Origin: Chitinophagaceae bacterium UBA7600
GTDB taxonomy: Bacteria; Bacteroidota; Bacteroidia; Chitinophagales; Chitinophagaceae
DNA length: 64,000 nucleotides
Direction of reading: 5' to 3'
Assembly (NCBI GenBank): GCA_002478885.1
Contig: DLKC01000105.1
Coordinates: 1-64,000 of the forward strand
The notes below the pieces were generated by a model. The model made no database searches, was not told where the DNA came from, and worked only from the letters and a program-made list of their open reading frames with translations. Positions within the stretch are counted from its first letter, which is position 1. Each line of letters opens with the position of its first letter. Positions 1-64,000 of this stretch are shown here, in pieces. The position numbers and the translations under genes are program-made.

Positions 1-6
1 CAGCAA

Positions 7-50
7 AAGTGAGTGACACAACGATGCCCCATAGCAGCACTGGTGCCGGC
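7..50 (-). repeat. Intergenic repeat, subtype B
   Basis: Read on the minus strand it has a GCCGGC end, a 28-base spacer and the core GTTGTGTCACTCACTT; the last bases of the core are lost. It is one of about 30 related elements in this window (see findings). It lies upstream of the first gene and may continue a gap that starts outside the window. Confidence 0.75.
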
Positions 51-106
51 TAACTAATAATGTTTACAACAAAGTCGCTCGTCATTACAATCTCTATCAT
101 ATATAA

Positions 107-1801
107 ATGGTTACACAAATGATGAATAATAAAACAATAGCCCTTTTGCTGATGCTGGCAACCGCTTCGTCAAACCTGTTTTCTCAAACGTTGCCCGAGG
201 CTGTTACCAAAAAGATCGATAGCATTTTCTCGAAATGGAATAAGGACAACAGCCCTGGCTGTACCGTTGGCATCGTAAGAAACGACTCATTGATTTTTGC
301 AAAAGGCTACGGCATGGCCAACCTGGAATATGCTATTCAAAACAAACCCGAAACGCCTTATCATATGGCTTCGGTTTCCAAACAGTTTACAGCGTTTTCT
401 ATTGTGCTTTTGGCAAAACAAGGCAAGCTGAACATTAATGACGATGTGCGTAAATGGCTTCCCTGGTTTCCGGATCTGAAAGAAAAAATAACCATCCGTA
501 ACCTGCTCAACCATACGAGTGGCATAAGAGACCAATGGCAACTGCTGGCAATAGCCGGTACAAGGCTCGACGATGTTATTACACAGGATCAGGTCATTAA
601 AATACTCAGCAAACAACAAGCCCTGAATTTTAAACCCGGCGATAAATACAGCTATTCAAACAGCGGCTTTACCATGCTGGCAGAAATTGTAAAAGCTGCA
701 AGTGGACAAACCCTGCGGCAGTTTACAGACTCCGCGATCTTTAAACCATTGGGCATGACAAGCACCCATTTTCACGACGATTACACCGAAATGGAGCCCA
801 ACCGGTCTTATAGTTACGAGCGCATCGACAGTACTCATTTTTCAAATGCTGTTCTCAGTTATGCTGTTGCAGGCGCAACAAGCCTTTTTACCAACATCAA
901 CGACATGAGTAAATGGGTCATGAATTTTTACGAGCACAAATTGGGAGATCAAAAAGACATCGACCAACTCACGCAAAATGGCAAATTGAACAACGGTAAA
1001 GAAATAAGTTATGCCCTCGGCATTGTAAACGATAAATGGAACGGATGGCGGCAATACTCCCATAGTGGCGGGGACGCGGGTTACAGAACGTACGTCTCCG
1101 TTTTCCCAGATCTGAAAATGGGTTTTATCGTGTTTAGTAATCTCGGTGACTTCAACCCGGCCGATGGCGTTTATGAAATGGCTGGCCTTTTTATAAAAGA
1201 TACTGCAGCAAAAGCAGTGTCGTCAAAAGCACCTGCGAGAGACAGTGTTGCCGCCTTGCTGAAAGATACCGCCTACCTGAAACCTTTTGCCGGCGACTAT
1301 ATCGGTGACGATGGCCTGCCTTTTAACTTTGATCTCAAAAACAACAGGCTTTACTACCGCATATATGCTGAAAACAACTTTCTGATAAAAGAATCTAAAG
1401 ACACCTTCTCTATTCCGCAGGCACCGGAAATTAAATTTATTTTCTCGCTGAAAGGAAATGATACAACAGTTGACATACTCACGGCCGACCAGGCTTACCA
1501 TCTTCGCAAGTATATCAGTGACACCTCAAAACCCGATGAAGTCTTGAAGAAGTATACCGGTACTTATTATTCCCCCGAACTGGATTGCAGGTATGGCATC
1601 ATTTTAAAAGACCACCAGTTGGTATTGACCAACGCAAAATACAACGATACAAAACTTACCCTGGTAGGCACCGACCACCTGGCAGATGATTACTGGTGGA
1701 TCAATCATCTCATGATGCTCAGGGACAGCAGGAATAACATTACGGGCTTTGAAGTCAACTCAGGGAGAATCATGCACGTAAGATTTAATAAAATCGAATA
1801 A
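107..1801 (+). CDS. Serine hydrolase, class C beta-lactamase / PBP-like, exported
   Basis: A 564-residue protein with an N-terminal signal (about residues 1-26, ending near FSQ) and a beta-lactamase class C fold at about 30-365. Active-site motifs are visible: SxxK at S89-V-S-K92, YxN at Y183-S-N185, and H319-S-G in the third motif. Residues about 375-564 form a beta-rich tail typical of Bacteroidota homologues (DUF3471-like region). The family includes esterases, D-aminopeptidases and peptidoglycan-active enzymes, so the substrate is unknown; periplasmic action follows from the signal. ATG codons at 119 and 122 are equally possible starts. It stands alone, followed by an intergenic repeat. 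Confidence 0.85.
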   Translation: MVTQMMNNKTIALLLMLATASSNLFSQTLPEAVTKKIDSIFSKWNKDNSPGCTVGIVRNDSLIFAKGYGMANLEYAIQNKPETPYHMASVSKQFTAFSIVLLAKQGKLNINDDVRKWLPWFPDLKEKITIRNLLNHTSGIRDQWQLLAIAGTRLDDVITQDQVIKILSKQQALNFKPGDKYSYSNSGFTMLAEIVKAASGQTLRQFTDSAIFKPLGMTSTHFHDDYTEMEPNRSYSYERIDSTHFSNAVLSYAVAGATSLFTNINDMSKWVMNFYEHKLGDQKDIDQLTQNGKLNNGKEISYALGIVNDKWNGWRQYSHSGGDAGYRTYVSVFPDLKMGFIVFSNLGDFNPADGVYEMAGLFIKDTAAKAVSSKAPARDSVAALLKDTAYLKPFAGDYIGDDGLPFNFDLKNNRLYYRIYAENNFLIKESKDTFSIPQAPEIKFIFSLKGNDTTVDILTADQAYHLRKYISDTSKPDEVLKKYTGTYYSPELDCRYGIILKDHQLVLTNAKYNDTKLTLVGTDHLADDYWWINHLMMLRDSRNNITGFEVNSGRIMHVRFNKIE

Positions 1802-1820
1802 TGCGCCTGAGTTCTTTGTT

Positions 1821-1865
1821 CCCGGCCACAGCGCTGCATGCAGCTTTACTTGCGTCGCACGCTTC
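1821..1865 (+). repeat. Intergenic repeat, subtype A
   Basis: CCCGGCC end, spacer, then TTGCGTCGCACGCTT, which matches the subtype A core except for its last bases. It sits directly downstream of the serine hydrolase, in the sense direction. Confidence 0.8.
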
Positions 1866-2067
1866 AGCGTCCATAGCTTTATTCAACAACATTTTTAACA
1901 AAGACTGTATGGGCTGATGCACCAACCAGCCATTAAACACAACAAAAACAACCTTGGGAAATTTGTTCTCCGGCATTCATTCTTAATTGTTCACTGTTCT
2001 TTGTTCATTAACTTGCAGCGGCTTATTCCATCATATTATAGAGCCCTCAACAGTAAAAAAACAACCA

Positions 2068-2355
2068 ATGAAGTTTACTGCATCACGACTGTCCGAAGGC
2101 AATAAAGTATTTCCGGCAGAGATTACGCTGGAAGAAACCGGGCTTGAAGTGAAGATACCGGGACTGTTTAGCGGCGATACAAAATTTATCAGCTACGACA
2201 GTATCTCTGCCGTAGAGGTCAACACACCCATGATTGGCTATTCAACACTTACTTTTTTCCATAGCGGCAATAAAGTAACAGCACACGGTTTTACCAGGGC
2301 CGACACAGAACTGATAAGGGAAGAGATAGAAAAAAGAAGAGTAGCCAGGAAATAA
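2068..2355 (+). CDS. Small PH-like domain protein
   Basis: A 95-residue soluble protein. The pattern of beta strands followed by a final helix (DTELIREEIEKRR) and the text 'LEETGLEVKIPGLFSGDTKFISYDS' shortened here to its key part, FISYDSIS, resemble bacterial PH-like proteins in which a small charged beta barrel ends in one helix. The ATG at 2068 is preferred because the in-frame upstream extension is compositionally unlike protein and overlaps intergenic DNA. Function unknown; no signal or membrane segment. It is a single gene, 236 bases before the ABC exporter operon. Confidence 0.6.
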   Translation: MKFTASRLSEGNKVFPAEITLEETGLEVKIPGLFSGDTKFISYDSISAVEVNTPMIGYSTLTFFHSGNKVTAHGFTRADTELIREEIEKRRVARK

Positions 2356-2591
2356 ATCTGGTGCCTTTACTTTGTGTTGAAATAAACAAGCAAAGGACAA
2401 ACATTATAAGGTAACCGCGGCGCCGCCAATTACCCTGCCGGCTTTCAGAAGCAGCCCGCATTTCAACAAACAGGTTTTATTTACCAACTCAACCTTTCAA
2501 TTTTATTTTAGGCATCGGTCAACATAAAGTTGCGGTCGCTGCTTATCTTGCTTTTGTTTAATTTTTCAGTACTCATCTCAACGCCGGCAAA

Positions 2592-4346
2592 ATGACAAAA
2601 AAGACAAAGCCTACCAACAATAATATCAAAAAAGGACCGGGAGTTTTCAGTCTGCTAAAACCATACCGCGGAATGGTTTTGCTCTTACTGCTGTTTGCCT
2701 TACTAAGCAACGGCATCAACCTGGCATTACCGAAAATCGTTGGCAACGGCATTGATGCATGGCCAAAGAATTATGTACTGGTACAGGTACTCACCGAATT
2801 TCTTTCTGCCGCAGTTATCATTTTTATTTTTACGTACCTGCAGGGCATTTTGCAAGTGCGCACTTCGGAAAAAGTGGCACGGGACCTTCGCACACAACTG
2901 GCATACAAGATATCCGTTCAAAGCCATGCGTGGGTGGAAGTATCAAATCCTTCAAAACTGCTGACCAATCTAACTGCCGATGTAGATTCAATAAAAATGT
3001 TTGTGTCGCAGGCCATCGTGTCTATAGCGTCTTCCGTTATCATTATTATCGGTGCCTGCATTATGCTGTTCTCCATCAACTGGAAACTGGCACTTGTAAT
3101 TGTGGCCATCATACCCATCATCGGGGGGGCTTTCTTTTTTGTGCTAAAAAAGGTGAGGGTAATATTCCTGCAGAGCAGGCAGGTGATCGACAGGCTGAAT
3201 AAGGTCATCAACGAGAGCATTCTCGGTGCGGCAATCATCAGGGTCATCAACTCCCAGCAACCTGAATATGAAAAATTCCTCGAGGCCAACACAAAAGCAA
3301 AAAGCCTTGGCCTAAGCATTCTGCGCCTTTTTGCGGGCCTGATACCCGTTATCATTTTTACCTCAAATATGGCAGGACTCTCCATCCTGGTCATCGGGGG
3401 AAAATTTGTAATAAACGGCAGCATGTCCCTGGGCGATTTTGCAGCCTTCAGCAGCTATCTTTCCCTGCTCATTTTTCCTATACTCGTTATAGGTTTCATG
3501 AGCAACATCATTGCCCAGGCCAGTGCCAGTTACCAGCGCATAAAAGCAGTGCTGGATGTGCCTGACATACCCGATGAAGGCACCCACGCCGAAACGCTGA
3601 AAGGAAATATCGAGCTCAAAGATGTATCGGTAACACACGGACAAAAACCTGTATTGCAGCATATCAGCCTTTCTGTCCCCGGTGGCTCCACGCTGGCCGT
3701 GATTGGCCCCACCGCCGCAGGCAAAACACAATTGCTTTACCTGCTCACAGGCCTGGTAAAACCAACTACGGGCAGCATCCTTTTCGATGATATTGATCTA
3801 AACGCCTACAACAAGGAAAACTTTTATAGCCAGGTAGGCTTTGTATTCCAGGACAGCATCATGTTTAACATGACCATCCGGGAGAACATTGCGTTCAGCA
3901 ACAGCGTTACAGATGAATCACTGGCCAGGGCAATTGCAACTGCCGAACTGAAAGACTTTATCGATTCGCTGCCGGGGAAGTTAGACAGCGTCGTTTCCGA
4001 AAGAGGCACCAGCCTTTCCGGAGGCCAAAAACAACGAATGATGCTCGCCCGTGCATTGGCCATCAATCCTAAAATATTGCTGCTCGACGATTTCACCGCC
4101 CGGGTCGATACCAACACCGAAATGAAAATATTGAAAAACCTGCGGGAGAATTATCCCGGTATCACACTCATCTCGGTTACACAGAAAATTGCCACAGCAG
4201 GCAATTTCGACAAGATAATCGTGCTTATGGAAGGTGAAATAGTGGCTACCGGCGTGCACAACGAACTAATGAAACAAAGTCCTGAATACATACAGATATT
4301 TAACTCACAGCAGAGCACCAGCAATTATGAATTACAACCTGAATGA
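2592..4346 (+). CDS. ABC exporter half-transporter, degenerate-site subunit
   Basis: A 584-residue fused membrane-ATPase subunit: six transmembrane segments at about 28-310, nucleotide-binding domain at about 340-570. Walker A is GPTAAGKT at about 372-379 and the signature LSGGQ at about 475-479 is intact. The residue after Walker B is Asp rather than Glu (LLLDD, about 496-500) and the switch histidine is Gln (Q531). That is the pattern of the degenerate-site partner in heterodimeric exporters such as TM287/TM288 and BmrC/BmrD. It overlaps the next gene by 20 bases, so the two are translationally coupled. Likely a multidrug or lipid exporter of the inner membrane; substrate unknown. Confidence 0.9.
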   Translation: MTKKTKPTNNNIKKGPGVFSLLKPYRGMVLLLLLFALLSNGINLALPKIVGNGIDAWPKNYVLVQVLTEFLSAAVIIFIFTYLQGILQVRTSEKVARDLRTQLAYKISVQSHAWVEVSNPSKLLTNLTADVDSIKMFVSQAIVSIASSVIIIIGACIMLFSINWKLALVIVAIIPIIGGAFFFVLKKVRVIFLQSRQVIDRLNKVINESILGAAIIRVINSQQPEYEKFLEANTKAKSLGLSILRLFAGLIPVIIFTSNMAGLSILVIGGKFVINGSMSLGDFAAFSSYLSLLIFPILVIGFMSNIIAQASASYQRIKAVLDVPDIPDEGTHAETLKGNIELKDVSVTHGQKPVLQHISLSVPGGSTLAVIGPTAAGKTQLLYLLTGLVKPTTGSILFDDIDLNAYNKENFYSQVGFVFQDSIMFNMTIRENIAFSNSVTDESLARAIATAELKDFIDSLPGKLDSVVSERGTSLSGGQKQRMMLARALAINPKILLLDDFTARVDTNTEMKILKNLRENYPGITLISVTQKIATAGNFDKIIVLMEGEIVATGVHNELMKQSPEYIQIFNSQQSTSNYELQPE

Positions 4347-6090
4347 AATTGCTGCAACACAGCAGAAAAAGTCAACAATGGGCGGACTGCGAAAGCTGCT
4401 CCTGCTCATCAAAGAGGAAAATAAAAACCTCCTGATGGCACTCGCGGCTATCCTCACCAATGCCGGCCTCAACCTGTTGGGTCCCTTTATCATCGGGTAT
4501 GTCATCGACCACTACGTGGTAAAAAAAGATTACAACGGAGTGCTACTGTGGGCCGGCATTCTGCTCGCTATGTACGTGCTCGCTGCTATTGCAGGTTACC
4601 TGCAATCAAGATTAATGGGTGGCGTAGGGCAGCGCATGCTGTTTAAACTGCGTAACAGCATTTTTAACAAACTGCAGGAACTGCCCGTGGATTTCTTTAA
4701 CCAGAATAAAGCCGGCGACCTTATATCAAGAGTCAATAACGATACCGATAAAATAAACCAGTTTTTTTCACAGTCGTTAATGCAGTTCATAGCCACCCTT
4801 GTTACCATGACTGGGGCGGGCATCTTCCTGCTCAGCATCAACCTGGAGTTAGGGCTTGCCACGTTGGTACCGGCCGTGTTCATTTTTCTTTTTACCAAAT
4901 TCGCTTCGCCATGGATCAAAAAAAGAAATGCCAGCAGTATGCAGCGTACCGGTGCGCTCAGTGCCGAGATCCAGGAGAGCCTGCACAACTTCAAAGTGAT
5001 AATCGCCTTTAACCGCCGCGACTATTTCCGCAACCGCTTCAATGAAGCCAACACCAGCAACTATGCCAGCGCCATCGCCGCCGGCATTGCCAATAACGTC
5101 TTTATCCCGGTGTATGGCTTCTTTGCAGGCACCGCGCAACTTATCGTACTAACCTTTGGCATCTACCTGATTTCCACCGGTCGTTTTTCCATTGGTTTGC
5201 TCGTCAGCTATCTTGCCTACGCAACAAATTTTTATAACCCACTGCGCCAGCTCGCGGCTTTATGGACAGGCTTCCAGGTTGCCATGGCGGGTTGGGACCG
5301 GATCTCTTATATGCTTAACCTCTCCACCAATTTGCCCGTGATCGCCGGCACCGGAAAAGAAGACAGTAACGACGCGATCATGGAATTTCGCAATGTTTCT
5401 TTTGGATATACAGAAGGCAAGGAAATCCTGCACCATATCAGCTTCTCGCTGCAGCGCGGCAAAACCTATGCACTGGTGGGGCCAACAGGTGGCGGTAAAA
5501 CAACCACAGCTTCACTGATAGCAAGATTATACGACCCGGTAAAAGGTGAGGTCTTGCTCGACGGCCGGGACATTCGCAGTTATGAGCCGGCAGAACGTAG
5601 CAATAAAATCGGATTTATTTTGCAGGAACCATTCCTGTTCACCGGCACGGTAAGGGAAAATATTTTTTACAGCAACGAGGCTTATAAAAATTTCAGCAAC
5701 GAAGCACTCGAACAAACAATACAGGCTGCCGGGTTGCAAACCCTGCTGGGCATTTTTGAAAAAGGGCTCGACACAGAAATAACCTCCGGAGCTGAAAGTA
5801 TCAGCCTTGGCCAGAAACAGCTGATCGCCTTTATGCGTGCCGTATTGCGCAATCCAGATTTACTTATTTTAGATGAAGCAACAGCCAACATCGACACAAT
5901 AACCGAACAGATTTTGCAGGATATTCTAAACAAGCTGCCGGCAACTACAACCCGCGTTATTATCGCACACCGCTTAAACACCATTCAAAACGCCGACGAG
6001 ATATTTTTTGTGAATGCAGGTGAAATAATCAGGGCGGGATCCTTTGATCATGCGGTGGATATGTTGCTGCACGGTGAAAGGGAAAGCTAA
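4327..6090 (+). CDS. ABC exporter half-transporter, catalytic-site subunit
   Basis: A 587-residue half-transporter with six membrane helices (about 35-320) and a nucleotide-binding domain (about 350-580). Walker A GPTGGGKT (about 385-392), Walker B plus catalytic glutamate (LILDEAT, about 513-519) and switch histidine H548 are canonical, but the signature is ISLGQ (about 492-496) instead of LSGGQ. This is complementary to its partner: the one consensus ATP site would use this Walker A/B with the partner's LSGGQ. It starts inside the end of the preceding gene. Together they should form a heterodimeric exporter. Confidence 0.9.
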   Translation: MNYNLNEIAATQQKKSTMGGLRKLLLLIKEENKNLLMALAAILTNAGLNLLGPFIIGYVIDHYVVKKDYNGVLLWAGILLAMYVLAAIAGYLQSRLMGGVGQRMLFKLRNSIFNKLQELPVDFFNQNKAGDLISRVNNDTDKINQFFSQSLMQFIATLVTMTGAGIFLLSINLELGLATLVPAVFIFLFTKFASPWIKKRNASSMQRTGALSAEIQESLHNFKVIIAFNRRDYFRNRFNEANTSNYASAIAAGIANNVFIPVYGFFAGTAQLIVLTFGIYLISTGRFSIGLLVSYLAYATNFYNPLRQLAALWTGFQVAMAGWDRISYMLNLSTNLPVIAGTGKEDSNDAIMEFRNVSFGYTEGKEILHHISFSLQRGKTYALVGPTGGGKTTTASLIARLYDPVKGEVLLDGRDIRSYEPAERSNKIGFILQEPFLFTGTVRENIFYSNEAYKNFSNEALEQTIQAAGLQTLLGIFEKGLDTEITSGAESISLGQKQLIAFMRAVLRNPDLLILDEATANIDTITEQILQDILNKLPATTTRVIIAHRLNTIQNADEIFFVNAGEIIRAGSFDHAVDMLLHGERES

Positions 6091-6102
6091 AAAAAATTTG
6101 TA

Positions 6103-6180
6103 CCGGGCTTTTGCTTTATCAGGAGGTTTTCCCGCGATTGTTCCGGGAGGAACGATCCGGGATCGCACGTTTGTGCGGGC
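6103..6180 (+). repeat. Intergenic repeat, subtype C
   Basis: CCGGGC end at about 6103, then GGGAGGAACGATCCGGGATC followed by GCACGTTTGTGC. Subtype C shares the GTCGCACACTTGT right end with subtype A but has its own GGAACGATTCGGG middle. It follows the ABC operon in the sense direction. Confidence 0.75.
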
Positions 6181-6257
6181 ATATTTCAACTCGCCAAATA
6201 CAACTGAACGAACATCAGCCGCGACAGTCTTTTTAAATGCTCCGCAATGAACCGGGC

Positions 6258-6305
6258 GTACAAGTGAGTGACACAACTGGCGAGGAGCAGTGTTACAACT
6301 GCCGG
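6258..6305 (-). repeat. Intergenic repeat, subtype B
   Basis: Minus-strand copy with the complete subtype B core GTTGTGTCACTCACTTGTAC (6258-6277) and a CCGG end near 6305. With the subtype C copy at 6103-6180 it faces core to core, and each is in the sense direction of the gene it follows in this convergent gap. Confidence 0.85.
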
Positions 6306-6317
6306 TAAAAAAATCTG

Positions 6318-7727
6318 CTAGTTACTTGCGGATTGTTTCATCCATTTTTGAAGATTGCCCAACCCGTCATAAGCCGCATATTTATACGAATCTGACAAAG
6401 TTGGGTAATTGTAAACCGCATCAATAAACGCATCGATCGTTTCATTATGCGACACCACATGCGCGGCAATATGGATGAGTTCGGATGCCTGTTCGCCAAT
6501 GATGTGCGCACCAAGCAATCGCTTGTTTTCAGGGCTAAAAATGAGCTTGATCATGCCGTTTACCTCGCCGATAATTTGCCCACGTGCACTGTTCTCAAAA
6601 GATGCACGGCCAACGAGGTAAGGCATATTTTTTTGAAGGCATTCTTCTTCGGTAAATCCTACCGACGCGATTTCGGGAATAGAATAAATAGCGAGCGGTA
6701 AAGTACAGGACAGCCTTTCTTTATATCGCAGGTCGAATGCATGCACCATCGCAACCCGCGCCTGTTCCATAGAAGTTGATGCCAGTGCGGGAAAGCCAAT
6801 AACATCACCCGCGGCATAAATATTCGGTACAGAAGTCTGGTATTTGTCGTTAACGATGATCACTCCCCTGTTGCCGGTTTGCACACAAGCATTTTCCAAA
6901 CCCAGGTTTTGTACATTGCTTTGGCGGCCTGCCGCGATAAGGGCAATTTCAAATTCACAGGCACCTCTTTTTTCAAGCGTTACCTGTACACGGTCGCCAG
7001 GGCTTTTGATCGTGGTCATGCGGTCGTCCAGGATAAAGCGGAGCCCAAGCTTTTCAAGCTGCTTTATCAACCGGCCACTGATCTCGTGGTCGGCAAAAGA
7101 AAGTATTTGTCCACGCGGCTCCAGCAATGTAACCTGCACACCCAGGGCGGTAAAGACTGAGGCATATTCTGTTCCGATAACCCCACCCCCGACAACGAGC
7201 ATCGTTTTTGGAATGCGTTCCATGCTGAGTATATCGTCGGAGTCGTAAATCAGTTTTGCATCAAATGGAATATCACGGGGACGCAATGGTGAGGAGCCTG
7301 TAGCGATTAGTATAATTGCGGCGCCAAGTTCAGTTGTTTCATCGCCGTTACGAACAGTGACAGTATGCGCATCTTTTAAATAAGCCTCGCCTTTAATGAC
7401 CTGGATATTGTGCCTTGCGAGGTTATTGTTGATGATGCGCCATTCGTTCTCAACAACGATTTGTTTACGATGCATGAAGTCCTCAACAGTGAGGTTCTCT
7501 TTGAGCGAATAGTCAATACCATACAGCCCACGTTGCCTTATGCCGGAGAAATACAGCGCTGTTTCTCTCAGCGTTTTCGATGGCACCGTACCGGTGTTAA
7601 TACCCGCTCCGCCAACCTGCGCTGCTCTTTCTATAACTGCAACACGTTTACCAAAATAGGCGGCCTGCGCAGCACCTTTTTCGCCTGCGGGGCCCGACCC
7701 GATAACAATGAGATCAAAATGTTCCAT
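6318..7727 (-). CDS. sthA: Si-specific NAD(P)+ transhydrogenase-like flavoprotein
   Basis: A 469-residue flavoprotein of the pyridine nucleotide-disulfide oxidoreductase fold. It has an N-terminal FAD dinucleotide motif (GSGPAGEKGA, about 10-19), a central NAD(P) Rossmann motif (VGGGVIGTEYA), a second FAD motif ending in AAGDV, and a C-terminal dimerisation domain. The stretch GINTGTVPSKTLRE is that of soluble transhydrogenases. The cysteine found at this place in relatives is Gly here, so no redox disulfide can form, arguing against lipoamide or mercuric reductase. Cytosolic; expected to balance NADH and NADPH. It converges with the ABC operon. Confidence 0.8.
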   Translation of the reverse strand: MEHFDLIVIGSGPAGEKGAAQAAYFGKRVAVIERAAQVGGAGINTGTVPSKTLRETALYFSGIRQRGLYGIDYSLKENLTVEDFMHRKQIVVENEWRIINNNLARHNIQVIKGEAYLKDAHTVTVRNGDETTELGAAIILIATGSSPLRPRDIPFDAKLIYDSDDILSMERIPKTMLVVGGGVIGTEYASVFTALGVQVTLLEPRGQILSFADHEISGRLIKQLEKLGLRFILDDRMTTIKSPGDRVQVTLEKRGACEFEIALIAAGRQSNVQNLGLENACVQTGNRGVIIVNDKYQTSVPNIYAAGDVIGFPALASTSMEQARVAMVHAFDLRYKERLSCTLPLAIYSIPEIASVGFTEEECLQKNMPYLVGRASFENSARGQIIGEVNGMIKLIFSPENKRLLGAHIIGEQASELIHIAAHVVSHNETIDAFIDAVYNYPTLSDSYKYAAYDGLGNLQKWMKQSASN

Positions 7728-8017
7728 ACGATACTTTAAGCCTGCTTTATAACATACGATGCTTCTTTGCAGCCACTCCAGGTTTCCTCAAAGATGGCTG
7801 ACGGAAAATGCCTGCAATGTTACAATGCTTAAACGTGATATGAACACCTGTTAAAAAAAGTATTGCTTAAAGATGGACAAAACGAACGGAGCATTGAGAC
7901 ATGAAATTGGGTTATAGCTGTATAACAGGGCATGCCTTATTGCAGCACTTGCCAGGCGATCAACCATTTGTCGCTATATGGGCATACCGGTTGTAAAAAC
8001 CAATAAGAAAAGTTTAA

Positions 8018-8353
8018 TTATTCCCTGGATTCTTCGAGGTTATCGTGGTTATCACCGCCGATACTGTAATGATTATTTTCCTCGTCTTCTTCCCCGATGG
8101 CTTCGTCACTGTCGTCCAGTTCAGCACCGGGTATATCCAGGTCGCTGCCCGATACATCGTCTTCAAAACTCTTTTCATTCATGGCGCCTTCTTCATCGCC
8201 GTTGTCTTTGATAATGGAATTATCATCGGGGTTAATGTGCTGTACCTTTTTGCTTTTGTTGTAGATGTCTTCTTCGGAGGGATATTGCAGCGATGCAGGC
8301 AAACTGTTATCAGCATTTTTGTCTTTATCCTTCGGCAATTCGTTCTTTTTCAT
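8018..8353 (-). CDS. Acidic hypothetical protein
   Basis: A 111-residue, very hydrophilic protein rich in Asp, Glu, Asn and Ser, with no hydrophobic core, signal or cysteine; the C-terminal half is strongly acidic (DDSDEAIGEEDEEN). It looks intrinsically disordered. I recognise no family. The reading frame is supported by its biased composition, an ATG start and lack of competing frames. It is isolated, 102 bases from the cyclase gene on the same strand, and the 290 bases to its right hold nothing I can identify. Confidence 0.55.
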   Translation of the reverse strand: MKKNELPKDKDKNADNSLPASLQYPSEEDIYNKSKKVQHINPDDNSIIKDNGDEEGAMNEKSFEDDVSGSDLDIPGAELDDSDEAIGEEDEENNHYSIGGDNHDNLEESRE

Positions 8354-8455
8354 ATGCTGCTATTTTATCGATGATGGATATTGTCACATGGTAAGTTACT
8401 GAATAATGCCCGTGAAACCAGCAAATATTTTAGAGGCGGGGCAGCTTTGTTTTAC

Positions 8456-10483
8456 CTATTTGAATCCAAGGTTTCTTAACATTTTTTGAAAGCCGGGTTT
8501 ATTCCGGAGGGGATCCCATACAGGGTCCACATGAAGAAACTTAAGCCAGAAAAACTCCTTTTCGTCGTATGCTTTTTCAATCATGCCAATGGCGTTATCG
8601 AACTGTGCAGCTGCCGTGTAATAATTGGCGAGTATTTCATTACCGGAATCTTCAGGATGCTTTAAACTGCTGTCGATAAGTGCCTGCAGGGATTTACGAT
8701 CACCGGTTTCATAAGCTTTCCAAAAGCGGTAATACCCATCACCTGCCATGTACGCCGTAATAAGTGACGAATCCTTTTTCCCAATTTCAGCATAGCATTG
8801 CGAAACCATCTCGTACAACTTCTCCGTATTCGAGAAGCCGGCTACAAGGGAATCTTTCAGCTTGATCGCGGCCACATATTGTCTCGCGTAAGTAAGAATC
8901 ATGATCTTATTATTCCATATGCGTTCTGAAAATGGATCCAGTTCCATTGCCACGTTGATGTGAGCCAAGGCGGAATCAAACTGACCGTCTGCCGCAAGTT
9001 CTATTGCATACCACTGATGGGCTTCTGTGTAACCCGGTGACAAAGCGATCGCGGTTCTCAACTCATCCATTGCCTCGTGCCGGCGGCCTTCCAGGCTGGT
9101 AAGAAATATGGCTTTGGAAGCCCTCACTTCCGCGATATTGGAATCCAATCGAAAAGCTGTGTTCAACGCATCACGGGCTATATTCACTCCTGAATCGTAA
9201 GGGATAAAACCATTATCTACCAGGATCACATAATTGTCGCTGATTCCAGAATAAGCAAGCGTGTAACCGGGGTCTTTTTCAAGCGCCTTCCGGAAATAAT
9301 AATTCGCTTCCTGCATGGATTTATAGTCACGCCTTTGCTGTGCCGATCTCCCCTTCAGGTAAAGCGTATGAGCTTCGGGATTGGAAAGGGTCTTGACAAA
9401 AGGCCTGAACCATTCGCTATTGAAGCCTGTTTTTAAAGCATCATTGATTTTTTGGGCTACATATCGCTGCACATTGATCAATTCCTTTTGCTCTTCTCTA
9501 TATTCATCAGACCATAGTACCCGGCCTGTTCTTAAATCGTTCAGGTGAACGTCAATCACGAGATGCTGCTCCACTTCCTTAACAGAGCCTTCAAGCACAC
9601 AGCCCACATTAACGTCTAACAATTTTTTCGACAATACTTCATAGCTTTTGTGCCCGCTTACTTCTACGGGAACCCGTTTCACCGTCAACTCCGGGTTCTT
9701 TGAAAGCAGGCTGATCATTTCTTCCGTCAGCCCCTCAGCAAGATAGTTGTTCGTATCCGTTCCTTTATTTTCAAAAGGCAGTACTGCTATTGTCTTTAGA
9801 TAATCGGCGCTGTTGCTACTGCCTTCTAAATTAGCATACAGGTAGTAAGAAAGGCCTGACACACACACAATGGCTGCAAGGACAAACGTGCTTAAGGAAA
9901 CAGGAATAAGACCAAATAACCGCTTTCTTTTCTTTGGATTTTTTTGCTCAGATTCTTCAACAGGAGACATTTGTTGTGTGCTGGGCAATTCCAATCCTTT
10001 TGCGGCAATGGCATATAATTTTACCGGTTGTAATACATTTTTGAGAGAATGGGCACCCAAAGAAACGGTCTTAATCTCGGGATGATTGGCAAGCTCTTCG
10101 TTAATCTTTTCGGAGATCAATACGCTGCCTGCGACACCCTTCGACTGGATACGGGAAGCGAGATTTACCGCATCGCCGATGATATCCTTGTTTTCAAATA
10201 GTACCTCGCCGGTATGAATGCCGATCCGCACAGGTATCACCGGGCCCTTGCGCAATGCCTGCTGTAAAGAGATAGCACATTCAACAGCATTCAATACGGA
10301 ATTAAATATGGTGAGCGTACCATCGCCCAGGTACTTGATCACGCGGCCCTTATGCGCGCCCACACACTGAAGAAAGGTTTTTTTATGCTGCTCAAGCATC
10401 TCCACAGCCGAAGACTCATCCCGCTGCATGAGAGCCGTGAAGCCCTCAATGTCTGTAAACATAATTGCAGTGAGAATGCGCAT
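8456..10483 (-). CDS. Adenylate/guanylate cyclase with FlgO-like domain and TPRs
   Basis: A 675-residue protein. Residues 1-165 are a class III nucleotide cyclase domain with metal aspartates D11 (FTDIEGFT) and D54 (LGDGT), adenine-selecting K50 and D104, and N107/R111 (GDAVNLASR) for transition-state binding, so it should be active and prefer ATP. One membrane helix at about 191-213 follows a basic KKRKR stretch, placing the cyclase in the cytoplasm. Residues about 228-350 (IAVLPFENKG...VLEGSV) resemble the FlgO/TolB-N-like domain, and about 370-675 are TPR repeats, presumably periplasmic. Such proteins probably sense envelope state. Single-gene unit. Confidence 0.85.
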   Translation of the reverse strand: MRILTAIMFTDIEGFTALMQRDESSAVEMLEQHKKTFLQCVGAHKGRVIKYLGDGTLTIFNSVLNAVECAISLQQALRKGPVIPVRIGIHTGEVLFENKDIIGDAVNLASRIQSKGVAGSVLISEKINEELANHPEIKTVSLGAHSLKNVLQPVKLYAIAAKGLELPSTQQMSPVEESEQKNPKKRKRLFGLIPVSLSTFVLAAIVCVSGLSYYLYANLEGSSNSADYLKTIAVLPFENKGTDTNNYLAEGLTEEMISLLSKNPELTVKRVPVEVSGHKSYEVLSKKLLDVNVGCVLEGSVKEVEQHLVIDVHLNDLRTGRVLWSDEYREEQKELINVQRYVAQKINDALKTGFNSEWFRPFVKTLSNPEAHTLYLKGRSAQQRRDYKSMQEANYYFRKALEKDPGYTLAYSGISDNYVILVDNGFIPYDSGVNIARDALNTAFRLDSNIAEVRASKAIFLTSLEGRRHEAMDELRTAIALSPGYTEAHQWYAIELAADGQFDSALAHINVAMELDPFSERIWNNKIMILTYARQYVAAIKLKDSLVAGFSNTEKLYEMVSQCYAEIGKKDSSLITAYMAGDGYYRFWKAYETGDRKSLQALIDSSLKHPEDSGNEILANYYTAAAQFDNAIGMIEKAYDEKEFFWLKFLHVDPVWDPLRNKPGFQKMLRNLGFK

Positions 10484-10701
10484 GAGGTATACGGGTATTT
10501 GAACTTAAATTTAGTGAATTTAATACATTGTACCAGAACTCATTATTGATGAGTAGCATAACATAACTTATATACGGCCTTGTTAATAAAACACAATGCC
10601 AGTATGGCTTTTGGCTAATTTATTTTTCAGTGGTGCCTTGTTTTCTTAAAAACATTATTTATCTTTTACTGGATTTTCGCACCTTATTAAAACAACTTCA
10701 A

Positions 10702-11238
10702 ATGATCAGTCAGACAAACCCGGCAATGTCAGCCGGATTAGCACGGCGCCTTGCCGAAGCCGCCGATGGCCTCAGGGACGATAACTACTATTACTTCGTA
10801 AGCCAGCAAAACTATCCTTACGACCTCCAGCCGGTTGCAGGATCAACAATTGAACAAGCTTCCTATGCAGCAGACAGTTTGGCTAGTGAACTTAACAGCA
10901 TTGGAAACAAAGAGCCGTATTACAAATACGGCCCTTATCATATGCCACTGGATTATGTCTCACCCATACCATATGATACGTTGGAAATAAAAATGCTCAG
11001 CAACGGCAGCACTGTGTACAGCGAAACTTTTGGAAACGACACAGATGCCATTATTCTAAACCTGTCTGCTTTTGATAAATTTCTATTGCCTTATTATACC
11101 AGGCTGTACGGAGTTGATATAGCCAGGAATATGAGAGAAGCTGCGCGGTTAACTTTTTCCTCAACCACCCAAAGCCCGAATACGGCCACCAGGATCGTCA
11201 CACATAAAGGCACTACGCTTTCGACCGGAACAGCCTGA
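10702..11238 (+). CDS. Hypothetical protein
   Basis: A 178-residue protein starting MISQTNPAMSAG. The ATG at 10702 is chosen because the extension back to 10630 is rich in residues unlike the rest and would read through a promoter-like AT-rich stretch. The middle is rich in Tyr, Asn and Pro, and there is no signal peptide, membrane segment or recognisable motif. The C-terminus is Ser/Thr-rich. Unknown function; it converges with the small gene at 11333. Confidence 0.5.
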   Translation: MISQTNPAMSAGLARRLAEAADGLRDDNYYYFVSQQNYPYDLQPVAGSTIEQASYAADSLASELNSIGNKEPYYKYGPYHMPLDYVSPIPYDTLEIKMLSNGSTVYSETFGNDTDAIILNLSAFDKFLLPYYTRLYGVDIARNMREAARLTFSSTTQSPNTATRIVTHKGTTLSTGTA

Positions 11239-11332
11239 GAAATACAAGTGCTGACTCAGTAGTTACTCCATAGCAAAGCCGTAGATACCCGGTACAAAAG
11301 CCGTATTAACTGCGTGCTTTATTAAAAATGGA

Positions 11333-11662
11333 TTAAAGTGAAGCAGATTTTTCAAGATGGGATTTTACCAGGAGCGCAGTCATGCCTGATTTGAGTAACC
11401 CGATAGCCTCGGATTTTAATTGGCAGAAGAATGCATACTGCCGCTGAGGTGCCGGCAAAGCACGGTAGACTTCACCTGCTATCATATTGCCGGTTTTGAA
11501 CCGGTCTGCGCTGGCGCGGCTGTTGGCAAAAGCCTTATCCGATTTAAACCGCTTCGCATCCAAACTGGTTTTACGACGTACATAACCTTTGCCTTCCATT
11601 TCATAGAAAACAAGGTTACCGGTTTTGCCGCTCAGAACAGTTCCTGTTGGTTGCTTCGCCAT
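11333..11662 (-). CDS. Small conserved hypothetical protein of Bacteroidota type
   Basis: A 109-residue basic protein beginning MAKQPTGTVLSGKTGNLVFY. This opening, followed by a Lys/Arg-rich segment (KTSLDAKRFKSDKAFANSR), is one I associate with short conserved proteins of Chitinophagaceae of unknown role. No signal, cysteine or membrane segment. The high content of basic residues would fit nucleic-acid binding, but no motif shows it. Confidence 0.55.
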   Translation of the reverse strand: MAKQPTGTVLSGKTGNLVFYEMEGKGYVRRKTSLDAKRFKSDKAFANSRASADRFKTGNMIAGEVYRALPAPQRQYAFFCQLKSEAIGLLKSGMTALLVKSHLEKSASL

Positions 11663-11730
11663 AATTTATGAAATTAAGGAAATTTTTTGTTGCACAATGA
11701 CCGGTTTTGTCTGCTGTAACTTTACCAAAT

Positions 11731-11763
11731 AAAAAAGCTGCCGTTATTCGCAGCAGCTTTTTA
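11731..11763 (-). terminator. Rho-independent terminator after the GH3 gene
   Basis: Stem AAAAAGCTGC paired with GCAGCTTTTT around a short loop; the run of A on the plus side gives the U tract on the minus strand. It lies 20 bases beyond the stop of the GH3 gene and is symmetrical enough to work both ways. Confidence 0.8.
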
Positions 11764-11783
11764 AAAGTGATCCAACCCGGACA

Positions 11784-14033
11784 TTATTCCGTATAGGTGA
11801 TTTTTGCTTTCTTATTACCGATCATAATTTCAAACTCCCCTTTCTCCGTCACCGTTTTTAATTCGGCGTTTACAAAAGCAAGATCATCTTTTGTAACTGT
11901 GAAAGAAACCGTTTGTTCTTCGCCCGCCTTCAGTGCTATCTTCTTAAATGCGCGCAAGCGTTGCATGTTTGGGGTAATGCTGGCAAACAGGTCATGGGTA
12001 TACAATTCAACAGTGTGCTTGCCATCTCTCTGCCCTGTATTCTTTATATTAATGCTTACATTGATGCTTCCGTCTCTGCTGAGTGTACCCGAACTCAGCT
12101 GTATGTCGCCATACTCAAAAGTTGTATAACTAAGGCCCCATCCGAATGGGTACAACGGCAGGTAACCAGTATGCACATTGTCGTTGAAGACCTCTCTTAC
12201 ATCTTCCGTTGGCTTGCGGTCGTATAGTACCATTTCGCCCATGCTGCGCTGGTAGGAAAATGGCAATATACCATCGGGATTGTAATCGCCAAACAATACA
12301 TCCGCAACAGCTTCGGCGGTTTTCTTACCACTCCAGTATGCCATCAGTATACCTTTCATGGAAGGTTCGATCGAAGTAATAAATCTTGGCCTCCCTTCTG
12401 TCAGCACAAGTATAACGGGTTTACCGGTCATGGCCGCGGCCTGTGCCAGTTGCAGTTGCTCATCGGGCAATGCAAGGTCAGTTGTATTCCCGGGACTTTC
12501 GGCATATGCATTCTCACCAAGGCAAAGAATAATTGCATCAACATTTGCAGCGGCTTTTTTCAAAGCATTGGCATCATAATTTCTTGGATCGTCAAAACCG
12601 GCGGCGGTGGTTGTTACGACATTCGCAGCCCCTACCTTGTCGGTGATGGACTGTAAAATTGTTTTGCTGTCCTTGGGATACCATTGTTCCTGGTTGCCCT
12701 GCCAAACATAACTCCAGCAACCATTGAGCGCCGTTAAACTTTGCGCGGAAGGCCCGGCTACCAACACTTTCATATTTTTCGCAAGCGGCAAAACATTGCT
12801 ATTGTTCTTAAGCAGGGTCATGGTTTCATGCGCTGCATCGAGTGCAAGTGCCTGGTATTCAGGCTTACCAAAATTTGCCCTTGAAGCGTCTTCAGGATAA
12901 GGATTGTCAAACAAACCAACTTTCATTTTAAGCGTAAGGATCCTGCGCACTGCGTCATCAACCCGGCTAATGGGTACTTCCTTGTTCCTTACCGCCTCCA
13001 GCAACAGGTCATAAAAGGAAAGATCACCCGGCACCATGCTCATATCAATCCCGGCATTGATTGCCATTGCAACGGCTTCCCGTGGAGAGGATGCAACATT
13101 GTGGCGATCATACAGGCGTTTGATATCTTCCCAGTCCGTAACGATTAAACCCTGGAAACCAAGCTGGCCCCGTAATACATCGGTGAGCAAATATTTACTT
13201 GCATGAACAGGCACACCGTTTATTTCGGCGGAGTTGACCATAATGGTCGATGATCCTGCTTTTACAGCTGCCTGGAATTGCGGCAGGTAATATTCCCGCA
13301 TTTCAATCTCCGGCATGTAAACGGGCGTCCGGTCTTTTCCTGTCCGCGATGCGGAATAGCCAAGATAGTGTTTCATACAACTGGCAACCGCAGTCGGGGT
13401 TTTTAGCCCATCCTCTTCATAAGCAGTTACACCAGCAACCCCCATGGTTTTGCCGATATAAACATCTTCACCATAAGTCTCGGGGAAGCGTGACCACAAT
13501 GGCTGACGGCCGCAATCAAGCACAGGAGCAAAATTCCAGCGAACACCTGAAGCACGTAATTCTGCCGCAGTAACTTTTGCGGCTTTTGCAACAAGATCGG
13601 GATTGCGTGTGGCCGCCATACCGATATTCTGGGGGAACAATGTAGAGTTAAGCGTATAGGTTTGTCCGTGAATACCATCAAGGCCGTAGATCACCGGGAT
13701 TTTCAAACGGGTGTTTTTAGATTCGTCCTCAATTTGCGTGATCGTGCTGCGCCACGTATCTACATCAACCGCATGCGTGGTCACATTCAAAATGGATCCC
13801 ACATGGTAATCTTCAATGGCCTTCTTTAATGCAACGGGGTCGAGGCTCCCGTCCTGGTTCGCCCAGCCGCCTTTGGCAACCACGGCAAGCGTAACCTGTG
13901 TCATCTGGCCAACTTTTTCTTCAAGCGTCATTTGTTTGATCAGCGCTTCTATTTTCTTTTTTTCATCCGCTGTCTGGGAGAATAACTGGCTGGCGAGCGT
14001 TACAGCCAAAAGAGCAAGTGTAAACTTTTTCAT
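11784..14033 (-). CDS. bglX: GH3 beta-glucosidase, exported
   Basis: A 749-residue glycoside hydrolase family 3 enzyme. A signal peptide covers residues 1-20 (cleavage near LFSQ). It has the N-terminal barrel with KHYLGY (about 221-226) and nucleophile D300 in GLIVTDW, the alpha/beta sandwich domain at about 390-610, and a fibronectin III-like C-terminal domain. Length and order match BglX-type enzymes, which cleave beta-linked glucosides or xylosides from the non-reducing end in the periplasm. It is a single gene with a terminator just after the stop. The sugar specificity cannot be read from the sequence. Confidence 0.9.
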   Translation of the reverse strand: MKKFTLALLAVTLASQLFSQTADEKKKIEALIKQMTLEEKVGQMTQVTLAVVAKGGWANQDGSLDPVALKKAIEDYHVGSILNVTTHAVDVDTWRSTITQIEDESKNTRLKIPVIYGLDGIHGQTYTLNSTLFPQNIGMAATRNPDLVAKAAKVTAAELRASGVRWNFAPVLDCGRQPLWSRFPETYGEDVYIGKTMGVAGVTAYEEDGLKTPTAVASCMKHYLGYSASRTGKDRTPVYMPEIEMREYYLPQFQAAVKAGSSTIMVNSAEINGVPVHASKYLLTDVLRGQLGFQGLIVTDWEDIKRLYDRHNVASSPREAVAMAINAGIDMSMVPGDLSFYDLLLEAVRNKEVPISRVDDAVRRILTLKMKVGLFDNPYPEDASRANFGKPEYQALALDAAHETMTLLKNNSNVLPLAKNMKVLVAGPSAQSLTALNGCWSYVWQGNQEQWYPKDSKTILQSITDKVGAANVVTTTAAGFDDPRNYDANALKKAAANVDAIILCLGENAYAESPGNTTDLALPDEQLQLAQAAAMTGKPVILVLTEGRPRFITSIEPSMKGILMAYWSGKKTAEAVADVLFGDYNPDGILPFSYQRSMGEMVLYDRKPTEDVREVFNDNVHTGYLPLYPFGWGLSYTTFEYGDIQLSSGTLSRDGSINVSINIKNTGQRDGKHTVELYTHDLFASITPNMQRLRAFKKIALKAGEEQTVSFTVTKDDLAFVNAELKTVTEKGEFEIMIGNKKAKITYTE

Positions 14034-14058
14034 ATTGGGTTGCTTTAGAAGAATGTGG

Positions 14059-14066
14059 CAAAGTTA
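14059..14066 (-). promoter_or_regulatory. Possible Bacteroidota -7 box for the GH3 gene
   Basis: On the minus strand this reads TAACTTTG, matching the Bacteroidota TAnnTTTG box, 26 bases before the start codon. No matching TTTG -33 box is found at the usual spacing, so this is a weak call. Confidence 0.3.
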
Positions 14067-14152
14067 TTACGAACTTATTTGATTGCCCGCGTTTCAATAC
14101 GTCATTATGACACAATGAAAAAACTTGGATAAAAAAGTACTGATTTATGTTA

Positions 14153-14228
14153 CCGGCTGCACACCATGCATGAGGCTTTGGTTGCTGCAGCCCCCGGGAG
14201 GAATGATTCGGAGGCGCACACTTGTATT
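14153..14228 (+). repeat. Intergenic repeat, subtype C
   Basis: ACCGGC end, the GGGAGGAATGATTCGG middle and GCGCACACTTGT right end. It fills much of the 334-base gap 14034-14367 between two minus-strand genes; the rest of that gap holds the GH3 promoter side and a terminator. Confidence 0.75.
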
Positions 14229-14315
14229 GTCTCAGCTTCAGGCAAAAAGTAGGGCAAGCAAAACGCCCGCCTGCAGATCGTGGTTCATCAACTGTGCCGT
14301 TAGAGATTGTGCCGT

Positions 14316-14356
14316 TAAAAACAAAAGCCTTCAAAACTGAAGGCTTTTGTTTTTAA
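14316..14356 (-). terminator. Rho-independent terminator after the ChbG-like gene
   Basis: A long perfect stem, AAAACAAAAGCCTTC paired with GAAGGCTTTTGTTTT, around AAAACT. It lies 11 bases past the stop of the minus-strand deacetylase gene. Confidence 0.85.
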
Positions 14357-14367
14357 CGCTGATTATG

Positions 14368-15366
14368 TTACTGCATTTTGCTTCTTTTCTCCATTACCTC
14401 ACGCCATGTTGTAAGAACGATATGTTCATCGTCAAGTGCTTTCTTAAACCTGGGGTCCATCATCACCAGCAGGTCGCCTTTGCGCACGGGACCCGAATCG
14501 GAAATATGCTGAAAAACTTCGGTGGGTGCGGTGCAATGCATGATGACCATCGTTAGTCCTGGTTTTAATTGTTTAAGCACTTCTATATATTTTGCCGTCT
14601 TCCAGCCCTGTAATTTTTTGTCGTCACGCTTTACTTCTTCGGGTACAGGCCAGCTGTAAGTTTCGTTATAAAGATCATCAAGTACTGGCAGCCCAGATTT
14701 CCATAAGCTGTTTCCAAAATTGCGGATCATGCTCATATAGGCATCAGGGAATTTCATTTGCGCCGCTATTAGTGTGGCATGGCCTGCAGGCATCATCACA
14801 GGAATATGGTTTTCTACGCCCAGCTTTACATATTCCTGTAAAAAGGCAGGCGACCCAAACAACGTGCCCATATGGCTGTCGACATGCGTTGGGGTAAAAC
14901 CCATAGCCTTTGCCCGGTCAAGCTGTGCTTTTATTTCTGCATATACTTCTTCGGGTTTGGCATGTGCAACTACTTCTTCCACGGAATGCCACATGGCGCC
15001 TTCGTTATCGACCAGTCCGGGAACTGCCGGCTTACCCATCAATGGGGCCCAACGGTACTCGTCCCATTCTGATGTTAAGGTCAAATGTAAACCCGCATCG
15101 GTGTTGGGATGGCTTTTCAGGTAATGTACATAGGCAGGCACCCACGGACAAGGCATCATTACACTACAGGAAGTGGCAACACCCTTTGTCATGGCATCAA
15201 TAGCGCCTTCATTTGAATCGAAGCTCATACCAACATCATCAACATGCAGGATGACCACCTTGGTACCCCTTGGATAACCAAGCCTTTCTGCATAAGTGGA
15301 ATCAGGTGCCTGGGCCTGCAGGTAGTTAAATGCAAACAGGGAAAACAAAAAGCAAACCTTTTTCAT
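14368..15366 (-). CDS. ChbG/HpnK (YdjC) family carbohydrate deacetylase, exported
   Basis: A 332-residue protein with a signal peptide (residues 1-19, ending LQAQA) and a YdjC-like barrel. Metal-site motifs are in place: the HVDDVG stretch (D43, D44) and HVDSHMG (H161, D163, H165), with GLHLTL at about 92-97. Relatives such as ChbG remove acetyl groups from chitooligosaccharides and HpnK acts on a hopanoid N-acetylglucosaminyl lipid. The signal suggests periplasmic or outer-membrane action on acetylated sugars. Divergent from the sugar-porter gene, with its own terminator. Confidence 0.8.
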   Translation of the reverse strand: MKKVCFLFSLFAFNYLQAQAPDSTYAERLGYPRGTKVVILHVDDVGMSFDSNEGAIDAMTKGVATSCSVMMPCPWVPAYVHYLKSHPNTDAGLHLTLTSEWDEYRWAPLMGKPAVPGLVDNEGAMWHSVEEVVAHAKPEEVYAEIKAQLDRAKAMGFTPTHVDSHMGTLFGSPAFLQEYVKLGVENHIPVMMPAGHATLIAAQMKFPDAYMSMIRNFGNSLWKSGLPVLDDLYNETYSWPVPEEVKRDDKKLQGWKTAKYIEVLKQLKPGLTMVIMHCTAPTEVFQHISDSGPVRKGDLLVMMDPRFKKALDDEHIVLTTWREVMEKRSKMQ

Positions 15367-15440
15367 ATAGCTGGTTTAAAAACTAAATGTACTATACAAA
15401 CTTTATTGCATGGGAATTTACTGTTGCGCAAGTAACAGGT

Positions 15441-15487
15441 GTACAAGTGTGCGACGCAACAAAAGCAGCCACATGTACCGCCGCCGG
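15441..15487 (-). repeat. Intergenic repeat, subtype A
   Basis: Minus-strand copy with the exact core GTTGCGTCGCACACTTGTAC (15441-15460) and a CCGGCGG end near 15487. It lies in the divergent gap between the deacetylase and the sugar porter. Confidence 0.9.
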
Positions 15488-15630
15488 TAACACAAATATT
15501 TCGCATGAATTTGGCACCGGGAAAGTTTCCAACAGCAAACGGTTGCAGTTTTGGTTATTGACCGAACATTAAAAAGATTTGCCGAAAGTCACTTACAGTT
15601 TTGTAATTTTCTTCTTCCAAACGATTTGCT

Positions 15631-16983
15631 ATGAATAAAAACAAACTGTTGCTCTGGTCAGTTGTGGCGGCACTTGCCGGTTTTATCTTCGGGTTCGATA
15701 CGGTGGTTATCTCAGGCGCGAACCTGCCCATCAAGGAACTCTGGCACACCACGCCGCTGTTTCATGGCTTTTTTATTATGTCAATGGCACTATGGGGGAC
15801 GGTTATCGGGGCTATTTTTGGAGGCATACCAACAGAAAAATTCGGTCGTAAAAAAGTGTTGCTCTGGATAGGCATTTTGTTTAGCATTTCTGCGGTGGGC
15901 TCAGCCGTTTCACCCGATCCATACCTCTTTTCCTTTTTTCGTTTTATTGGTGGCCTCGGCATCGGCGTTTCTTCTGTTGCAGCACCCACTTATATCTCCG
16001 AGATTTCTACTGCCAAAACAAGAGGCCGCCTCGTGGGCATGTACCAGTTCAATATTGTGTTTGGCATTCTCGTCGCCTTTTTCTCCAATTATTTGCTTAA
16101 AGGTTTTGATGGCGCCAACGACTGGCGCTGGATGCTCGGTGTAATGGCCATACCATCGCTTATTTATACACTGCTCGTGTTTAGCGTACCTGAAAGTCCG
16201 CGCTGGCTGATCTCTGTAAAAAATGACCTTGCAAAGGCAAGGGAAATTCTTGTATTGATCGGTGCAGACAATCCTGATGAGGAAATGAAGAATATTATGG
16301 CCGCCAACGAAGCGATACAGGCCGGTGGCAATAATGGCCAATTGCTGAGCAAAAAATACCGCACGGTTTTATGGATCGCTTTTTTTGTAGCCTTCTTTAA
16401 CCAGTGGAGTGGTATCAATTTCATTTTATATTACGCGCCTGAAATATTGGAGCAGGCTGGTCTCGCCGCGAAAGAATCGTTGGGCAATTCTATTGCTATA
16501 GGCGGCACCAATCTCGTTTTCACTTTTGTGGGATTATACCTTATCGACCGCATCGGCAGAAAGCAATTGCTCATCATTGGATCTCTTGGTTATATCATAA
16601 GCCTTGCCGCCGTGGCCTGGAGTTTTTATGCACATGCCGGCAATACATTCCTGCTTGTTTCCCTAATGGCTTTCATCGCGTCGCACGCCATTGGCCAGGG
16701 TGCCGTTATTTGGGTGCTTATTTCGGAAATATTTCCAAATAATGTGCGTGCACTTGGACAGTCTTTCGGCGCAAGCGTTCACTGGGTCTTTGCGGCGTTG
16801 ATCACACTGATTACGCCATTGTTTCTCGATAAAGAGAGTGGCATATTTGGCGACAACCCCTGGCCCATTTTTGCTTTCTTTTCATTTATGATGGTCTTGC
16901 AACTGATATGGGTGCTCACCAAAGTGCCCGAAACAAGAGGCATCTCGCTGGAAGATCTCGAGAAGAAACTGGTTCATGAATAA
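15631..16983 (+). CDS. Sugar porter family MFS transporter
   Basis: A 450-residue carrier with twelve predicted membrane helices. Sugar-porter signatures are visible: GFIFGFDTVVISGA in helix 1, GRKK after helix 2, PESPRWLI before the central loop, DRIGRK after helix 8 and PETRG at the C-terminus. The family imports monosaccharides, often with protons. The GH32 gene begins about 140 bases downstream on the same strand, so fructose or glucose released from fructans is the likely cargo (inference). No SusC/SusD partner is nearby. Confidence 0.9.
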   Translation: MNKNKLLLWSVVAALAGFIFGFDTVVISGANLPIKELWHTTPLFHGFFIMSMALWGTVIGAIFGGIPTEKFGRKKVLLWIGILFSISAVGSAVSPDPYLFSFFRFIGGLGIGVSSVAAPTYISEISTAKTRGRLVGMYQFNIVFGILVAFFSNYLLKGFDGANDWRWMLGVMAIPSLIYTLLVFSVPESPRWLISVKNDLAKAREILVLIGADNPDEEMKNIMAANEAIQAGGNNGQLLSKKYRTVLWIAFFVAFFNQWSGINFILYYAPEILEQAGLAAKESLGNSIAIGGTNLVFTFVGLYLIDRIGRKQLLIIGSLGYIISLAAVAWSFYAHAGNTFLLVSLMAFIASHAIGQGAVIWVLISEIFPNNVRALGQSFGASVHWVFAALITLITPLFLDKESGIFGDNPWPIFAFFSFMMVLQLIWVLTKVPETRGISLEDLEKKLVHE

Positions 16984-16989
16984 TTTTTT

Positions 16990-17066
16990 GGGCAGGCTTC
17001 TGAAATGCTATCATGCTGCTCTTGCGCCTGCCCAGGGAGGAACGATGAGGGGTCGCACACTTGTGC
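16990..17066 (+). repeat. Intergenic repeat, subtype C
   Basis: GGGCAGGC end, TTGCGCCTGCCCAGGGAGG and AACGATGAGGGGTCGCACAC leading to TTGTGC. It separates the sugar porter from the GH32 gene, in the sense direction. Confidence 0.8.
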
Positions 17067-17125
17067 AATAGCAACCCGATTCAGCCTTTCACTTGTATTT
17101 TAAACAACAGGTTAATCTAAAACTT

Positions 17126-18610
17126 ATGAAGCTTTCATTCACCTTGTTATTATCGATGCTGATATTGAATGCCAGATCGCAAAACGAACTGTACAAAGAA
17201 CAATACCGTCCGCAGTTTCACTTCTCGCCTGCAAAAAACTGGTGCAACGATCCCAACGGTTTAGTCTATGCCAATGGTGAATATCACCTGTTTTACCAGT
17301 TCAACCCGTATGATAATGTTTGGGGACATATGACCTGGGCCCATGCGGTGAGTAAAGATCTTGTACACTGGCAACATCTGCCGGTGGCCATTCCCGAGGA
17401 AAATGGCATCATGATCTTTTCGGGCACTTGTGTGCTTGATAAAAATAACACAAGCGGCCTGGGGAAAGACGGTAAAGCACCTATGATTGCCATTTATACA
17501 GGTAACGGCGATAAGAACCAATCCCAGTGTCTTGCTTACAGCAACGACAACGGCAGAACCTGGACCAAGTACAGCAACAATCCAATACTCGATTTGCACG
17601 AAGCAGACTTTCGCGATCCAAAAGTGTTTTGGCACGAAGCAACACAAAAGTGGGTGATGTGTGTAATGCTTTCCGTGCAACATAAATTGCAACTCTACAG
17701 TTCCAAAAACCTATTGCAATGGAATTTGATGAGTGAGTTTGGCCCGGTTGGTGATACGAGCAGCGTATGGGAATGTCCTGATCTTTTCCCGGTACCGGTT
17801 GAAAATAATGCAACAGAAAAAAAATGGGTACTCACCATGAGCATGGCACCAAGAATGCAATATTTTGTTGGTGAATTTGACGGCACAACATTTCACAATG
17901 AAAACCCTGCTAACCTGGTTTACCGCCCCGATTATGGTGGCGATTATTATGCTGCTATCGGGTACAACCAGCTGCCATCAAATGCGCAACCCGTAATGAT
18001 CGGCTGGATCAACAACTGGAACTATGCCAACGATATTCCGACCACGCCATGGAAGGGCGCTATGAGCCTGCCGCGAAACATCAGTGTTAGAAAAACCGGC
18101 AGCAACTGGTTATTGGTGCAGCAGCCGCTGAAGGAATTAGCCAGCCTGAGAAACAGCGTACTGCAACTGGAAAAATATAACGTGAGCAAAGAAAAAGATG
18201 CGGGCTTTACCGGAACACAATTTGAAATGCAGTGCACGATCGAAACAGCCACTAAAACGCAGGCTGGTATTAGACTCGCCTATGGCAATAACCAATATTG
18301 CGAAATCGGTTACGATGCGGCCGCACAAAAATTGTATATCGACCGCAGTAAAATAGCCAACAGTAATTTTAATAATAACTTTAAATCAGCATCAAGATTT
18401 GAGACAAGCCTAGCCCCGAAGAAAAACAAACTAAAATTGCAGGTATTCTTCGATAACAGCATTGTTGAAGTCTTCGCCAACGATGGTGAAGCCGTACTTA
18501 CCGCGCAAATATTTCCAGGTAAAGAACAGCAGGGCATTAAATTGTTCAGCCAGTCAGGCTCAACCACTTTTTTTGATGTGCACGCATGGGAAATGCGGTC
18601 TGCCTGGTAA
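17126..18610 (+). CDS. GH32 fructan hydrolase (levanase/inulinase type), exported
   Basis: A 494-residue protein with signal peptide (1-19) and a five-bladed GH32 propeller plus C-terminal beta sandwich. The three family motifs are present: nucleophile D42 in NDPNG, RDP at 163-165, and the acid/base E217 in ECPD. Length fits exo-levanase or inulinase rather than an intracellular invertase. It should release fructose from fructans outside the inner membrane for the sugar porter just upstream. The ATG at 17126 starts the signal peptide; upstream codons overlap intergenic sequence. It converges with the next gene, 14 bases away. Confidence 0.9.
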   Translation: MKLSFTLLLSMLILNARSQNELYKEQYRPQFHFSPAKNWCNDPNGLVYANGEYHLFYQFNPYDNVWGHMTWAHAVSKDLVHWQHLPVAIPEENGIMIFSGTCVLDKNNTSGLGKDGKAPMIAIYTGNGDKNQSQCLAYSNDNGRTWTKYSNNPILDLHEADFRDPKVFWHEATQKWVMCVMLSVQHKLQLYSSKNLLQWNLMSEFGPVGDTSSVWECPDLFPVPVENNATEKKWVLTMSMAPRMQYFVGEFDGTTFHNENPANLVYRPDYGGDYYAAIGYNQLPSNAQPVMIGWINNWNYANDIPTTPWKGAMSLPRNISVRKTGSNWLLVQQPLKELASLRNSVLQLEKYNVSKEKDAGFTGTQFEMQCTIETATKTQAGIRLAYGNNQYCEIGYDAAAQKLYIDRSKIANSNFNNNFKSASRFETSLAPKKNKLKLQVFFDNSIVEVFANDGEAVLTAQIFPGKEQQGIKLFSQSGSTTFFDVHAWEMRSAW

Positions 18611-18624
18611 GCCGCCGCATTTTG

Positions 18625-19308
18625 TTATTGCAGGTTATGCGTAACAAGAATATTGGTTGCATCAAAAAAGCCGGTCCATGGAAAGCCCATCCATAAACGC
18701 ACCGCGCCAAACTGCCTTGCCATAGAACGGAATGGAGGAAGAACAGTATAATCAGCTGTTCCGCTTGCATCAGCGCCGGAAAGCACAATATGGGCCGTTG
18801 ATGCCGTCGCATTAATGTTTAACGTAACCTGCACAATAAATGCCTGCCCTCTGGGAAAGCTGCCAAATTTGGTTGCGTCATTATCATCGATCCTTACTTT
18901 ATTGTCCTGTGTAAAATCAATATGCATAAAACTGGTGAGTGTGCTCACCGGCTGGCCAAACTGTTCGAACTGAATGGTTGCCAGGCCACTGCCCGCCGGC
19001 ATAAACATCACGGCGGAAAAAGTATAGGTCCCATCGCCAACGAATTTGGAAAAGTTTCCCTGGAAACCGGAAACGGATTGCTGTTCGCTGCTGCGCGATA
19101 TCTGTATCCATTTGCCACCGCTACCTACCGGCGATGCAACTACCTTCACCACTCCGGCAGGCCCGTCGATGTTAGCGGTGCCTACCTGCTGCACATGGGC
19201 AGGTGATGTATTAATAGCCGTAGCATCAAAGTTTGATTGAAAGAGTGTTTCTGTTTTGCAACTGGCGAAGCAGCAAAGAAGGCAGGCGATGATGATCGTA
19301 TTTTTCAT
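18625..19308 (-). CDS. Lipoprotein with lectin/CBM-like beta fold, unknown function
   Basis: A 227-residue protein starting MKNTIIIACLLCCFASCKTE, a type II lipoprotein signal with the lipobox cysteine in FASC. The rest is beta-rich (alternating Thr, Ser, Gly and aromatics) and looks like a jelly-roll. The phrase FDATAINTSPAH with 'DGPAGVVKVVASP' resembles surface proteins that cover ligands rather than enzymes; I see no catalytic motif. The longer frame to 19398 has no signal at its start. It probably sits in the outer membrane and may bind a carbohydrate. Confidence 0.6.
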   Translation of the reverse strand: MKNTIIIACLLCCFASCKTETLFQSNFDATAINTSPAHVQQVGTANIDGPAGVVKVVASPVGSGGKWIQISRSSEQQSVSGFQGNFSKFVGDGTYTFSAVMFMPAGSGLATIQFEQFGQPVSTLTSFMHIDFTQDNKVRIDDNDATKFGSFPRGQAFIVQVTLNINATASTAHIVLSGADASGTADYTVLPPFRSMARQFGAVRLWMGFPWTGFFDATNILVTHNLQ

Positions 19309-19456
19309 AACAGTGTTTTTATAGGTTAACGATGTATACAAATGATGGTTAGCTGAAGGCAAAATTGGGCTTTCAATTGCTGCGGCGGTTACGTACATCT
19401 ACGTTTTATCGGCGGGCATATGTACGCATTTGTGATTGCCGCGCAAAGCCCGGAAC

Positions 19457-19505
19457 GCACACAAGTGCGACGCAACCGGCGATGCCAAAGGAACAAATGC
19501 CCGGC
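19457..19505 (-). repeat. Intergenic repeat, subtype A
   Basis: Minus-strand copy GCCGGGC, spacer with GGCATCGCC, then GTTGCGTCGCACTTGTGTGC; two bases of the core are deleted. Its spacer links subtype A to subtype D, which carries the same GGCATCGCC. Located in the divergent gap 19309-19603. Confidence 0.8.
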
Positions 19506-19559
19506 TCACAATAACTACGCTTTAAAAATTAACCTTGTTAAAATAAACCGCAATTGAAA

Positions 19560-19586
19560 TTTGTATTGCCTGTAATTATACTTTTG
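19560..19586 (+). promoter_or_regulatory. Possible promoter for the FKBP gene
   Basis: TTTG at 19560-19563 and TACTTTTG at 19579-19586 match the Bacteroidota -33 and TAnnTTTG -7 boxes, 17 bases before the start codon. The spacing is shorter than usual, so confidence is low. Confidence 0.35.
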
Positions 19587-19603
19587 CGGCCATAAATAAC
19601 TGT

Positions 19604-20074
19604 ATGAGGAAGATTACCGTTTTGGCTTTGATCTTATCTGTAGCGTTCGCATCGTGTACCAAATCCAGCGGCACCAACTGCGGCACCGTGCAGGTTGCTG
19701 CACCAGCGTCTGAACTGGAGGCTTTGCGCACCTATATCAGCACTAACAGCATTACTGCAACGGAAGATCCGAGAGGGTTCTTCTACTCTATTAGCACGCC
19801 TGGCAGCGGCAATAAGCCAACGGTTTGTAATGCGGTTACGGTTAACTACAGCGGAAAACTTACAAATGGCACCGTGTTTGACAGCGGCAACAATGTGCAG
19901 TTTAACCTGTCGGGTCTTATTATTGGCTGGCAGGAAGGCATTCCGCTGATTGCCCCAGGTGGCAGCATTACACTGTATTTACCGCCGAGCCTTGCATACG
20001 GCAGCACGGCTGTAGGTTCTATACCAGCGAATTCTATACTTGTCTTCACTATCGATCTGCTTGCGGTCAACTAA
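19604..20074 (+). CDS. FKBP-type peptidyl-prolyl isomerase lipoprotein
   Basis: A 156-residue lipoprotein: signal with lipobox FASC (cysteine at residue 18), a short linker, then one FKBP domain at about 65-155. Characteristic text includes VNYSGKLTNGTVFDSG and AYGSTA followed by IPANSILVF. It should catalyse proline isomerisation on exported proteins and is probably anchored to the outer membrane facing the periplasm. It is a single gene with possible promoter and a terminator. Two further cysteines (N-C-G and V-C-N) might form a disulfide. Confidence 0.85.
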   Translation: MRKITVLALILSVAFASCTKSSGTNCGTVQVAAPASELEALRTYISTNSITATEDPRGFFYSISTPGSGNKPTVCNAVTVNYSGKLTNGTVFDSGNNVQFNLSGLIIGWQEGIPLIAPGGSITLYLPPSLAYGSTAVGSIPANSILVFTIDLLAVN

Positions 20075-20085
20075 GTTTTTTTAGA

Positions 20086-20161
20086 GCCCGGCTAAGGTAT
20101 AAGCACCAGGCTTTGCTTGCGCCTGCCCCTAGAGGAACGATTCGGGGTCGCACAATTGTAC
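20086..20161 (+). repeat. Intergenic repeat, subtype C
   Basis: The clearest subtype C copy: GCCCGGC at 20086-20092, GGCTTTGCTTGCGCCTGCCC, AGAGGAACGATTCGGGGTCG and CACAATTGTAC. It lies sense to and directly after the FKBP gene. Confidence 0.85.
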
Positions 20162-20197
20162 TTCTGTATTTCTGTGCAGCTTTAAAATATTATATAG

Positions 20198-20229
20198 AAA
20201 AAGCTTTCTGTAAAAAGGAAGCTTTTTTG
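20198..20229 (+). terminator. Rho-independent terminator after the FKBP gene
   Basis: Stem AAAAAGCTT / AAGCTTTTTT around TCTGTAAAAAGG with a T run. It comes after the subtype C repeat, so the repeat should be transcribed as part of the FKBP 3' untranslated region. Confidence 0.75.
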
Positions 20230-20313
20230 TTGTGCAACAATCGCAGCAGCACAATTAATTATTTCTGTCGTTACAGGTTCATTGATATATTTATTACCTA
20301 AACCAAAATTTGC

Positions 20314-21990
20314 ATGAACAGGCATTACCTCCCGTACCTGCTGCTTTCTTTTATTATTACCAACCCTTCAAAAGCCCAACAAACCAAAACCGCCCTGTTA
20401 CAAGGCACGAAATGCATACCCTATTATTCTCGGTTGCTGGATGCCTCTAAAGACGACTACGTGCTGTGTGCAGACTTTAAAACAAATGGCACGGGTGTAA
20501 TCTCAGGCTATACTACCAGCCATGCCAACGGCAGTTCCGATGCATTCATTGCAGCTATTGACTCAAAGGGCAACGCCGTTTGGAGTAAAATGTTTGGGGG
20601 TGCCGGAGCTGAGCAGATTAATAAAATAAAATCGACTACCGATGGAGGTTTTATCGCGGTGGGTTCAACCGCTTCTTACGGTTCAAACACAGCTGCATGG
20701 CTGGTAAAGTTTGATGTGGGTGGAAACATTCTCTGGAGCCGCACCTACGATGATGCCAACATCTATGGAATTGCCGGCAACAATATTATTCAAACTACCG
20801 ATGGCGGATACGCATTCTCCGGCACCTATAGCAATCAGCCCGGCATAGCCGATGCTATGGTAGTAAAAACCGACAGCCTTGGAAAACCACAGTGGGCTAA
20901 ACGGTTTAACAGCGGCAGTACAGATGTCTCGTGGGGGCTTATACAATCGGGAAATAACCTGCTTGTTACGGCTTTTGAATACGGCCAGTCTGCCAGCTAT
21001 TACGATGGCATCATTATGAAACTGTCGTTGCGAAAAGGTGAGCTGACCTGGAGCCATCGGTTCGATATCGACAACAGGAGTAACAATTTTTCCGATATCA
21101 TGAAGACCGCCGCGGGCTTTGCAGTCTACAGCCTCGACGTAGATGATTTCGCAGGCGGCAATGCTGCAACAACAATTATAAACGTTGACGGAAATGGTAA
21201 CCCGCAAAGCTTTGTAAAAGTGACCCTTGATAATCCTTACAATCTTGGTCACGGTCAAAACACACTCACCGCTGATGGTGGTCACCTCATTACACAATAT
21301 GGCCTGGGAACACAAAATGACCTGTACATTTTTAAAACAACAAACGCAGGCGGCCTGCAATGGATAAAAAAGGTCTCCGGCACTGGCATGCGCGCCTGCA
21401 CATCGGTAAAGCAAATGCCAGATGGCGGTTATGCTATGGCAGGCTTTTCCAACAACAATGCCTATGGTTCCGCAGACAGTATGAATGCCATGCTCCTTAG
21501 AACCGATAGTAACGGTAATATCCCTGCCTGCGCTTTTGGGACAGATTACGGGCATACCGCCTCACCTTCTTATTATTCAGATACAGCATTTAAATGGGCG
21601 GAAACCGGGGATCTGGTATTTCCGGCCATACCCGTGACGGTTCATTCAGCAGACTTTATTTTTGGCAACAAAAGAATATGCTACTCCTGTACCACATCCC
21701 CGGTAACAAATACAGTATCCATGGCAGATGCTGTTAGCAGTGAGGCCACAGCTTTATTCGCGGTGTATCCAAACCCTGTTAAGGACAAAATCTCATTTCT
21801 CCTCAAAGGAATTAATGCTACAAATGGTTCGATTAATATAAGTGATATGTACGGACGTGTTGTGCTTAAAGAGAAACTAACGGGAGCTATGCCGCAATTC
21901 CCAACGACGCAGCTAACTGCAGGCATTTATTCGGCAACACTTGTAACGCTGGCGGGGCAACGGTTCACAACCAAATTTTTAAAAGAGTAG
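20314..21990 (+). CDS. T9SS-secreted protein with repeated propeller-like motifs
   Basis: A 558-residue protein with a signal peptide (1-22) and a C-terminal Por/type IX sorting domain at about 485-558 (VYPNPVKDK, then GRVVLKEKL and GIYSATLV). The body holds recurring TTDGG(F/Y)-hydrophobic blocks (for example TTDGGFIAVGST, TTDGGYAFSGTY, MPDGGYAMAGFS), as in beta-propeller-like surface proteins. It is expected to be exported through the type IX system to the cell surface. No catalytic motif is seen. Single gene with a strong terminator. Confidence 0.85.
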   Translation: MNRHYLPYLLLSFIITNPSKAQQTKTALLQGTKCIPYYSRLLDASKDDYVLCADFKTNGTGVISGYTTSHANGSSDAFIAAIDSKGNAVWSKMFGGAGAEQINKIKSTTDGGFIAVGSTASYGSNTAAWLVKFDVGGNILWSRTYDDANIYGIAGNNIIQTTDGGYAFSGTYSNQPGIADAMVVKTDSLGKPQWAKRFNSGSTDVSWGLIQSGNNLLVTAFEYGQSASYYDGIIMKLSLRKGELTWSHRFDIDNRSNNFSDIMKTAAGFAVYSLDVDDFAGGNAATTIINVDGNGNPQSFVKVTLDNPYNLGHGQNTLTADGGHLITQYGLGTQNDLYIFKTTNAGGLQWIKKVSGTGMRACTSVKQMPDGGYAMAGFSNNNAYGSADSMNAMLLRTDSNGNIPACAFGTDYGHTASPSYYSDTAFKWAETGDLVFPAIPVTVHSADFIFGNKRICYSCTTSPVTNTVSMADAVSSEATALFAVYPNPVKDKISFLLKGINATNGSINISDMYGRVVLKEKLTGAMPQFPTTQLTAGIYSATLVTLAGQRFTTKFLKE

Positions 21991-22009
21991 AATGCAATTC
22001 AGTAGTTTT

Positions 22010-22047
22010 AAAAGCCATGTGGCTAACTCCACATGGCTTTTATTTTT
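22010..22047 (+). terminator. Rho-independent terminator after the T9SS protein gene
   Basis: Stem AAAAGCCATGTGG / CCACATGGCTTTT with a short loop and a T-rich tail, 20 bases after the stop codon. Confidence 0.85.
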
Positions 22048-22073
22048 TTGCCTCTGCTGACTTAAGACCGACG

Positions 22074-22146
22074 GTACAAGGTTGCGATCCAGAATCGTTA
22101 CTCTAGGGCTGGCGCAAGCAAAGCCCAATGCTTACTCCAGAGCCCG
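22074..22146 (-). repeat. Intergenic repeat, subtype C (diverged)
   Basis: On the minus strand: GGGCTCT, AAGCATTGGGCTTTGCTTGC, GCCAGCCCTAGAGTAACGATTC, then a degraded GGATCGCAACCTTGTAC end. It matches the copy at 20086-20161 closely in its middle. It lies between two plus-strand genes but points against them. Confidence 0.7.
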
Positions 22147-22197
22147 TCCTATTCATTTCTTAGTGCTATGCTGTTTTAATAATCCTATCTTTAAAAC

Positions 22198-23397
22198 ATG
22201 AAACAATTGCTACTGCTGGTCATTTGCTTTATTGCCTTTTTAGTGCCGTTCGCACAAAAGAATAATAGAGAAGCATCTTATTTTCCACCGGCAGGTTTCT
22301 GGGCAAAGCTTGATGCATCGAAAGCCGGCGCCGATACAGCCAGGCTAAACGACGCCGTACGTTTTGCCATAGCAAATGAAACAAAGAAGCCACGTGACCT
22401 GAAAGCTACCCAACAGCTCGATTTTGGAAAAGAACCTTTCAGCGAACCTGTTGGGCCATTGATCGACCGCGGCGACCCTACCGGCTTAGTCGTTTATAAG
22501 GGATACATCATTGCAGAGTGGGGCAACCCATCAGCAGTTGAAATTACGAACAGTGTTACCAAGAGCTTTCTGTCGACGCTTGTGGGCATTGCCGTAGACC
22601 GCGGCCTTATAAAATCGGTAAATGATACCGTGGCAAACTATATGTCGCCGATTGAATTGTACGATCCACTGGCTGTCGGTTCTCCTAAAGTGATTACACC
22701 TTTCGCCGGTGAACATAATATCCGGCTTACCTGGGATGTGATGCTGCGGCAAACCAGTGACTGGGAGGGTACTTTATGGGGCAAGCCAGACTGGGCTGAT
22801 CGCCCGGAAAAGGATTCGAGCAAATGGCTCACCCGGGTCCGTAATAAACCCGGCACAGTCTGGAAATACAATGATGTAAGAGTAAATGCCCTTGCGCTGG
22901 CCGCAACCATAGTATGGCGCAAGCCCTTGCCACAGGTTTTAAAATCAGAGATCATGCAGCCTATCGGTGCAAGCAATAGTTGGCAATGGCATGGCTACCA
23001 CAACTCGTGGATCGTGTTGGACGGGCAGCCGGTGCAAAGTGTAAGCGGAGGCGGGCATTGGGGTGGTGGTATGTTCATTAATGCATATGACATGGCAAGG
23101 TTCGGCTTACTCACTTTACATAAAGGCAATTGGAACGGCAAACAGTTGATCTCTGAACAATGGATAAAACAGGCAACTACAGCCACGGCAGCTAATCCGG
23201 GTTATGGCTATATGAACTTTTTTCTGCCTTATAAAGAACAGCTTGCCGATGGTTCACCAGGTTCATTCGTGCATATTGGTAACGGCTCCAATATTATTTA
23301 TGTTGATCCGGCGCGTGACCTGGTGATTGTAGCAAGATGGATACTGGACAATGCAGTTAACGGCCTGGTAAAGCGGGTGCTTGCTTCTGTGAAATAA
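22198..23397 (+). CDS. Serine hydrolase, class C beta-lactamase family, exported
   Basis: A 399-residue protein with a signal peptide (1-19, ending PFAQ). The beta-lactamase fold shows S119-V-T-K122 as the SxxK motif and Y224-N-D226 in the YxN position, where Asp replaces the usual Asn; the third motif region is GGHWGGGM. These traits are common in the 6-aminohexanoate-dimer hydrolase/esterase branch rather than true beta-lactamases. Likely acts in the periplasm on an amide or ester. It precedes the RidA/PLP cluster by 190 bases on the same strand and may be part of it. Confidence 0.8.
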   Translation: MKQLLLLVICFIAFLVPFAQKNNREASYFPPAGFWAKLDASKAGADTARLNDAVRFAIANETKKPRDLKATQQLDFGKEPFSEPVGPLIDRGDPTGLVVYKGYIIAEWGNPSAVEITNSVTKSFLSTLVGIAVDRGLIKSVNDTVANYMSPIELYDPLAVGSPKVITPFAGEHNIRLTWDVMLRQTSDWEGTLWGKPDWADRPEKDSSKWLTRVRNKPGTVWKYNDVRVNALALAATIVWRKPLPQVLKSEIMQPIGASNSWQWHGYHNSWIVLDGQPVQSVSGGGHWGGGMFINAYDMARFGLLTLHKGNWNGKQLISEQWIKQATTATAANPGYGYMNFFLPYKEQLADGSPGSFVHIGNGSNIIYVDPARDLVIVARWILDNAVNGLVKRVLASVK

Positions 23398-23589
23398 CAA
23401 CAACCGTTGATACGCTACAAATAAAACAGGGACCAGGATGCGATCTCTGCAGAATGCCTCGTCAATGTTGGGCTGTAACTCTTGCAAAACCACTGCAAAC
23501 GATTGCGTAACCATGCATCAGTTTGTTGGTCGCCTTGGTTAATAATTTTAAATTGACACTTCCTTTTTATAACCCGTAAATTTTATACC

Positions 23590-24063
23590 ATGCAGCAAGA
23601 ACGCAGATCACTGATCAAACGTCTGTTCGGTTCATTAGTGGCCGTGACAGGCATCGGACTTACCAGCACAGCAAGTGCAAGCACCAGTTCAACTGACGAA
23701 AAGCAGGCTGGCAATATTGAGTATGACCAGGATATTCCTTTGTTTTCGGGTCACACAATGCTTGGCAATATGGTATTCATTGCCGGCAAGGGCGCACATT
23801 TTGCAGGCGACATTACGTCACATACCGACCACGTGCTTAAGGAGCTCGAAAAGGAACTTATTCTTGCAGGCTCTTCTATGGATAAGGTGTTGAAAGTTAA
23901 TGTTTACCTGAACGACATAGCCGATTACAAAGGCATGAACGATGTTTTCAAAGGAAGGTTTGGGCCAAATCCACCGGTGCGCACCACTGTTGCAGTGGCA
24001 AAAGGCGGTGTCCCGGGCGATTCAATGGTGGAAATGGATTGTATCGCTTATATCACGAAGTAA
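23590..24063 (+). CDS. Exported RidA family enamine/imine deaminase (RidA-1)
   Basis: A 157-residue protein: N-terminal leader with twin arginines (ERRSLIKR, then a hydrophobic stretch to about 30), followed by a RidA fold at about 43-157. The substrate-binding arginine R131 (PPVRTT) and the glutamate in VEMDCIAY are present, so deaminase activity is plausible. RidA proteins hydrolyse reactive enamines and imines made by PLP enzymes. The leader looks Tat-type, giving a periplasmic RidA, which is unusual. The PLP enzyme gene follows after 55 bases and has the same kind of leader, strongly suggesting that the two work together. Confidence 0.85.
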   Translation: MQQERRSLIKRLFGSLVAVTGIGLTSTASASTSSTDEKQAGNIEYDQDIPLFSGHTMLGNMVFIAGKGAHFAGDITSHTDHVLKELEKELILAGSSMDKVLKVNVYLNDIADYKGMNDVFKGRFGPNPPVRTTVAVAKGGVPGDSMVEMDCIAYITK

Positions 24064-24118
24064 CCCTTTTTTTATTCCGGGTATTTCTATTTTCTCATTC
24101 AACAAGTATCCCTCTATC

Positions 24119-25336
24119 ATGAAACGCAGAGACCTGATCAAAAACCTTTCTATGCTGCCCGTAGCGGGCGCAGCTGGTTCGTTGATTGCCGCAGAAGTAA
24201 AAGCCTCCCCGACGCCGGCAGCAAAGCGTAACCTTTTTAAAGAGCTGGGCATCCGCACATTTATTAATGCGGCGGGCACCTATACTTTCATGACCGGCTC
24301 TCTTATGCGCGACGAAGTGGTGGAAGCCATACAATACACTTCGCATGAGTTCTGTTTGCTTGATGAAGTGCAGGATAAGGTTGGTGCTAAAATCGCTGAG
24401 CTGTGCAAAGCTGAATCAGCAGTTGTAACGGCAGGTTGTTTTTCTGCGATCACCCTTGGAACGGCAGGAGTGTTAACCGGCAACAGCCAGGAAAACGCAG
24501 CTAAACTTCCACATTTGGAAGGTACCGGCATGAAGAGCGAAGTGATTATGCAGAAAGGCCATGCGATCGGTTATGCAAATGCTTTATCCAACACAGGTTG
24601 TAAGGTCGTTGTTATTGAAACAATGGAAGAGGTAGAGAAAGCCATTAACAATAAAACCGCTTTGCTTTGGTTTTTGAATATTCAGTCAGACCAGGGTAAG
24701 ATCACCCACGAGCAATGGGTGGCGCTCGGCAAAAAACACAATATTCCCACCATGATCGACATGGCTGCCGATGTGCCGCCCTTGAGCAATCTCTGGAAGT
24801 TCAACGAAATGGGATTCGATCTCGTTTGTGTTTCCGGTGGCAAGGCTATCCGGGGCCCTCAGAGTGCGGGCATACTTATGGGTAAAAAAGAGCTGATTGC
24901 CGCTGCCCGTTTGTCAATGCCTCCGCGCGGTTCAACCATTGGCCGTGGCATGAAGGTAAATAAGGAAGAGATCATTGGCATGTATGCCGCACTCGATCAC
25001 TATATGCAATACGACCACGATGCGGAATGGAAAGAGTGGGAAGGGCGTGTAGCAACCATCAACAACTCGGTAAAGAACATTGATGGTATAAAGACCGAGG
25101 TAAAGGTACCGACGCTCGGCAATGTTACGCCAACGTTGCACATTACCTGGGACAAAACAAAAATGAAACTCACGTCGAAAGCTTTGCAGGAAGGCCTGCG
25201 CAACGGCGACCCCTCTATCGAAATAGTCAATAACGGCGATGAGCATATTAGCATTACTACCTGGGTAATGAAGAAAGGAGAAGATAAGATCGTTGCAAAA
25301 CGATTGAAAGAAGAAATGATGAAAGGAATGGCTTAG
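24119..25336 (+). CDS. SelA/DgaE-like PLP-dependent enzyme with Tat leader (PLP-1)
   Basis: A 405-residue fold-type I PLP enzyme. The leader MKRRDLIKNLSMLPVAGAAG is a twin-arginine signal; a mature domain follows from about 35. Lys242 in VSGGKAIRGPQ is the expected PLP lysine, with the cofactor aspartate in MIDMAADVPP. The closest relatives I know are the SelA-like group that includes D-glucosaminate-6-phosphate ammonia-lyase (DgaE) and TIGR01437 proteins. Ammonia-lyase or dehydratase action on an amino-sugar acid is inferred. Start at 24119 is chosen because it begins the leader. It is very similar to the gene at 42556. Confidence 0.85.
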   Translation: MKRRDLIKNLSMLPVAGAAGSLIAAEVKASPTPAAKRNLFKELGIRTFINAAGTYTFMTGSLMRDEVVEAIQYTSHEFCLLDEVQDKVGAKIAELCKAESAVVTAGCFSAITLGTAGVLTGNSQENAAKLPHLEGTGMKSEVIMQKGHAIGYANALSNTGCKVVVIETMEEVEKAINNKTALLWFLNIQSDQGKITHEQWVALGKKHNIPTMIDMAADVPPLSNLWKFNEMGFDLVCVSGGKAIRGPQSAGILMGKKELIAAARLSMPPRGSTIGRGMKVNKEEIIGMYAALDHYMQYDHDAEWKEWEGRVATINNSVKNIDGIKTEVKVPTLGNVTPTLHITWDKTKMKLTSKALQEGLRNGDPSIEIVNNGDEHISITTWVMKKGEDKIVAKRLKEEMMKGMA

Positions 25337-25346
25337 CTTGCTGTTT

Positions 25347-25395
25347 CCGGCAGTGGCACTTCGTGGCATCGCCGGTTGTGCACAGTGCCGGCTTA
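25347..25395 (+). repeat. Intergenic repeat, subtype D
   Basis: CCGGC end, spacer ending GGCATCGCC, then GGTTGTGCACAGTGCCGGC in place of the usual core. A second copy of this arrangement is at 60380-60428. It shares spacer sequence with the subtype A copy at 19457-19505. Confidence 0.55.
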
Positions 25396-25419
25396 ACCGG
25401 AATTACTCTCTTCGGCGTT

Positions 25420-25447
25420 CTGTTTACAAATTGGTCAATTGTAAACA
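25420..25447. repeat. Perfect-arm inverted repeat (palindrome)
   Basis: CTGTTTACAA and TTGTAAACAG face each other around eight bases. No T run follows, so it is not a standard terminator. A second smaller palindrome, GAATGCT/AGCATATTC, follows at 25450-25468. Both lie 130-180 bases before the dehydrogenase start and could be operators or an RNA hairpin. Confidence 0.6.
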
Positions 25448-25492
25448 GTGAATGCTTTTAGCATATTCAGCATTGACCATTCATATTCAGCT

Positions 25493-25542
25493 GTACATGT
25501 GTGCAACGCAACAACAGCTACATTTATGTTCAACAGCCTGGC
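25493..25542 (-). repeat. Intergenic repeat, subtype A
   Basis: Minus-strand copy GCCAGGC, spacer, GTTGCGTTGCACACATGTAC with two changes from the consensus core. It lies just upstream of the first PQQ-type dehydrogenase gene. Confidence 0.8.
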
Positions 25543-25596
25543 TCTGATTGTATCAGCACTTATACTTAATTGAACAAAGATCTATACTGACTTCAT

Positions 25597-27330
25597 ATGA
25601 AAAAAATTCTTGCGATTGGCATTTGGCTATCATCTGCTGTTTTTTTTACGCAGTGCAAAAGTGAACTTAAAGGAGATGCCGACAATGGCGGACTAATGTT
25701 GCCCAATGGTTTCGAAGCCCTGGTAGTTGTTGACAGCCTTGGTTCGGCAAGGCACCTGGCTGTGAACGACAATGGCGATATTTATGTTAAGCTGCGTGCT
25801 TCCTATCCTGATGGCAGCAATGTTGCAATGCGCGATGAAGACGGCGATGGTAAAGCCGATGTAATAAAAAAGTTTGGCTTGTATACCGATGAAATGGGTT
25901 ACGGAACAGCCATGCGCATTTATAATGGCTACCTCTATTTCAGTTCTACGGGCGATGTGTTCCGCGTTAAATTAAGGCCCGGCGAGTTGCTACCCGATAC
26001 TGCAATGGAACTCATTGTTCATGATGATTACATGCATGACCCGCACGGGGCACAGCATACCGCCAAACCGGTAACTTTTGATGACAAGGGAAGAATGTAT
26101 GTGCCCTACGGCGCACCGTCAGATGTGTGCCAGCAATTCGACAGAATTCCTGAATCGCCAGGCCAAAACCCTTGCCCCGAACTGGAAGAGCATGGCGGCA
26201 TCTGGACCTTCGATCCAAACAAAACCAACCAGACAATCAAAGACGGAAAGCGTTACGCAACCGGCATCCGCAGCGCCGTTGCGATGACATGGAACCCCAA
26301 TGATAAAACACTTTATATTGTTCAGCATGGCCGCGACGACCTGCATAGAACCTGGCCTGCCTTGTATTCAAGATGGCAAAGCACGTTATTGCCATCCGAA
26401 GAATTCTTAAAAGTTGATGAAGGCGCCGATTGCGGATGGCCCTATTATTATTACGACCAGATGCAGGGTAAACTCTTACTCAACCCTGAATATGGAGGCG
26501 ATGGAAAGAAAGAGGGCAATGCCGCAAAATATGATCAGCCATTGATTGGTTTCCCAGGTCACTTCGCGCCAAACGATATTTTATTCTACACGGGTAACCA
26601 GTTTCCTGAACGGTATAAAAATGGTGCGTTCATCGCGTTTCACGGCTCTACCATTCGTGCGCCTTATTCGCAGGGTGGTTATTTTGTAGCATTCGTTCCA
26701 TTCAAAGAAGGTAAGCCATCCGGTCCGTGGGAAGTTTTTGCCGATGGCTTTTCAGGTATGGATACCATCGTTAATACAAGCGACGCAGATGCCCGCCCGA
26801 TGGGCCTGGCACAAGGCCCCGACGGTTCCATATATGTCAGCGAGTCACGCAGGGGAAAAATTTGGCGCATTATTTACAAAGGTGATAAAGCGAAATTTGG
26901 CGATGCTGATCTTGCAGCGATGGCAAAAAGAAAAACAACCAGTGCGCATATCAAAGACCCTGATGAAGTAAAAGATAATCTCCAGAAAGGCGTGGTCTCC
27001 GGAGGCGAGCAGCTTTACCAAACCTATTGTGGAGCTTGTCATCTTCAAAATGGCAAAGGCGATGAATCGCGTTTTCCTCCACTTGATAGTTCTGAATATG
27101 TAATGGGCGATAAAGACCGGCTGATAGGGATTTTGCTTAACGGACTTCATGAGCCGATCACCGTAAAAGGCAAGGAATGGAATAGCGTAATGCCCAGCCA
27201 CGGTTTCTTGACCGATGAGCAGCTATCCCTTGTGTTATCTTATGTACGTAAAAATTTTGGGCATAATGCAAGTGAAGTAAGTGTAGCCGAAGTTACCGCA
27301 AAAAGAAGCAAGCCTGCGGTGGCCAAGTAA
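25597..27330 (+). CDS. PQQ-type sugar dehydrogenase fused to cytochrome c, lipoprotein (DH-1)
   Basis: A 577-residue lipoprotein (lipobox FTQC near residue 20). Residues about 30-440 are a sorbosone/soluble glucose dehydrogenase-like beta-propeller; about 460-560 is a class I cytochrome c with C478-x-x-C481-H482 and a likely axial Met in VMPSHGF. Such fusions oxidise aldoses or aldehydes in the periplasm and pass electrons to the respiratory chain. Binding of PQQ is inferred from the family; no PQQ synthesis genes are in view. It is a paralogue of the gene at 32460 and is followed after 20 bases by RidA-2, so the two are co-transcribed. Confidence 0.85.
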   Translation: MKKILAIGIWLSSAVFFTQCKSELKGDADNGGLMLPNGFEALVVVDSLGSARHLAVNDNGDIYVKLRASYPDGSNVAMRDEDGDGKADVIKKFGLYTDEMGYGTAMRIYNGYLYFSSTGDVFRVKLRPGELLPDTAMELIVHDDYMHDPHGAQHTAKPVTFDDKGRMYVPYGAPSDVCQQFDRIPESPGQNPCPELEEHGGIWTFDPNKTNQTIKDGKRYATGIRSAVAMTWNPNDKTLYIVQHGRDDLHRTWPALYSRWQSTLLPSEEFLKVDEGADCGWPYYYYDQMQGKLLLNPEYGGDGKKEGNAAKYDQPLIGFPGHFAPNDILFYTGNQFPERYKNGAFIAFHGSTIRAPYSQGGYFVAFVPFKEGKPSGPWEVFADGFSGMDTIVNTSDADARPMGLAQGPDGSIYVSESRRGKIWRIIYKGDKAKFGDADLAAMAKRKTTSAHIKDPDEVKDNLQKGVVSGGEQLYQTYCGACHLQNGKGDESRFPPLDSSEYVMGDKDRLIGILLNGLHEPITVKGKEWNSVMPSHGFLTDEQLSLVLSYVRKNFGHNASEVSVAEVTAKRSKPAVAK

Positions 27331-27350
27331 GTCAAATAAAACCAGCGTAT

Positions 27351-27884
27351 ATGAAAAAGCTTTTCCTGTTTATCATCAGCACCTCGTTGCTGTTTCCCGT
27401 AATCGGCGTTGCGCAGCAATCAACCGATCCCGAAGCAAGAATAAAAGAATTGGGTATCCAGTTGATCACACCACGGCCGCCGGTTGCCAATTATTTAAAA
27501 GCCGTGCAGGTCGGCAATATGGTGTACCTGTCAGGCCATGGGCCTGATAAGCCAGACGGGTCGCTTGTTACAGGCAAAGTAGGAAAAGACGTCACCGTCG
27601 ACCAAGCCATCGACGCCGCACGGTTAACCGGCATCTCTTTGTTGTCAACACTCAAAGCGCAAATCGGCGATCTTAATAAAGTAAAACGCATCGTAAGAGT
27701 TTTCGGAATGGTGAACGCGGTTGACACATTTACACAACATCCAAAAGTAATCAACGGTTGTTCCGATCTTATGGTGCAGGTATTTGGCGAAAACGGCAAA
27801 CATGCGCGTTGCGCTGTAGGCATGGGTTCACTGCCTATGAATATATCAGTTGAGATCGAAATGATCGTTGAATTAAAGCAATAA
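27351..27884 (+). CDS. Exported RidA family protein (RidA-2)
   Basis: A 177-residue protein with a Sec-type signal (1-21, ending VAQQ) and a RidA fold at about 35-177. It is of the longer RidA type (GHGPDKPDG, VRVFGMVN, HARCAVGMGSLPMN), with Arg in HAR and the final glutamates in VEIEMIVEL. It differs clearly from RidA-1 and RidA-3. Located 20 bases after DH-1, ahead of the second PLP enzyme. A role in deaminating the unstable product of a PLP enzyme in the periplasm is inferred from context. Confidence 0.8.
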   Translation: MKKLFLFIISTSLLFPVIGVAQQSTDPEARIKELGIQLITPRPPVANYLKAVQVGNMVYLSGHGPDKPDGSLVTGKVGKDVTVDQAIDAARLTGISLLSTLKAQIGDLNKVKRIVRVFGMVNAVDTFTQHPKVINGCSDLMVQVFGENGKHARCAVGMGSLPMNISVEIEMIVELKQ

Positions 27885-27894
27885 ATTTTCTGTT

Positions 27895-27943
27895 GCCAGG
27901 CCGCAACGCACGGGTTCAACATCGTTGCGTCGCACACTTGTAC
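27895..27943 (+). repeat. Intergenic repeat, subtype A
   Basis: GCCAGGC at 27895-27901 and a perfect core GTTGCGTCGCACACTTGTAC at 27924-27943, directly after RidA-2 in the sense direction. Confidence 0.9.
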
Positions 27944-28043
27944 TGCAGAATCTTAATCCAGTATCAATACCACTATTAAAGTTGTTTTAATAACCGGTAC
28001 CATGTTTGTCGCGCATTGCAAAGCATGGTAGCAAAATTTGCTT

Positions 28044-29672
28044 ATGAAGCGCAGAAACATTTTAAAAGGACTTTCCTTATTGCCATTTGCAGGTGCAGCC
28101 ACCGCATTCAAATCATATGCTGCGGCCGATGATAAAAACATTATTGGCGCAGCGGGTGATTTTTTTGATGAACAAAACATCTTTCGCACGATTGGCGTAG
28201 AGCCAATAATCAATTGCCGCGGAACCTTCACCATCATAGGCGGTTCCATAGAACGGCCCGAAGTGCGTGCCGCCATGGAAGCAGCATCGAAGAATTTTAT
28301 TCAGTATGATGAGCTGGCAGATGGCATTCATAAACGGCTGGCAGAAATAACAGGTGCAGAATGGGCCCTCGTTTCAGCAGGTTGTGCAGCAGGTTTAAAA
28401 CACGTAACAGCGGCCTGCGTAACCGGCGGCAACCCGGAAAAGCTTACCCGTATTCCCAACCTCGAAGGTTTTGATAAAACAGAAGTGGTGATACCATCCT
28501 CCTCCAGGAATGTATACGATCATGCGATCAGGAATATTGGAGTGAGGGTTATAACCGTTGATACTTTAGCACAGATGGAAGCCGCATTGAACGAGCGCAC
28601 TGCCATGATCTACCTGATGGCCTTTGATGAGGCGCAGCCTGGTAATGAATTCACACTTGAAAATGTTTCAAAGATTGCCAGGCCAAAAAATATTCCGGTA
28701 TTGATCGATGCAGCCGCCGAGGTGCTCACCATTCCCAATGTGCATTTGCAGAAGGGTGCAGACATTGTCGCATACAGCGGCGGTAAAGCCATCTGCGGGC
28801 CGCAATGCGCAGGCCTTGTACTTGGAAAAAAGAATATACTGATGTCTGCCTGGCAGGCAAGTTCTCCACATCATGGACCCGGCCGCGACAATAAGGTAGG
28901 TCGTGAAGAAATGATGGGCATGCTTGCCGCTGTGGAAGCGTGGACCAAACGCGATCATGCCGCTGAATGGAAAACATGGCTCGGATACCTTGATAATATT
29001 TCCAAAAAACTCACTGCTATTCCCGGGGTTACCGCCTCAGTGTTTGAGCCAACAGAATTATCCAACCGTTCGCCGGTCTTGAACGTTTCCTGGGACCCTG
29101 CAAAATTCAACATCACCGGTGCTGAAATGGCCGAACTTGTCGGCAGAAGCAAACCAAGAATCGCGATTGGCAGTGACGATAAAGACGGGCAGGCAGCAAT
29201 TGATATTACCACAGGCCAAATGCAACCGGGCAATGATGTTATTGTTGCCAATCGGTTGTACGAAGTGCTTACTGCCAAACGCAGCCCGAAGGTTACCACG
29301 ATGGCTGTCCCAACCGTGAATTTAAGCGGCAGTTGGGAAGCAACCATACAATTCTTTAGCAGCACGAGTAAGCATATGCTTTTTATTGAGCAGGACGGCA
29401 AGTGGATAAAGGGTGCCCACAAAGGAGATTTTACAGTAAGGGAGTTAACCGGAGAAGTAGAAAGCAACACCAGCGTGAAAATGAGAAGCACAGAGCGTCG
29501 TCCCGGCGATAGCGTGACTTTTATCTTCACTGGAAATATAAGTACTGATACAATTTCAGGCTCGATCTATATGGGAGAATATCGCACCGCTACATTCACT
29601 GCGAAACGCACCAGTTATAAGATCACGCCGGGTTCCATTACAGTGCCGGGCGGCCCGCCATTGGCGACGTAG
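28044..29672 (+). CDS. SelA/DgaE-like PLP enzyme with extra C-terminal domain (PLP-2)
   Basis: A 542-residue protein. A twin-arginine leader (MKRRNILKGLSLLPFAG) precedes a SelA-like PLP domain to about residue 415, with the lysine K248 in YSGGKAICGPQ and aspartate in LIDAAAEV. Residues about 425-535 are an added beta-rich domain (NLSGSWEATIQFF ... SGSIYMGEY), resembling a small lipocalin-like barrel, absent from PLP-1 and PLP-3. It is the most diverged of the three paralogues, so it may use another substrate or bind a partner. ATG at 28044 starts the leader. Predicted periplasmic ammonia-lyase or dehydratase (inference). Confidence 0.85.
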   Translation: MKRRNILKGLSLLPFAGAATAFKSYAAADDKNIIGAAGDFFDEQNIFRTIGVEPIINCRGTFTIIGGSIERPEVRAAMEAASKNFIQYDELADGIHKRLAEITGAEWALVSAGCAAGLKHVTAACVTGGNPEKLTRIPNLEGFDKTEVVIPSSSRNVYDHAIRNIGVRVITVDTLAQMEAALNERTAMIYLMAFDEAQPGNEFTLENVSKIARPKNIPVLIDAAAEVLTIPNVHLQKGADIVAYSGGKAICGPQCAGLVLGKKNILMSAWQASSPHHGPGRDNKVGREEMMGMLAAVEAWTKRDHAAEWKTWLGYLDNISKKLTAIPGVTASVFEPTELSNRSPVLNVSWDPAKFNITGAEMAELVGRSKPRIAIGSDDKDGQAAIDITTGQMQPGNDVIVANRLYEVLTAKRSPKVTTMAVPTVNLSGSWEATIQFFSSTSKHMLFIEQDGKWIKGAHKGDFTVRELTGEVESNTSVKMRSTERRPGDSVTFIFTGNISTDTISGSIYMGEYRTATFTAKRTSYKITPGSITVPGGPPLAT

Positions 29673-29676
29673 AGCG

Positions 29677-29741
29677 GTTACAAATTTATAGGTTCGCAAG
29701 TTGTGCTCCCGGATTAACCTGTGAACCAGTGAATTTATAAC
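29677..29741. repeat. Long imperfect inverted repeat
   Basis: GTTACAAATTTATAGGTTCG... at 29677-29698 pairs with 29720-29741 (17 of 22 positions) around a 21-base loop. It lies right after the PLP-2 stop codon. With no T run, it is more likely an RNA-stabilising or processing hairpin than a terminator. Confidence 0.5.
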
Positions 29742-29760
29742 AGGTGCATTGGATTCTTGT

Positions 29761-29808
29761 GTACAAGAGTGCGACGCAACAAAAGCATCATTGCAATACT
29801 GCAGTTGG
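29761..29808 (-). repeat. Intergenic repeat, subtype A
   Basis: Minus-strand core GTTGCGTCGCACTCTTGTAC at 29761-29780; the left end is diverged. It lies 17 bases before the chosen start of the amidohydrolase, and the longer open frame reading back to 29744 runs through it, which supports the later start. Confidence 0.85.
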
Positions 29809-29824
29809 GTACATAAAAATAAAA

Positions 29825-31081
29825 ATGATGAAGAGACTATTAAGTGTTATTGTATTTGTGTTGCTTGTGGTTCAATCGATGCGTGCACAGCAATACGACC
29901 TGCTGCTGAAAGGCGGCCATGTGATTGATCCGAAAAACAAGATTGATGCAGAGATGGATGTTGCTGTGAGCGCCGGGAAAATAGCACAGGTGGCCAAAAA
30001 TATCAATGCGAAAAACGCCAAACAGGTGATTGATGTAACAGGCAAATATGTAACACCGGGCATCATCGACATGCATGTGCATGCGTTCAATGGCGCCGAT
30101 GTAGATTCCTATATCGCAAACGGGTTGACCAGTCTGCCTCCGGACGGATTTACATTTCGCGCAGGTGTTACAACCGTGGTGGATGCAGGTTCGTCAGGCT
30201 GGAGAAATTTCCGGCAGTTCAAAAAACAAACGATCGATAAATCGCAGACACGCGTCCTTGCGTTCCTCAATATTGTGGGTACGGGCATGTATGGCCGTTT
30301 TGAGGAACAGGACACGAGTGATATGAACCCGCAGCAAGCCGCATGGATGATCAAAAAATTATATCCTGACATTATTGTAGGTATTAAATCGGCGCATTAC
30401 TGGGGCGATTTTACACAAGTTGACAAGGCAGTGCAGGCAGGCAATCTTGCCAATGTACCGGTTATAGTTGACTTTGGCGAGCATGACCCGCCGAATTCCA
30501 TCGAAGCATTGTTCATGCAGCATTTGAGGCCGGGAGATATTTTTACGCATACTTATTCGTATGGCCCAAAAGTGCGGGAAACCGTTGTTGATGAAAACCA
30601 AAAAGTAAAACCTTTTATTTTCAAAGCGCAGCAGCGCGGAATTATTTTTGATGTGGGCCATGGAGGCGGCGCATTCTCCTGGAGACAGGCTGTACCCGCA
30701 GTGCAACAGGGCTTTCTGCCGAATGTAATCAGTACCGACCTGCATTCTCAAAGTATGAACGGCGGCATGAAAGATATGAGCAATGTGATGTCGAAATTTC
30801 TTGCCCTTGGTTTGTCGCTCAATGATGTGATCCTTCGTTCAACATGGAACCCGGCACAGGTTATCAAACGCCCCGAACTTGGCAATCTCGATGTGGGTGC
30901 CGAAGCCGACATAGCAGTATTTAGTATTAGAAAAGGCGACTTTGGCTTTTTAGATATCCGCAATACCGTCTTAAAAGGCACACAGAAACTGGAAACTGAA
31001 TTAACACTGCGTGCAGGCAAGGTAATGTGGGATCTGAATGGACTCGCAGCTCAACCGTGGGAGAATGAATTGAAAAAATAA
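29825..31081 (+). CDS. Exported amidohydrolase/deacetylase family metallohydrolase (AH-1)
   Basis: A 418-residue protein with a signal peptide (about 1-22, ending RAQQ) and a dihydroorotase-like amidohydrolase barrel. Metal ligands are readable: H84 and H86 (DMHVHAF), bridging K188 (VGIKSAHY), histidines in THTYS and VGHGG, and Asp in STDLHS. The family (TIGR03583-like, EF_0837 type) occurs beside SelA-like PLP enzymes and is annotated as a deacetylase; N-deacylation of an N-acetyl amino acid or amino-sugar acid is inferred. It is followed after 2 bases by a second copy. Confidence 0.85.
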   Translation: MMKRLLSVIVFVLLVVQSMRAQQYDLLLKGGHVIDPKNKIDAEMDVAVSAGKIAQVAKNINAKNAKQVIDVTGKYVTPGIIDMHVHAFNGADVDSYIANGLTSLPPDGFTFRAGVTTVVDAGSSGWRNFRQFKKQTIDKSQTRVLAFLNIVGTGMYGRFEEQDTSDMNPQQAAWMIKKLYPDIIVGIKSAHYWGDFTQVDKAVQAGNLANVPVIVDFGEHDPPNSIEALFMQHLRPGDIFTHTYSYGPKVRETVVDENQKVKPFIFKAQQRGIIFDVGHGGGAFSWRQAVPAVQQGFLPNVISTDLHSQSMNGGMKDMSNVMSKFLALGLSLNDVILRSTWNPAQVIKRPELGNLDVGAEADIAVFSIRKGDFGFLDIRNTVLKGTQKLETELTLRAGKVMWDLNGLAAQPWENELKK

Positions 31082-31083
31082 AA

Positions 31084-32358
31084 GTGAAGAACCGGTCAGC
31101 ATATACCAGCAAAATACGCAACAGGCATCGTACGATTGAAAGAATAAAACTCTTGATTGTACTTATGTCTGTTGCTGCTTATGCCCCTGCGCAACAATAC
31201 GACCTCCTGATAATAAACGGGCATGTGATCGACCCAAAGAATAAGATCGATGCGGTATTGGATGTAGCAGTTGCAGATGGGAAAATAGCAAAACTTGCCA
31301 CTGGTATTGACTCATTGCAATCAAAAAAAATTATCGATGCAAAAGGGTTGTATGTTGTGCCGGGCCTTATTGATATGCATACGCATGTTTTTGTTGGCAG
31401 CAAACCAGGAACATTTGCCGATGGTATGTACAGTGTGTCTGCCGATGACTTTAGTTTTCGGTCGGGCGTCACCACGATGGTCGACGCAGGCACATCTGGC
31501 TGGCAGAATTTTCCATTGTTTAAAGAACAAGTGATCGATCATTCACAAACGCGCATACTTGCATTCTTAAATATTTTTGGTACAGGCCTATCCAGCGGGC
31601 AGGCGATAAAAGACATCAGTACGATCAATGAAGATTCTACAGTTGCCATTATGCAACGTTACAGGGATCTTATCGTTGGTTCCCGTATCGGTCATTTTGA
31701 TGGCAGCGACTGGACGCCATTCAATACAGCACTTGATGCAGCAACCAAAATGAATGAACCGCTTTTTGTCGAATGCCATTTGCCGCAATACAGCTTACGG
31801 GATCAGTTGAAAAAAATGCGGCCAGGTGACATCATTACGCATTCTTACGAAGAGATTACAGAGCGGCTACCTGTTGTAGACAGCAGCGGGAAACTGCATT
31901 CATTTGTCCTCGATGCACAGCAGCGCGGCGTATTGTTTGATGTTGGCCACGGCGGCGCCGGTTTTTGGTTTAGCCAGGCTGTGCCTGCATTTCAGCAAGG
32001 GCTTGCGCCAAATACTTTTGGCACCGACCTGCATCGATTCAGCATGAACGCCGGCATGAAAAGCATACTCAATATCATGTCGAAATACCTCAACCTGGGC
32101 ATGAGCGTAAATGATGTTGTCACCCGTGCATCATGGAATGCAGCAAAAGCCCTGAAGCATGAAGAACTGGGCAATTTAAGTGAAGGCTCAGTCGCCGATA
32201 TCGCCATTCTCAATTTGCAGCATGGTAGTTTCGGATTTGTCGATGCCGGTGGCAAACGACTCAGCGGCGATAAAAAATTAGAAGCAGAACTAACCATACG
32301 TGCAGGTAAAATTGTGTGGGATTTAAATGGATTGTCAGCGCAACCCTATCAACGGTGA
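31084..32358 (+). CDS. Exported amidohydrolase paralogue with altered metal site (AH-2)
   Basis: A 424-residue paralogue of AH-1 sharing the barrel and most ligands: H99 and H101 (DMHTHVF), ITHSYE, VGHGG and GTDLHR. The position of the bridging lysine (K188 in AH-1, K186 in AH-3) is Arg201 (VGSRIGHF), so it cannot form the usual carboxylated-lysine binuclear centre. It may be mononuclear, altered in substrate, or a non-catalytic partner. The start is a GTG two bases after the AH-1 stop, consistent with coupled translation; a hydrophobic signal (LLIVLMSVAAYAPAQQ) follows. Confidence is high for the family, low for activity. Confidence 0.8.
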   Translation: MKNRSAYTSKIRNRHRTIERIKLLIVLMSVAAYAPAQQYDLLIINGHVIDPKNKIDAVLDVAVADGKIAKLATGIDSLQSKKIIDAKGLYVVPGLIDMHTHVFVGSKPGTFADGMYSVSADDFSFRSGVTTMVDAGTSGWQNFPLFKEQVIDHSQTRILAFLNIFGTGLSSGQAIKDISTINEDSTVAIMQRYRDLIVGSRIGHFDGSDWTPFNTALDAATKMNEPLFVECHLPQYSLRDQLKKMRPGDIITHSYEEITERLPVVDSSGKLHSFVLDAQQRGVLFDVGHGGAGFWFSQAVPAFQQGLAPNTFGTDLHRFSMNAGMKSILNIMSKYLNLGMSVNDVVTRASWNAAKALKHEELGNLSEGSVADIAILNLQHGSFGFVDAGGKRLSGDKKLEAELTIRAGKIVWDLNGLSAQPYQR

Positions 32359-32367
32359 TCTTTAATA

Positions 32368-32414
32368 ACGGGCTTTTATGCGTATGGCATCTGCGTTGTG
32401 TCACTCACTTGTAC
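32368..32414 (+). repeat. Intergenic repeat, subtype B
   Basis: ACGGGC end and perfect core GTTGTGTCACTCACTTGTAC at 32395-32414, between AH-2 and DH-2, in the sense direction. Confidence 0.85.
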
Positions 32415-32459
32415 GGTCAATTGTTTATTCGGCAATAAGCTTACAAACCAGATTCATCA

Positions 32460-34208
32460 ATGCAAAAGCAAATCAATCATTCGGTCGCTGCAGTTTGTTT
32501 ACTGTTGGGTTGCTGTTTTTTTATACAGTGTAATACCGGGCCTAAACTTCCGCCCGGTGATCCGGATAACGGCGGGCTGTCTCTTCCAGGCGATTTCGAT
32601 GCAGTTGTTGTATCAGACAGCACCGGGCCTGCAAGACATATTGCCATTAGCGATAATGGAGATATCTATGTGAAAATGCGTCACTCAGACCGCGGCCAGG
32701 GAAACCTTGTGCTGAGAGATGTTGATGGTGATGGAAAGGCAGACTCATCCGTTCATTTTGGTGACTATGATAATGAAGGCAGCCTCGCCAACTGTATGCG
32801 CATCCATAACGGCTATTTGTATTTTGCTTCCGAACTTGTTGTGTATCGTATGCAATTAACCCCGGGCAAAATGGTTCCCGAAGGCAAGCTGGATACCGTA
32901 TTCACAGAAGAAGATTCAAGAGGTTCACATTGGCATATTACCAAGCCACTTGCATGGGACGATGACGGGCATATGTATATTCCATTTGGCGCGCCTTCCA
33001 ATGCTTGCCAGGATTTGGTAAGAACACCCGGCGGAACACCCGGCTTTGCAGGAATGGACCCTTGCCCTGAACTGGAAGACTATGCCGGTATATGGCAGTT
33101 CCCTGCTGATAAAATAAATCTTACAAAAAAAGACGGCAAAAAATTTGCCACCGGTATCCGTAGTGTAGTGGCGATGGATTGGAACCAAGATGACAAGAAT
33201 CTTTATGTTGCCATGCACGGTCGCGACGACCTGAATATGCTCTGGCCAAATATGTTTTCGCAATGGCAAAGTGCGGTATTGCCCGCAGAAGAATTTATTC
33301 GTGTTAAAGAAGGCAACAACTTTGGCTGGCCTTACAGTTATTACGACCAGTTGCAACAAAAGAATGTGCTTGCACCCGAATATGGAGGCGATGGAAAAAA
33401 ACCTGCGAGAGATAATAGCGTTCAAAACCCGCTAATTGGTTTCCCCGCACATTGGGCACCCAACGATTTGTTGTTTTATGAGGGTGACCAATTTCCTGAG
33501 CACTACAAACACGGCGCATTCATTGCGTTTCATGGAAGCACTAACAGATCGCCCTATCCGCAGGCCGGCTATTTTGTTTGCTTCATTCCTTTCAAAGATG
33601 GCCAGCCTTCCGGCGATTGGGAAGTCTTTGCCGATGGCTTTGCCGGCGTTGATCCAATTGTAAATACCAACGATGCACAACACCGGCCAATGGGTTTGGC
33701 AATGGGGCCCGATGGCTCACTATATGTCTCTGATTCCCGCAAAGGAAAAATCTGGCGCATCATGTATAAAGGTGATAAAAGCAAATTTGGCAAAGAGCAG
33801 CTAGCGGCTATGGAAAAGAGAAAAATGAATTCAAACATCCGCACGCCGGATGAGCTGAATGACAATTTATACAAAGGATCCGTAATGCCCGGCTCGCAGG
33901 TGTATATCAAATATTGTGTAAGCTGTCACCAATACAATGGCGAAGGTGATGGTACCCGCTTTCCACCGGTAAAGAATTCCGACTGGGTTAAAGGCGACAA
34001 AACAAAACTGACAAGTGTTGTTTTAAACGGCCTCAACGAACCGGTTAAAGTGAATGGAAAAGACTATAATAGCATAATGCCTGCCCATAATTTTTTAAAA
34101 GATGCAGAAATAGCACAGGTGCTTACTTATTTGCGACAGCACTTTAACGAGCTGAAAGACTCTGTTTCTGTGGATGAAGTAAAAAAATCAAGAGCTTTAA
34201 AAAAGTAA
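32460..34208 (+). CDS. PQQ-type sugar dehydrogenase fused to cytochrome c, lipoprotein (DH-2)
   Basis: A 582-residue paralogue of DH-1 over its whole length: lipobox in FFIQC near residue 24, propeller domain (about 35-445, with ARHIAISDNGDIYVK), and cytochrome c with C486-x-x-C489-H490 and a likely axial Met in IMPAHNF. Oxidises a sugar or aldehyde in the periplasm and reduces its own heme (family knowledge). The two dehydrogenases bracket RidA-2, PLP-2, AH-1 and AH-2, suggesting a duplicated module. Downstream are two opposed repeats and the AraC gene. Confidence 0.85.
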   Translation: MQKQINHSVAAVCLLLGCCFFIQCNTGPKLPPGDPDNGGLSLPGDFDAVVVSDSTGPARHIAISDNGDIYVKMRHSDRGQGNLVLRDVDGDGKADSSVHFGDYDNEGSLANCMRIHNGYLYFASELVVYRMQLTPGKMVPEGKLDTVFTEEDSRGSHWHITKPLAWDDDGHMYIPFGAPSNACQDLVRTPGGTPGFAGMDPCPELEDYAGIWQFPADKINLTKKDGKKFATGIRSVVAMDWNQDDKNLYVAMHGRDDLNMLWPNMFSQWQSAVLPAEEFIRVKEGNNFGWPYSYYDQLQQKNVLAPEYGGDGKKPARDNSVQNPLIGFPAHWAPNDLLFYEGDQFPEHYKHGAFIAFHGSTNRSPYPQAGYFVCFIPFKDGQPSGDWEVFADGFAGVDPIVNTNDAQHRPMGLAMGPDGSLYVSDSRKGKIWRIMYKGDKSKFGKEQLAAMEKRKMNSNIRTPDELNDNLYKGSVMPGSQVYIKYCVSCHQYNGEGDGTRFPPVKNSDWVKGDKTKLTSVVLNGLNEPVKVNGKDYNSIMPAHNFLKDAEIAQVLTYLRQHFNELKDSVSVDEVKKSRALKK

Positions 34209-34221
34209 AAGTGATTATGGT

Positions 34222-34266
34222 ACCGGCTGAAGAATACACATTAAACTTCATTGTGTCACTCACTTC
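34222..34266 (+). repeat. Intergenic repeat, subtype B
   Basis: ACCGGC end and core TTGTGTCACTCACTT, truncated on the right. It pairs head-to-head with the subtype A copy at 34315; the bases between contain AACAGC...GCTGTT, continuing the palindrome. Confidence 0.8.
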
Positions 34267-34314
34267 AAGGTTCGGAACAGCTGTCGGCAATTGGCTGTTG
34301 CTATCTTACAAAAA

Positions 34315-34363
34315 GTACAAGAGTGCGACGCAACGACGACGCTGGGAAACGCAAAAGCCCGGC
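34315..34363 (-). repeat. Intergenic repeat, subtype A
   Basis: Minus-strand copy: GCCGGGC at 34357-34363, 29-base spacer, core GTTGCGTCGCACTCTTGTAC at 34315-34334. It sits 44 bases upstream of the AraC start. Confidence 0.9.
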
Positions 34364-34406
34364 TCAAGAAAAGCGTTTTATTTTTTAATAATCAAAGATT
34401 GAATAC

Positions 34407-35306
34407 ATGAAAGCGGTTGAAATAAGGTTATTAAAAGAACAGGACCAATCGTTCCTCTTCTATCATGAAACGAACCCGTTTTCGCGGTGGCATTACCATC
34501 CTGACATTGAGCTGGTATTGATTATAAAAGGCGAAGGCAAAAGAATGGTGGGCGATCACATCGATCGTTTTGAAGAGGGTGACCTTGTATTGCTTGGCAG
34601 CAACCTTCCGCACGAATGGCTTTGCGACGAAAGCTACTTTAGACATCCAACCGGGTTTTGCGGTGAAGGCATTGTGATACAGTTTCTCGAAAATTTTATG
34701 GGCGATGTTTTTATGCAGCTTCCGGAAAACAGGCGGTTGAAAAAGATCTTGAACGATTCTCAGCAAGGCTTGCTGATTGAAGGCCGGACAAAAGAACTCG
34801 TGACAGACATTATGAAAAAAATGTTGGCAATGGATGCGGAAAGCAGGTTGTATGGGCTTTTCAAAATATTCAATATTCTTGCGAAGAGCAAAGATTATGC
34901 GGCGCTTTCCAGTCCTGGTTTTATCAGTAGTTTTCAAACAGCAGATGACACACCGATGAAAAAAGTGATACAATATATTTACCAGCATTTCCAAAAAAAT
35001 ATCTCCATCAACGATGTGTTGCAGGTCGCAAACATGTCGAGTACTTCTTTCAGTGTGTTATTCAAACGCACCTATAACATGACGTTTAAAGAATATCTTG
35101 TAAAGCTTCGTGTGGGCTATGCGTGCAGGCTGCTTGCCGATAACGAGAAACATATTGCGCAAATCTCTTACGAAGCTGGTTTTGAAAATATTTCCAACTT
35201 CAACCGCTTGTTTAAAAATATTAAAAGCGTTACACCTTCTGAGTATCGCAAGAAAATTATGAGTAGTGTTGATTATGCAGCGCTATTCGCAGAACTCTAC
35301 CCGTAA
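34407..35306 (+). CDS. AraC family transcriptional regulator
   Basis: A 299-residue regulator: N-terminal cupin-like sensing domain (about 1-100, with WHYHPDIELVLIIKG and EEGDLVLLG) and a C-terminal double helix-turn-helix (about 190-290, ending in the FENISNFNRLFK and TPSEYRKK motifs of AraC/XylS). Likely binds a small ligand from the neighbouring catabolic pathway and controls flanking genes; the site is unknown. It lies between the plus-strand module and the minus-strand genes from the dipeptidase on, converging with the dipeptidase (2 bases apart). Confidence 0.9.
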   Translation: MKAVEIRLLKEQDQSFLFYHETNPFSRWHYHPDIELVLIIKGEGKRMVGDHIDRFEEGDLVLLGSNLPHEWLCDESYFRHPTGFCGEGIVIQFLENFMGDVFMQLPENRRLKKILNDSQQGLLIEGRTKELVTDIMKKMLAMDAESRLYGLFKIFNILAKSKDYAALSSPGFISSFQTADDTPMKKVIQYIYQHFQKNISINDVLQVANMSSTSFSVLFKRTYNMTFKEYLVKLRVGYACRLLADNEKHIAQISYEAGFENISNFNRLFKNIKSVTPSEYRKKIMSSVDYAALFAELYP

Positions 35307-35308
35307 AA

Positions 35309-36406
35309 TTAAGACCAGGTTTTTGTGATCAGCCGCAACCAGTTGCCGTGGTATATGTTTTGAATATCCTCTTTAGAATAACCGCGACGTTTTAAGATAT
35401 CTTCAAATAAAACCATATCGGCGATCGTATTCATATCGTAAGGCGTTTGCTCTGTGCCAAACAAACCGTCGAGGTCGGTCCCAAAACCGACATGCAAACA
35501 ATTCCCTGCAAGCTGACAAATGTGATCAAAATGATCGACCAGCTTTTCCATTTTTATATCAAGGTCCTCCGGAAGATGCTTACTCATTTCAAAATTCGCG
35601 TCCAGCATCCACGTATCGAGTGCCCCACCAATAATACCGCCTCTCTCAATGATACATTTCAATTGCTTGTCGGAAAATTGCCTTTCACCCGGAACCAATG
35701 TTCTGCAGTTTTGATGGCTGGCCCAAACGCTTCCACTGAAAATATTCATTGCTTCAAAAAAACCTTTGTCGGTTAAATGCGTTGTATCGAGAATAATGCG
35801 CAGGCGATCCATCTCTCTCAATAGGTTTTTGCCAATGGCAGTTAAGCCGCTGCCGTCTGAGTGTGTACCTGCTGCATACCTGCCCGGGCCGAAGTGTGCC
35901 GGCCCAATGGCCCGCAGCCCCTGCGAATAATATTTCTCCAGGTAGCGCAAATCAATGATAGAATCAGCGCCCTCCAAACTTAAAATATAACCAACGGGCT
36001 TTTTATCATTCGCAATACTCTCATCCTGCCAGAGAGCCAAGTGCTTTTCCAATGCGGGCAGGTCGCATACCTGGACCATTTCACCCATATCTTCCATTAT
36101 ACGATACCATGCCAGTTGCGCCTGCCCGTACGCATAGGCCTGTTCAGGTGAATGCCAGCCCGGCAAATTAAGTGTTGGCAAGGGATTGCCGGCAGCCGAA
36201 AACCTTGAAATAATTGTTGCAACCACCAGGCCCACATTTCCCTTTCGCAATTCAGGCAGTGCAACCGTTCCGTTGCCACGATCCTGTGTGTCTTTCCAAC
36301 CCAGCTGCCTTTCCTTCGCACGAATTTCAAGAACAGGCTTTGTTAGATCCCTGTTCAATGCAATAGCGTTGGTTGCAAGATCAAGATGTGCGTCGATCGT
36401 AAACAT
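35309..36406 (-). CDS. M19 (renal dipeptidase-like) metallopeptidase
   Basis: A 365-residue protein without a signal, therefore cytosolic. The HxD pair is at the N-terminus (DAHLDLA, H7 and D9), followed by metal glutamate in SLEGADS, DTTHL, SHQNC and FGTDLDG. Family M19 enzymes cleave dipeptides, often with a D-residue at the C-terminal position, and some act on N-acyl compounds. The gene follows the 3HAD-like gene on the same strand, separated by a repeat. Substrate unknown. Confidence 0.85.
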   Translation of the reverse strand: MFTIDAHLDLATNAIALNRDLTKPVLEIRAKERQLGWKDTQDRGNGTVALPELRKGNVGLVVATIISRFSAAGNPLPTLNLPGWHSPEQAYAYGQAQLAWYRIMEDMGEMVQVCDLPALEKHLALWQDESIANDKKPVGYILSLEGADSIIDLRYLEKYYSQGLRAIGPAHFGPGRYAAGTHSDGSGLTAIGKNLLREMDRLRIILDTTHLTDKGFFEAMNIFSGSVWASHQNCRTLVPGERQFSDKQLKCIIERGGIIGGALDTWMLDANFEMSKHLPEDLDIKMEKLVDHFDHICQLAGNCLHVGFGTDLDGLFGTEQTPYDMNTIADMVLFEDILKRRGYSKEDIQNIYHGNWLRLITKTWS

Positions 36407-36450
36407 CGTATAAGTGCTTTTATTTTTTTACCGACTGTTGAACATCAATT

Positions 36451-36501
36451 AAGCTTACTTGCGCCTATCCGGAAAGGAGCGATTCGGGATCGCACTCTTG
36501 C
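36451..36501 (+). repeat. Intergenic repeat, subtype C (partial)
   Basis: CTTGCGCCTATCCGGAAAGG, AGCGATTCGGGATCGCACTC and TTG. The left CCGG end is replaced. It lies between the dipeptidase and the 3HAD-like gene and points against both. Confidence 0.65.
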
Positions 36502-36558
36502 CATTAAGAATAGTTATAAGCTAAGCGCAAAAAATGCCGATGCAAAGAAATTATAATA

Positions 36559-37548
36559 CTAAATTTTGCCCGGCGACATTTCACGCAATCTTTTGTAAAC
36601 AATATCCGCGGGATATTTCCTTGCAAGATTGTTTATGTCATAATTGAATTCTTCAAAAACCTTTTCCCACTCTTTCGCCTCCTCCGTCGTGTATTGATAA
36701 AAGCCATTGCCATTAGTAACACCATTGCCTCCCTGCTTTGCTATATCTTCAATTAGTTTTGGCATATGCGTGTCGTTCGACAAAGTTGGAAACAGGTCTT
36801 TGATAACATGATAGTAAGCCTGCAAACCCGTGAGATCCATGTAGCGGAACAATCCGCAAAAGGTCATCCAGTACCCGGCATCATTACGGCAGGCGCGGTC
36901 TATGTCTTCCACGCTTGCATAACCATTTTCTACGAGGAAAAACCCTTCACGGTACATTGCATACATTAACCTGTTAGTAATAAAGCCACGGATATCTTTT
37001 CTTAACAGTGTCGGTTCCTTCCCCCAACCCGATGCAATTGCATACAGTGACTCTGCAATGTTTATATCAGTTTTTGGCCCGCAGATAATTTCAAGAAAAG
37101 GCGTTGTAAACGCAGGTTCGGCCCAATGCATACCAATAAACCTTTCAGGATGCGACAACGTTTCCTGTAAAATGGTGATAGGTATGGCCGAAGTGTTGGT
37201 GGTAACGATCGCATCCCTCGAGACAACAGCTTCAATTTGTTCGTATACAATTCTTTTAATCTCGGCTTTCTCCGTTACGCATTCGAGAATTAAAAAGCAG
37301 TTGTGCAGATCGGCATAATTGCGCGTATAAACAACCCTTGATTCCAGGTCTGCAACATCATAATGATGAAGCCCCTGGTTACGGGATTCATTCAACGCAT
37401 GCATTATGCGACCAGGCCCTTGCTCAATATCGGCATCGAGCGGGCCAAGTGCAATCACTTTGTACCCATACATCATCATGGCAGCAACAATGCTGCTGCC
37501 CATAAGTCCAAGGCCTATTACGCCGACTTCCTTTATTTCGTTTTCCAT
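36559..37548 (-). CDS. 3-hydroxyacyl-CoA dehydrogenase-like oxidoreductase
   Basis: A 329-residue protein with an N-terminal NAD-binding Rossmann motif (VIGLGLMGSSI, about 9-19) and a C-terminal helical domain (GFITNRLM, GNGFYQY). It matches the 3HCDH family, which also contains L-gulonate and carnitine dehydrogenases. Catalytic residues SAIP/HWAEP are in the usual places (NTSAIPI, GMHWAEP). It should oxidise a beta-hydroxy acid or CoA thioester. It lies 34 bases after the MFS gene in the same minus-strand operon (aminotransferase, MFS, 3HAD). Confidence 0.8.
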   Translation of the reverse strand: MENEIKEVGVIGLGLMGSSIVAAMMMYGYKVIALGPLDADIEQGPGRIMHALNESRNQGLHHYDVADLESRVVYTRNYADLHNCFLILECVTEKAEIKRIVYEQIEAVVSRDAIVTTNTSAIPITILQETLSHPERFIGMHWAEPAFTTPFLEIICGPKTDINIAESLYAIASGWGKEPTLLRKDIRGFITNRLMYAMYREGFFLVENGYASVEDIDRACRNDAGYWMTFCGLFRYMDLTGLQAYYHVIKDLFPTLSNDTHMPKLIEDIAKQGGNGVTNGNGFYQYTTEEAKEWEKVFEEFNYDINNLARKYPADIVYKRLREMSPGKI

Positions 37549-37582
37549 GGTATTTATTTTTTAAAAGAGTTGCTAACAAATT

Positions 37583-38830
37583 TTACCAAGCTTTCTTTTT
37601 GTGCCAAACGGCAGCGTATAGAAGAATGGTTATATAAAGTGCCATCAACAGAAATACGCCTCCGTGTGGGCCAAATATGGAATTTAGTTGAGCGTATAGT
37701 ACAGGAAACAGCGCATCGCCCGCAATGGCCATAATCAAAAATGCTGCGGCCGTTTTGGTAAAACGGCCAACGCCTGTTAATGCGAGCGGCCATATACAAG
37801 GCCAGTTAAGCGCATTGCAAAAACCCATTGCTATAACAAACAATACGGAAGTAATACCAGTGCTGACAATTGCGCCAACAGAAAAAATAACCCCGAGAAA
37901 AGCACATGCAGCCAATGCCTTACTCTGTTTGATATATTTTGGAATCAATATAATGCCGGCAAAATATCCTGCAAGCATAGCGTAGATAATGTAATCGACA
38001 AAGACCTGTGCATCAGCGGTGGCAAAGCCCATACTTTGCCCATACGGAATAATATAATAGCTGGTAATCGATTCTGTACCCTCGGCGCAAAACAACGCCA
38101 GGACACCAAGAACAAGATTCGGGAACAGCCAGATACTTGAATGATTAAGGCCCTCTGCTTCAGCATTGGACTCTTCTTCATTTACCGCCGGTAATTTCAC
38201 CACCCACATAAGTATTGCCATCAACACTAAAACAATCGTAATAATAATATAGGGATTGATGACCCGCAATGCCATTTCATTCAGTGCAACTACTTTTTCA
38301 GCGGCAGTCATTTTGGTTATGCTGTTCATGATCGAATCTGCGTTCAGCAGAAGTATTGGACCAAGTACACGCTGACTTAAGATGCCTGCAACTTTATTAA
38401 ACACACCCATTAAACTGTTTCGCTGACCGGCACTTTCAATGGGGCCAAGAATCGTTACATAAGGATTCGCCGCAGTTTGTAACAATGCCTGGCCGGTGCC
38501 CATAAGAAACAATCCGCATAAGAACAGCCAGTAAGCTCTTGAGTGTGCAGCCGGGATGAAGAGTAATGTGCCCAACGCCATAATGATCAACCCGGCGACA
38601 ATACCTTTTTTAAATCCAATCTTCTTTAGCACCCAGGAGGAAGGTAAAGCCATTACTACATAGGCAATGAAAAATGAAAAGGTGACCAGTGTGGTTTGAA
38701 CGTCGTTTAGTTCGAGTGTTATTTGGAAATAAGGGATAAGAATACTGTTCAGCCAGGCGGCAAATCCAAATACGCCAAACAAAATACCGATCATTAGCAG
38801 TGGAACGAAATAACTGTTTTTGTTGCTCAT
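37583..38830 (-). CDS. FucP-like MFS carrier
   Basis: A 415-residue membrane protein with about twelve helices. QTAANPYVTILGP and the sequence around GQRNSLMGVFN are typical of the fucose/glucose-galactose permease (FHS) branch. Expected to import a sugar or sugar acid with protons. It is 8 bases downstream of the aminotransferase gene and 34 bases upstream of the 3HAD-like gene. Its cargo is probably a product of the periplasmic pathway nearby (inference). Confidence 0.85.
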   Translation of the reverse strand: MSNKNSYFVPLLMIGILFGVFGFAAWLNSILIPYFQITLELNDVQTTLVTFSFFIAYVVMALPSSWVLKKIGFKKGIVAGLIIMALGTLLFIPAAHSRAYWLFLCGLFLMGTGQALLQTAANPYVTILGPIESAGQRNSLMGVFNKVAGILSQRVLGPILLLNADSIMNSITKMTAAEKVVALNEMALRVINPYIIITIVLVLMAILMWVVKLPAVNEEESNAEAEGLNHSSIWLFPNLVLGVLALFCAEGTESITSYYIIPYGQSMGFATADAQVFVDYIIYAMLAGYFAGIILIPKYIKQSKALAACAFLGVIFSVGAIVSTGITSVLFVIAMGFCNALNWPCIWPLALTGVGRFTKTAAAFLIMAIAGDALFPVLYAQLNSIFGPHGGVFLLMALYITILLYAAVWHKKKAW

Positions 38831-38838
38831 GTTGTTGG

Positions 38839-40137
38839 CTATAATAATTTAAAAACCTCGTCTGCTATATCCAATGCTTTTTGAATGTCTTCTTTGGTAT
38901 GGGCTGCTGAAATATACCAAAGCCCGCGACCAATAACACGAATGCCACGGTCGTGAAGACCTGCTATAAATTTACCAAGCTTTGCCTTGTCATACTGCAA
39001 CACCTCTCTGAAGTCATTAACGGTGGCAAGATCAGTAAAACCGGTGTGCAGCATGGGCCCTAACCCCTGCACCAAAAGATTGCTTCGATATTTTTTACCG
39101 ATTTGTTTTAATCCAGCCATTAATAAATTCCCAAGCAGGTAAACCCTTTCGACTACATTCTCATTTTCTAACACCTCCAATGTACCGATTGCTGCCGCCA
39201 CAGTGGAATTGCTACTGTTCATCGTGCCTGCATGAATTACTTTTCCTTCAGCAATCAAATGCATCCACTCTTTTTTACCAACGATCGCAGAAATGGGATA
39301 ACCGCTGGCTAATGCTTTCGCGAAAATGGAAAGATCGGGCGTGATTTTAAAATAAGATTGCGCGCCTCCCAACGATGTTCTGAAACCCGTGATCACTTCA
39401 TCGAAAATGAGTGCGATATTGTATCGGTTGCATAAATCACGCATACCCTGCAGGTAACCATCTTTTGGCATAATGCAACCATTGTTACACATAACCGGTT
39501 CGGTAATAATCGCGGCAATTTCATCGCACCTCGCTTTCACTGTTTTCTCCAGCAAGGCAAGGTCGTTCCACGGCAACAGGATGAAATTATTTTCTACCTG
39601 CGCCGGCAACCCCGCACTCCATGCATGCAGGTTTGGAGATGCCCTCGGCCCCAATGCATCTAATGTGGGTGTTGATAAACCCCATGCCACATTATCCAGC
39701 CAGCCATGATAATGACCTTCAAAACGTAAAAATTTTTGCTTCCCTGTTTTTGCTCGTGCCACTCTCAATGCAGTGTGCACAGCTTCCGATCCATCCAGGC
39801 AAAAACGCATCAGTTCGGCAGATGGAATCATTTTCTGTAGCTTTTCTGCAAGCTCAATTTCAAGTAAATGTTGCCCCGCATACAACTGACCGTTCCGCGC
39901 ATATTCTTCAACACGCTTTACCACATGTGGATGATTATGACCAACGAGCATTGGCCCCTGGCTTAAAGTAAAATCAATATATTCATTGCCATCCACGTCA
40001 TATACGCGGCTGCCCGCTGCGTGCGAATAAAAAATAGCATGCGGGTGATTGTATTTTCTAAACTCCGATGAAACGCCACCGGCAAGCGATTGCCTGGCAC
40101 GTTCAAGAAGTTCTGCTGATTTGCTGTAAGTATACAT
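38839..40137 (-). CDS. Class III (HemL-like) PLP aminotransferase
   Basis: A 432-residue fold-type I PLP enzyme. It has the class III features: YDVDGNEYID, GHNHPHV, FDEVITGFR and PLP lysine K274 in FAKALASGYP. It resembles glutamate-1-semialdehyde aminomutase, but the motif HAGTMNSSN and its location in an operon with MFS and 3HAD genes suggest a catabolic beta-aminotransferase or aminomutase. Cytosolic, first gene of the minus-strand operon. I cannot name its substrate; HemL proper is expected elsewhere in the genome. Confidence 0.75.
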   Translation of the reverse strand: MYTYSKSAELLERARQSLAGGVSSEFRKYNHPHAIFYSHAAGSRVYDVDGNEYIDFTLSQGPMLVGHNHPHVVKRVEEYARNGQLYAGQHLLEIELAEKLQKMIPSAELMRFCLDGSEAVHTALRVARAKTGKQKFLRFEGHYHGWLDNVAWGLSTPTLDALGPRASPNLHAWSAGLPAQVENNFILLPWNDLALLEKTVKARCDEIAAIITEPVMCNNGCIMPKDGYLQGMRDLCNRYNIALIFDEVITGFRTSLGGAQSYFKITPDLSIFAKALASGYPISAIVGKKEWMHLIAEGKVIHAGTMNSSNSTVAAAIGTLEVLENENVVERVYLLGNLLMAGLKQIGKKYRSNLLVQGLGPMLHTGFTDLATVNDFREVLQYDKAKLGKFIAGLHDRGIRVIGRGLWYISAAHTKEDIQKALDIADEVFKLL

Positions 40138-40194
40138 GCTAAAGGCATTATAAAATTATATAAGTACAGTTATAAACATTGTTGAACATTGTGA

Positions 40195-40243
40195 GCCCGG
40201 CTGTATCACGCCTGGCTGCTATTGTTGCGTCGCACTCTTGTGC
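40195..40243 (+). repeat. Intergenic repeat, subtype A (left arm of palindrome)
   Basis: GCCCGGC at 40195-40201 and core GTTGCGTCGCACTCTTGTGC at 40224-40243. Together with the copy at 40328-40379 it forms the outer arms of a 185-base nested palindrome. Confidence 0.9.
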
Positions 40244-40256
40244 TTTCTGTAAACAA

Positions 40257-40314
40257 GTCAGCAAGAACGGAAATCAAACAACCAAATCAATAAAACAAGT
40301 TCCGTTCTGCCGAC
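40257..40314. repeat. Inner inverted repeat inside the paired repeats
   Basis: GTCAGCAAGAACGGAA at 40257-40272 pairs with TTCCGTTCTGCCGAC at 40300-40314. It is nested inside the two subtype A copies, so the whole 40195-40379 segment can fold as one hairpin. Confidence 0.7.
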
Positions 40315-40327
40315 AGTTGTTCCCAAT

Positions 40328-40379
40328 GTACAAGTGTGCGACGCAACAGCAGCTTAATAGCATTACAAGGGCCCCGGCC
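40328..40379 (-). repeat. Intergenic repeat, subtype A (right arm of palindrome)
   Basis: Minus-strand core GTTGCGTCGCACACTTGTAC at 40328-40347 and GGCCGGGGCC end near 40379, ending 17 bases from the stop of the ceramidase-like gene. Confidence 0.9.
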
Positions 40380-40395
40380 CATAAAAATTATTTTA

Positions 40396-41814
40396 TCAGA
40401 ACAATGCTTTCAATTGCCTGATGGCAGATTCGGTAAGTTTTTCGCCTGCACCGATTTCATATTTTGTTGTGCCCGGTGTTGTTTCGTAACCGGTGATCAT
40501 CGGCGTAAAACCTTTTGGACCCTGTGTAAAAGAAACTTTGGTGGGAAAATAACCACGCTCATCATTGGTAAGACCCATAACCATTGTGTTGCTGCATGGC
40601 GATTGCTTTTTTATGTCCATGCCAAACTCGGTAAACATTTCGCCGGGAAGGCCAACGAATGCAGCATCGCCGATGCGCACCACCATTACTTCGAGGCTAT
40701 CTACCTGGTCTTGCGTTTTGTGCATTTCGAGCCAGTCTTTTGCATATTGTGCATCGGGAATACCATCGGCCTGTGCCGGAGGCATACCTTCCTTTTCTAC
40801 TTTCTTCATAATAGCCAGCGCCCAATTGTATTGCTCGTCTGTAATGGTCAAATGTTTTATCGGAACCATTTCTTTGGAGACTTTTAGCACATCACTCGAA
40901 ACCGGTTTTTCATTGCTGATCGCCTGCAACGCAGCAACGCCAAGCATATAGCCGATGCGCTGGCATTCCTGGTAAGTGTCGGGAAAGCCAACCCGGTAGT
41001 CGACCTGTGTAACATTACCGCATGTGCCGTTAAAAAATAACGGCATAAAATCTTTGCCTTTCACCCGCCGGATAGACTCAGCCATATAGCCGGGATAATC
41101 TGCTGTGTATAACCAGTTGTTACCCGTAAGCGTTGTTGCGTGGCAGGCAAAATTTACAATCGCGCCTTTCTCCTTACCGTTCTGTTTTACAGAAAGCGTG
41201 ATCACTTCAGGATCGATGGGCCCCCATGGCCCGATAACAAAGCCGGGTTGAAATTTTTCCCAGCACATATGCGTCGTGCCGTCGATACATTTCAGCCTGC
41301 GGTTATGGGAAATTCTATCCTCTGTTGAACGACCAACAGACAGCACGGAAGGCTTTAAGTTTTTATCGGCTTCTACCACTGCACTTGCTGCTTTGGAAAG
41401 AAACTCTTTTACTTTTGGTGCATTAATATCTGCGACCGGCCCGCTATGTGTGTGGGTTGCCATGATCATCACATTTGCTGCTTTGAGAGTAGAATGCGCG
41501 GCAATATAATTGCGCATCATTTCAATCGTTTCTTTTGGTATATAGCAAATGTCGACGGTGAGCAAAGCTACTTTCTCCCCTTTCTGGTTTGCGGCAACCA
41601 AAGCCTTTGCGTAAAGCGAATCATGCACACCTCGGGAAGCATAGTCATTGCCGCGGTAGTTCCCCGCCATATCAAGACCAACCTGTGGTGTATAGTTTAC
41701 CTCTGCAATACCGATAAGTAAAGTGGATTTTATTTGCTGTGCATTGGTAATAAAAGGGAGTGTGAAAAGCAACAACAAAAAGCAAATACGAAAGCTTTTA
41801 AAATTATTATTCAT
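40396..41814 (-). CDS. Neutral ceramidase-like amidase, exported
   Basis: A 472-residue protein with a signal peptide (1-25, ending TNAQQ). The N-terminal part (GIAEVNYTPQVGLDMAGNY, ATHTHSGP, NFACHATTL) follows the neutral/alkaline non-lysosomal ceramidase family, with conserved zinc-site histidines in THTHSGP and CHAT. Bacterial members occur in many Bacteroidota and often lack true ceramidase length, so an N-acyl amide other than ceramide is possible. It lies 30 bases after RidA-3, likely in one minus-strand operon. Its amide-cleaving role would suit the N-acyl theme of the locus (inference). Confidence 0.8.
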   Translation of the reverse strand: MNNNFKSFRICFLLLLFTLPFITNAQQIKSTLLIGIAEVNYTPQVGLDMAGNYRGNDYASRGVHDSLYAKALVAANQKGEKVALLTVDICYIPKETIEMMRNYIAAHSTLKAANVMIMATHTHSGPVADINAPKVKEFLSKAASAVVEADKNLKPSVLSVGRSTEDRISHNRRLKCIDGTTHMCWEKFQPGFVIGPWGPIDPEVITLSVKQNGKEKGAIVNFACHATTLTGNNWLYTADYPGYMAESIRRVKGKDFMPLFFNGTCGNVTQVDYRVGFPDTYQECQRIGYMLGVAALQAISNEKPVSSDVLKVSKEMVPIKHLTITDEQYNWALAIMKKVEKEGMPPAQADGIPDAQYAKDWLEMHKTQDQVDSLEVMVVRIGDAAFVGLPGEMFTEFGMDIKKQSPCSNTMVMGLTNDERGYFPTKVSFTQGPKGFTPMITGYETTPGTTKYEIGAGEKLTESAIRQLKALF

Positions 41815-41843
41815 AGCAGTTGCGTTGTAAATGAATGAAGATA

Positions 41844-42242
41844 TCAGGAAGGCATTTTAACAATAGCGTCAATTTCCACTTTAATATTCTCTGCCAACAC
41901 AGATTGAACCGTTGTTCTTGCTGGCTTAATACCGCTGAAATAAGAAGCGTACACTTTGTTATAACGGTCGAAATCATTGATGTTTGACAAATGCACGGTG
42001 CATTTTACAACATCATCCATTGTTGCTCCCGCAGCTTCGATGATCGCTTTAATATTGTCGAGTGTCCTTGTGGTTTCTTCTTCAATGCTGCCCAGCACAA
42101 AAGTTGACGTCTTGAAGTCAACACATGCCTGGCCACTTACGTAAAGGAAGCCGTCAATGAGCACGCCGTCTGAATAAGCACCGGTCACAAAACCGGGATC
42201 TCTGTCCGGGTGTATGATTTTAGTTTTTGCCATAGAAGACAT
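41844..42242 (-). CDS. Cytosolic RidA family deaminase (RidA-3)
   Basis: A 132-residue protein with no signal. It is a standard RidA fold with the substrate arginine in KPARTTV and the glutamate in VEIDAIV, so activity is likely. A start at the internal MAKTK is also possible. Divergent from PLP-3 across a 313-base gap and 30 bases before the ceramidase-like gene. As the cytosolic counterpart of RidA-1 and RidA-2, it could clear imines carried in or formed by the aminotransferase. The third RidA in the window. Confidence 0.85.
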   Translation of the reverse strand: MSSMAKTKIIHPDRDPGFVTGAYSDGVLIDGFLYVSGQACVDFKTSTFVLGSIEEETTRTLDNIKAIIEAAGATMDDVVKCTVHLSNINDFDRYNKVYASYFSGIKPARTTVQSVLAENIKVEIDAIVKMPS

Positions 42243-42555
42243 TTTATTTATTTTCCGAAAAATAAGCTGCGAAGATCAAATCTAACCAACCGTTAAGTTA
42301 CATTATTCCACTTTTCTACTCAATCGTTATACAATTCTACAAAGACGTGATTTTTATTATGAAATATTGCCAGCCTTGTTTGCAAATGGATAAATTTACA
42401 AATAAGTTTTAGTAGCTGAATTTTGTGCAAAACCAGGTATGACGGAAAGAAAAAGTTAAGCAAACGGTTGCACCGGAAAATGATCCCTTGTTTTGGTAGT
42501 TTGCCTTAAGTAATTGCTGTTTAGATTCAAATATTTCTTCATAAAAATTATAAAT
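42243..42555. other. Divergent intergenic region between RidA-3 and PLP-3
   Basis: This 313-base AT-rich gap must hold the promoters of both divergent genes. On the minus strand 42277-42284 reads TAGATTTG, a match to the TAnnTTTG box, but no partner box is placed well. It is one of the few gaps with no intergenic repeat. I see no ORF or RNA gene here. Confidence 0.4.
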
Positions 42556-43776
42556 ATGAAACGCAGGGATGTGCTGAAAAACATTTCGTTACTGCCATTG
42601 GCAGGAGGGCTCGCCGGGACACTGGTGCCCGCAGCAAAAACAGTTGCAGCCCCGATTGCTAAACGGGATGTTTTTACAGAACTAGGCCTGCGAACATTTA
42701 TAAATGCTGCAGGCACCTACACTTCGATGACCGCATCGCTGATGCCGGACGAAGTGATGGAAGCAATTAACCAGGCGTCTAAAGAATACGTAATGCTTGA
42801 TGAGGTGCAGGATAAAGCTGGGGCTAAAATCGCGGAGCTGTGCCATGCAGAAGCAGCAATGGTTACGGCAGGCTGCTGGTCAGCGATAGTACTTGGTACA
42901 GCTGGCGTGATAACCGGAGCCGATCCGAAAAAAGTTGGTTTGTTGCCAAATCTTGAAGGTACGGCCTTGAAGTCGGAAGTGATCATTCAAAAAAGTCACA
43001 GCGTGGGCTATGATCATGCGGTAACCAATACCGGTGCAAAGTTGGTGATCGTAGAGACGGCGGAAGAAGCAGAACGCGCCATCAATGACAAGACCGCAAT
43101 GACGTGGTTTCTTAATAAAGAAGTTGCCTCGGGCAAGATCAAACACGAAGAGTGGCTACAGATTTCGAAAAAACATAACATACCCGCTATGATCGATATG
43201 GCGGCCGATGTGCCGCCCGTTGAAAACCTCTGGAAGTATAACGATATGGGTTTTGACCTGGTATGTATTTCCGGTGGCAAGGCCATGTGCGGGCCACAGA
43301 GCACAGGCCTACTCATGGGAAAGAAAGACCTTATAGCTGCAGCAAGGCTCAATGGCCCTCCGGGTGGCGGCAATATCGGGCGTGGTATGAAAGTGAACAA
43401 GGAAGAGATCATTGGCATGTACGTGGCACTAGACAGCTATATAAAACGAGATCATGCTAAAGAATGGAAGATGTGGGAAGGTAAGATCGCAACCATCAAT
43501 AACGCTGTAAAAAGTATAACCGCTGTTAAAACAGAAATAGTGATACCGCCTGTTGCGAATCATACACCTTCGCTGGAAATAAGATGGGATAACAGTAAAA
43601 TAAAACTAACCAAAGAAGAAATGGGCCTGAAACTGCGCAATGGATATCCTTCCATTGAAACAGTGTCGTGGGAGAAAGATAATAGCATTCGCGTAACCGT
43701 ATTTATGCTAAAACCCGGGCAGGAAAAAGTGGTGGCGTCGAGAATTAAAGAAGAACTCCTGGCGGCTTCAGTTTAG
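42556..43776 (+). CDS. SelA/DgaE-like PLP-dependent enzyme with Tat leader (PLP-3)
   Basis: A 406-residue close paralogue of PLP-1. Twin-arginine leader MKRRDVLKNISLLPLAGG, PLP lysine K242 in ISGGKAMCGPQ, MIDMAADVPP and a shared MKVNKEEIIGMY block. Predicted to be folded with PLP in the cytoplasm and exported by Tat. Start at 42556 chosen because it begins the leader. Followed after 52 bases by AH-3, giving the minimal PLP-amidohydrolase pair; with the divergent RidA-3, it forms the third module. Predicted ammonia-lyase or dehydratase (inference). Confidence 0.85.
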   Translation: MKRRDVLKNISLLPLAGGLAGTLVPAAKTVAAPIAKRDVFTELGLRTFINAAGTYTSMTASLMPDEVMEAINQASKEYVMLDEVQDKAGAKIAELCHAEAAMVTAGCWSAIVLGTAGVITGADPKKVGLLPNLEGTALKSEVIIQKSHSVGYDHAVTNTGAKLVIVETAEEAERAINDKTAMTWFLNKEVASGKIKHEEWLQISKKHNIPAMIDMAADVPPVENLWKYNDMGFDLVCISGGKAMCGPQSTGLLMGKKDLIAAARLNGPPGGGNIGRGMKVNKEEIIGMYVALDSYIKRDHAKEWKMWEGKIATINNAVKSITAVKTEIVIPPVANHTPSLEIRWDNSKIKLTKEEMGLKLRNGYPSIETVSWEKDNSIRVTVFMLKPGQEKVVASRIKEELLAASV

Positions 43777-43828
43777 AACTCGTGTGTAGTTATTTCATTT
43801 AAAAATGGTTCAATCAAAATAAATCATT

Positions 43829-45076
43829 ATGAAAAAAATTGCTTTAGCGTTGTTTGCCGTTGCCGTGTGCACATTACCAGTCATTGCACAGTCTTATGAC
43901 ATAGTGATCAAAGCCGGTCATGTTATAGACCCAAAAAATAATATCGATGCGGTAATGGATGTAGCCATTAAAGATGGTAAAGTAGCGCAACTTGCTGCAA
44001 ACATCGACGGGTCACAGGCAAAGCAGGTAGTGGATGCAAAAGGTTTGTACGTAGTGCCGGGCATCATCGATCTGCATGCGCACGTTTTCTTTGGAACGCA
44101 GCCCGATCATTATCTCAGCGATGGATTGGTTGCTGTAGTGCCTGATGGCTTTACTTTTCGTGTGGGTGTTACAACAGTGGTGGATGCAGGCGGCGCAGGC
44201 TGGAAATCTTTCCCGACTTTCAAAAAGAATATCATCGATAATTCACAAACACGGGTATTATCGTTGCTGAATATTGTTGGAGAAGGCATGCGTGGTGGAG
44301 CCTATGAGCAGAACATCAACGACATGGATCCAAAGATGGCGGCCTTTGTTGCAAAGGCGAATAAAGATATTGTTGTAGGTTTTAAAGTGGCACATTACCA
44401 GGGCGCCGAATGGCAGCCGGTCGATCGTGCAGTGGAAGCAGGTAAACTCGCCAACATGCCCGTAATGGTTGACTTTGGCGGCAACACGCCTCCGCTTTCC
44501 ATCGAAGAATTGTTTATGAAACATCTTCGTCCCGGAGACATTTACACACACACTTATACTTTGCTCGAAGGCAATGTAAGGGAAACCGTTGTCGATACGG
44601 CCACCAATAAAGTAAAGTCATTCATCTGGGATGCGATAAAGAAGGGTATCGTGTTCGATGTAGGTTATGGCGGTGCAAGTTTTAATTTCACACAGGCAAT
44701 ACCCGCATTAAAACAGGGTTTCTTCCCAAAGACAATCAGCACAGACCTGCATACCGGCAGCATGAACACATCGATGAAAAATCAACTCGACGTAATGTCT
44801 AAATTCCTGCTCATGGGTATGCCGCTTAACGAAGTAATTAAGGCCAGCACATGGGCGCCTGCGCAGGTGATCAGGCATGAAGAACTTGGCCATCTTTCTG
44901 TTGGTGCCGTTGCAGATGTTGCGATCCTTGATCTTCGCCAGGGCAACTTTGGTTTCTATGATAAAACAGGTTACAAGGTGCAGGGAAAACAAAAGTTCGA
45001 ATGCGAAATGACGATCAGGGCAGGTAGGGTAGTGTACGACCTCAATGGCATCGCCAATCCTATTTATGTAAAGTAA
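43829..45076 (+). CDS. Exported amidohydrolase/deacetylase family metallohydrolase (AH-3)
   Basis: A 415-residue paralogue of AH-1 with signal peptide (1-20, ending VIAQS). Ligands are complete: H83 and H85 (DLHAHVF), bridging K186 (VGFKVAHY), THTYT, the VGYGG stretch and STDLHT. VGYGG has Tyr where AH-1 and AH-2 have His (VGHGG), so one second-shell or metal position differs. Expected to remove an acyl group from an N-acetyl amino compound in the periplasm (inferred). It pairs with PLP-3 upstream. Confidence 0.85.
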   Translation: MKKIALALFAVAVCTLPVIAQSYDIVIKAGHVIDPKNNIDAVMDVAIKDGKVAQLAANIDGSQAKQVVDAKGLYVVPGIIDLHAHVFFGTQPDHYLSDGLVAVVPDGFTFRVGVTTVVDAGGAGWKSFPTFKKNIIDNSQTRVLSLLNIVGEGMRGGAYEQNINDMDPKMAAFVAKANKDIVVGFKVAHYQGAEWQPVDRAVEAGKLANMPVMVDFGGNTPPLSIEELFMKHLRPGDIYTHTYTLLEGNVRETVVDTATNKVKSFIWDAIKKGIVFDVGYGGASFNFTQAIPALKQGFFPKTISTDLHTGSMNTSMKNQLDVMSKFLLMGMPLNEVIKASTWAPAQVIRHEELGHLSVGAVADVAILDLRQGNFGFYDKTGYKVQGKQKFECEMTIRAGRVVYDLNGIANPIYVK

Positions 45077-45085
45077 TTGGTTGGA

Positions 45086-45133
45086 GCCGGCAACAGTATG
45101 CATGGCTTCGTTCCTTGTGTCACTCACTTGTAC
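45086..45133 (+). repeat. Intergenic repeat, subtype B
   Basis: GCCGGC at 45086-45091 and core TTGTGTCACTCACTTGTAC at 45115-45133, directly after AH-3. It faces the subtype A copy at 45265. The 363-base gap 45077-45439 otherwise shows a small hairpin AACTTTC/GAAAGTT at about 45227-45255 and no gene. Confidence 0.85.
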
Positions 45134-45264
45134 GTCCCGGTATTTTATCGACAGTGAAAAGCAACTCGTTTGGCGCTTAACCTCCTTGACAGACAGCCGT
45201 GGTTTTACAAGGCATGACTTTACCGCAACTTTCGCCAGGCATGCTCAAGAAAGTTCCTGCGGCT

Positions 45265-45312
45265 GAAGAGTGCGACGCAACGGAAGCTTAATAAAGTACA
45301 GAAAGCCCGGCC
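45265..45312 (-). repeat. Intergenic repeat, subtype A
   Basis: Minus-strand GGCCGGGC end at 45305-45312 and core GTTGCGTCGCACTCTTC, right end altered. Head-to-head with the subtype B copy upstream. Confidence 0.85.
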
Positions 45313-45439
45313 AATAATTATTTTCTTAGCCAGATTTTTACGCGCATGTGAACATACACTTACGCCGCAACAACAATGCATCGTAAAATATGCGTACTTT
45401 ATCGCGAATTAATATCACTCATCAAATTTGAACTGCTAT

Positions 45440-47050
45440 ATGAAATTTAGAAGCTCGTTATTACTGGCTATTGTTTTAGGTGCTGCCATGCTTTCCTGCA
45501 GCAGCAAGAAAACATATAAAAGCACGATGCATAACCTTATTCCGAAGCCGGTTTCAGCAAACGAAACAAATGAAGTATTCACGTTGAGCGACAGCACGGC
45601 CATTTATGTGCAAAGCGATTCTCCCGCTGATCTCCAGGTCGCACAATGGTTTGCTGATAAAATAAAACCGGCTACCGGCTTTGCCTTGAAAGTATCGGCC
45701 TCTAAAGAAGCGCCAAAAGCGGGCGGCATTTATTTGATTTACGGCACCGACAGTACGCTAGGCGATGAAGGCTATGAGTTAAACATTTCCAAAGACATGG
45801 TGAGAATAACAGCGAACACACCTGCAGGCTGGTTCTACGCTTTACAAACGATAAGGCAACTGTTACCACCTGATGCGGAGCTCGGCACTACTCAAAAAGG
45901 CCCCTGGCAAATTGCTGCCGGAACCATTCGCGACTATCCTGAATACACCTATCGTGGCAGCATGCTCGACGTTGCACGGCATTTCTTTAGCGTAGAAGAT
46001 GTAAAGCGTTATATCGATCTTATTGCTGCTTACAAAATGAATATCCTACACCTGCACTTGTCAGACGACCAGGGCTGGCGTATCGAAATAAAATCATGGC
46101 CCAATCTCACCAGCATAGGCGGAAGCACAGAAGTTGGTGGCGGCAAAGGAGGTTTCTACACGCAGGAACAATACAAAGACATTGTAAAATATGCCCAGGA
46201 CCGTTTTGTGACCATCATTCCAGAAATAGATATGCCGGGGCATACCAACGCCGCCCTGGCTTCTTATCCCGAGCTGCATAGCATCGATTCATCGGTTGCC
46301 AACCTGCAGAAAAATATGGAGCAGCACAAAGAAACAGATACCGCCATCAATCTTTATACCGGGACAGAAGTTGGTTTCAGCACTTTGCGCACCCACAAAG
46401 AAATCACCTACAAATTCATCGACGACGTAATCCGCGAACTGGCTGCCATTACGCCGGGACCATGGATACATATTGGCGGCGACGAAAGCCATGTTACTTC
46501 AAAAGAAGATTACATTCCTTTTGTAACGAAAGTGCAGCAAATGGTAGTAGCACATGGCAAGAAGGTAATCGGCTGGGACGAGATCGCACTCTCCACCACC
46601 ATGCAGCCAAACAGCGCCGTCCAGTTTTGGGCCGACGCAGACAACTCAAAACTTGCTGTGTCAAAAGGCGCGAAAGTTATTATGTCGCCGGCAAAAAAAG
46701 CTTACCTCGATATGCAATACGATTCCACTACAAGACTTGGGCTGCATTGGGCTGCCTATATTGAAGTGGACAGTGCTTATATGTGGGATCCCGCCAACTA
46801 CGCAGACAGCATCAGGCGTGAAAATATACTCGGCGTTGAAGGCGCGTTGTGGTCGGAGACGATTACCAAGATGGATGATATCGAATACATGGTCTTTCCA
46901 CGTTTGCCAGGCCTTGCCGAACTGGCGTGGTCTCCCGCTGCGGGCAGAAGCTGGGATGAATATAAAGTGCGTTTAGGCAACCAGGCCCCACGCTTCAAGG
47001 CGATGGGTATTGATTACTATCCTTCCAAACTGGTGCCGTGGAAAGAATAG
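45440..47050 (+). CDS. GH20 beta-N-acetylhexosaminidase, lipoprotein
   Basis: A 536-residue enzyme: lipoprotein signal with lipobox MLSC (about residues 15-18), an N-terminal zincin-like domain, then the GH20 barrel at about 165-500. The catalytic pair is D348-E349 in HIGGDES. It removes terminal GlcNAc or GalNAc from glycans by substrate-assisted catalysis. ATG at 45440 begins the signal; a TTG further up is less likely. First gene of a run with SMP-30, RraA, BASS and CBM9-like genes, immediately after AH-3, which fits amino-sugar use. Confidence 0.9.
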   Translation: MKFRSSLLLAIVLGAAMLSCSSKKTYKSTMHNLIPKPVSANETNEVFTLSDSTAIYVQSDSPADLQVAQWFADKIKPATGFALKVSASKEAPKAGGIYLIYGTDSTLGDEGYELNISKDMVRITANTPAGWFYALQTIRQLLPPDAELGTTQKGPWQIAAGTIRDYPEYTYRGSMLDVARHFFSVEDVKRYIDLIAAYKMNILHLHLSDDQGWRIEIKSWPNLTSIGGSTEVGGGKGGFYTQEQYKDIVKYAQDRFVTIIPEIDMPGHTNAALASYPELHSIDSSVANLQKNMEQHKETDTAINLYTGTEVGFSTLRTHKEITYKFIDDVIRELAAITPGPWIHIGGDESHVTSKEDYIPFVTKVQQMVVAHGKKVIGWDEIALSTTMQPNSAVQFWADADNSKLAVSKGAKVIMSPAKKAYLDMQYDSTTRLGLHWAAYIEVDSAYMWDPANYADSIRRENILGVEGALWSETITKMDDIEYMVFPRLPGLAELAWSPAAGRSWDEYKVRLGNQAPRFKAMGIDYYPSKLVPWKE

Positions 47051-47068
47051 TTTTTAAAATACAATCAT

Positions 47069-47119
47069 GGCCCAGACGACGGCCACAACATCGCCGTTCG
47101 TTGCGTCGCACACTTGTAC
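47069..47119 (+). repeat. Intergenic repeat, subtype A
   Basis: GGCCCAG-like left end and perfect core GTTGCGTCGCACACTTGTAC at 47100-47119. The long open frame back to 47038 of the next gene reads through it, supporting the later start at 47185. Confidence 0.85.
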
Positions 47120-47184
47120 GTTCTTTCCTTGGTTCAGCTAAAACCAGGCATGTTGGTATCAATAATCAATCAGCAATACTGCTC

Positions 47185-48090
47185 ATGAAACCGGTTACAA
47201 CATTTCTTAGCTTTCTTATCGGCGCAATGGTCGCATGTAGTCCGCCAAAAGCGGCAACAGCTGATTTGTACCAATCTTCCACGTTTACGGCAGACAATAG
47301 TTTCACCACCGGTGCAGAAGGCCCTGCCGTTGATAAAGATGGAAATGTGTATGCCGTCAATTTTCAGAAAGAAAGCACGATTTGCAAACTCGATAAACAA
47401 GGCAAAGGAGGCATCTTTATTGAGCTTGCTGATAGCAGCGATGGTAATGGCCTGCGTTTTAACAGCAAAGGAGATTTACTGGTTGCTGATTATACCCGCC
47501 ACAATATTTTAAAAGTTGATATGGCAACAAAACAGGTGTCGGTGTATGCACACAATGCAACTATGAACCAACCCAACGATATTGCCATCGACAGCAAAGA
47601 CCGCTTATACGCAAGTGATCCCAACTGGAAGGCAGGTACGGGAAGAATATGGCGTATAGATAACGATGGTAAAGCGACCATACTTGAAGATAACATGGGC
47701 ACCACCAACGGAATTGAAGTCAGCCCGGATGAAAAGCATTTATATGTAAATGAATCGGTGCAACGCAAAGTATGGGTTTACGATCTTTCTTCAGATGGCA
47801 ACATCGGCAATAAGCGCTTATTGATTGAGTTTCCTGATTTTGGTTTCGATGGTATGCGCTGCGATGTGAAAGGAAATCTGTACATGACAAGGTATGGAAA
47901 AGGTACAGTAGTAAAGGTTTCACCCGAGGGGAAAATATTAAGAGAAATAAACCTAACCGGCAAAAATTGCAGCAATATTTGTTTTGGCGGCAAAGATGGT
48001 CGCACTGCCTATGTAACATTGCAGGACACAAAGAATATGGAAACATTTCGCGTGGAAGACGCAGGAAGGGAGTGGAAAATGATGCAGTAA
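47185..48090 (+). CDS. SMP-30/gluconolactonase-like lipoprotein
   Basis: A 301-residue protein with a lipoprotein signal (lipobox MVAC, about residues 15-18) and a six-bladed SMP-30-like propeller: EGPAVDKDGNVYAV for the first metal glutamate, NDIAIDSKDRLYASD for the Asn/Asp pair, and TNGIEVSPDEKHLYV. These residues bind the divalent metal in gluconolactonase and regucalcin. It could hydrolyse a sugar-acid lactone outside the inner membrane. Located between GH20 and RraA. The lactone formed by DH-1/DH-2 is the obvious candidate substrate (inference). Confidence 0.8.
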   Translation: MKPVTTFLSFLIGAMVACSPPKAATADLYQSSTFTADNSFTTGAEGPAVDKDGNVYAVNFQKESTICKLDKQGKGGIFIELADSSDGNGLRFNSKGDLLVADYTRHNILKVDMATKQVSVYAHNATMNQPNDIAIDSKDRLYASDPNWKAGTGRIWRIDNDGKATILEDNMGTTNGIEVSPDEKHLYVNESVQRKVWVYDLSSDGNIGNKRLLIEFPDFGFDGMRCDVKGNLYMTRYGKGTVVKVSPEGKILREINLTGKNCSNICFGGKDGRTAYVTLQDTKNMETFRVEDAGREWKMMQ

Positions 48091-48156
48091 GAAAATTGCT
48101 GCAAGCATAAAACAATAAGTAAAAAACACATTCAAAAAGTTGCATGCATTACTGCT

Positions 48157-48205
48157 GCACAAGTGTGCGACGCAAGTAAAGCCTGGTAGTCGCAATGCTG
48201 CCGGG
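48157..48205 (-). repeat. Intergenic repeat, subtype A
   Basis: Minus-strand CCCGGC end, spacer ending TTTAC, then TTGCGTCGCACACTTGTGC. Same TTTAC-TTGCG junction as the copies at 1821 and 51190, pointing to a subgroup. Confidence 0.85.
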
Positions 48206-48229
48206 TTCAAAAAATAAAACAACCAAATA

Positions 48230-49162
48230 ATGATGGGTATGAAAATAAAACCTGCTTTAGTAATCGTATCGCTTGTAATACTTACTGCAAATGCCCTTGC
48301 GCAGGTAATGCCAAAAGAAGAACTCGTATTTCTTACATCAGAATGGAAAGGTGAGCGCTTTGCCGATGGCCGGCCAAAAGTGCCCGACGAAATTATTGAA
48401 CGTGCAAAACATATCGGTTTTGAATCGGCATGGACGATATTGAAAGGCCAGGGATACAACAACCAGTTTGAAGGCGGCTGGAAGATGGTGAACGATACTG
48501 TGCAGGTAGTTGGGCGTGTGGTTACTGCGCAGTATATGCCGAGCCGCCCAGATGTGGAAGCGAAAATAAAAGAGCGCGGAAAAAATGAAGGCCGCAAAGG
48601 CAACACAAACTCGTGGCCGATAGATGTGTTGCAAAAAGGTGATGTTTATGTAGCTGATGGCATGGGAAAAATACAGAAGGGAACGTTGATCGGTGATAAC
48701 CTCGGGAACGCCATTTACGCGAAGAGCGGCAACGGCGTTATATTCGATGCATCAGCACGCGACCTGTCGGGCCTCTCACAAATCAGTGGTTTCAACGCCT
48801 ACGTGCGGCAGTTCGATCCTTCATATCTTGAAGACGAAGTGCTGATGGGATTGAACACGCCTATAAGAATTGGTCATGCAATTGTGATGCCCGGCGATCT
48901 TGTTATTTCCGATCGCGAAGGTGTGTTGTTCATTCCCGCACATCTTGCAGAGAAAGTGGTTTTCACTGCGGAGTTCATCGACCTGCGCGATCTGTTTGGC
49001 CATGAAATGCTGAAGAAGGGGGTGTATTCCCCCGGACAGATCGACAGCCAGTGGACCGATGAAATAAAAAACGCTTTTTTAAAATGGCTCGACGAACATC
49101 CCGGCTCAACAAAACTTACCAGGGCGCAGTTGGATGAGTTTATGAGCAAAAGAACCTGGTAA
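48230..49162 (+). CDS. Exported RraA-like (HMG aldolase family) protein
   Basis: A 310-residue protein with a signal peptide (about residues 4-25, LALAQ-like end in NALAQ) and an RraA/4-hydroxy-4-methyl-2-oxoglutarate aldolase fold. The active-site loop GTLIGDNLGNAIYA and the metal/substrate pair in FDASARDLSGL (Arg, Asp) are present, so aldolase activity is plausible and RNase-inhibitor function unlikely. A C-terminal extension of about 60 residues follows. Exported RraA-like proteins are unusual. Cleavage of a 2-oxo-4-hydroxy acid from the pathway is inferred. ATG at 48239 is an alternative start. Confidence 0.8.
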   Translation: MMGMKIKPALVIVSLVILTANALAQVMPKEELVFLTSEWKGERFADGRPKVPDEIIERAKHIGFESAWTILKGQGYNNQFEGGWKMVNDTVQVVGRVVTAQYMPSRPDVEAKIKERGKNEGRKGNTNSWPIDVLQKGDVYVADGMGKIQKGTLIGDNLGNAIYAKSGNGVIFDASARDLSGLSQISGFNAYVRQFDPSYLEDEVLMGLNTPIRIGHAIVMPGDLVISDREGVLFIPAHLAEKVVFTAEFIDLRDLFGHEMLKKGVYSPGQIDSQWTDEIKNAFLKWLDEHPGSTKLTRAQLDEFMSKRTW

Positions 49163-49203
49163 TTTGTTGAATAGTCAAACTGGGAAGGTTGATATTTTTG
49201 GAA

Positions 49204-49252
49204 CCCAACACAAGAATATAAACTGAGCTGCAGTTGTGTCACTCACTTGTAC
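49204..49252 (+). repeat. Intergenic repeat, subtype B
   Basis: Perfect core GTTGTGTCACTCACTTGTAC at 49233-49252; the left CCGG end is degraded. Between the RraA-like and BASS genes. Confidence 0.8.
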
Positions 49253-49288
49253 GCCAGGTAATTCTACGCAACAAAATAATTCTGCTAT

Positions 49289-50404
49289 ATGAATATTTAT
49301 AAAATGGCTTTTGCTTTTGCCGCGGCTTGTTTATTTACTGCTGTGCTTTTTTTTATAAACGGGAACGGCGAATATGCTGACCCGTTGTTGATCGCATTTT
49401 TTATTTTGTTTGCAATTGCCAGCCGCGGTTATGAAGCATTCAAAGGCTTTACTTATACCATTACAATTCTTGCGGCGGTTACCACGGCTTTGTCTTACCC
49501 GCAATATTTTACTTCGTGGAACGGGTTGCTATTGTCAACGCTTATAAAACCATTGATCATGGTGATCATGTTTGGCATGGGCACTTCCATGAGTTTTAAG
49601 GACTTCGCAGGGGTTATTAAAATGCCGAAGGGTGTTTTTATTGGCGTGGTAAGCCACTTTATTATTATGCCACTTATCGGTTATACACTGGCAAGCCTTA
49701 CCAATTTCCCACCTGAAATAGCGGCGGGAATAGTGTTGGTCGGTTGCTCGCCAAACGGAACAGCATCTAACGTAATCTCCTATTTGGCGAAGGCCAATCT
49801 TGCATTGTCCGTTACCATTACTGCTGTATCTACCATGCTGGCCCCATTTGTAACGCCATTACTTATGAAACTGCTTGCAGGTGCATTTGTGCAAATAAAT
49901 GCGATAGACATGATGTTCGAGATATTGCAGATGGTGATTGTTCCTGTTGGCGCCGGTTTAATATTCAATTATTTCCTTCATGGTAAAGTAAAGTGGCTCG
50001 ATAATGCGATGCCAATCGTTTCCATGTCGGCCATTGCATTTATTATAGTGATTATTACTGCCGCAGGCAGGAACAGTCTTTTAACAATCGGCCCTGCATT
50101 GATCCTGGTTGTATTGATTCATAATCTTTGCGGATATACATTAGGTTATTGGACGGGTCGCCTGTTTAAAATGCAGGAACGTGACTGCAGAACGCTGGCA
50201 ATTGAAGTAGGCATGCAAAACGCCGGAATGGCTTCAGGCCTTGCAAAAGCGATGGGTAAAATGGCAACAGTTGGCCTTGCCCCGGCCATATTCGGCCCGT
50301 TGATGAATACTACAGGTTCTGTGCTTGCATCTTACTGGCACCGGAAGCCGCCTGCAGATGATCATGCAGAAAACGTGAATACAGCATTAACCGCTACCTC
50401 TTAA
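49289..50404 (+). CDS. BASS family (bile acid:sodium symporter-like) carrier
   Basis: A 371-residue membrane protein with about ten helices. Motifs of the SBF/BASS family are visible: GMGTSMSFKDF, GCSPNGTASNVISYLAKANLALSV and the GMQNAGMASGLA region. Bacterial BASS proteins import organic anions with sodium, including 2-oxo acids such as pyruvate and ketopantoate. Placed after the RraA-like gene and 16 bases before the CBM9-like gene, it may import the acid product of the periplasmic pathway (inference). Confidence 0.85.
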   Translation: MNIYKMAFAFAAACLFTAVLFFINGNGEYADPLLIAFFILFAIASRGYEAFKGFTYTITILAAVTTALSYPQYFTSWNGLLLSTLIKPLIMVIMFGMGTSMSFKDFAGVIKMPKGVFIGVVSHFIIMPLIGYTLASLTNFPPEIAAGIVLVGCSPNGTASNVISYLAKANLALSVTITAVSTMLAPFVTPLLMKLLAGAFVQINAIDMMFEILQMVIVPVGAGLIFNYFLHGKVKWLDNAMPIVSMSAIAFIIVIITAAGRNSLLTIGPALILVVLIHNLCGYTLGYWTGRLFKMQERDCRTLAIEVGMQNAGMASGLAKAMGKMATVGLAPAIFGPLMNTTGSVLASYWHRKPPADDHAENVNTALTATS

Positions 50405-50420
50405 TAATAAAGTTTTTTTC

Positions 50421-51173
50421 ATGAGCAAACAATACTTTTTGGCAGCAGTGATTTGTTGTGTAGTAAATATCTCTTTTGGTCAGCCAAACACCGGCCTGTT
50501 AAAAGTTAAGATGACTGAAGATTTTGCCATTACCGGCGATGGAACCAGCGCGAACTGGAATGGGGCAGACTGGAATGTGATAACGCAACGTGATAAAACT
50601 ACCCTCCAGCAGAATAACTGGAATACAGAGGGACTGCCTGAACACGATATTCAATATCAAACGCAGTTTAAAGTGCTTTATTCCGCGAAAGGAATTTATT
50701 GCCTGTTTCGGGCGGAGGATAGCTTGTTAACAGTTACAAACAAAGCCGATAATACGCCACTATATAACGAAGATGTAGTGGAGGTTTTTTTGAAACCCGA
50801 CGGCGATGGCAATGATTATTTCGAATACGAATTGTCGCCGTGGAATTTTGAATTGCCCTTAATGATACAGAATAATGGCAAAGACATCAACACATGGCTT
50901 CCCTATATGTATGTAGGTGGGCGAAGAACAACGCATTTGGTGCGGGTGGGAGGGAAAGATGCAAAAACAAACCGATTTACCTGGACCGCAGAGATATTTA
51001 TCCCTTATGAACTCATAGCCACGTTCAACAATGTGCCGCCGCAAAAAGGCACTCAATGGCGCGCCAATTTTTACCGCATAGATTATGACAGAAACCCCGT
51101 TTATTCAAGCTGGTCGCTTACAAGAAGAAGTTATCATGATCCGGAGAAATTCGGAACGCTGGTATTCGAATGA
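50421..51173 (+). CDS. Exported CBM9-like carbohydrate-binding protein
   Basis: A 250-residue protein with a signal peptide (1-20, ending SFGQ) and a family 9-like beta sandwich: FKVLYSAKGIYCLFRAEDS, NEDVVEVFLKP and FFPYELI-type text near the end (IFIPYELIATF). No catalytic motif; such proteins bind carbohydrate, possibly on the cell surface. It is 16 bases downstream of the BASS gene and probably ends that operon. Converges with the ferric-reductase-like gene. Confidence 0.75.
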   Translation: MSKQYFLAAVICCVVNISFGQPNTGLLKVKMTEDFAITGDGTSANWNGADWNVITQRDKTTLQQNNWNTEGLPEHDIQYQTQFKVLYSAKGIYCLFRAEDSLLTVTNKADNTPLYNEDVVEVFLKPDGDGNDYFEYELSPWNFELPLMIQNNGKDINTWLPYMYVGGRRTTHLVRVGGKDAKTNRFTWTAEIFIPYELIATFNNVPPQKGTQWRANFYRIDYDRNPVYSSWSLTRRSYHDPEKFGTLVFE

Positions 51174-51189
51174 TGCTTTTTAGTCTGCA

Positions 51190-51239
51190 GCACAAGTGTG
51201 CGACGCAAGTAAAGCTTAATGTTTGCACTAGTGCCTGGC
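51190..51239 (-). repeat. Intergenic repeat, subtype A
   Basis: Minus-strand GCCAGGC end, spacer ending TTTAC, then TTGCGTCGCACACTTGTGC, in the convergent gap between the CBM9-like and ferric-reductase-like genes. Confidence 0.85.
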
Positions 51240-51257
51240 ACCAAAGATTTATTTGAA

Positions 51258-51839
51258 TTAGCCTTTACGGGCATGATACCTGTAACGAACAACAGTGGCT
51301 GCAACAAGCAATAAACCACAAGCTTCTGACAAAACCTTCTCTCCATCGAAATAATCCACAGGCCCATCTTTAAGATGCTGGTCGAGTATGGTGCCATGCA
51401 CTACAAACAAAACCGCCATGCCATAAGAGATGAGATGAATATTTTTCCAGAGGCGAAAGCTGATGCGTTTCTTGATGGCTTTCTGTGTAGTGATAATAAC
51501 AATGAGCAACGCATACAAACCAAAGCTGCCAAGTGTTACAGCAAAAGGTTGCGTGGGTGCATTAAAAGGATAAAATATATGGCTGTAGGTAAATTTTGAG
51601 GCCTTATCGCCAACAAGGAACATGGCATGCATAACTACCAACAGCAACGCAACATAGGCGGTCCAGTTATGCAGGTCGTTTATATCAAGCTGCTGAAGCC
51701 AGGCAGGTAATTTTTTCCAGTATATACTTCTTTTATACGCGGTGGCAAGTAGCATACCCAACAAGAAATTAAAAGTAAGTACCACAGTTGCAATAAGTCC
51801 TGCATAATTAGAAAGTTCAAGAGAGAGATCATCGTTCAT
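51258..51839 (-). CDS. Ferric reductase-like membrane heme protein
   Basis: A 193-residue protein with about six membrane helices. Histidine pairs in opposite helices (HNWTAYVALLLVVMHAM and HLISYGMAVLFVVHGT) are the expected b-heme ligands of the ferric reductase/MsrQ/NOX transmembrane family. There is no FAD/NAD domain in the gene, so electrons must come from another protein. The ATG at 51839 is preferred; one at 51875 is possible. It could work in cytochrome-linked electron transfer or metal reduction. Confidence 0.75.
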   Translation of the reverse strand: MNDDLSLELSNYAGLIATVVLTFNFLLGMLLATAYKRSIYWKKLPAWLQQLDINDLHNWTAYVALLLVVMHAMFLVGDKASKFTYSHIFYPFNAPTQPFAVTLGSFGLYALLIVIITTQKAIKKRISFRLWKNIHLISYGMAVLFVVHGTILDQHLKDGPVDYFDGEKVLSEACGLLLVAATVVRYRYHARKG

Positions 51840-51923
51840 TGGCCAAATATAGCTTTTTAGCAAAGCAGAACTCAATCGCTTATATAAACGGACAGTTACA
51901 GATATTGCGCAACCAACGTTACC

Positions 51924-53288
51924 TTAAATTGCCTTGCTGAAAGCCGGCGTACTCATTTGCCTGCGCCACAATTGTGCATCTATGGTTGACGCAATATTCC
52001 TGATAAAGGACTTGCCTTTCTTTGTAACAACGATTTTATTGCCATTGATTTCTACTAGCGCATCGTCGGCCAGGGCCAATAGTTTTTTATTGGCGGCTTC
52101 AACAAATGAGGCTTCAAGTGCGGCCTTGTTTAACGTGGTTTCATTCATGCACATGAGTTCGAGAATGTTTTTGCGCAGCATTACATCTTCCTCACTCAAC
52201 AAGTGCCCATCGGTTAAAGGCAGGTGACCATTGTTCACTTTCTCTTCATATTTTTCAATCTCTTTTTCGTTTTGCACAAAAGCATTCCATGCATCGCCAA
52301 TGCTTGAGGCTCCCAGTGCGATGATCAGCTTCGATTGCGTTGTTGTATAGCCCATAAAATTCCGGTGCAGTTTACCATTCCTGGCTGCTGTGAACATAGC
52401 ATCGTCTTTTAAAGCAAAATGATCCATGCCAATGCTTGCATAGCCGCTTTCCCTCAGCAGTTCGGTACCAAGGCTATACATTTTCCATTTGTCATCGGCA
52501 GCAGGAAGGTCTGCCTCGGTATATCTTCGCTGGCCCTTACTTTTCCATGGCACGTGCGCATATGAATAGAATGCGATCCTATCGGGTTGCATTTTTTTTA
52601 TTGCTTCCACAGTGTGCTCAATACTCTTAGTTGTCTGGTGTGGTAGCCCGTAAACGAGATCTATATTCACACTGGTAAAACCATATTTGCGTGCCCATTC
52701 CACCACTTCATTTGTCTTTTCAAACGACTGTATACGGTTAATAGCATATTGCACAACAGGGTCGAAATCCTGTACGCCGAGACTTATCCTGTTAAAGCCA
52801 ACTGTTTGTAATTGTTTGATATGTTCTTCCGTTGTATAGTTGGGGTGCACTTCAATACTGAAGGCATGATCGTCGCTTATGATTGCGTCTTTCGTGATCT
52901 GCCTGATCAGGTAAACAAGATTCTCAGGACTAAAAAAAGTGGGTGTGCCGCCGCCGAGATGAATTTCCTTTATCACCGGCGTGCCGGGAAGGATGGACCG
53001 GTACATATTCCACTCTTTACAAACTGCCTCCAGGTAGGGGTCTTCTACCTTATGATTTTTGGTTATGCGTTTGTTGCAGGCACAAAACGTGCAAAGGTTT
53101 TCGCAGAATGGTAAATGAATATAGATCGATAATTCGCCATTTTCATTGTTGTAAGTATTCACAACAGCCTGTTTCCATTTTGTTTCATCGATGGTCGAAA
53201 AATCCCAGTATGGCACAGTGGGGTAGCTTGTATATCTTGGAACAGGCAGGTCATATTTCTTCAGCAGGTCTGTAACAGCAGCATCCAT
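51924..53288 (-). CDS. hemN: Oxygen-independent coproporphyrinogen III oxidase
   Basis: A 454-residue radical SAM enzyme with the [4Fe-4S] motif C62-x3-C66-x2-C69 (CENLCTFC), the HLGGGTPTF stretch and the HemN C-terminal domain. The extra cysteine after the motif (CAC) and the opening KYDLPVPRYTSYP are typical of HemN proper rather than HemW. It converts coproporphyrinogen III to protoporphyrinogen IX without oxygen in the cytosol. Start at 53288 gives this opening; the ORF to 53315 adds nine unlikely residues. It supplies heme for the cytochromes nearby, though co-regulation is not shown. Confidence 0.9.
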   Translation of the reverse strand: MDAAVTDLLKKYDLPVPRYTSYPTVPYWDFSTIDETKWKQAVVNTYNNENGELSIYIHLPFCENLCTFCACNKRITKNHKVEDPYLEAVCKEWNMYRSILPGTPVIKEIHLGGGTPTFFSPENLVYLIRQITKDAIISDDHAFSIEVHPNYTTEEHIKQLQTVGFNRISLGVQDFDPVVQYAINRIQSFEKTNEVVEWARKYGFTSVNIDLVYGLPHQTTKSIEHTVEAIKKMQPDRIAFYSYAHVPWKSKGQRRYTEADLPAADDKWKMYSLGTELLRESGYASIGMDHFALKDDAMFTAARNGKLHRNFMGYTTTQSKLIIALGASSIGDAWNAFVQNEKEIEKYEEKVNNGHLPLTDGHLLSEEDVMLRKNILELMCMNETTLNKAALEASFVEAANKKLLALADDALVEINGNKIVVTKKGKSFIRNIASTIDAQLWRRQMSTPAFSKAI

Positions 53289-53312
53289 AATTGCAGATTT
53301 TATTTGCAGCGG

Positions 53313-53320
53313 CAAAGATA
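53313..53320 (-). promoter_or_regulatory. Possible -7 box for hemN
   Basis: Minus-strand TATCTTTG matches TAnnTTTG, 25 bases before the hemN start. No clear -33 partner, so the call is weak. Confidence 0.3.
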
Positions 53321-53402
53321 AACATAAGCTTCAGCCGGAAACCTTCTTTTAAATTTTACACAGATATGATAATCGTGTCTTTTCTGCATGGAGATTTTAT
53401 AT

Positions 53403-53450
53403 GGCCGGCTGCAGAATTCATGGCAACGTCGTTGTGTCACTCACTTGTAC
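53403..53450 (+). repeat. Intergenic repeat, subtype B
   Basis: GGCCGGC at 53403-53409 and perfect core GTTGTGTCACTCACTTGTAC at 53431-53450. The 331-base gap 53289-53619 also shows hairpins CGGGC/GCCCG near 53463 and CCTGCG/CGCAGG near 53552, but no gene. Confidence 0.9.
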
Positions 53451-53619
53451 AATTAAATCATCGGGCGGCAAGCCCGAATAAAGCTGGCGTGGATTGTTTA
53501 ACGCCTGGCCGGTTTGTGCACCGCAGCATAAAAGCGCGAACCCAAATCGCTCCTGCGGGCAAGCGCAGGAAAAGCCACATCAACAAGCCGTAGCCCGTCA
53601 TAAAGTTATATAAGCACTG

Positions 53620-55077
53620 TTATTTATTTTTAGGTTTGGCAGATATGGTAAGCCGCCCTCCTGCATTGATCTTTTTTAGTGCTATGCCAGCCTGCGCGCC
53701 AGCATGTATCCGGAAGTGCACCCGCTCGGCACCCATAGAAATTTTGCAATCGTTTATAACCAGGTTGTCGAGTGTAAGATCGATCGCGTTGCCGGTCTTT
53801 CCTTTTGCAATGGCATTTTCCACCAGGTCGGGCACCCGCTGAATAAGTGTATCGAGCCCAAGCACGAGTTTAGGGCCAATGCTATCTTTTACCACGCTAT
53901 GCAAAAACTGGTCTGCCGCATTAATGATCGTGCTGTTGCTGTTTAATGCATAGTCGAAATTGCGCAAAGCTATTTGCTGTGTTTTTGTGTCGAATTCCAG
54001 TTTGCCGCTGGCCACAACCGTTCCTTCTACGTCTTTACTCGTGGTGATCTTTACTGAAATTCCTGCAGCCGAGGCATAAGCCCTCATGGAATCGATAACA
54101 ATGGTGTACCCTCTTGCTGAAACAACTTTCCCCGCCAGGCGGCTGTTCACCTGCTCATTAATTTCATCAAACGAGGTAAATGCATACAGGTAGATATCAG
54201 ATTCATCCCCGGGGGCGGTAAGCAGCCGGTATGGCGGAAGTGGTTTTGCGGCAGGCAGTGTGCCGGTATCCGTAAACATCATCATTTTCGCTGTTACATT
54301 GGTGTAACATTTTACCACGTCTTTCTCCAGCATTATTTTCCCTTTTACGCTGTCGCAGGTGAATTTCATCCATGCCACTGGCACGTTCTTATGGATAACA
54401 ATCGGCTTTTGCAGATCGAACCACACTTTGGAAATAGCAGGTTTTAGGGAAACAGCTTTTGACAGTTCATCATCGAGCATGCGGGTAAGTCTTGCATCGT
54501 TTTTATTCAGGGCATCTTCCAGGATATCACGAATGTCAGCCTTAATAGGGCCAACCTGTAAAATAGGTGCTGTTAACCAGTCAAATGACTTGAGTGCAAA
54601 TTTTGTTTGCAGGCTCCAGTCGCTGCCCAGGCTAACCGGCGTAGCAAGTTCGAGGCTTACTTCTGTTTCGAGTGGCTTAACCTGCCGGGTGAGAAATTTA
54701 CCGTAGCGGCTTTTGAGCAGGCTGCCATTTACCTGAAGCGTAACCCTGCAGATGAGTTGATCTCTCGCAACCCGAATAGTAATGGGTTTTATTTTTGTAA
54801 AACTAAGCAGGGCCTCATCTTTTTCATTTCCGAGTGGGTTGACGGTAGTTTCAAAGAATTTACCACTGATCTTGTGATTCACCAATGCTGCAAGTTTGCT
54901 GATCGCATACGTAACGGGAAAGTTAAAAGAAGATTCGGGAAGATCCACGTTAACAATGTCGGTGACCGGATCAGGGGCGACCGCTGAAATATCTTTCTGA
55001 AAACATCCATTGCAACCGGCAACCACAACAAGTGTTATACTTAGAAAAAATGGTATTGCATTCAAAGGTTTTTTCAT
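53620..55077 (-). CDS. DUF4403 family lipoprotein
   Basis: A 485-residue protein starting MKKPLNAIPFFLSITLVVVAG with a lipobox cysteine (VAGC, about residue 21). The body is long and beta-rich with repeats of similar length, as in DUF4403 proteins of Bacteroidota, which have no assigned function. Text such as PAISKVWFDLQKPI and IVIDSMRAYASA supports the family. The ATG at 55077 is chosen for the lipoprotein signal; in-frame ATGs at 55110 and 55176 lie upstream and the last nearly meets the divergent gene. Likely an outer-membrane lipoprotein. Confidence 0.7.
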   Translation of the reverse strand: MKKPLNAIPFFLSITLVVVAGCNGCFQKDISAVAPDPVTDIVNVDLPESSFNFPVTYAISKLAALVNHKISGKFFETTVNPLGNEKDEALLSFTKIKPITIRVARDQLICRVTLQVNGSLLKSRYGKFLTRQVKPLETEVSLELATPVSLGSDWSLQTKFALKSFDWLTAPILQVGPIKADIRDILEDALNKNDARLTRMLDDELSKAVSLKPAISKVWFDLQKPIVIHKNVPVAWMKFTCDSVKGKIMLEKDVVKCYTNVTAKMMMFTDTGTLPAAKPLPPYRLLTAPGDESDIYLYAFTSFDEINEQVNSRLAGKVVSARGYTIVIDSMRAYASAAGISVKITTSKDVEGTVVASGKLEFDTKTQQIALRNFDYALNSNSTIINAADQFLHSVVKDSIGPKLVLGLDTLIQRVPDLVENAIAKGKTGNAIDLTLDNLVINDCKISMGAERVHFRIHAGAQAGIALKKINAGGRLTISAKPKNK

Positions 55078-55191
55078 ACTGCCACTGTTGCTGTCTTTAA
55101 ATTTAATCATTATCTTTTGTAAACGGCCCTTAACTACCGAAGTTTGAGTACTGCAATTAACCTTTAACAATTTCATGCCGCAAACAAAATT

Positions 55192-55959
55192 TTGGCTAAA
55201 AGCTTTTTAGATTTACGGCAGGAATTTCGAAAAACATTATCCATCTTGACTGAGCCATCCATTTATTATCCGGAACAACTAAAAGGCAGGCAGCTTGATG
55301 CCTTTCTTGAGCGCGGATGGTACAGGATGTTCCAAAGCTTGTTCACCACACATTTTATTACAGAACAGGATCGATTGTACCGCGTGTTCTGGCTGCGGTA
55401 CAATATTTTATCGATCAGGTTCAGCAGGCGGCTAAGACTACTTATGCAAAACAACAGCCGTTTTTCCCACAGCATAAAACCCACGGAAGTAAATGAAGAA
55501 GTGGAAGCACTTTACGCGTTGTACAAAACGGGGATAGACTTCGATCCCGCCAGTTCGGTACAGCAATGGCTTTTTGGAGACAGCCAGGCAAATGTGTTCG
55601 ACAGTTACATGGTTGAGGTGAGGGATAAAGATTTATTGATCGCTGTAGGCGTATTTGACAAAGGCGAAAAAAGCATTGCGGGCATCATGAATTTTTACCA
55701 TCCTGCCTACAAGAAATGCAGTCCCGGTAAGTACCTGATGCTGCTGAAAATGCAATACGCGATAGCCCATAAATTGCAATGGTATTACCCGGGGTATATC
55801 ATCTATGGCTATTCGAAATTTGATTACAAACTGTTTGCAGATAAAGATGCAGCGGAAATTTATATTCCCGAATTGAACAGCTGGCTAAATTATGCGCCTT
55901 CGGTTATGGATGCTGTTGAAAGAGCCGACCTGACCGGCGAAGAAGATATTTCGCAATAA
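55192..55959 (+). CDS. Aminoacyl-tRNA--protein transferase-like (ATE/Bpt C-terminal) protein
   Basis: A 255-residue cytosolic protein. The C-terminal half carries a GNAT-like fold with text typical of arginyl/leucyl-tRNA-protein transferases: IAGIMNFYHPAY, SPGKYLMLLKMQYA and YYPGYIIYGYSKFDYK. These enzymes add an amino acid to protein N-termini for degradation. The cysteine cluster near the N-terminus of classical ATE1 is absent. The frame has no ATG before residue 46, so TTG at 55192 is the likely start; the stop at 55165 excludes a longer form. Divergent from DUF4403. Confidence 0.65.
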   Translation: MAKSFLDLRQEFRKTLSILTEPSIYYPEQLKGRQLDAFLERGWYRMFQSLFTTHFITEQDRLYRVFWLRYNILSIRFSRRLRLLMQNNSRFSHSIKPTEVNEEVEALYALYKTGIDFDPASSVQQWLFGDSQANVFDSYMVEVRDKDLLIAVGVFDKGEKSIAGIMNFYHPAYKKCSPGKYLMLLKMQYAIAHKLQWYYPGYIIYGYSKFDYKLFADKDAAEIYIPELNSWLNYAPSVMDAVERADLTGEEDISQ

Positions 55960-56001
55960 GCTCTTTCTGCCCATTATTGCTGATGGCAGGTTGGTGAAAA
56001 T

Positions 56002-56817
56002 TTATTCCATTGCTGCCCGTTTTCCACTAATATATTTTGCCACTTCGCCCACAGGTGCTACCCACATTTTATTAGCCGGATCTTTCACGTAAGCGATCAG
56101 CTTTCTCAGCATGGCGAGCCGCGTGGTTTGAACACCATCGTCGGCCATTTCGTGACCTGCCAATACTACCCACTGCCCTTTTTTTCGTGCCGCCTCAATC
56201 ATTGGCAGTAACTGTTCAAAGTCTTTGCCATCCATTTCAATACCGGTAATCTGAGCAAAGTCAACATAGGCCGGATCGTTGGGTGTTTCTTCCATAAAAC
56301 CGCGGCCGGTAATAAACATTTCTGCGATCAATGGAACGTAACTCTTGGTGTTTACCCCGCGGCCTACAAATTTTTGTCCGCATGGATAAGCAAATACGAT
56401 TGGCTTAACACCGAGCATTTTTTCAATGCGGTTGTTTGATTCGACTAGTTCATAACGCATGCTATCGAGCGTGTAGTTCTCCAATGCATGATTTCTTGAC
56501 CATTCGAAGTTGCCTGAGCAGGGATGAAACAGGGAATGGTTGCCCATTTCATGACCGGCAGCAACGGCTTTCTTCCAGCCTTCCATTCTTTGTTCTGCGG
56601 CGGCAGGAACCAGGTAAAAGGTAGCTTTCACCTGCATGCTGTCGAGCAGTGCCGTGCCACGATCTACCTGGCTAAAACGTGCATCGTCGAAGCTCAGGCT
56701 GATAGCTGCCTCTTTCCCTTTTGGCCATGGAACTTTAGAAGTTGATTGTGCATAACTGACATGAACTATGCCTGTGATGAAGGTGTAAAATATGGCTGCG
56801 CGTAAGATCGTATTCAT
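56002..56817 (-). CDS. Polysaccharide deacetylase (NodB domain), exported
   Basis: A 271-residue protein with a signal peptide (1-23, ending SYAQS). The NodB homology domain shows D44-D45 (SFDDARF) and H94-x3-H98 (NHSLFHP) as metal ligands, plus the FAYPCG stretch. These enzymes remove acetyl groups from GlcNAc-containing polymers such as chitin or peptidoglycan. Single gene, converging with the ATE-like gene. Its chemistry fits the amino-sugar theme of the window, without proof of a shared pathway. Confidence 0.85.
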   Translation of the reverse strand: MNTILRAAIFYTFITGIVHVSYAQSTSKVPWPKGKEAAISLSFDDARFSQVDRGTALLDSMQVKATFYLVPAAAEQRMEGWKKAVAAGHEMGNHSLFHPCSGNFEWSRNHALENYTLDSMRYELVESNNRIEKMLGVKPIVFAYPCGQKFVGRGVNTKSYVPLIAEMFITGRGFMEETPNDPAYVDFAQITGIEMDGKDFEQLLPMIEAARKKGQWVVLAGHEMADDGVQTTRLAMLRKLIAYVKDPANKMWVAPVGEVAKYISGKRAAME

Positions 56818-56873
56818 TTATTAAAGTAAAGATTTTTTTCAATCCCGGCTTTAATAAAGCTATGGCTGAATTC

Positions 56874-57233
56874 TTAATTCACAATTACAGATGCCTTCAT
56901 CATGGAATGAATGGCACAATGATAATTCACTGTGCCTGCTGTGGCGAAAGTATGATTAAAGGTGCCACCCGGCGCGATGTTGCCACTATCGAAGCTTCCA
57001 TCGTCAGCAGTAACGGTATGGTCAATGCCATCATTGTTGGTCCAGGTGACTTTAGTGCCCGCTGTTACGCTAAGTGACGTAATGGAGAAAGCCATGCTTT
57101 TTATAGACACTGCGCTTCCGCTGCCACTTGTATTGTTGCCCCCATAGCCGCTGCTGCTTTTGCTGCAGGCCAGCATTACAGTACCAGTTATTGTTATCGT
57201 GATCATGCAGAGGATGATTAAACGCTTTTTCAT
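56874..57233 (-). CDS. Cupredoxin (plastocyanin-like) lipoprotein
   Basis: A 119-residue lipoprotein (lipobox MLAC near residues 20-23) with a Gly/Ser linker and a cupredoxin domain. Type 1 copper ligands are readable: His in GIDHTV, then Cys and His in YHCAIH, and Met in SMMK. It should shuttle electrons in the periplasm. It is a single gene; cytochrome c or PQQ-type enzymes nearby could be partners, but no link is shown. Confidence 0.85.
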   Translation of the reverse strand: MKKRLIILCMITITITGTVMLACSKSSSGYGGNNTSGSGSAVSIKSMAFSITSLSVTAGTKVTWTNNDGIDHTVTADDGSFDSGNIAPGGTFNHTFATAGTVNYHCAIHSMMKASVIVN

Positions 57234-57268
57234 AAGTGTGTTTTCCTTATTAAACCCCCAAGCCCGAC

Positions 57269-57298
57269 AAAGCGGCTATGATTTTGGCCGCTTTTTTA
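57269..57298 (+). terminator. Plus-strand terminator hairpin with no upstream plus gene
   Basis: Stem AAAGCGGC / GCCGCTTT followed by TTTT. It points in the plus direction, yet the nearest plus-strand gene upstream ends at 55959, with two minus-strand genes between. It may be a leader attenuator of the CocE gene at 57481 or may end antisense transcripts. Confidence 0.6.
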
Positions 57299-57374
57299 AA
57301 ATTTAACATTTGGAGAATGGCTGCCGGAGCTTACGAACAGACATTGATTCTTGTTCAATAAAGATTTGAACGTT

Positions 57375-57420
57375 GAAGGGTGCGACGCAACGGAAGATGC
57401 ATGAAAAGCGATTGACCGGC
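57375..57420 (-). repeat. Intergenic repeat, subtype A
   Basis: Minus-strand GCCGGTC end and core GTTGCGTCGCACCCTTC. The open frame back to 57373 of the CocE gene reads through it, which supports the later start. Confidence 0.8.
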
Positions 57421-57480
57421 ATACAAAAAATAAAATCAAATTGGTTAGTTTTAGTTTTATTTTCATTACAAAACTGCTTC

Positions 57481-59328
57481 ATGAAAAAAAATTGCTTGCT
57501 TCTTTTTACGATCATCGGTTTTATTGTAAATGTGCATGCGCAGGGCAACGTGATAAAGGCTTATAAAAAAACCTCAGTAATGGTGCCGATGCGTGACGGT
57601 GTGAAATTATTTACCATGATTCTTACACCTGTTGGGGCGGCATCAGCAGTGCCTGTTTTGATTACCCGTACGCCCTATGGAGCAGACATGGATGTGCCGG
57701 ATGGAAGCAGTTTTGACTTCGCGGATTTTGGTGGCTACTATGGTGATATGGCCAAAGAGGGCTACTATTTTATTTTCCAGGATATACGCGGCAAATACAA
57801 AAGCGAAGGCAACATGGAAATTCACCAGCCGCTTACGCATGCAAAGCAACCAGGGACTATTGATGAAAGCACCGATACCTGGGATACTGTTGACTGGCTT
57901 ATAAAAAACCTCCAAAACAACAATGGCAAAGCGGGGATATTGGGCATTTCGTATCCAGGCTGGCTTGCGCTGACTGGTTCTGTTGACCCACACCCGGCGA
58001 TGAAAGCTGCATCGGAGCAGGCCTGTATGGGCGACCTTTTTATGGGTGATGATTTTCACCACAACGGCGCTTTTCGTTTGAGCTACGGCATGGAGTACAG
58101 TTATGAAATAGAGCACGATAAAACAACAGACAGCGACTTCCCTTTTCCACAGTTCGATCTTTTTAACTGGTATCTCAATCTCGGCTCTCTAAAGAATGTG
58201 AATGAGCAATATTTTCATAACAGCATACCCACCTGGAATAATTTTACCAAACACCCGAACTATGATAGCTTCTGGCAAAAGAATTCACCACTGAGTTATG
58301 TGGACCGGCCGCAGATACCGATGCTGCATGTAGGCGGCTATTATGACCAGGAAGACATCAACGGGCCGCAGCTCATGTACCGCCACATGGAACAGAAAGA
58401 CAGTTTTAACCGCAATTATATTTGTCTCGGCCCCTGGAATCACGGTCAATGGAGAAGCGATAACGCAGACAGTCTTGGAAAGATCGCATTCGGCAGTAAA
58501 ACAGGCACATGGTTTCATGCACTGCAAAAGAAATGGTTTGACTACTGGCTCAAAGGTATTGGCGACGGAAAATTTGACGAGGCCTACTGTTTTCAAACAG
58601 GCAGCAACCAATGGAAAACCTACGAGACCTGGCCGCCAAAAGATGCGGTGAAGAAGAGATTGTATGCAAATGCCAATGGTACCTGTGACTTTAGCAAACC
58701 AACTGCTCCAACAGGTTTTGTAAGTTATATAAGCGACCCTAAAAAGCCAGTACCCTACCGCACACAACCCATAGAAGCCACGTATGGCGAAGGCAGCCGT
58801 TGGAGGCCTTGGCAGGTGGAAGACCAGCGCTTTGTAAGCTCCAGGCCAGACGTAGCCAGCTTTACCGCAGCAACGCTTACCAGTGATTTAACTGTTACGG
58901 GCTCTATCGTGGCGCACCTGTTTGCAAGCACATCGGGCAGTGATGCAGACTGGGTTGTAAAACTCATTGATGTATATCCCGATCAGGACAAGCATAACCT
59001 GCTTATGAGTGGTTACGAATTGCCCGTTGCCATGGAGGTCTTTCGGGGGAGATTCAGAAAGAGTTTCAGTAACCCTTCGCCGCTTGAACCCAACAAACCA
59101 GAGGAGTTCGTGATCAACCTGCACGACATTAATCATACATTTAAGAAAGGGCATAAGCTGATGATACAAATCCAAAGCACCTGGTTCCCGGTAATTGACC
59201 GCAACCCGCAGAAATATGTGCCCAATATTTTTGAAGCGAAAGAATCTGATTTTATCAGGGCGGAACAGCGCATCTACTGCAACAGCAACATGGCGACTTA
59301 TATAGAGTTACCGGTTATGAATAAATAA
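57481..59328 (+). CDS. CocE/NonD (S15) alpha/beta hydrolase, exported
   Basis: A 615-residue protein with a signal peptide (1-20, ending VHAQ). The hydrolase core has the nucleophile S157 in GISYPG and DIRGKYKSEG, with the C-terminal jelly-roll of X-Pro dipeptidyl-peptidases and alpha-amino acid ester hydrolases (S15 family). It likely cleaves acyl or amino-acid esters, or X-Pro dipeptides, in the periplasm. Start ATG at 57481 begins the signal. A plus-strand terminator hairpin lies 180 bases upstream. Confidence 0.85.
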   Translation: MKKNCLLLFTIIGFIVNVHAQGNVIKAYKKTSVMVPMRDGVKLFTMILTPVGAASAVPVLITRTPYGADMDVPDGSSFDFADFGGYYGDMAKEGYYFIFQDIRGKYKSEGNMEIHQPLTHAKQPGTIDESTDTWDTVDWLIKNLQNNNGKAGILGISYPGWLALTGSVDPHPAMKAASEQACMGDLFMGDDFHHNGAFRLSYGMEYSYEIEHDKTTDSDFPFPQFDLFNWYLNLGSLKNVNEQYFHNSIPTWNNFTKHPNYDSFWQKNSPLSYVDRPQIPMLHVGGYYDQEDINGPQLMYRHMEQKDSFNRNYICLGPWNHGQWRSDNADSLGKIAFGSKTGTWFHALQKKWFDYWLKGIGDGKFDEAYCFQTGSNQWKTYETWPPKDAVKKRLYANANGTCDFSKPTAPTGFVSYISDPKKPVPYRTQPIEATYGEGSRWRPWQVEDQRFVSSRPDVASFTAATLTSDLTVTGSIVAHLFASTSGSDADWVVKLIDVYPDQDKHNLLMSGYELPVAMEVFRGRFRKSFSNPSPLEPNKPEEFVINLHDINHTFKKGHKLMIQIQSTWFPVIDRNPQKYVPNIFEAKESDFIRAEQRIYCNSNMATYIELPVMNK

Positions 59329-59438
59329 TAATGTATCAGCGTTGATATATTTTATGGCGGACTGATCTGCTCAATTCAGCTTCCATCGCACCTGAATACC
59401 TGTCATCCCGGGCCTGTGTTCTAAGTTCCCCCCGGCTA

Positions 59439-60275
59439 TCACTGAAACAGCGATAGTTGCTGCAGTTTTGTTGCTACAAGACTTTTTAAAGGAGCATTCA
59501 CAGGAGGTAACAATTCAATACAAAAAACGGGCGAGGGTTCGTGACGCGATGCCACTACAATTTTTGTGTTACCGGCATGTGGTGCAAATACGGCGGCCGC
59601 CAGTTCAGGTCTGTTATTATTTTTCGACAAATGCGACAGCAGCAGTAGCTGTAAATCTTTTGATGCATGTTTCCTGAATAATTCCAAAGCTGCGGCATTG
59701 GACAAATGCCCTTCACTTCCGGCAATTCTTTTTTTCAGGTGGTAGGGGTAGTTGCCGTTGGCAAGCATATCCTCGCAATAATTTGATTCAAGAAAAGCCG
59801 CGTGGCACTGGCTAAAGCATGCAATCACTTCTTTGCATGCATGGCCTATATCAGTGATCACGCCAATGTTAATGCCATAAGCCGAGATCATAAAACTATG
59901 CGGATCGATCGCATCGTGGCTCTTTCGAAAAGCATGCACGCATAAGTCGCCAATCATCATCCTGCTGCCGTGTTTAAAAGTTCTAATGCAATCTTTTTCA
60001 AGCGGAATATGGCTGTTTTCAAGCGTGGCTTCTGTGATATAAACAGGCAGCTGAAATTTCTTCGATAATTGCTGCAAGCCATTGATGTGATCGCTGTGTT
60101 CATGTGAAATAAAAACTCCCTTCACTTTCTTCATCGAAAGGCCGAGTAACTTCATGCGCTTTTCTGTTTCCCTGCAGCTGAGCCCCGCATCAATCAGTAA
60201 TGCATCGGTGTCATTGCCGATGTAGTAGCAGTTGGCATTGCTGCCAGAATTCAGAGAGGAGATGTAAAGCTGCAT
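59439..60275 (-). CDS. MBL-fold metallohydrolase, WalJ/YycJ-like
   Basis: A 278-residue cytosolic metallo-beta-lactamase fold protein with the motif H58-E-H60-S-D62-H63, IDAGLS at the N-terminus and LLSHLS near the C-terminal end. It resembles YycJ/WalJ proteins, suggested to have exonuclease-type functions in DNA repair. The sequence GITDIGH is typical of the group. Converges with the CocE gene. Confidence 0.8.
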   Translation of the reverse strand: MQLYISSLNSGSNANCYYIGNDTDALLIDAGLSCRETEKRMKLLGLSMKKVKGVFISHEHSDHINGLQQLSKKFQLPVYITEATLENSHIPLEKDCIRTFKHGSRMMIGDLCVHAFRKSHDAIDPHSFMISAYGINIGVITDIGHACKEVIACFSQCHAAFLESNYCEDMLANGNYPYHLKKRIAGSEGHLSNAAALELFRKHASKDLQLLLLSHLSKNNNRPELAAAVFAPHAGNTKIVVASRHEPSPVFCIELLPPVNAPLKSLVATKLQQLSLFQ

Positions 60276-60379
60276 GCGGCATCAAAAATAAGCAGGCTGC
60301 TATTAATGTGTTTCTTTTTTTGCATGCGAAAGAAAGGCTGATCCAATATTCAAAACCACCGTGTGAATGATCCCATGTA

Positions 60380-60428
60380 AGCCGGCACTTACAGCACAAC
60401 CGGCGATGCCATTTTATAGGTTGACGGG
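60380..60428 (-). repeat. Intergenic repeat, subtype D
   Basis: Minus-strand: CCCGTC-like end, spacer with TGGCATCGCC, then GGTTGTGCTGTAAGTGCCGG. It matches the copy at 25347-25395 over the GGCATCGCCGGTTGTGC part and the final GTGCCGGC. Confidence 0.55.
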
Positions 60429-60443
60429 TTCACAAAAATATTG

Positions 60444-61214
60444 TCAATACTCCATAATCTCGATCTTGCGAAAGTCCATCGGGTGACTGTTAGACTGCAA
60501 AGAAATGTAGCCTTCTTTCACTGCATCGGCGTTAGTTATGCCAAGCTTTTTAACCAGCGCATTCGCTGTGTCGTAACGCGGATCTTCATAGCGCAAAATC
60601 TCTTCGCCGTTCACATAATGCTTAACCTTGCCATCATGCACATCGATCTCTGCGGTAACCCATTGGTCGCCGTGAAAAGTGTGTTGCACAAAAGGTGTTG
60701 TACAATAGCTGTCGTTGCGTTTGCCGTTGATGGAAACATAAATGCCATTGGCGCAGATCTCCCCATCCGGCCGTTCATCTTTACCATTGCCGCCAAGCAG
60801 ATTGTATTCGAGGCAAAGTGGAAAAGGCTGATCAATTCCCATCGACGAAGGACTTTGACAGTGATATTGAATGCCGCCATCGCGGTAGCCCCATGTTGGT
60901 GCGCCAGGTGTAAGGTCGCCCACAAAACGATATTCTACCCTAAGGCGATAGTTGGTAAATTTTTTATTGAAATATAAGGCACCAAACCTGTTGCGAAAAC
61001 TATCATAAGCATTGTAGCGAATGCTGAGTATGCCATGCTCTACCCGAAAAGTATTGCCAAAGTTTTCACCCGAAGCATAGCCCGCAATCTTTGGTGTCCA
61101 TCCTTCCAGGTCTTTGCCATCGAAAAGGCTTACCCATTTTTTCGTTGTATCTCGGACATTAAAGGAGGTAAAAAGTATTGCGGCAAAAAGGAACAGCCAG
61201 GTGAAATTGCGCAT
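60444..61214 (-). CDS. DUF1080 (3-keto-disaccharide hydrolase-like) protein, exported
   Basis: A 256-residue protein with a hydrophobic signal (MRNFTWLFLFAAILF) and a DUF1080 lectin-like fold: VSLFDGKDLEGW at the N-terminus, GGIQYH and WNNAEI-type blocks (WVTAEIDV, VKHYVNGEEI), and HPMDFRKIEIMEY at the C-terminus. Some DUF1080 proteins hydrolyse 3-keto-glycosides, others only bind carbohydrate. The start at 61214 is chosen since longer frames run into a repeat at 61276-61320. Likely acts on carbohydrate in the periplasm. Confidence 0.8.
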   Translation of the reverse strand: MRNFTWLFLFAAILFTSFNVRDTTKKWVSLFDGKDLEGWTPKIAGYASGENFGNTFRVEHGILSIRYNAYDSFRNRFGALYFNKKFTNYRLRVEYRFVGDLTPGAPTWGYRDGGIQYHCQSPSSMGIDQPFPLCLEYNLLGGNGKDERPDGEICANGIYVSINGKRNDSYCTTPFVQHTFHGDQWVTAEIDVHDGKVKHYVNGEEILRYEDPRYDTANALVKKLGITNADAVKEGYISLQSNSHPMDFRKIEIMEY

Positions 61215-61275
61215 GCGGATTGTTTTGCCTAAGGTAACTAAAAACAGTTTGAAAATCGTTGCAGCATTTTTTGTT

Positions 61276-61320
61276 CCGGGCTTCCAGATCATTGTGGTAC
61301 TTCGTTGTGTCACTCACTTC
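61276..61320 (+). repeat. Intergenic repeat, subtype B
   Basis: CCGGGC end and core GTTGTGTCACTCACTT followed by CATC instead of GTAC. It lies upstream of the DUF1080 gene on the opposite side to its direction. Confidence 0.8.
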
Positions 61321-61372
61321 ATCGCCCGGTTCTTTGTGCATCGCTGCAGTTATTTTGTTGCCGGCTGAAAAT

Positions 61373-61406
61373 AAGAAAGCGCCCTTTCCCGGAGGGCGCT
61401 TTCTTT
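61373..61406 (-). terminator. Rho-independent terminator after the metalloprotease-like gene
   Basis: Stem AAGAAAGCGCCCT paired with AGGGCGCTTTCTT around TTCCCGG. It lies 13 bases past the stop of the minus-strand gene. Confidence 0.85.
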
Positions 61407-61419
61407 GAGGCAGGATTAA

Positions 61420-64000
61420 CTAATCGCAGTCGCAATCAGTCCTGAAGTCTATATCAAGGGTTATGCGTTTAACCTTTACAGATTTCACATTCCTGCCAGA
61501 GGCTTCTGCCATCTTCAGCCAGTCCTTTATGCTGTTACCGCAATCTTCTTCTTTTGGTTCATGGTAATTGGAAGGGTGCTTCATATCGGGATCAACATTG
61601 TAGGTCATACCGCCGATAAGGTTGCCGTCGGCGTTTGCATAAATAACAATTTTGTTATCGTCTTTGGCATCCAGCACATCTTGTTTGGTAAATGGTTTGC
61701 CTTCGATCATCCTCATTTCTATTTTTCTTTCGCCGCCTGGTTGAAGGTTAAAGCTTCTGCCGCCGGCGTTGCTGAAGTCAAGCCTCCATCCGCGTTGCTC
61801 AAGGAATACAGGCAGGTGCACATCGAGTGTAATCTTTGACTCTTTGCTGTTTGGATTGCGCGCCCAGAAAGGCAGGTTGGCCATAGATGCAACCAGATTT
61901 AAGTTGCTGCTGCCGGAAACCGGTGATACATTGCGTTGTGCAATATTGTTGTCATTTGGCACCACTCTCCATTCAGGAATAGAACCGGTGATCCTGCCAT
62001 CGATATTGCTGGGATCATGCAGTGCAGAAACACTCATGAACATACATTCGTGACCTACTTCACTTGGCACCCATTCAAACGGGCCGACGATCTGTTCCGC
62101 GCCGGAAGCGAGGTTCGAAGCAACCAGTTGGTTGGTGTCCATCGCCATCCAGTCATCGGGGTAAGTGAGCCCCACACCTGGTTTGGCATGGTAACCTTTC
62201 ACCACAATATTGGTTGCGGTTTGTGTGCCCCTGTTTTTGATCTTTACCCAGGCATAGTTTGTCTGGCCAACGATGGGTTCTTCGTGCACACCTGAGCCGT
62301 CGCCGGTGTTGTTGCGCCTGTTCCAGATATCTGTGCAGCTCCAGTGATTGGCAAGGAACTGGTATTCGCCATTCCTTCCGTCATTGATATAAACATCCAC
62401 TGCCGGAGGGTTGCCTTCATGGGTGGCGTCAACACCGGAGGGGCGATAAAGCGCCTGCTTTTCAAAAGCCCAGCGGATCACTTTATAATAAGCACCGCCT
62501 GCATAACTTTCTGCCGGGTTTAGGAAACTAAAGTTGCCTGCATCTGCATTTTCAAGCGCTGTTTCAAAGCCTGCCGGGTCAGAAGGGTTTGATGCCGGCG
62601 TAAGTGTGCCAACTGCACGAACAATTAAGTACACCGCGATCTTTGAAGCAAGCTGCCTGCGGCTCAGGTCCCAATGATCACCACCGATAGAACGATAGAT
62701 CCTGAACATAGTTGTCGACATGATCTGTTCGCTGCCATACCCGCCATCGTCCTGTGAACCACCCCAGCCCCAGCCAGCGGCGAGCGTTCTGTCGTGCCTC
62801 CTCCGGCTTGATGGGCTGAATGTGTAGAAAGAGAATGGAAATGTTTCAAAGCGGTCAGGCGCATTGGAGTCGGGATCGTTTGTGATGACCGCGATGCTGT
62901 CGCCAGCGCTATGGCAGAAACCAAAGTTAGGCCCGTCCACATGGTCCCATAATATACCATGGCCTCCAAGTTCATGCAGCACCACTTTAAAATCCACTGC
63001 AATGCCAACCGGGCTTGACGTGTCGGCCAGCGTAGCGAGCTCGAAGTCAACAAGGCCAATACCGTTACTGGCTGCGTTTCCGTTACAGGATGCATTTACT
63101 TCAATGCCATTGGCGGTACCAAAATGCCCGCGGTGGTCAATATGTACCGGGAAGGTCGTTCCATCAAAATAGGATGGAATATCAAAGCCCAGGTCGTGCA
63201 ACATTCTGAAGAACTTATCACAATGATAGTAAGCATTCACAGCAACAAAATTATTGGTGCGGCTGCCATAGTTAAAGTCGTAGGGGCTTCCTTCTGTTGG
63301 TGGTGCCACGGTTGGCGCTTCGTCATCGATCACCCGCACATATTCACCAGTCAGTGCCTGCTGTCCACCTGATGGTGCAACAAGCCCTGGTAAAGCCACA
63401 CTTACCCTCACGCCATCCAATGTGGCGGAGGAGGCGTTCGGGTTATTGCTGGTGCTTCCGCTGTCTGTAATCGGATCGCATTTAAATACCATACCCGATA
63501 ACAGGTTATCTGTGAGGGCGCGCAGGTAAAGTACGCTGTTTGTTTCCGCTTCTATCATGGCGCGCCAGTTGAGCTTTTTCTTGCCGGGCAATGAATAGGT
63601 GAACAATACTTCATGAACCACGTAAAATTCACCGTCTTTAATACTATCGGCAACAGGCGGCAGCGGTATGGTAAAATGTTCTTCGACGAAGCCCTGTTGC
63701 CTGTTCTTTTCCTGTTCATTTCCCGGGTGGTCGGTGTAACGTTTTGCGGCTTCGTATTTAAATATCACCAGCCTGTTTTCGTTGATCTTAAAATCGTTTT
63801 CTTCCCTGGTTCCCGGTATGCCCACCGCTCTGTAAAGCAGGTAAGGGTATGCGCCAGTGCCATTGCCGGCGACCTCAATTTTTGGTTTATGCACTTTCAT
63901 TGCCATTTGTGACGAGTTTGACGAACTCAGCACCTGTAAAGGCTCATCCTGCATCACAACGGTAAGTCCGGAGCGCCATACGGGTAAGCCATAGTAGGTT
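61420..64000 (-). CDS. Large metalloprotease-like protein with CARDB-type domain (partial)
   Basis: At least 860 residues, with the reading frame open through the right edge (TYYGLPVWRSGL at the edge), so the N-terminus is missing. A propeptide-like part (WRAMIEAETNSVLYL) is followed by a catalytic segment with HELGGHGILWDH near residue 340 of the visible part. The spacing is HExxxH, as in DPP III (HELLGH), rather than HExxH. A CARDB-like domain lies at about 560-680 (WVKIKNRGTQTATNIVVKG). Probably a secreted or surface peptidase, but no signal can be seen. The terminator at 61373 follows its stop. Confidence 0.65.
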   Translation of the reverse strand, partial: TYYGLPVWRSGLTVVMQDEPLQVLSSSNSSQMAMKVHKPKIEVAGNGTGAYPYLLYRAVGIPGTREENDFKINENRLVIFKYEAAKRYTDHPGNEQEKNRQQGFVEEHFTIPLPPVADSIKDGEFYVVHEVLFTYSLPGKKKLNWRAMIEAETNSVLYLRALTDNLLSGMVFKCDPITDSGSTSNNPNASSATLDGVRVSVALPGLVAPSGGQQALTGEYVRVIDDEAPTVAPPTEGSPYDFNYGSRTNNFVAVNAYYHCDKFFRMLHDLGFDIPSYFDGTTFPVHIDHRGHFGTANGIEVNASCNGNAASNGIGLVDFELATLADTSSPVGIAVDFKVVLHELGGHGILWDHVDGPNFGFCHSAGDSIAVITNDPDSNAPDRFETFPFSFYTFSPSSRRRHDRTLAAGWGWGGSQDDGGYGSEQIMSTTMFRIYRSIGGDHWDLSRRQLASKIAVYLIVRAVGTLTPASNPSDPAGFETALENADAGNFSFLNPAESYAGGAYYKVIRWAFEKQALYRPSGVDATHEGNPPAVDVYINDGRNGEYQFLANHWSCTDIWNRRNNTGDGSGVHEEPIVGQTNYAWVKIKNRGTQTATNIVVKGYHAKPGVGLTYPDDWMAMDTNQLVASNLASGAEQIVGPFEWVPSEVGHECMFMSVSALHDPSNIDGRITGSIPEWRVVPNDNNIAQRNVSPVSGSSNLNLVASMANLPFWARNPNSKESKITLDVHLPVFLEQRGWRLDFSNAGGRSFNLQPGGERKIEMRMIEGKPFTKQDVLDAKDDNKIVIYANADGNLIGGMTYNVDPDMKHPSNYHEPKEEDCGNSIKDWLKMAEASGRNVKSVKVKRITLDIDFRTDCDCD

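Follow-up and report, generated by a model that had tools for sequence, protein, structure and literature searches.

The closest described counterpart of this locus is the oxidative chitin pathway encoded by the ong cluster of Pseudoalteromonas prydzensis ACAM 620 (PMC9537276; PMC12017989), whose later chemistry is cytoplasmic and carried out by enzyme families other than those found here (PMC9537276). The window, i.e., the whole 64,000-nucleotide stretch of contig DLKC01000105.1 from Chitinophagaceae bacterium UBA7600 that was analysed, shares with the ong pathway a GH20 enzyme outside the inner membrane, a predicted deacetylation of an N-acetyl sugar acid and a predicted PLP-dependent deamination to a keto-deoxy acid, and both gene clusters hold RidA (PMC9537276). 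OngB and OngC, however, are predicted to be cytoplasmic, whereas their counterparts in the window carry export leaders; OngB resembles D-aminoacylases and OngC belongs to the fold-type III PLP enzymes, whereas the window encodes cog3964-type amidohydrolases (AH) and a PLP enzyme (PLP-3) matching the SelA-like 7lc0; and the sugar acid is supplied by an LPMO rather than by a dehydrogenase propeller (DH) as proposed here (PMC9537276). LPMO10 was not found in the genome to which the window belongs, and the deacetylase showed only superfamily-level similarity to OngB, with PpOngB (9kb1) matching AH-3 at residues 19-87 alone (8e-5).

The initial annotation knew of no description of such a route outside the cytoplasm. 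Neither an exported route nor an exported version of the SelA-like and cog3964-type enzymes was found in the open-licence PMC literature, which is weak evidence of absence, and the same later chemistry has been published for the cytoplasm (PMC9537276). Extracytoplasmic deacetylation and deamination of amino sugar acids would be chemistry that appears so far to have been described only inside the cell.

Gene content of the operon

Reading frames are open across the whole gene set (23590..51173), and Pfam and NCBIfam searches confirmed the genes listed initially, from the GH20 hexosaminidase through to the FucP/NagP-like MFS carrier (Table 1). The two exported RidA proteins were recovered as annotated, and a third RidA, which has no leader, is also present. 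PLP-1 most likely starts at 24119, with a Tat-like leader, and not at the ORF start 23942.

Table 1 Features of the operon and the intervening block in the window.
Feature	Position	Strand	Evidence
RidA-1, exported, Tat-type leader	23590..24063	+	PF01042; leader read
PLP-1, SelA/DgaE-like ammonia-lyase candidate, Tat-type leader	24119..25336	+	TIGR01437 174.3 bits, below cut-off; SGGK lysine
DH-1, AA12-like quinoprotein propeller and cytochrome c fusion, lipoprotein-like leader	25597..27330	+	PF07995, PF00034; AA12 fold match
RidA-2, exported, Sec-type leader	27351..27884	+	PF14588/PF01042; leader read
PLP-2, second SelA-like type, C-terminal extension, Tat-type leader	28044..29672	+	TIGR01437 145.4 bits
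AH-1, exported cog3964-type amidohydrolase/deacetylase	29825..31081	+	NF006689 460.5 bits, above cut-off
AH-2, like AH-1, Arg replacing conserved metal-site-region Lys	31084..32358	+	NF006689 414.3 bits
DH-2, like DH-1	32460..34208	+	PF07995, PF00034; 55% identity with DH-1
Block with AraC, FucP-like carrier, RidA-3, 3HCDH and M19 genes	34407-42242	-	
RidA-3, leaderless	41844-42242		Within AraC-to-RidA-3 minus-strand block
PLP-3, like PLP-1	42556..43776	+	TIGR01437 183.7 bits; 7lc0 match 7e-31
AH-3, like AH-1	43829..45076	+	NF006689 458.1 bits; matches 8je0, 2ogj, 2ics
GH20 hexosaminidase, lipoprotein-like, accessory	45440..47050	+	PF00728 6.5e-93; HIGGDE motif
SGL, SMP-30/gluconolactonase-like, lipoprotein-like leader	47188..48090	+	PF08450 3.1e-45
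RraA-like aldolase/decarboxylase family protein, exported	48230..49162	+	PF03737; best solved relative 5x15, 3e-13
BASS-family carrier, PanS-like	49289..50404	+	PF01758; NF047939 247.5 bits, below cut-off
CBM9-like domain protein, exported	50421..51173	+	PF16011, PF06452

Catalytic residues and export leaders

All three amidohydrolases score above the NF006689 cut-off (371 bits). Their HxH motif and the further His and Asp, which we take to be metal ligands, are kept in 98 out of 98 aligned sequences, and a Lys is kept in 97 of these, with AH-2 (Arg) as the sole exception. They thereby share their metal-site residues with the cog3964/EF_0837-type amidohydrolases 2ogj, 2ics and 8je0, from which they differ in being exported and, for AH-2, in the altered Lys.

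The PLP proteins remain below the cut-offs of both TIGR01437 (385.3 bits) and NF047797 (137-152 bits against 600). They are homologous to the known SelA-like lyase (7lc0) and have its Schiff-base lysine, kept in 100 out of 100 aligned proteins, but compared with the known lyase they lack the His-His loop and carry an export leader (PMC9529869). The His-His proton-donor pair of DgaE was found in 0/100 aligned proteins, as was an Arg at the Arg301 position, where the alignment is weak near the C-terminus. We rejected the idea that RidA is needed on account of a lost His-His pair, because all three RidA-adjacent Rhizobiales proteins checked keep SHH; a Bartonella PLP protein has SAH, with RidA absent from the stretch examined, and two haloarchaeal PLP proteins without HH have no annotated RidA within the 10.6 and 11.1 kb examined. 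PLP-1 and PLP-3 are 62% identical to each other, whereas PLP-3 is 73% identical to its counterpart in G278, a genome from the same family; the repeats are therefore old paralogues, and a recent triplication was rejected. The PLP-2 type also occurs in G278, Flavihumibacter profundi (L044) and Granulicella.

A strict Tat rule is satisfied by 94/98 PLP proteins, compared with 34/897 other ORFs, and by 41/50 RidA-1 proteins; TatC is present, and leaders accompany PLP, AH and RidA-1 nearly throughout the relatives.

The best fold match of the DH propellers is AA12, represented by the PQQ-dependent pyranose dehydrogenase TrAA12, with which they share the fold and the cofactor-site residues, but from which they differ in the fused cytochrome c, an identity of 17-18% and a Ser in place of Asp221, the Asx of the Arg/Asx pair (PMC6881810). 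Residues matching TrAA12 His153, Arg220, His330 and His350 are invariant in 25/25 DH sequences. No PqqE scoring above its cut-off was found in the genome, and PQQ, the putative cofactor, may be taken up from outside. GH20 has its catalytic domain and, in the motif HIGGDE, the Asp-Glu pair.

Conservation across relatives

At least 537 PLP relatives exist, and we compared the 79 best loci among them. In G278 the operon is collinear, with the core genes in the same order at 50-83% protein identity, and the core of the gene list is a conserved module. Among these 79 best loci, AH is found in 65, RidA of three kinds in 57 (the RidA-1 family in 46), the oxidase in 52 and the lactonase in only 26; AH, RidA, oxidase and lactonase occur together in 22, and the first three are all missing in seven, some of which are explained by short contigs. 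AH adjoins PLP in the same direction in 54/79 of these best loci, with a median gap of 44 bases. Counting neighbours within 4 kb against those beyond 6 kb of PLP in the 48 loci with full flanks, we obtained 44 and 6 for AH, 31 and 0 for DH, 18 and 3 for RidA-1, and 14 and 1 for RidA-2. Clusters with a KDGal kinase (DgoK), a KDPG-type aldolase or a galactonate-type MFS were seen in 6/79 best loci, where DgoK would suit a galacto acid; DgoK and aldolase are not enriched near PLP in the full-flank loci (one within 4 kb, two beyond 6 kb).

Many relatives have a sugar-dehydrogenase-like oxidase, lactonases, RidA, RraA/BASS and SusC/D linked to their AH/PLP pair. GH20 was seen adjoining the module only in the window and one other locus (L025), and it was rejected as a core part, since neither the collinear G278 operon nor F. 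profundi has it. The minus-strand block is absent from the same two genomes and was likewise set aside; the FucP-like carrier within it, initially assigned to the pathway, is probably outside the module core. In a Spirosoma locus (L022), relatives of the block's 3HCDH and M19 genes lie close to the module.

The module is rare, being found in 3/295 genomes of the class including its own. A Granulicella plasmid (Acidobacteriota) shows the same logic with a FAD/BBE oxidase and a 7-bladed lactonase as replacements, and Priestia has a cytosolic arrangement of AH, DgaE, KDGP aldolase, sugar kinase and gluconate symporter.

Proposed pathway, alternatives and implications

The observed gene content, conserved linkage, export leaders and kept catalytic residues make it reasonably probable that the operon encodes an extracytoplasmic route for N-acetylated amino sugars, and from them we infer its reactions, their substrates and where the last step takes place. 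Against this reading stand the poor conservation of GH20 with the module, the lack of enrichment of DgoK and aldolase near PLP, the lactonase in a minority of loci, the PLP scores below cut-off and the missing His-His, the failure to find a PqqE above cut-off, and the rarity of the module. Acting at C1 of an N-acetylhexosamine, or at the reducing end of a short oligosaccharide, the DH propellers would form a lactone by oxidation, and their own haem would hand the electrons on to the respiratory chain. SGL would open the lactone, the AH enzymes would release acetate from the N-acetyl sugar acid, the Tat-exported PLP enzymes would remove water and ammonia from the 2-amino-2-deoxy-aldonate, and exported RidA would hydrolyse the resulting enamine/imine. 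The 2-keto-3-deoxy acid might then be taken up, or be cleaved by RraA with carboxylate import through BASS; that the entire catabolism, from respiration-coupled C1 oxidation through RraA cleavage, lies outside the inner membrane, with BASS importing only small carboxylates, is a bolder version that we consider unlikely. That there are two DHs, three AHs and PLP proteins of two kinds may reflect separate enzymes for different epimers or substituted variants. The oxidative amino-sugar pathway initially proposed is partly supported, by the module linkage, the export leaders, the kept catalytic residues and the sugar-acid genes of 6/79 loci, but GlcNAc as its specific substrate is not: GH20 was seen adjoining the module in so few loci and does not occur in the collinear operon, and DgoK neighbours would suit a galacto acid.

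The AH/PLP/RidA core could instead degrade, in the periplasm, N-acyl-D-beta-hydroxy amino acids of the D-serine/D-threonine type, with the DHs and the lactonase forming a separate sugar-oxidation system. Atu3266, a member of the AH family, reportedly hydrolyses acetyl-mandelate and N-acetyl-D-amino acids, Rhizobiales AH/PLP pairs adjoin ABC transporters, and at one locus (L009) a gene of the S15 peptidase family lies close to PLP. The functional analogue OngC also accepts D-serine and D-threonine (PMC9537276). Yet the oxidase is linked to PLP as tightly as RidA is, and the PLP/AH pair occurs with KDGP aldolase and gluconate/galactonate carriers in unrelated genomes, and we give amino acid degradation a low probability. 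Still less probable is a substrate acidic at C6, i.e., a 2-acetamido-2-deoxy-uronic acid, whose oxidation would give an amino-aldarate, its deamination a keto-deoxy-aldarate and RraA cleavage pyruvate and tartronate semialdehyde: DctA or TctA carriers (L060, L032), pectate-lyase-like genes (L026, L030, L036) and an aldolase and kinase in a uronate-type cluster of the own genome are consistent with it, but such loci are few, and DgoK and galactonate-/gluconate-type carriers point to monocarboxylic sugar acids. The patchy distribution, the partial sets, the paralogues and the unlike block inserted in the window might also reflect mere accretion of exported enzymes with separate substrates and no single pathway, which is highly improbable given the collinear order kept in G278, the adjacency of AH and PLP and the same gene set in another phylum.

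If the extracytoplasmic amino-sugar route is true, PLP-dependent deamination of amino sugar acids and imine hydrolysis by RidA would take place in the cell envelope, with acetate and ammonia predicted to be released outside the cytoplasm and electrons supplied by the sugar. Exported SelA-like, cog3964, RidA and RraA proteins, now named by family only, would share a joint function, and a second, largely unrelated enzyme set would be known for the oxidative breakdown of amino sugars described in 2022.

Gene content and conservation of the module

All enzymes listed in the initial annotation were found at their positions in open frames, and they lie in two plus-strand runs with intergenic gaps of 2-363 bases. 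The first run comprises RidA-1, PLP-1, DH-1, RidA-2, PLP-2, AH-1, AH-2 and DH-2, and the second, beyond an unlike block largely on the opposite strand, PLP-3, AH-3, GH20, SGL, RraA, BASS and CBM9 (PLP, SelA/DgaE-like PLP enzymes, candidate ammonia-lyases; AH, cog3964-type amidohydrolases/deacetylases; DH, fusions of an AA12-like quinoprotein propeller (GSDH, PF07995) with cytochrome c; SGL, SMP-30/gluconolactonase-like protein; BASS, PanS-like carrier; CBM9, exported CBM9-like domain protein). The genome encodes three full-size TIGR01437 proteins, all within the window, and one weak match elsewhere.

Coordinates of features in the window
Feature	Position	Strand	Description
Upstream genes	20314-23397		Protein with type IX secretion sorting tail; beta-lactamase-family protein with Sec-like leader
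PLP-1	24119..25336	plus	SelA/DgaE-like
PLP-2	28044..29672	plus	SelA/DgaE-like
PLP-2 C-terminal extension	29250-29672	plus	~120-140 residues, missing from PLP-1 and PLP-3
AH-2	31084-32358	plus	Amidohydrolase/deacetylase
AraC-to-RidA3 block	34407-42242	AraC, then minus	AraC; M19 peptidase, 3HCDH-type dehydrogenase, NagP/FucP-like MFS, class III aminotransferase, ceramidase-like protein, leaderless RidA
RidA-3	41844-42242	minus	Leaderless RidA
PLP-3	42556..43776	plus	SelA/DgaE-like

Among 295 genomes sampled across the class, PLP proteins (E<=1e-40) were present in three, namely this one, G278 and G290. In G278, which is labelled as belonging to the same family, the gene order on a single strand is RidA1-PLP1-DH1-RidA2-PLP2-AH1-AH2-DH2-PLP3-AH3-SGL-RraA-BASS-DUF4440-CBM9, and its proteins share 50-83% identity with those of the window. 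Flavihumibacter profundi (L044) matches this order through SGL, as far as the sequence was compared, except that RidA2 is missing. In both relatives, the AraC-to-RidA3 block is absent between DH2 and PLP3, as is GH20 between AH3 and SGL, so that neither GH20 nor the block's FucP-like carrier, both initially counted as part of the pathway, is supported as a core feature. The block interrupts an operon that is unbroken in G278 and L044; relatives of its 3HCDH-type dehydrogenase and M19 gene also occur near the module in Spirosoma (L022).

The three PLP proteins, used as queries, hit at least 537 relatives; the best of these supplied 79 loci, whose titles name Bacteroidota groups with the exception of one Fodinibius, which NCBI places in Balneolota. 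Counted per locus via ORF clusters, these best 79 of at least 537 contained AH in 65, any of three kinds of RidA in 57, a GSDH-type oxidase in 52, SusC or SusD in 29, lactonase in 26 and RraA or BASS in 17; AH, RidA and oxidase occurred together in 44 of the 79, and with lactonase in 22. PLP was adjoined by a co-directional AH in 54 of 79 loci, with a median gap of 44 bases (67 such neighbours). All three of AH, RidA and oxidase were missing in seven loci, four of them with full flanks. PLP relatives of this kind in L009, L018 and L019 lie beside sulfatases and a family without Pfam match (c44).

As an internal control restricted to the 48 loci for which both flanks are available, we compared how many carry a family <4 kb and >6 kb from PLP. 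The near/far counts were 44/6 for AH, 31/0 for DH, 18/3 for RidA1, 14/1 for RidA2, 15/1 for CBM9, 12/0 for cytochrome c and 13/1 for SusD, backing the links of AH, oxidase and RidA to PLP. The trend was reversed for SGL (3/11), BASS (1/9), sigma factor (3/12) and FecR (4/11), and DgoK and aldolase each gave 1/2; for SGL, BASS and DgoK the control alone therefore gives no evidence of a close link, and operon order was used instead. Overall, the survey of 79 loci upholds and strengthens the initial observation: the module is a conserved operon.

Predicted export and catalytic residues

Reading of the protein starts in the window suggests twin-arginine type leaders on the three PLP proteins and RidA-1, Sec type leaders on AH-1, AH-3, RidA-2, RraA and probably AH-2, and lipoprotein-like leaders on the DHs, SGL and GH20; TatC is present in the genome. 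Across the survey loci, a strict twin-arginine rule was matched by 94 of 98 PLP and 41 of 50 RidA1 proteins, compared with 34 of 897 among the remaining ORFs of these loci, and a looser rule by 96/98 and 49/50, respectively. A hydrophobic core lies near the start in 96 of 97 AH proteins. In Granulicella tundricola, leader-like starts were read by eye on RraA, both PLP proteins, RidA, AH and lactonase, with the BBE oxidase lacking one.

The predicted DH structure (mean pLDDT 84.5) most closely resembles AA12 PQQ pyranose dehydrogenases. Residues His153, Arg220, His330 and His350, named for TrAA12 in PMC6881810, align with residues invariant in 25/25 DHs, provided that chain and paper numbering differ by 27, which is our own reading of the alignment; TrAA12 Asp221 is replaced by an invariant Ser. 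PqqE above cut-off was found neither in this genome nor in 14 control genomes, so the control does not establish that a genuine PqqE would have scored above it.

In the amidohydrolases, His83, His85, His189, His241 and Asp306 are kept in 98/98 and Lys186 in 97/98, the sole exception being AH-2 with Arg; AH2 of G278 has Lys there, and AH-2 may be altered or inactive. The SGGK lysine of the PLP proteins is kept in 100/100. The His-His pair of a known SelA-like lyase is found in 0/100, and so is Arg at the position of its Arg301, the alignment being weak there; this would suit an unphosphorylated substrate. PLP-1 and PLP-3 form one type and PLP-2 another (36-37% identical), and both types occur in Granulicella.

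Compound class and product fate

In the published ong pathway of Pseudoalteromonas prydzensis ACAM 620, GlcNAc1A is deacetylated and deaminated to KDG, and RidA is essential in vivo, its role there not being known (PMC9537276, PMC12017989). The deacetylase OngB and the PLP enzyme OngC of that pathway are predicted to be cytoplasmic, they belong to other families than AH and PLP here, and the acid arises from an LPMO, none of which was found in this genome. A search of open-licence papers found no exported version.

Gene neighbours hint at the compound class. Among the best 79 of at least 537, six loci carry DgoK, aldolase or galactonate-family MFS genes (family calls from one representative each): L008 and L016 share the order SusC-SusD-PLP-AH-DgoK-KDPG-type aldolase-galactonate-family MFS-PLP, L011 and L021 have DgoK and aldolase farther downstream, and L047 and L067 a galactonate-family MFS. 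In Priestia the order is AH-DgaE-KDGP aldolase-sugar kinase-GntR-gluconate symporter, and in Bartonella AH-DgaE-KDGP aldolase with PTS-like genes alongside; the PLP proteins of both are leaderless. The Granulicella order RraA-PLP-RidA-PLP-AH-7-bladed lactonase-FAD/BBE oxidase, with a beta-galactosidase-family gene, reads as the same logic with a different oxidase and lactonase. Some Bacteroidota loci pair a separate cytochrome c with a GSDH-like protein that scores 21.1 bits, short of the Pfam cut-off. A haloarchaeal SelA-like gene (L112:2570-9000) lies beside FAH-family, PIG-L and heparinase-family genes and a D-aminoacylase-annotated amidohydrolase, possibly another deacetylase replacement.

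Further amino-sugar-related neighbours (NagB-like, GlcNAc-epimerase-like, PIG-L, sulfatases with SGSH_C, HGSNAT-like) occur, but genes of these kinds are widespread in such bacteria. GH20 adjoins the module only in L025 and the window among the 79 best of at least 537. Several of the 11 plasmid regions examined were unhelpful to compound class: nothing of the kind lies near AH in Thermomicrobium and Mesorhizobium, the AH of Pantoea is accompanied by RraA, a DASS carrier and a hydroxyacid dehydrogenase with no PLP gene in the region viewed, and three Rhizobiales regions hold ABC transporters and RidA.

Taken together, we favour as the best explanation, with moderate confidence, an oxidative route for N-acetyl amino-sugar acids that runs outside the cytoplasm; GlcNAc as its particular substrate, as initially proposed, is not supported. 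The keto-deoxy acid would be either taken up or cut by the exported RraA. The genome's KDPG-type aldolase, which at 148.7 bits falls short of its cut-off of 156.05, adjoins a KDG/KDGal kinase-like gene, also under cut-off, and tagaturonate reductase; DGOK was not found in this genome. Since the genome also has three genes each for GH18 and GH20 and two for NagA above cut-off, the usual cytoplasmic GlcNAc route probably coexists with the module.
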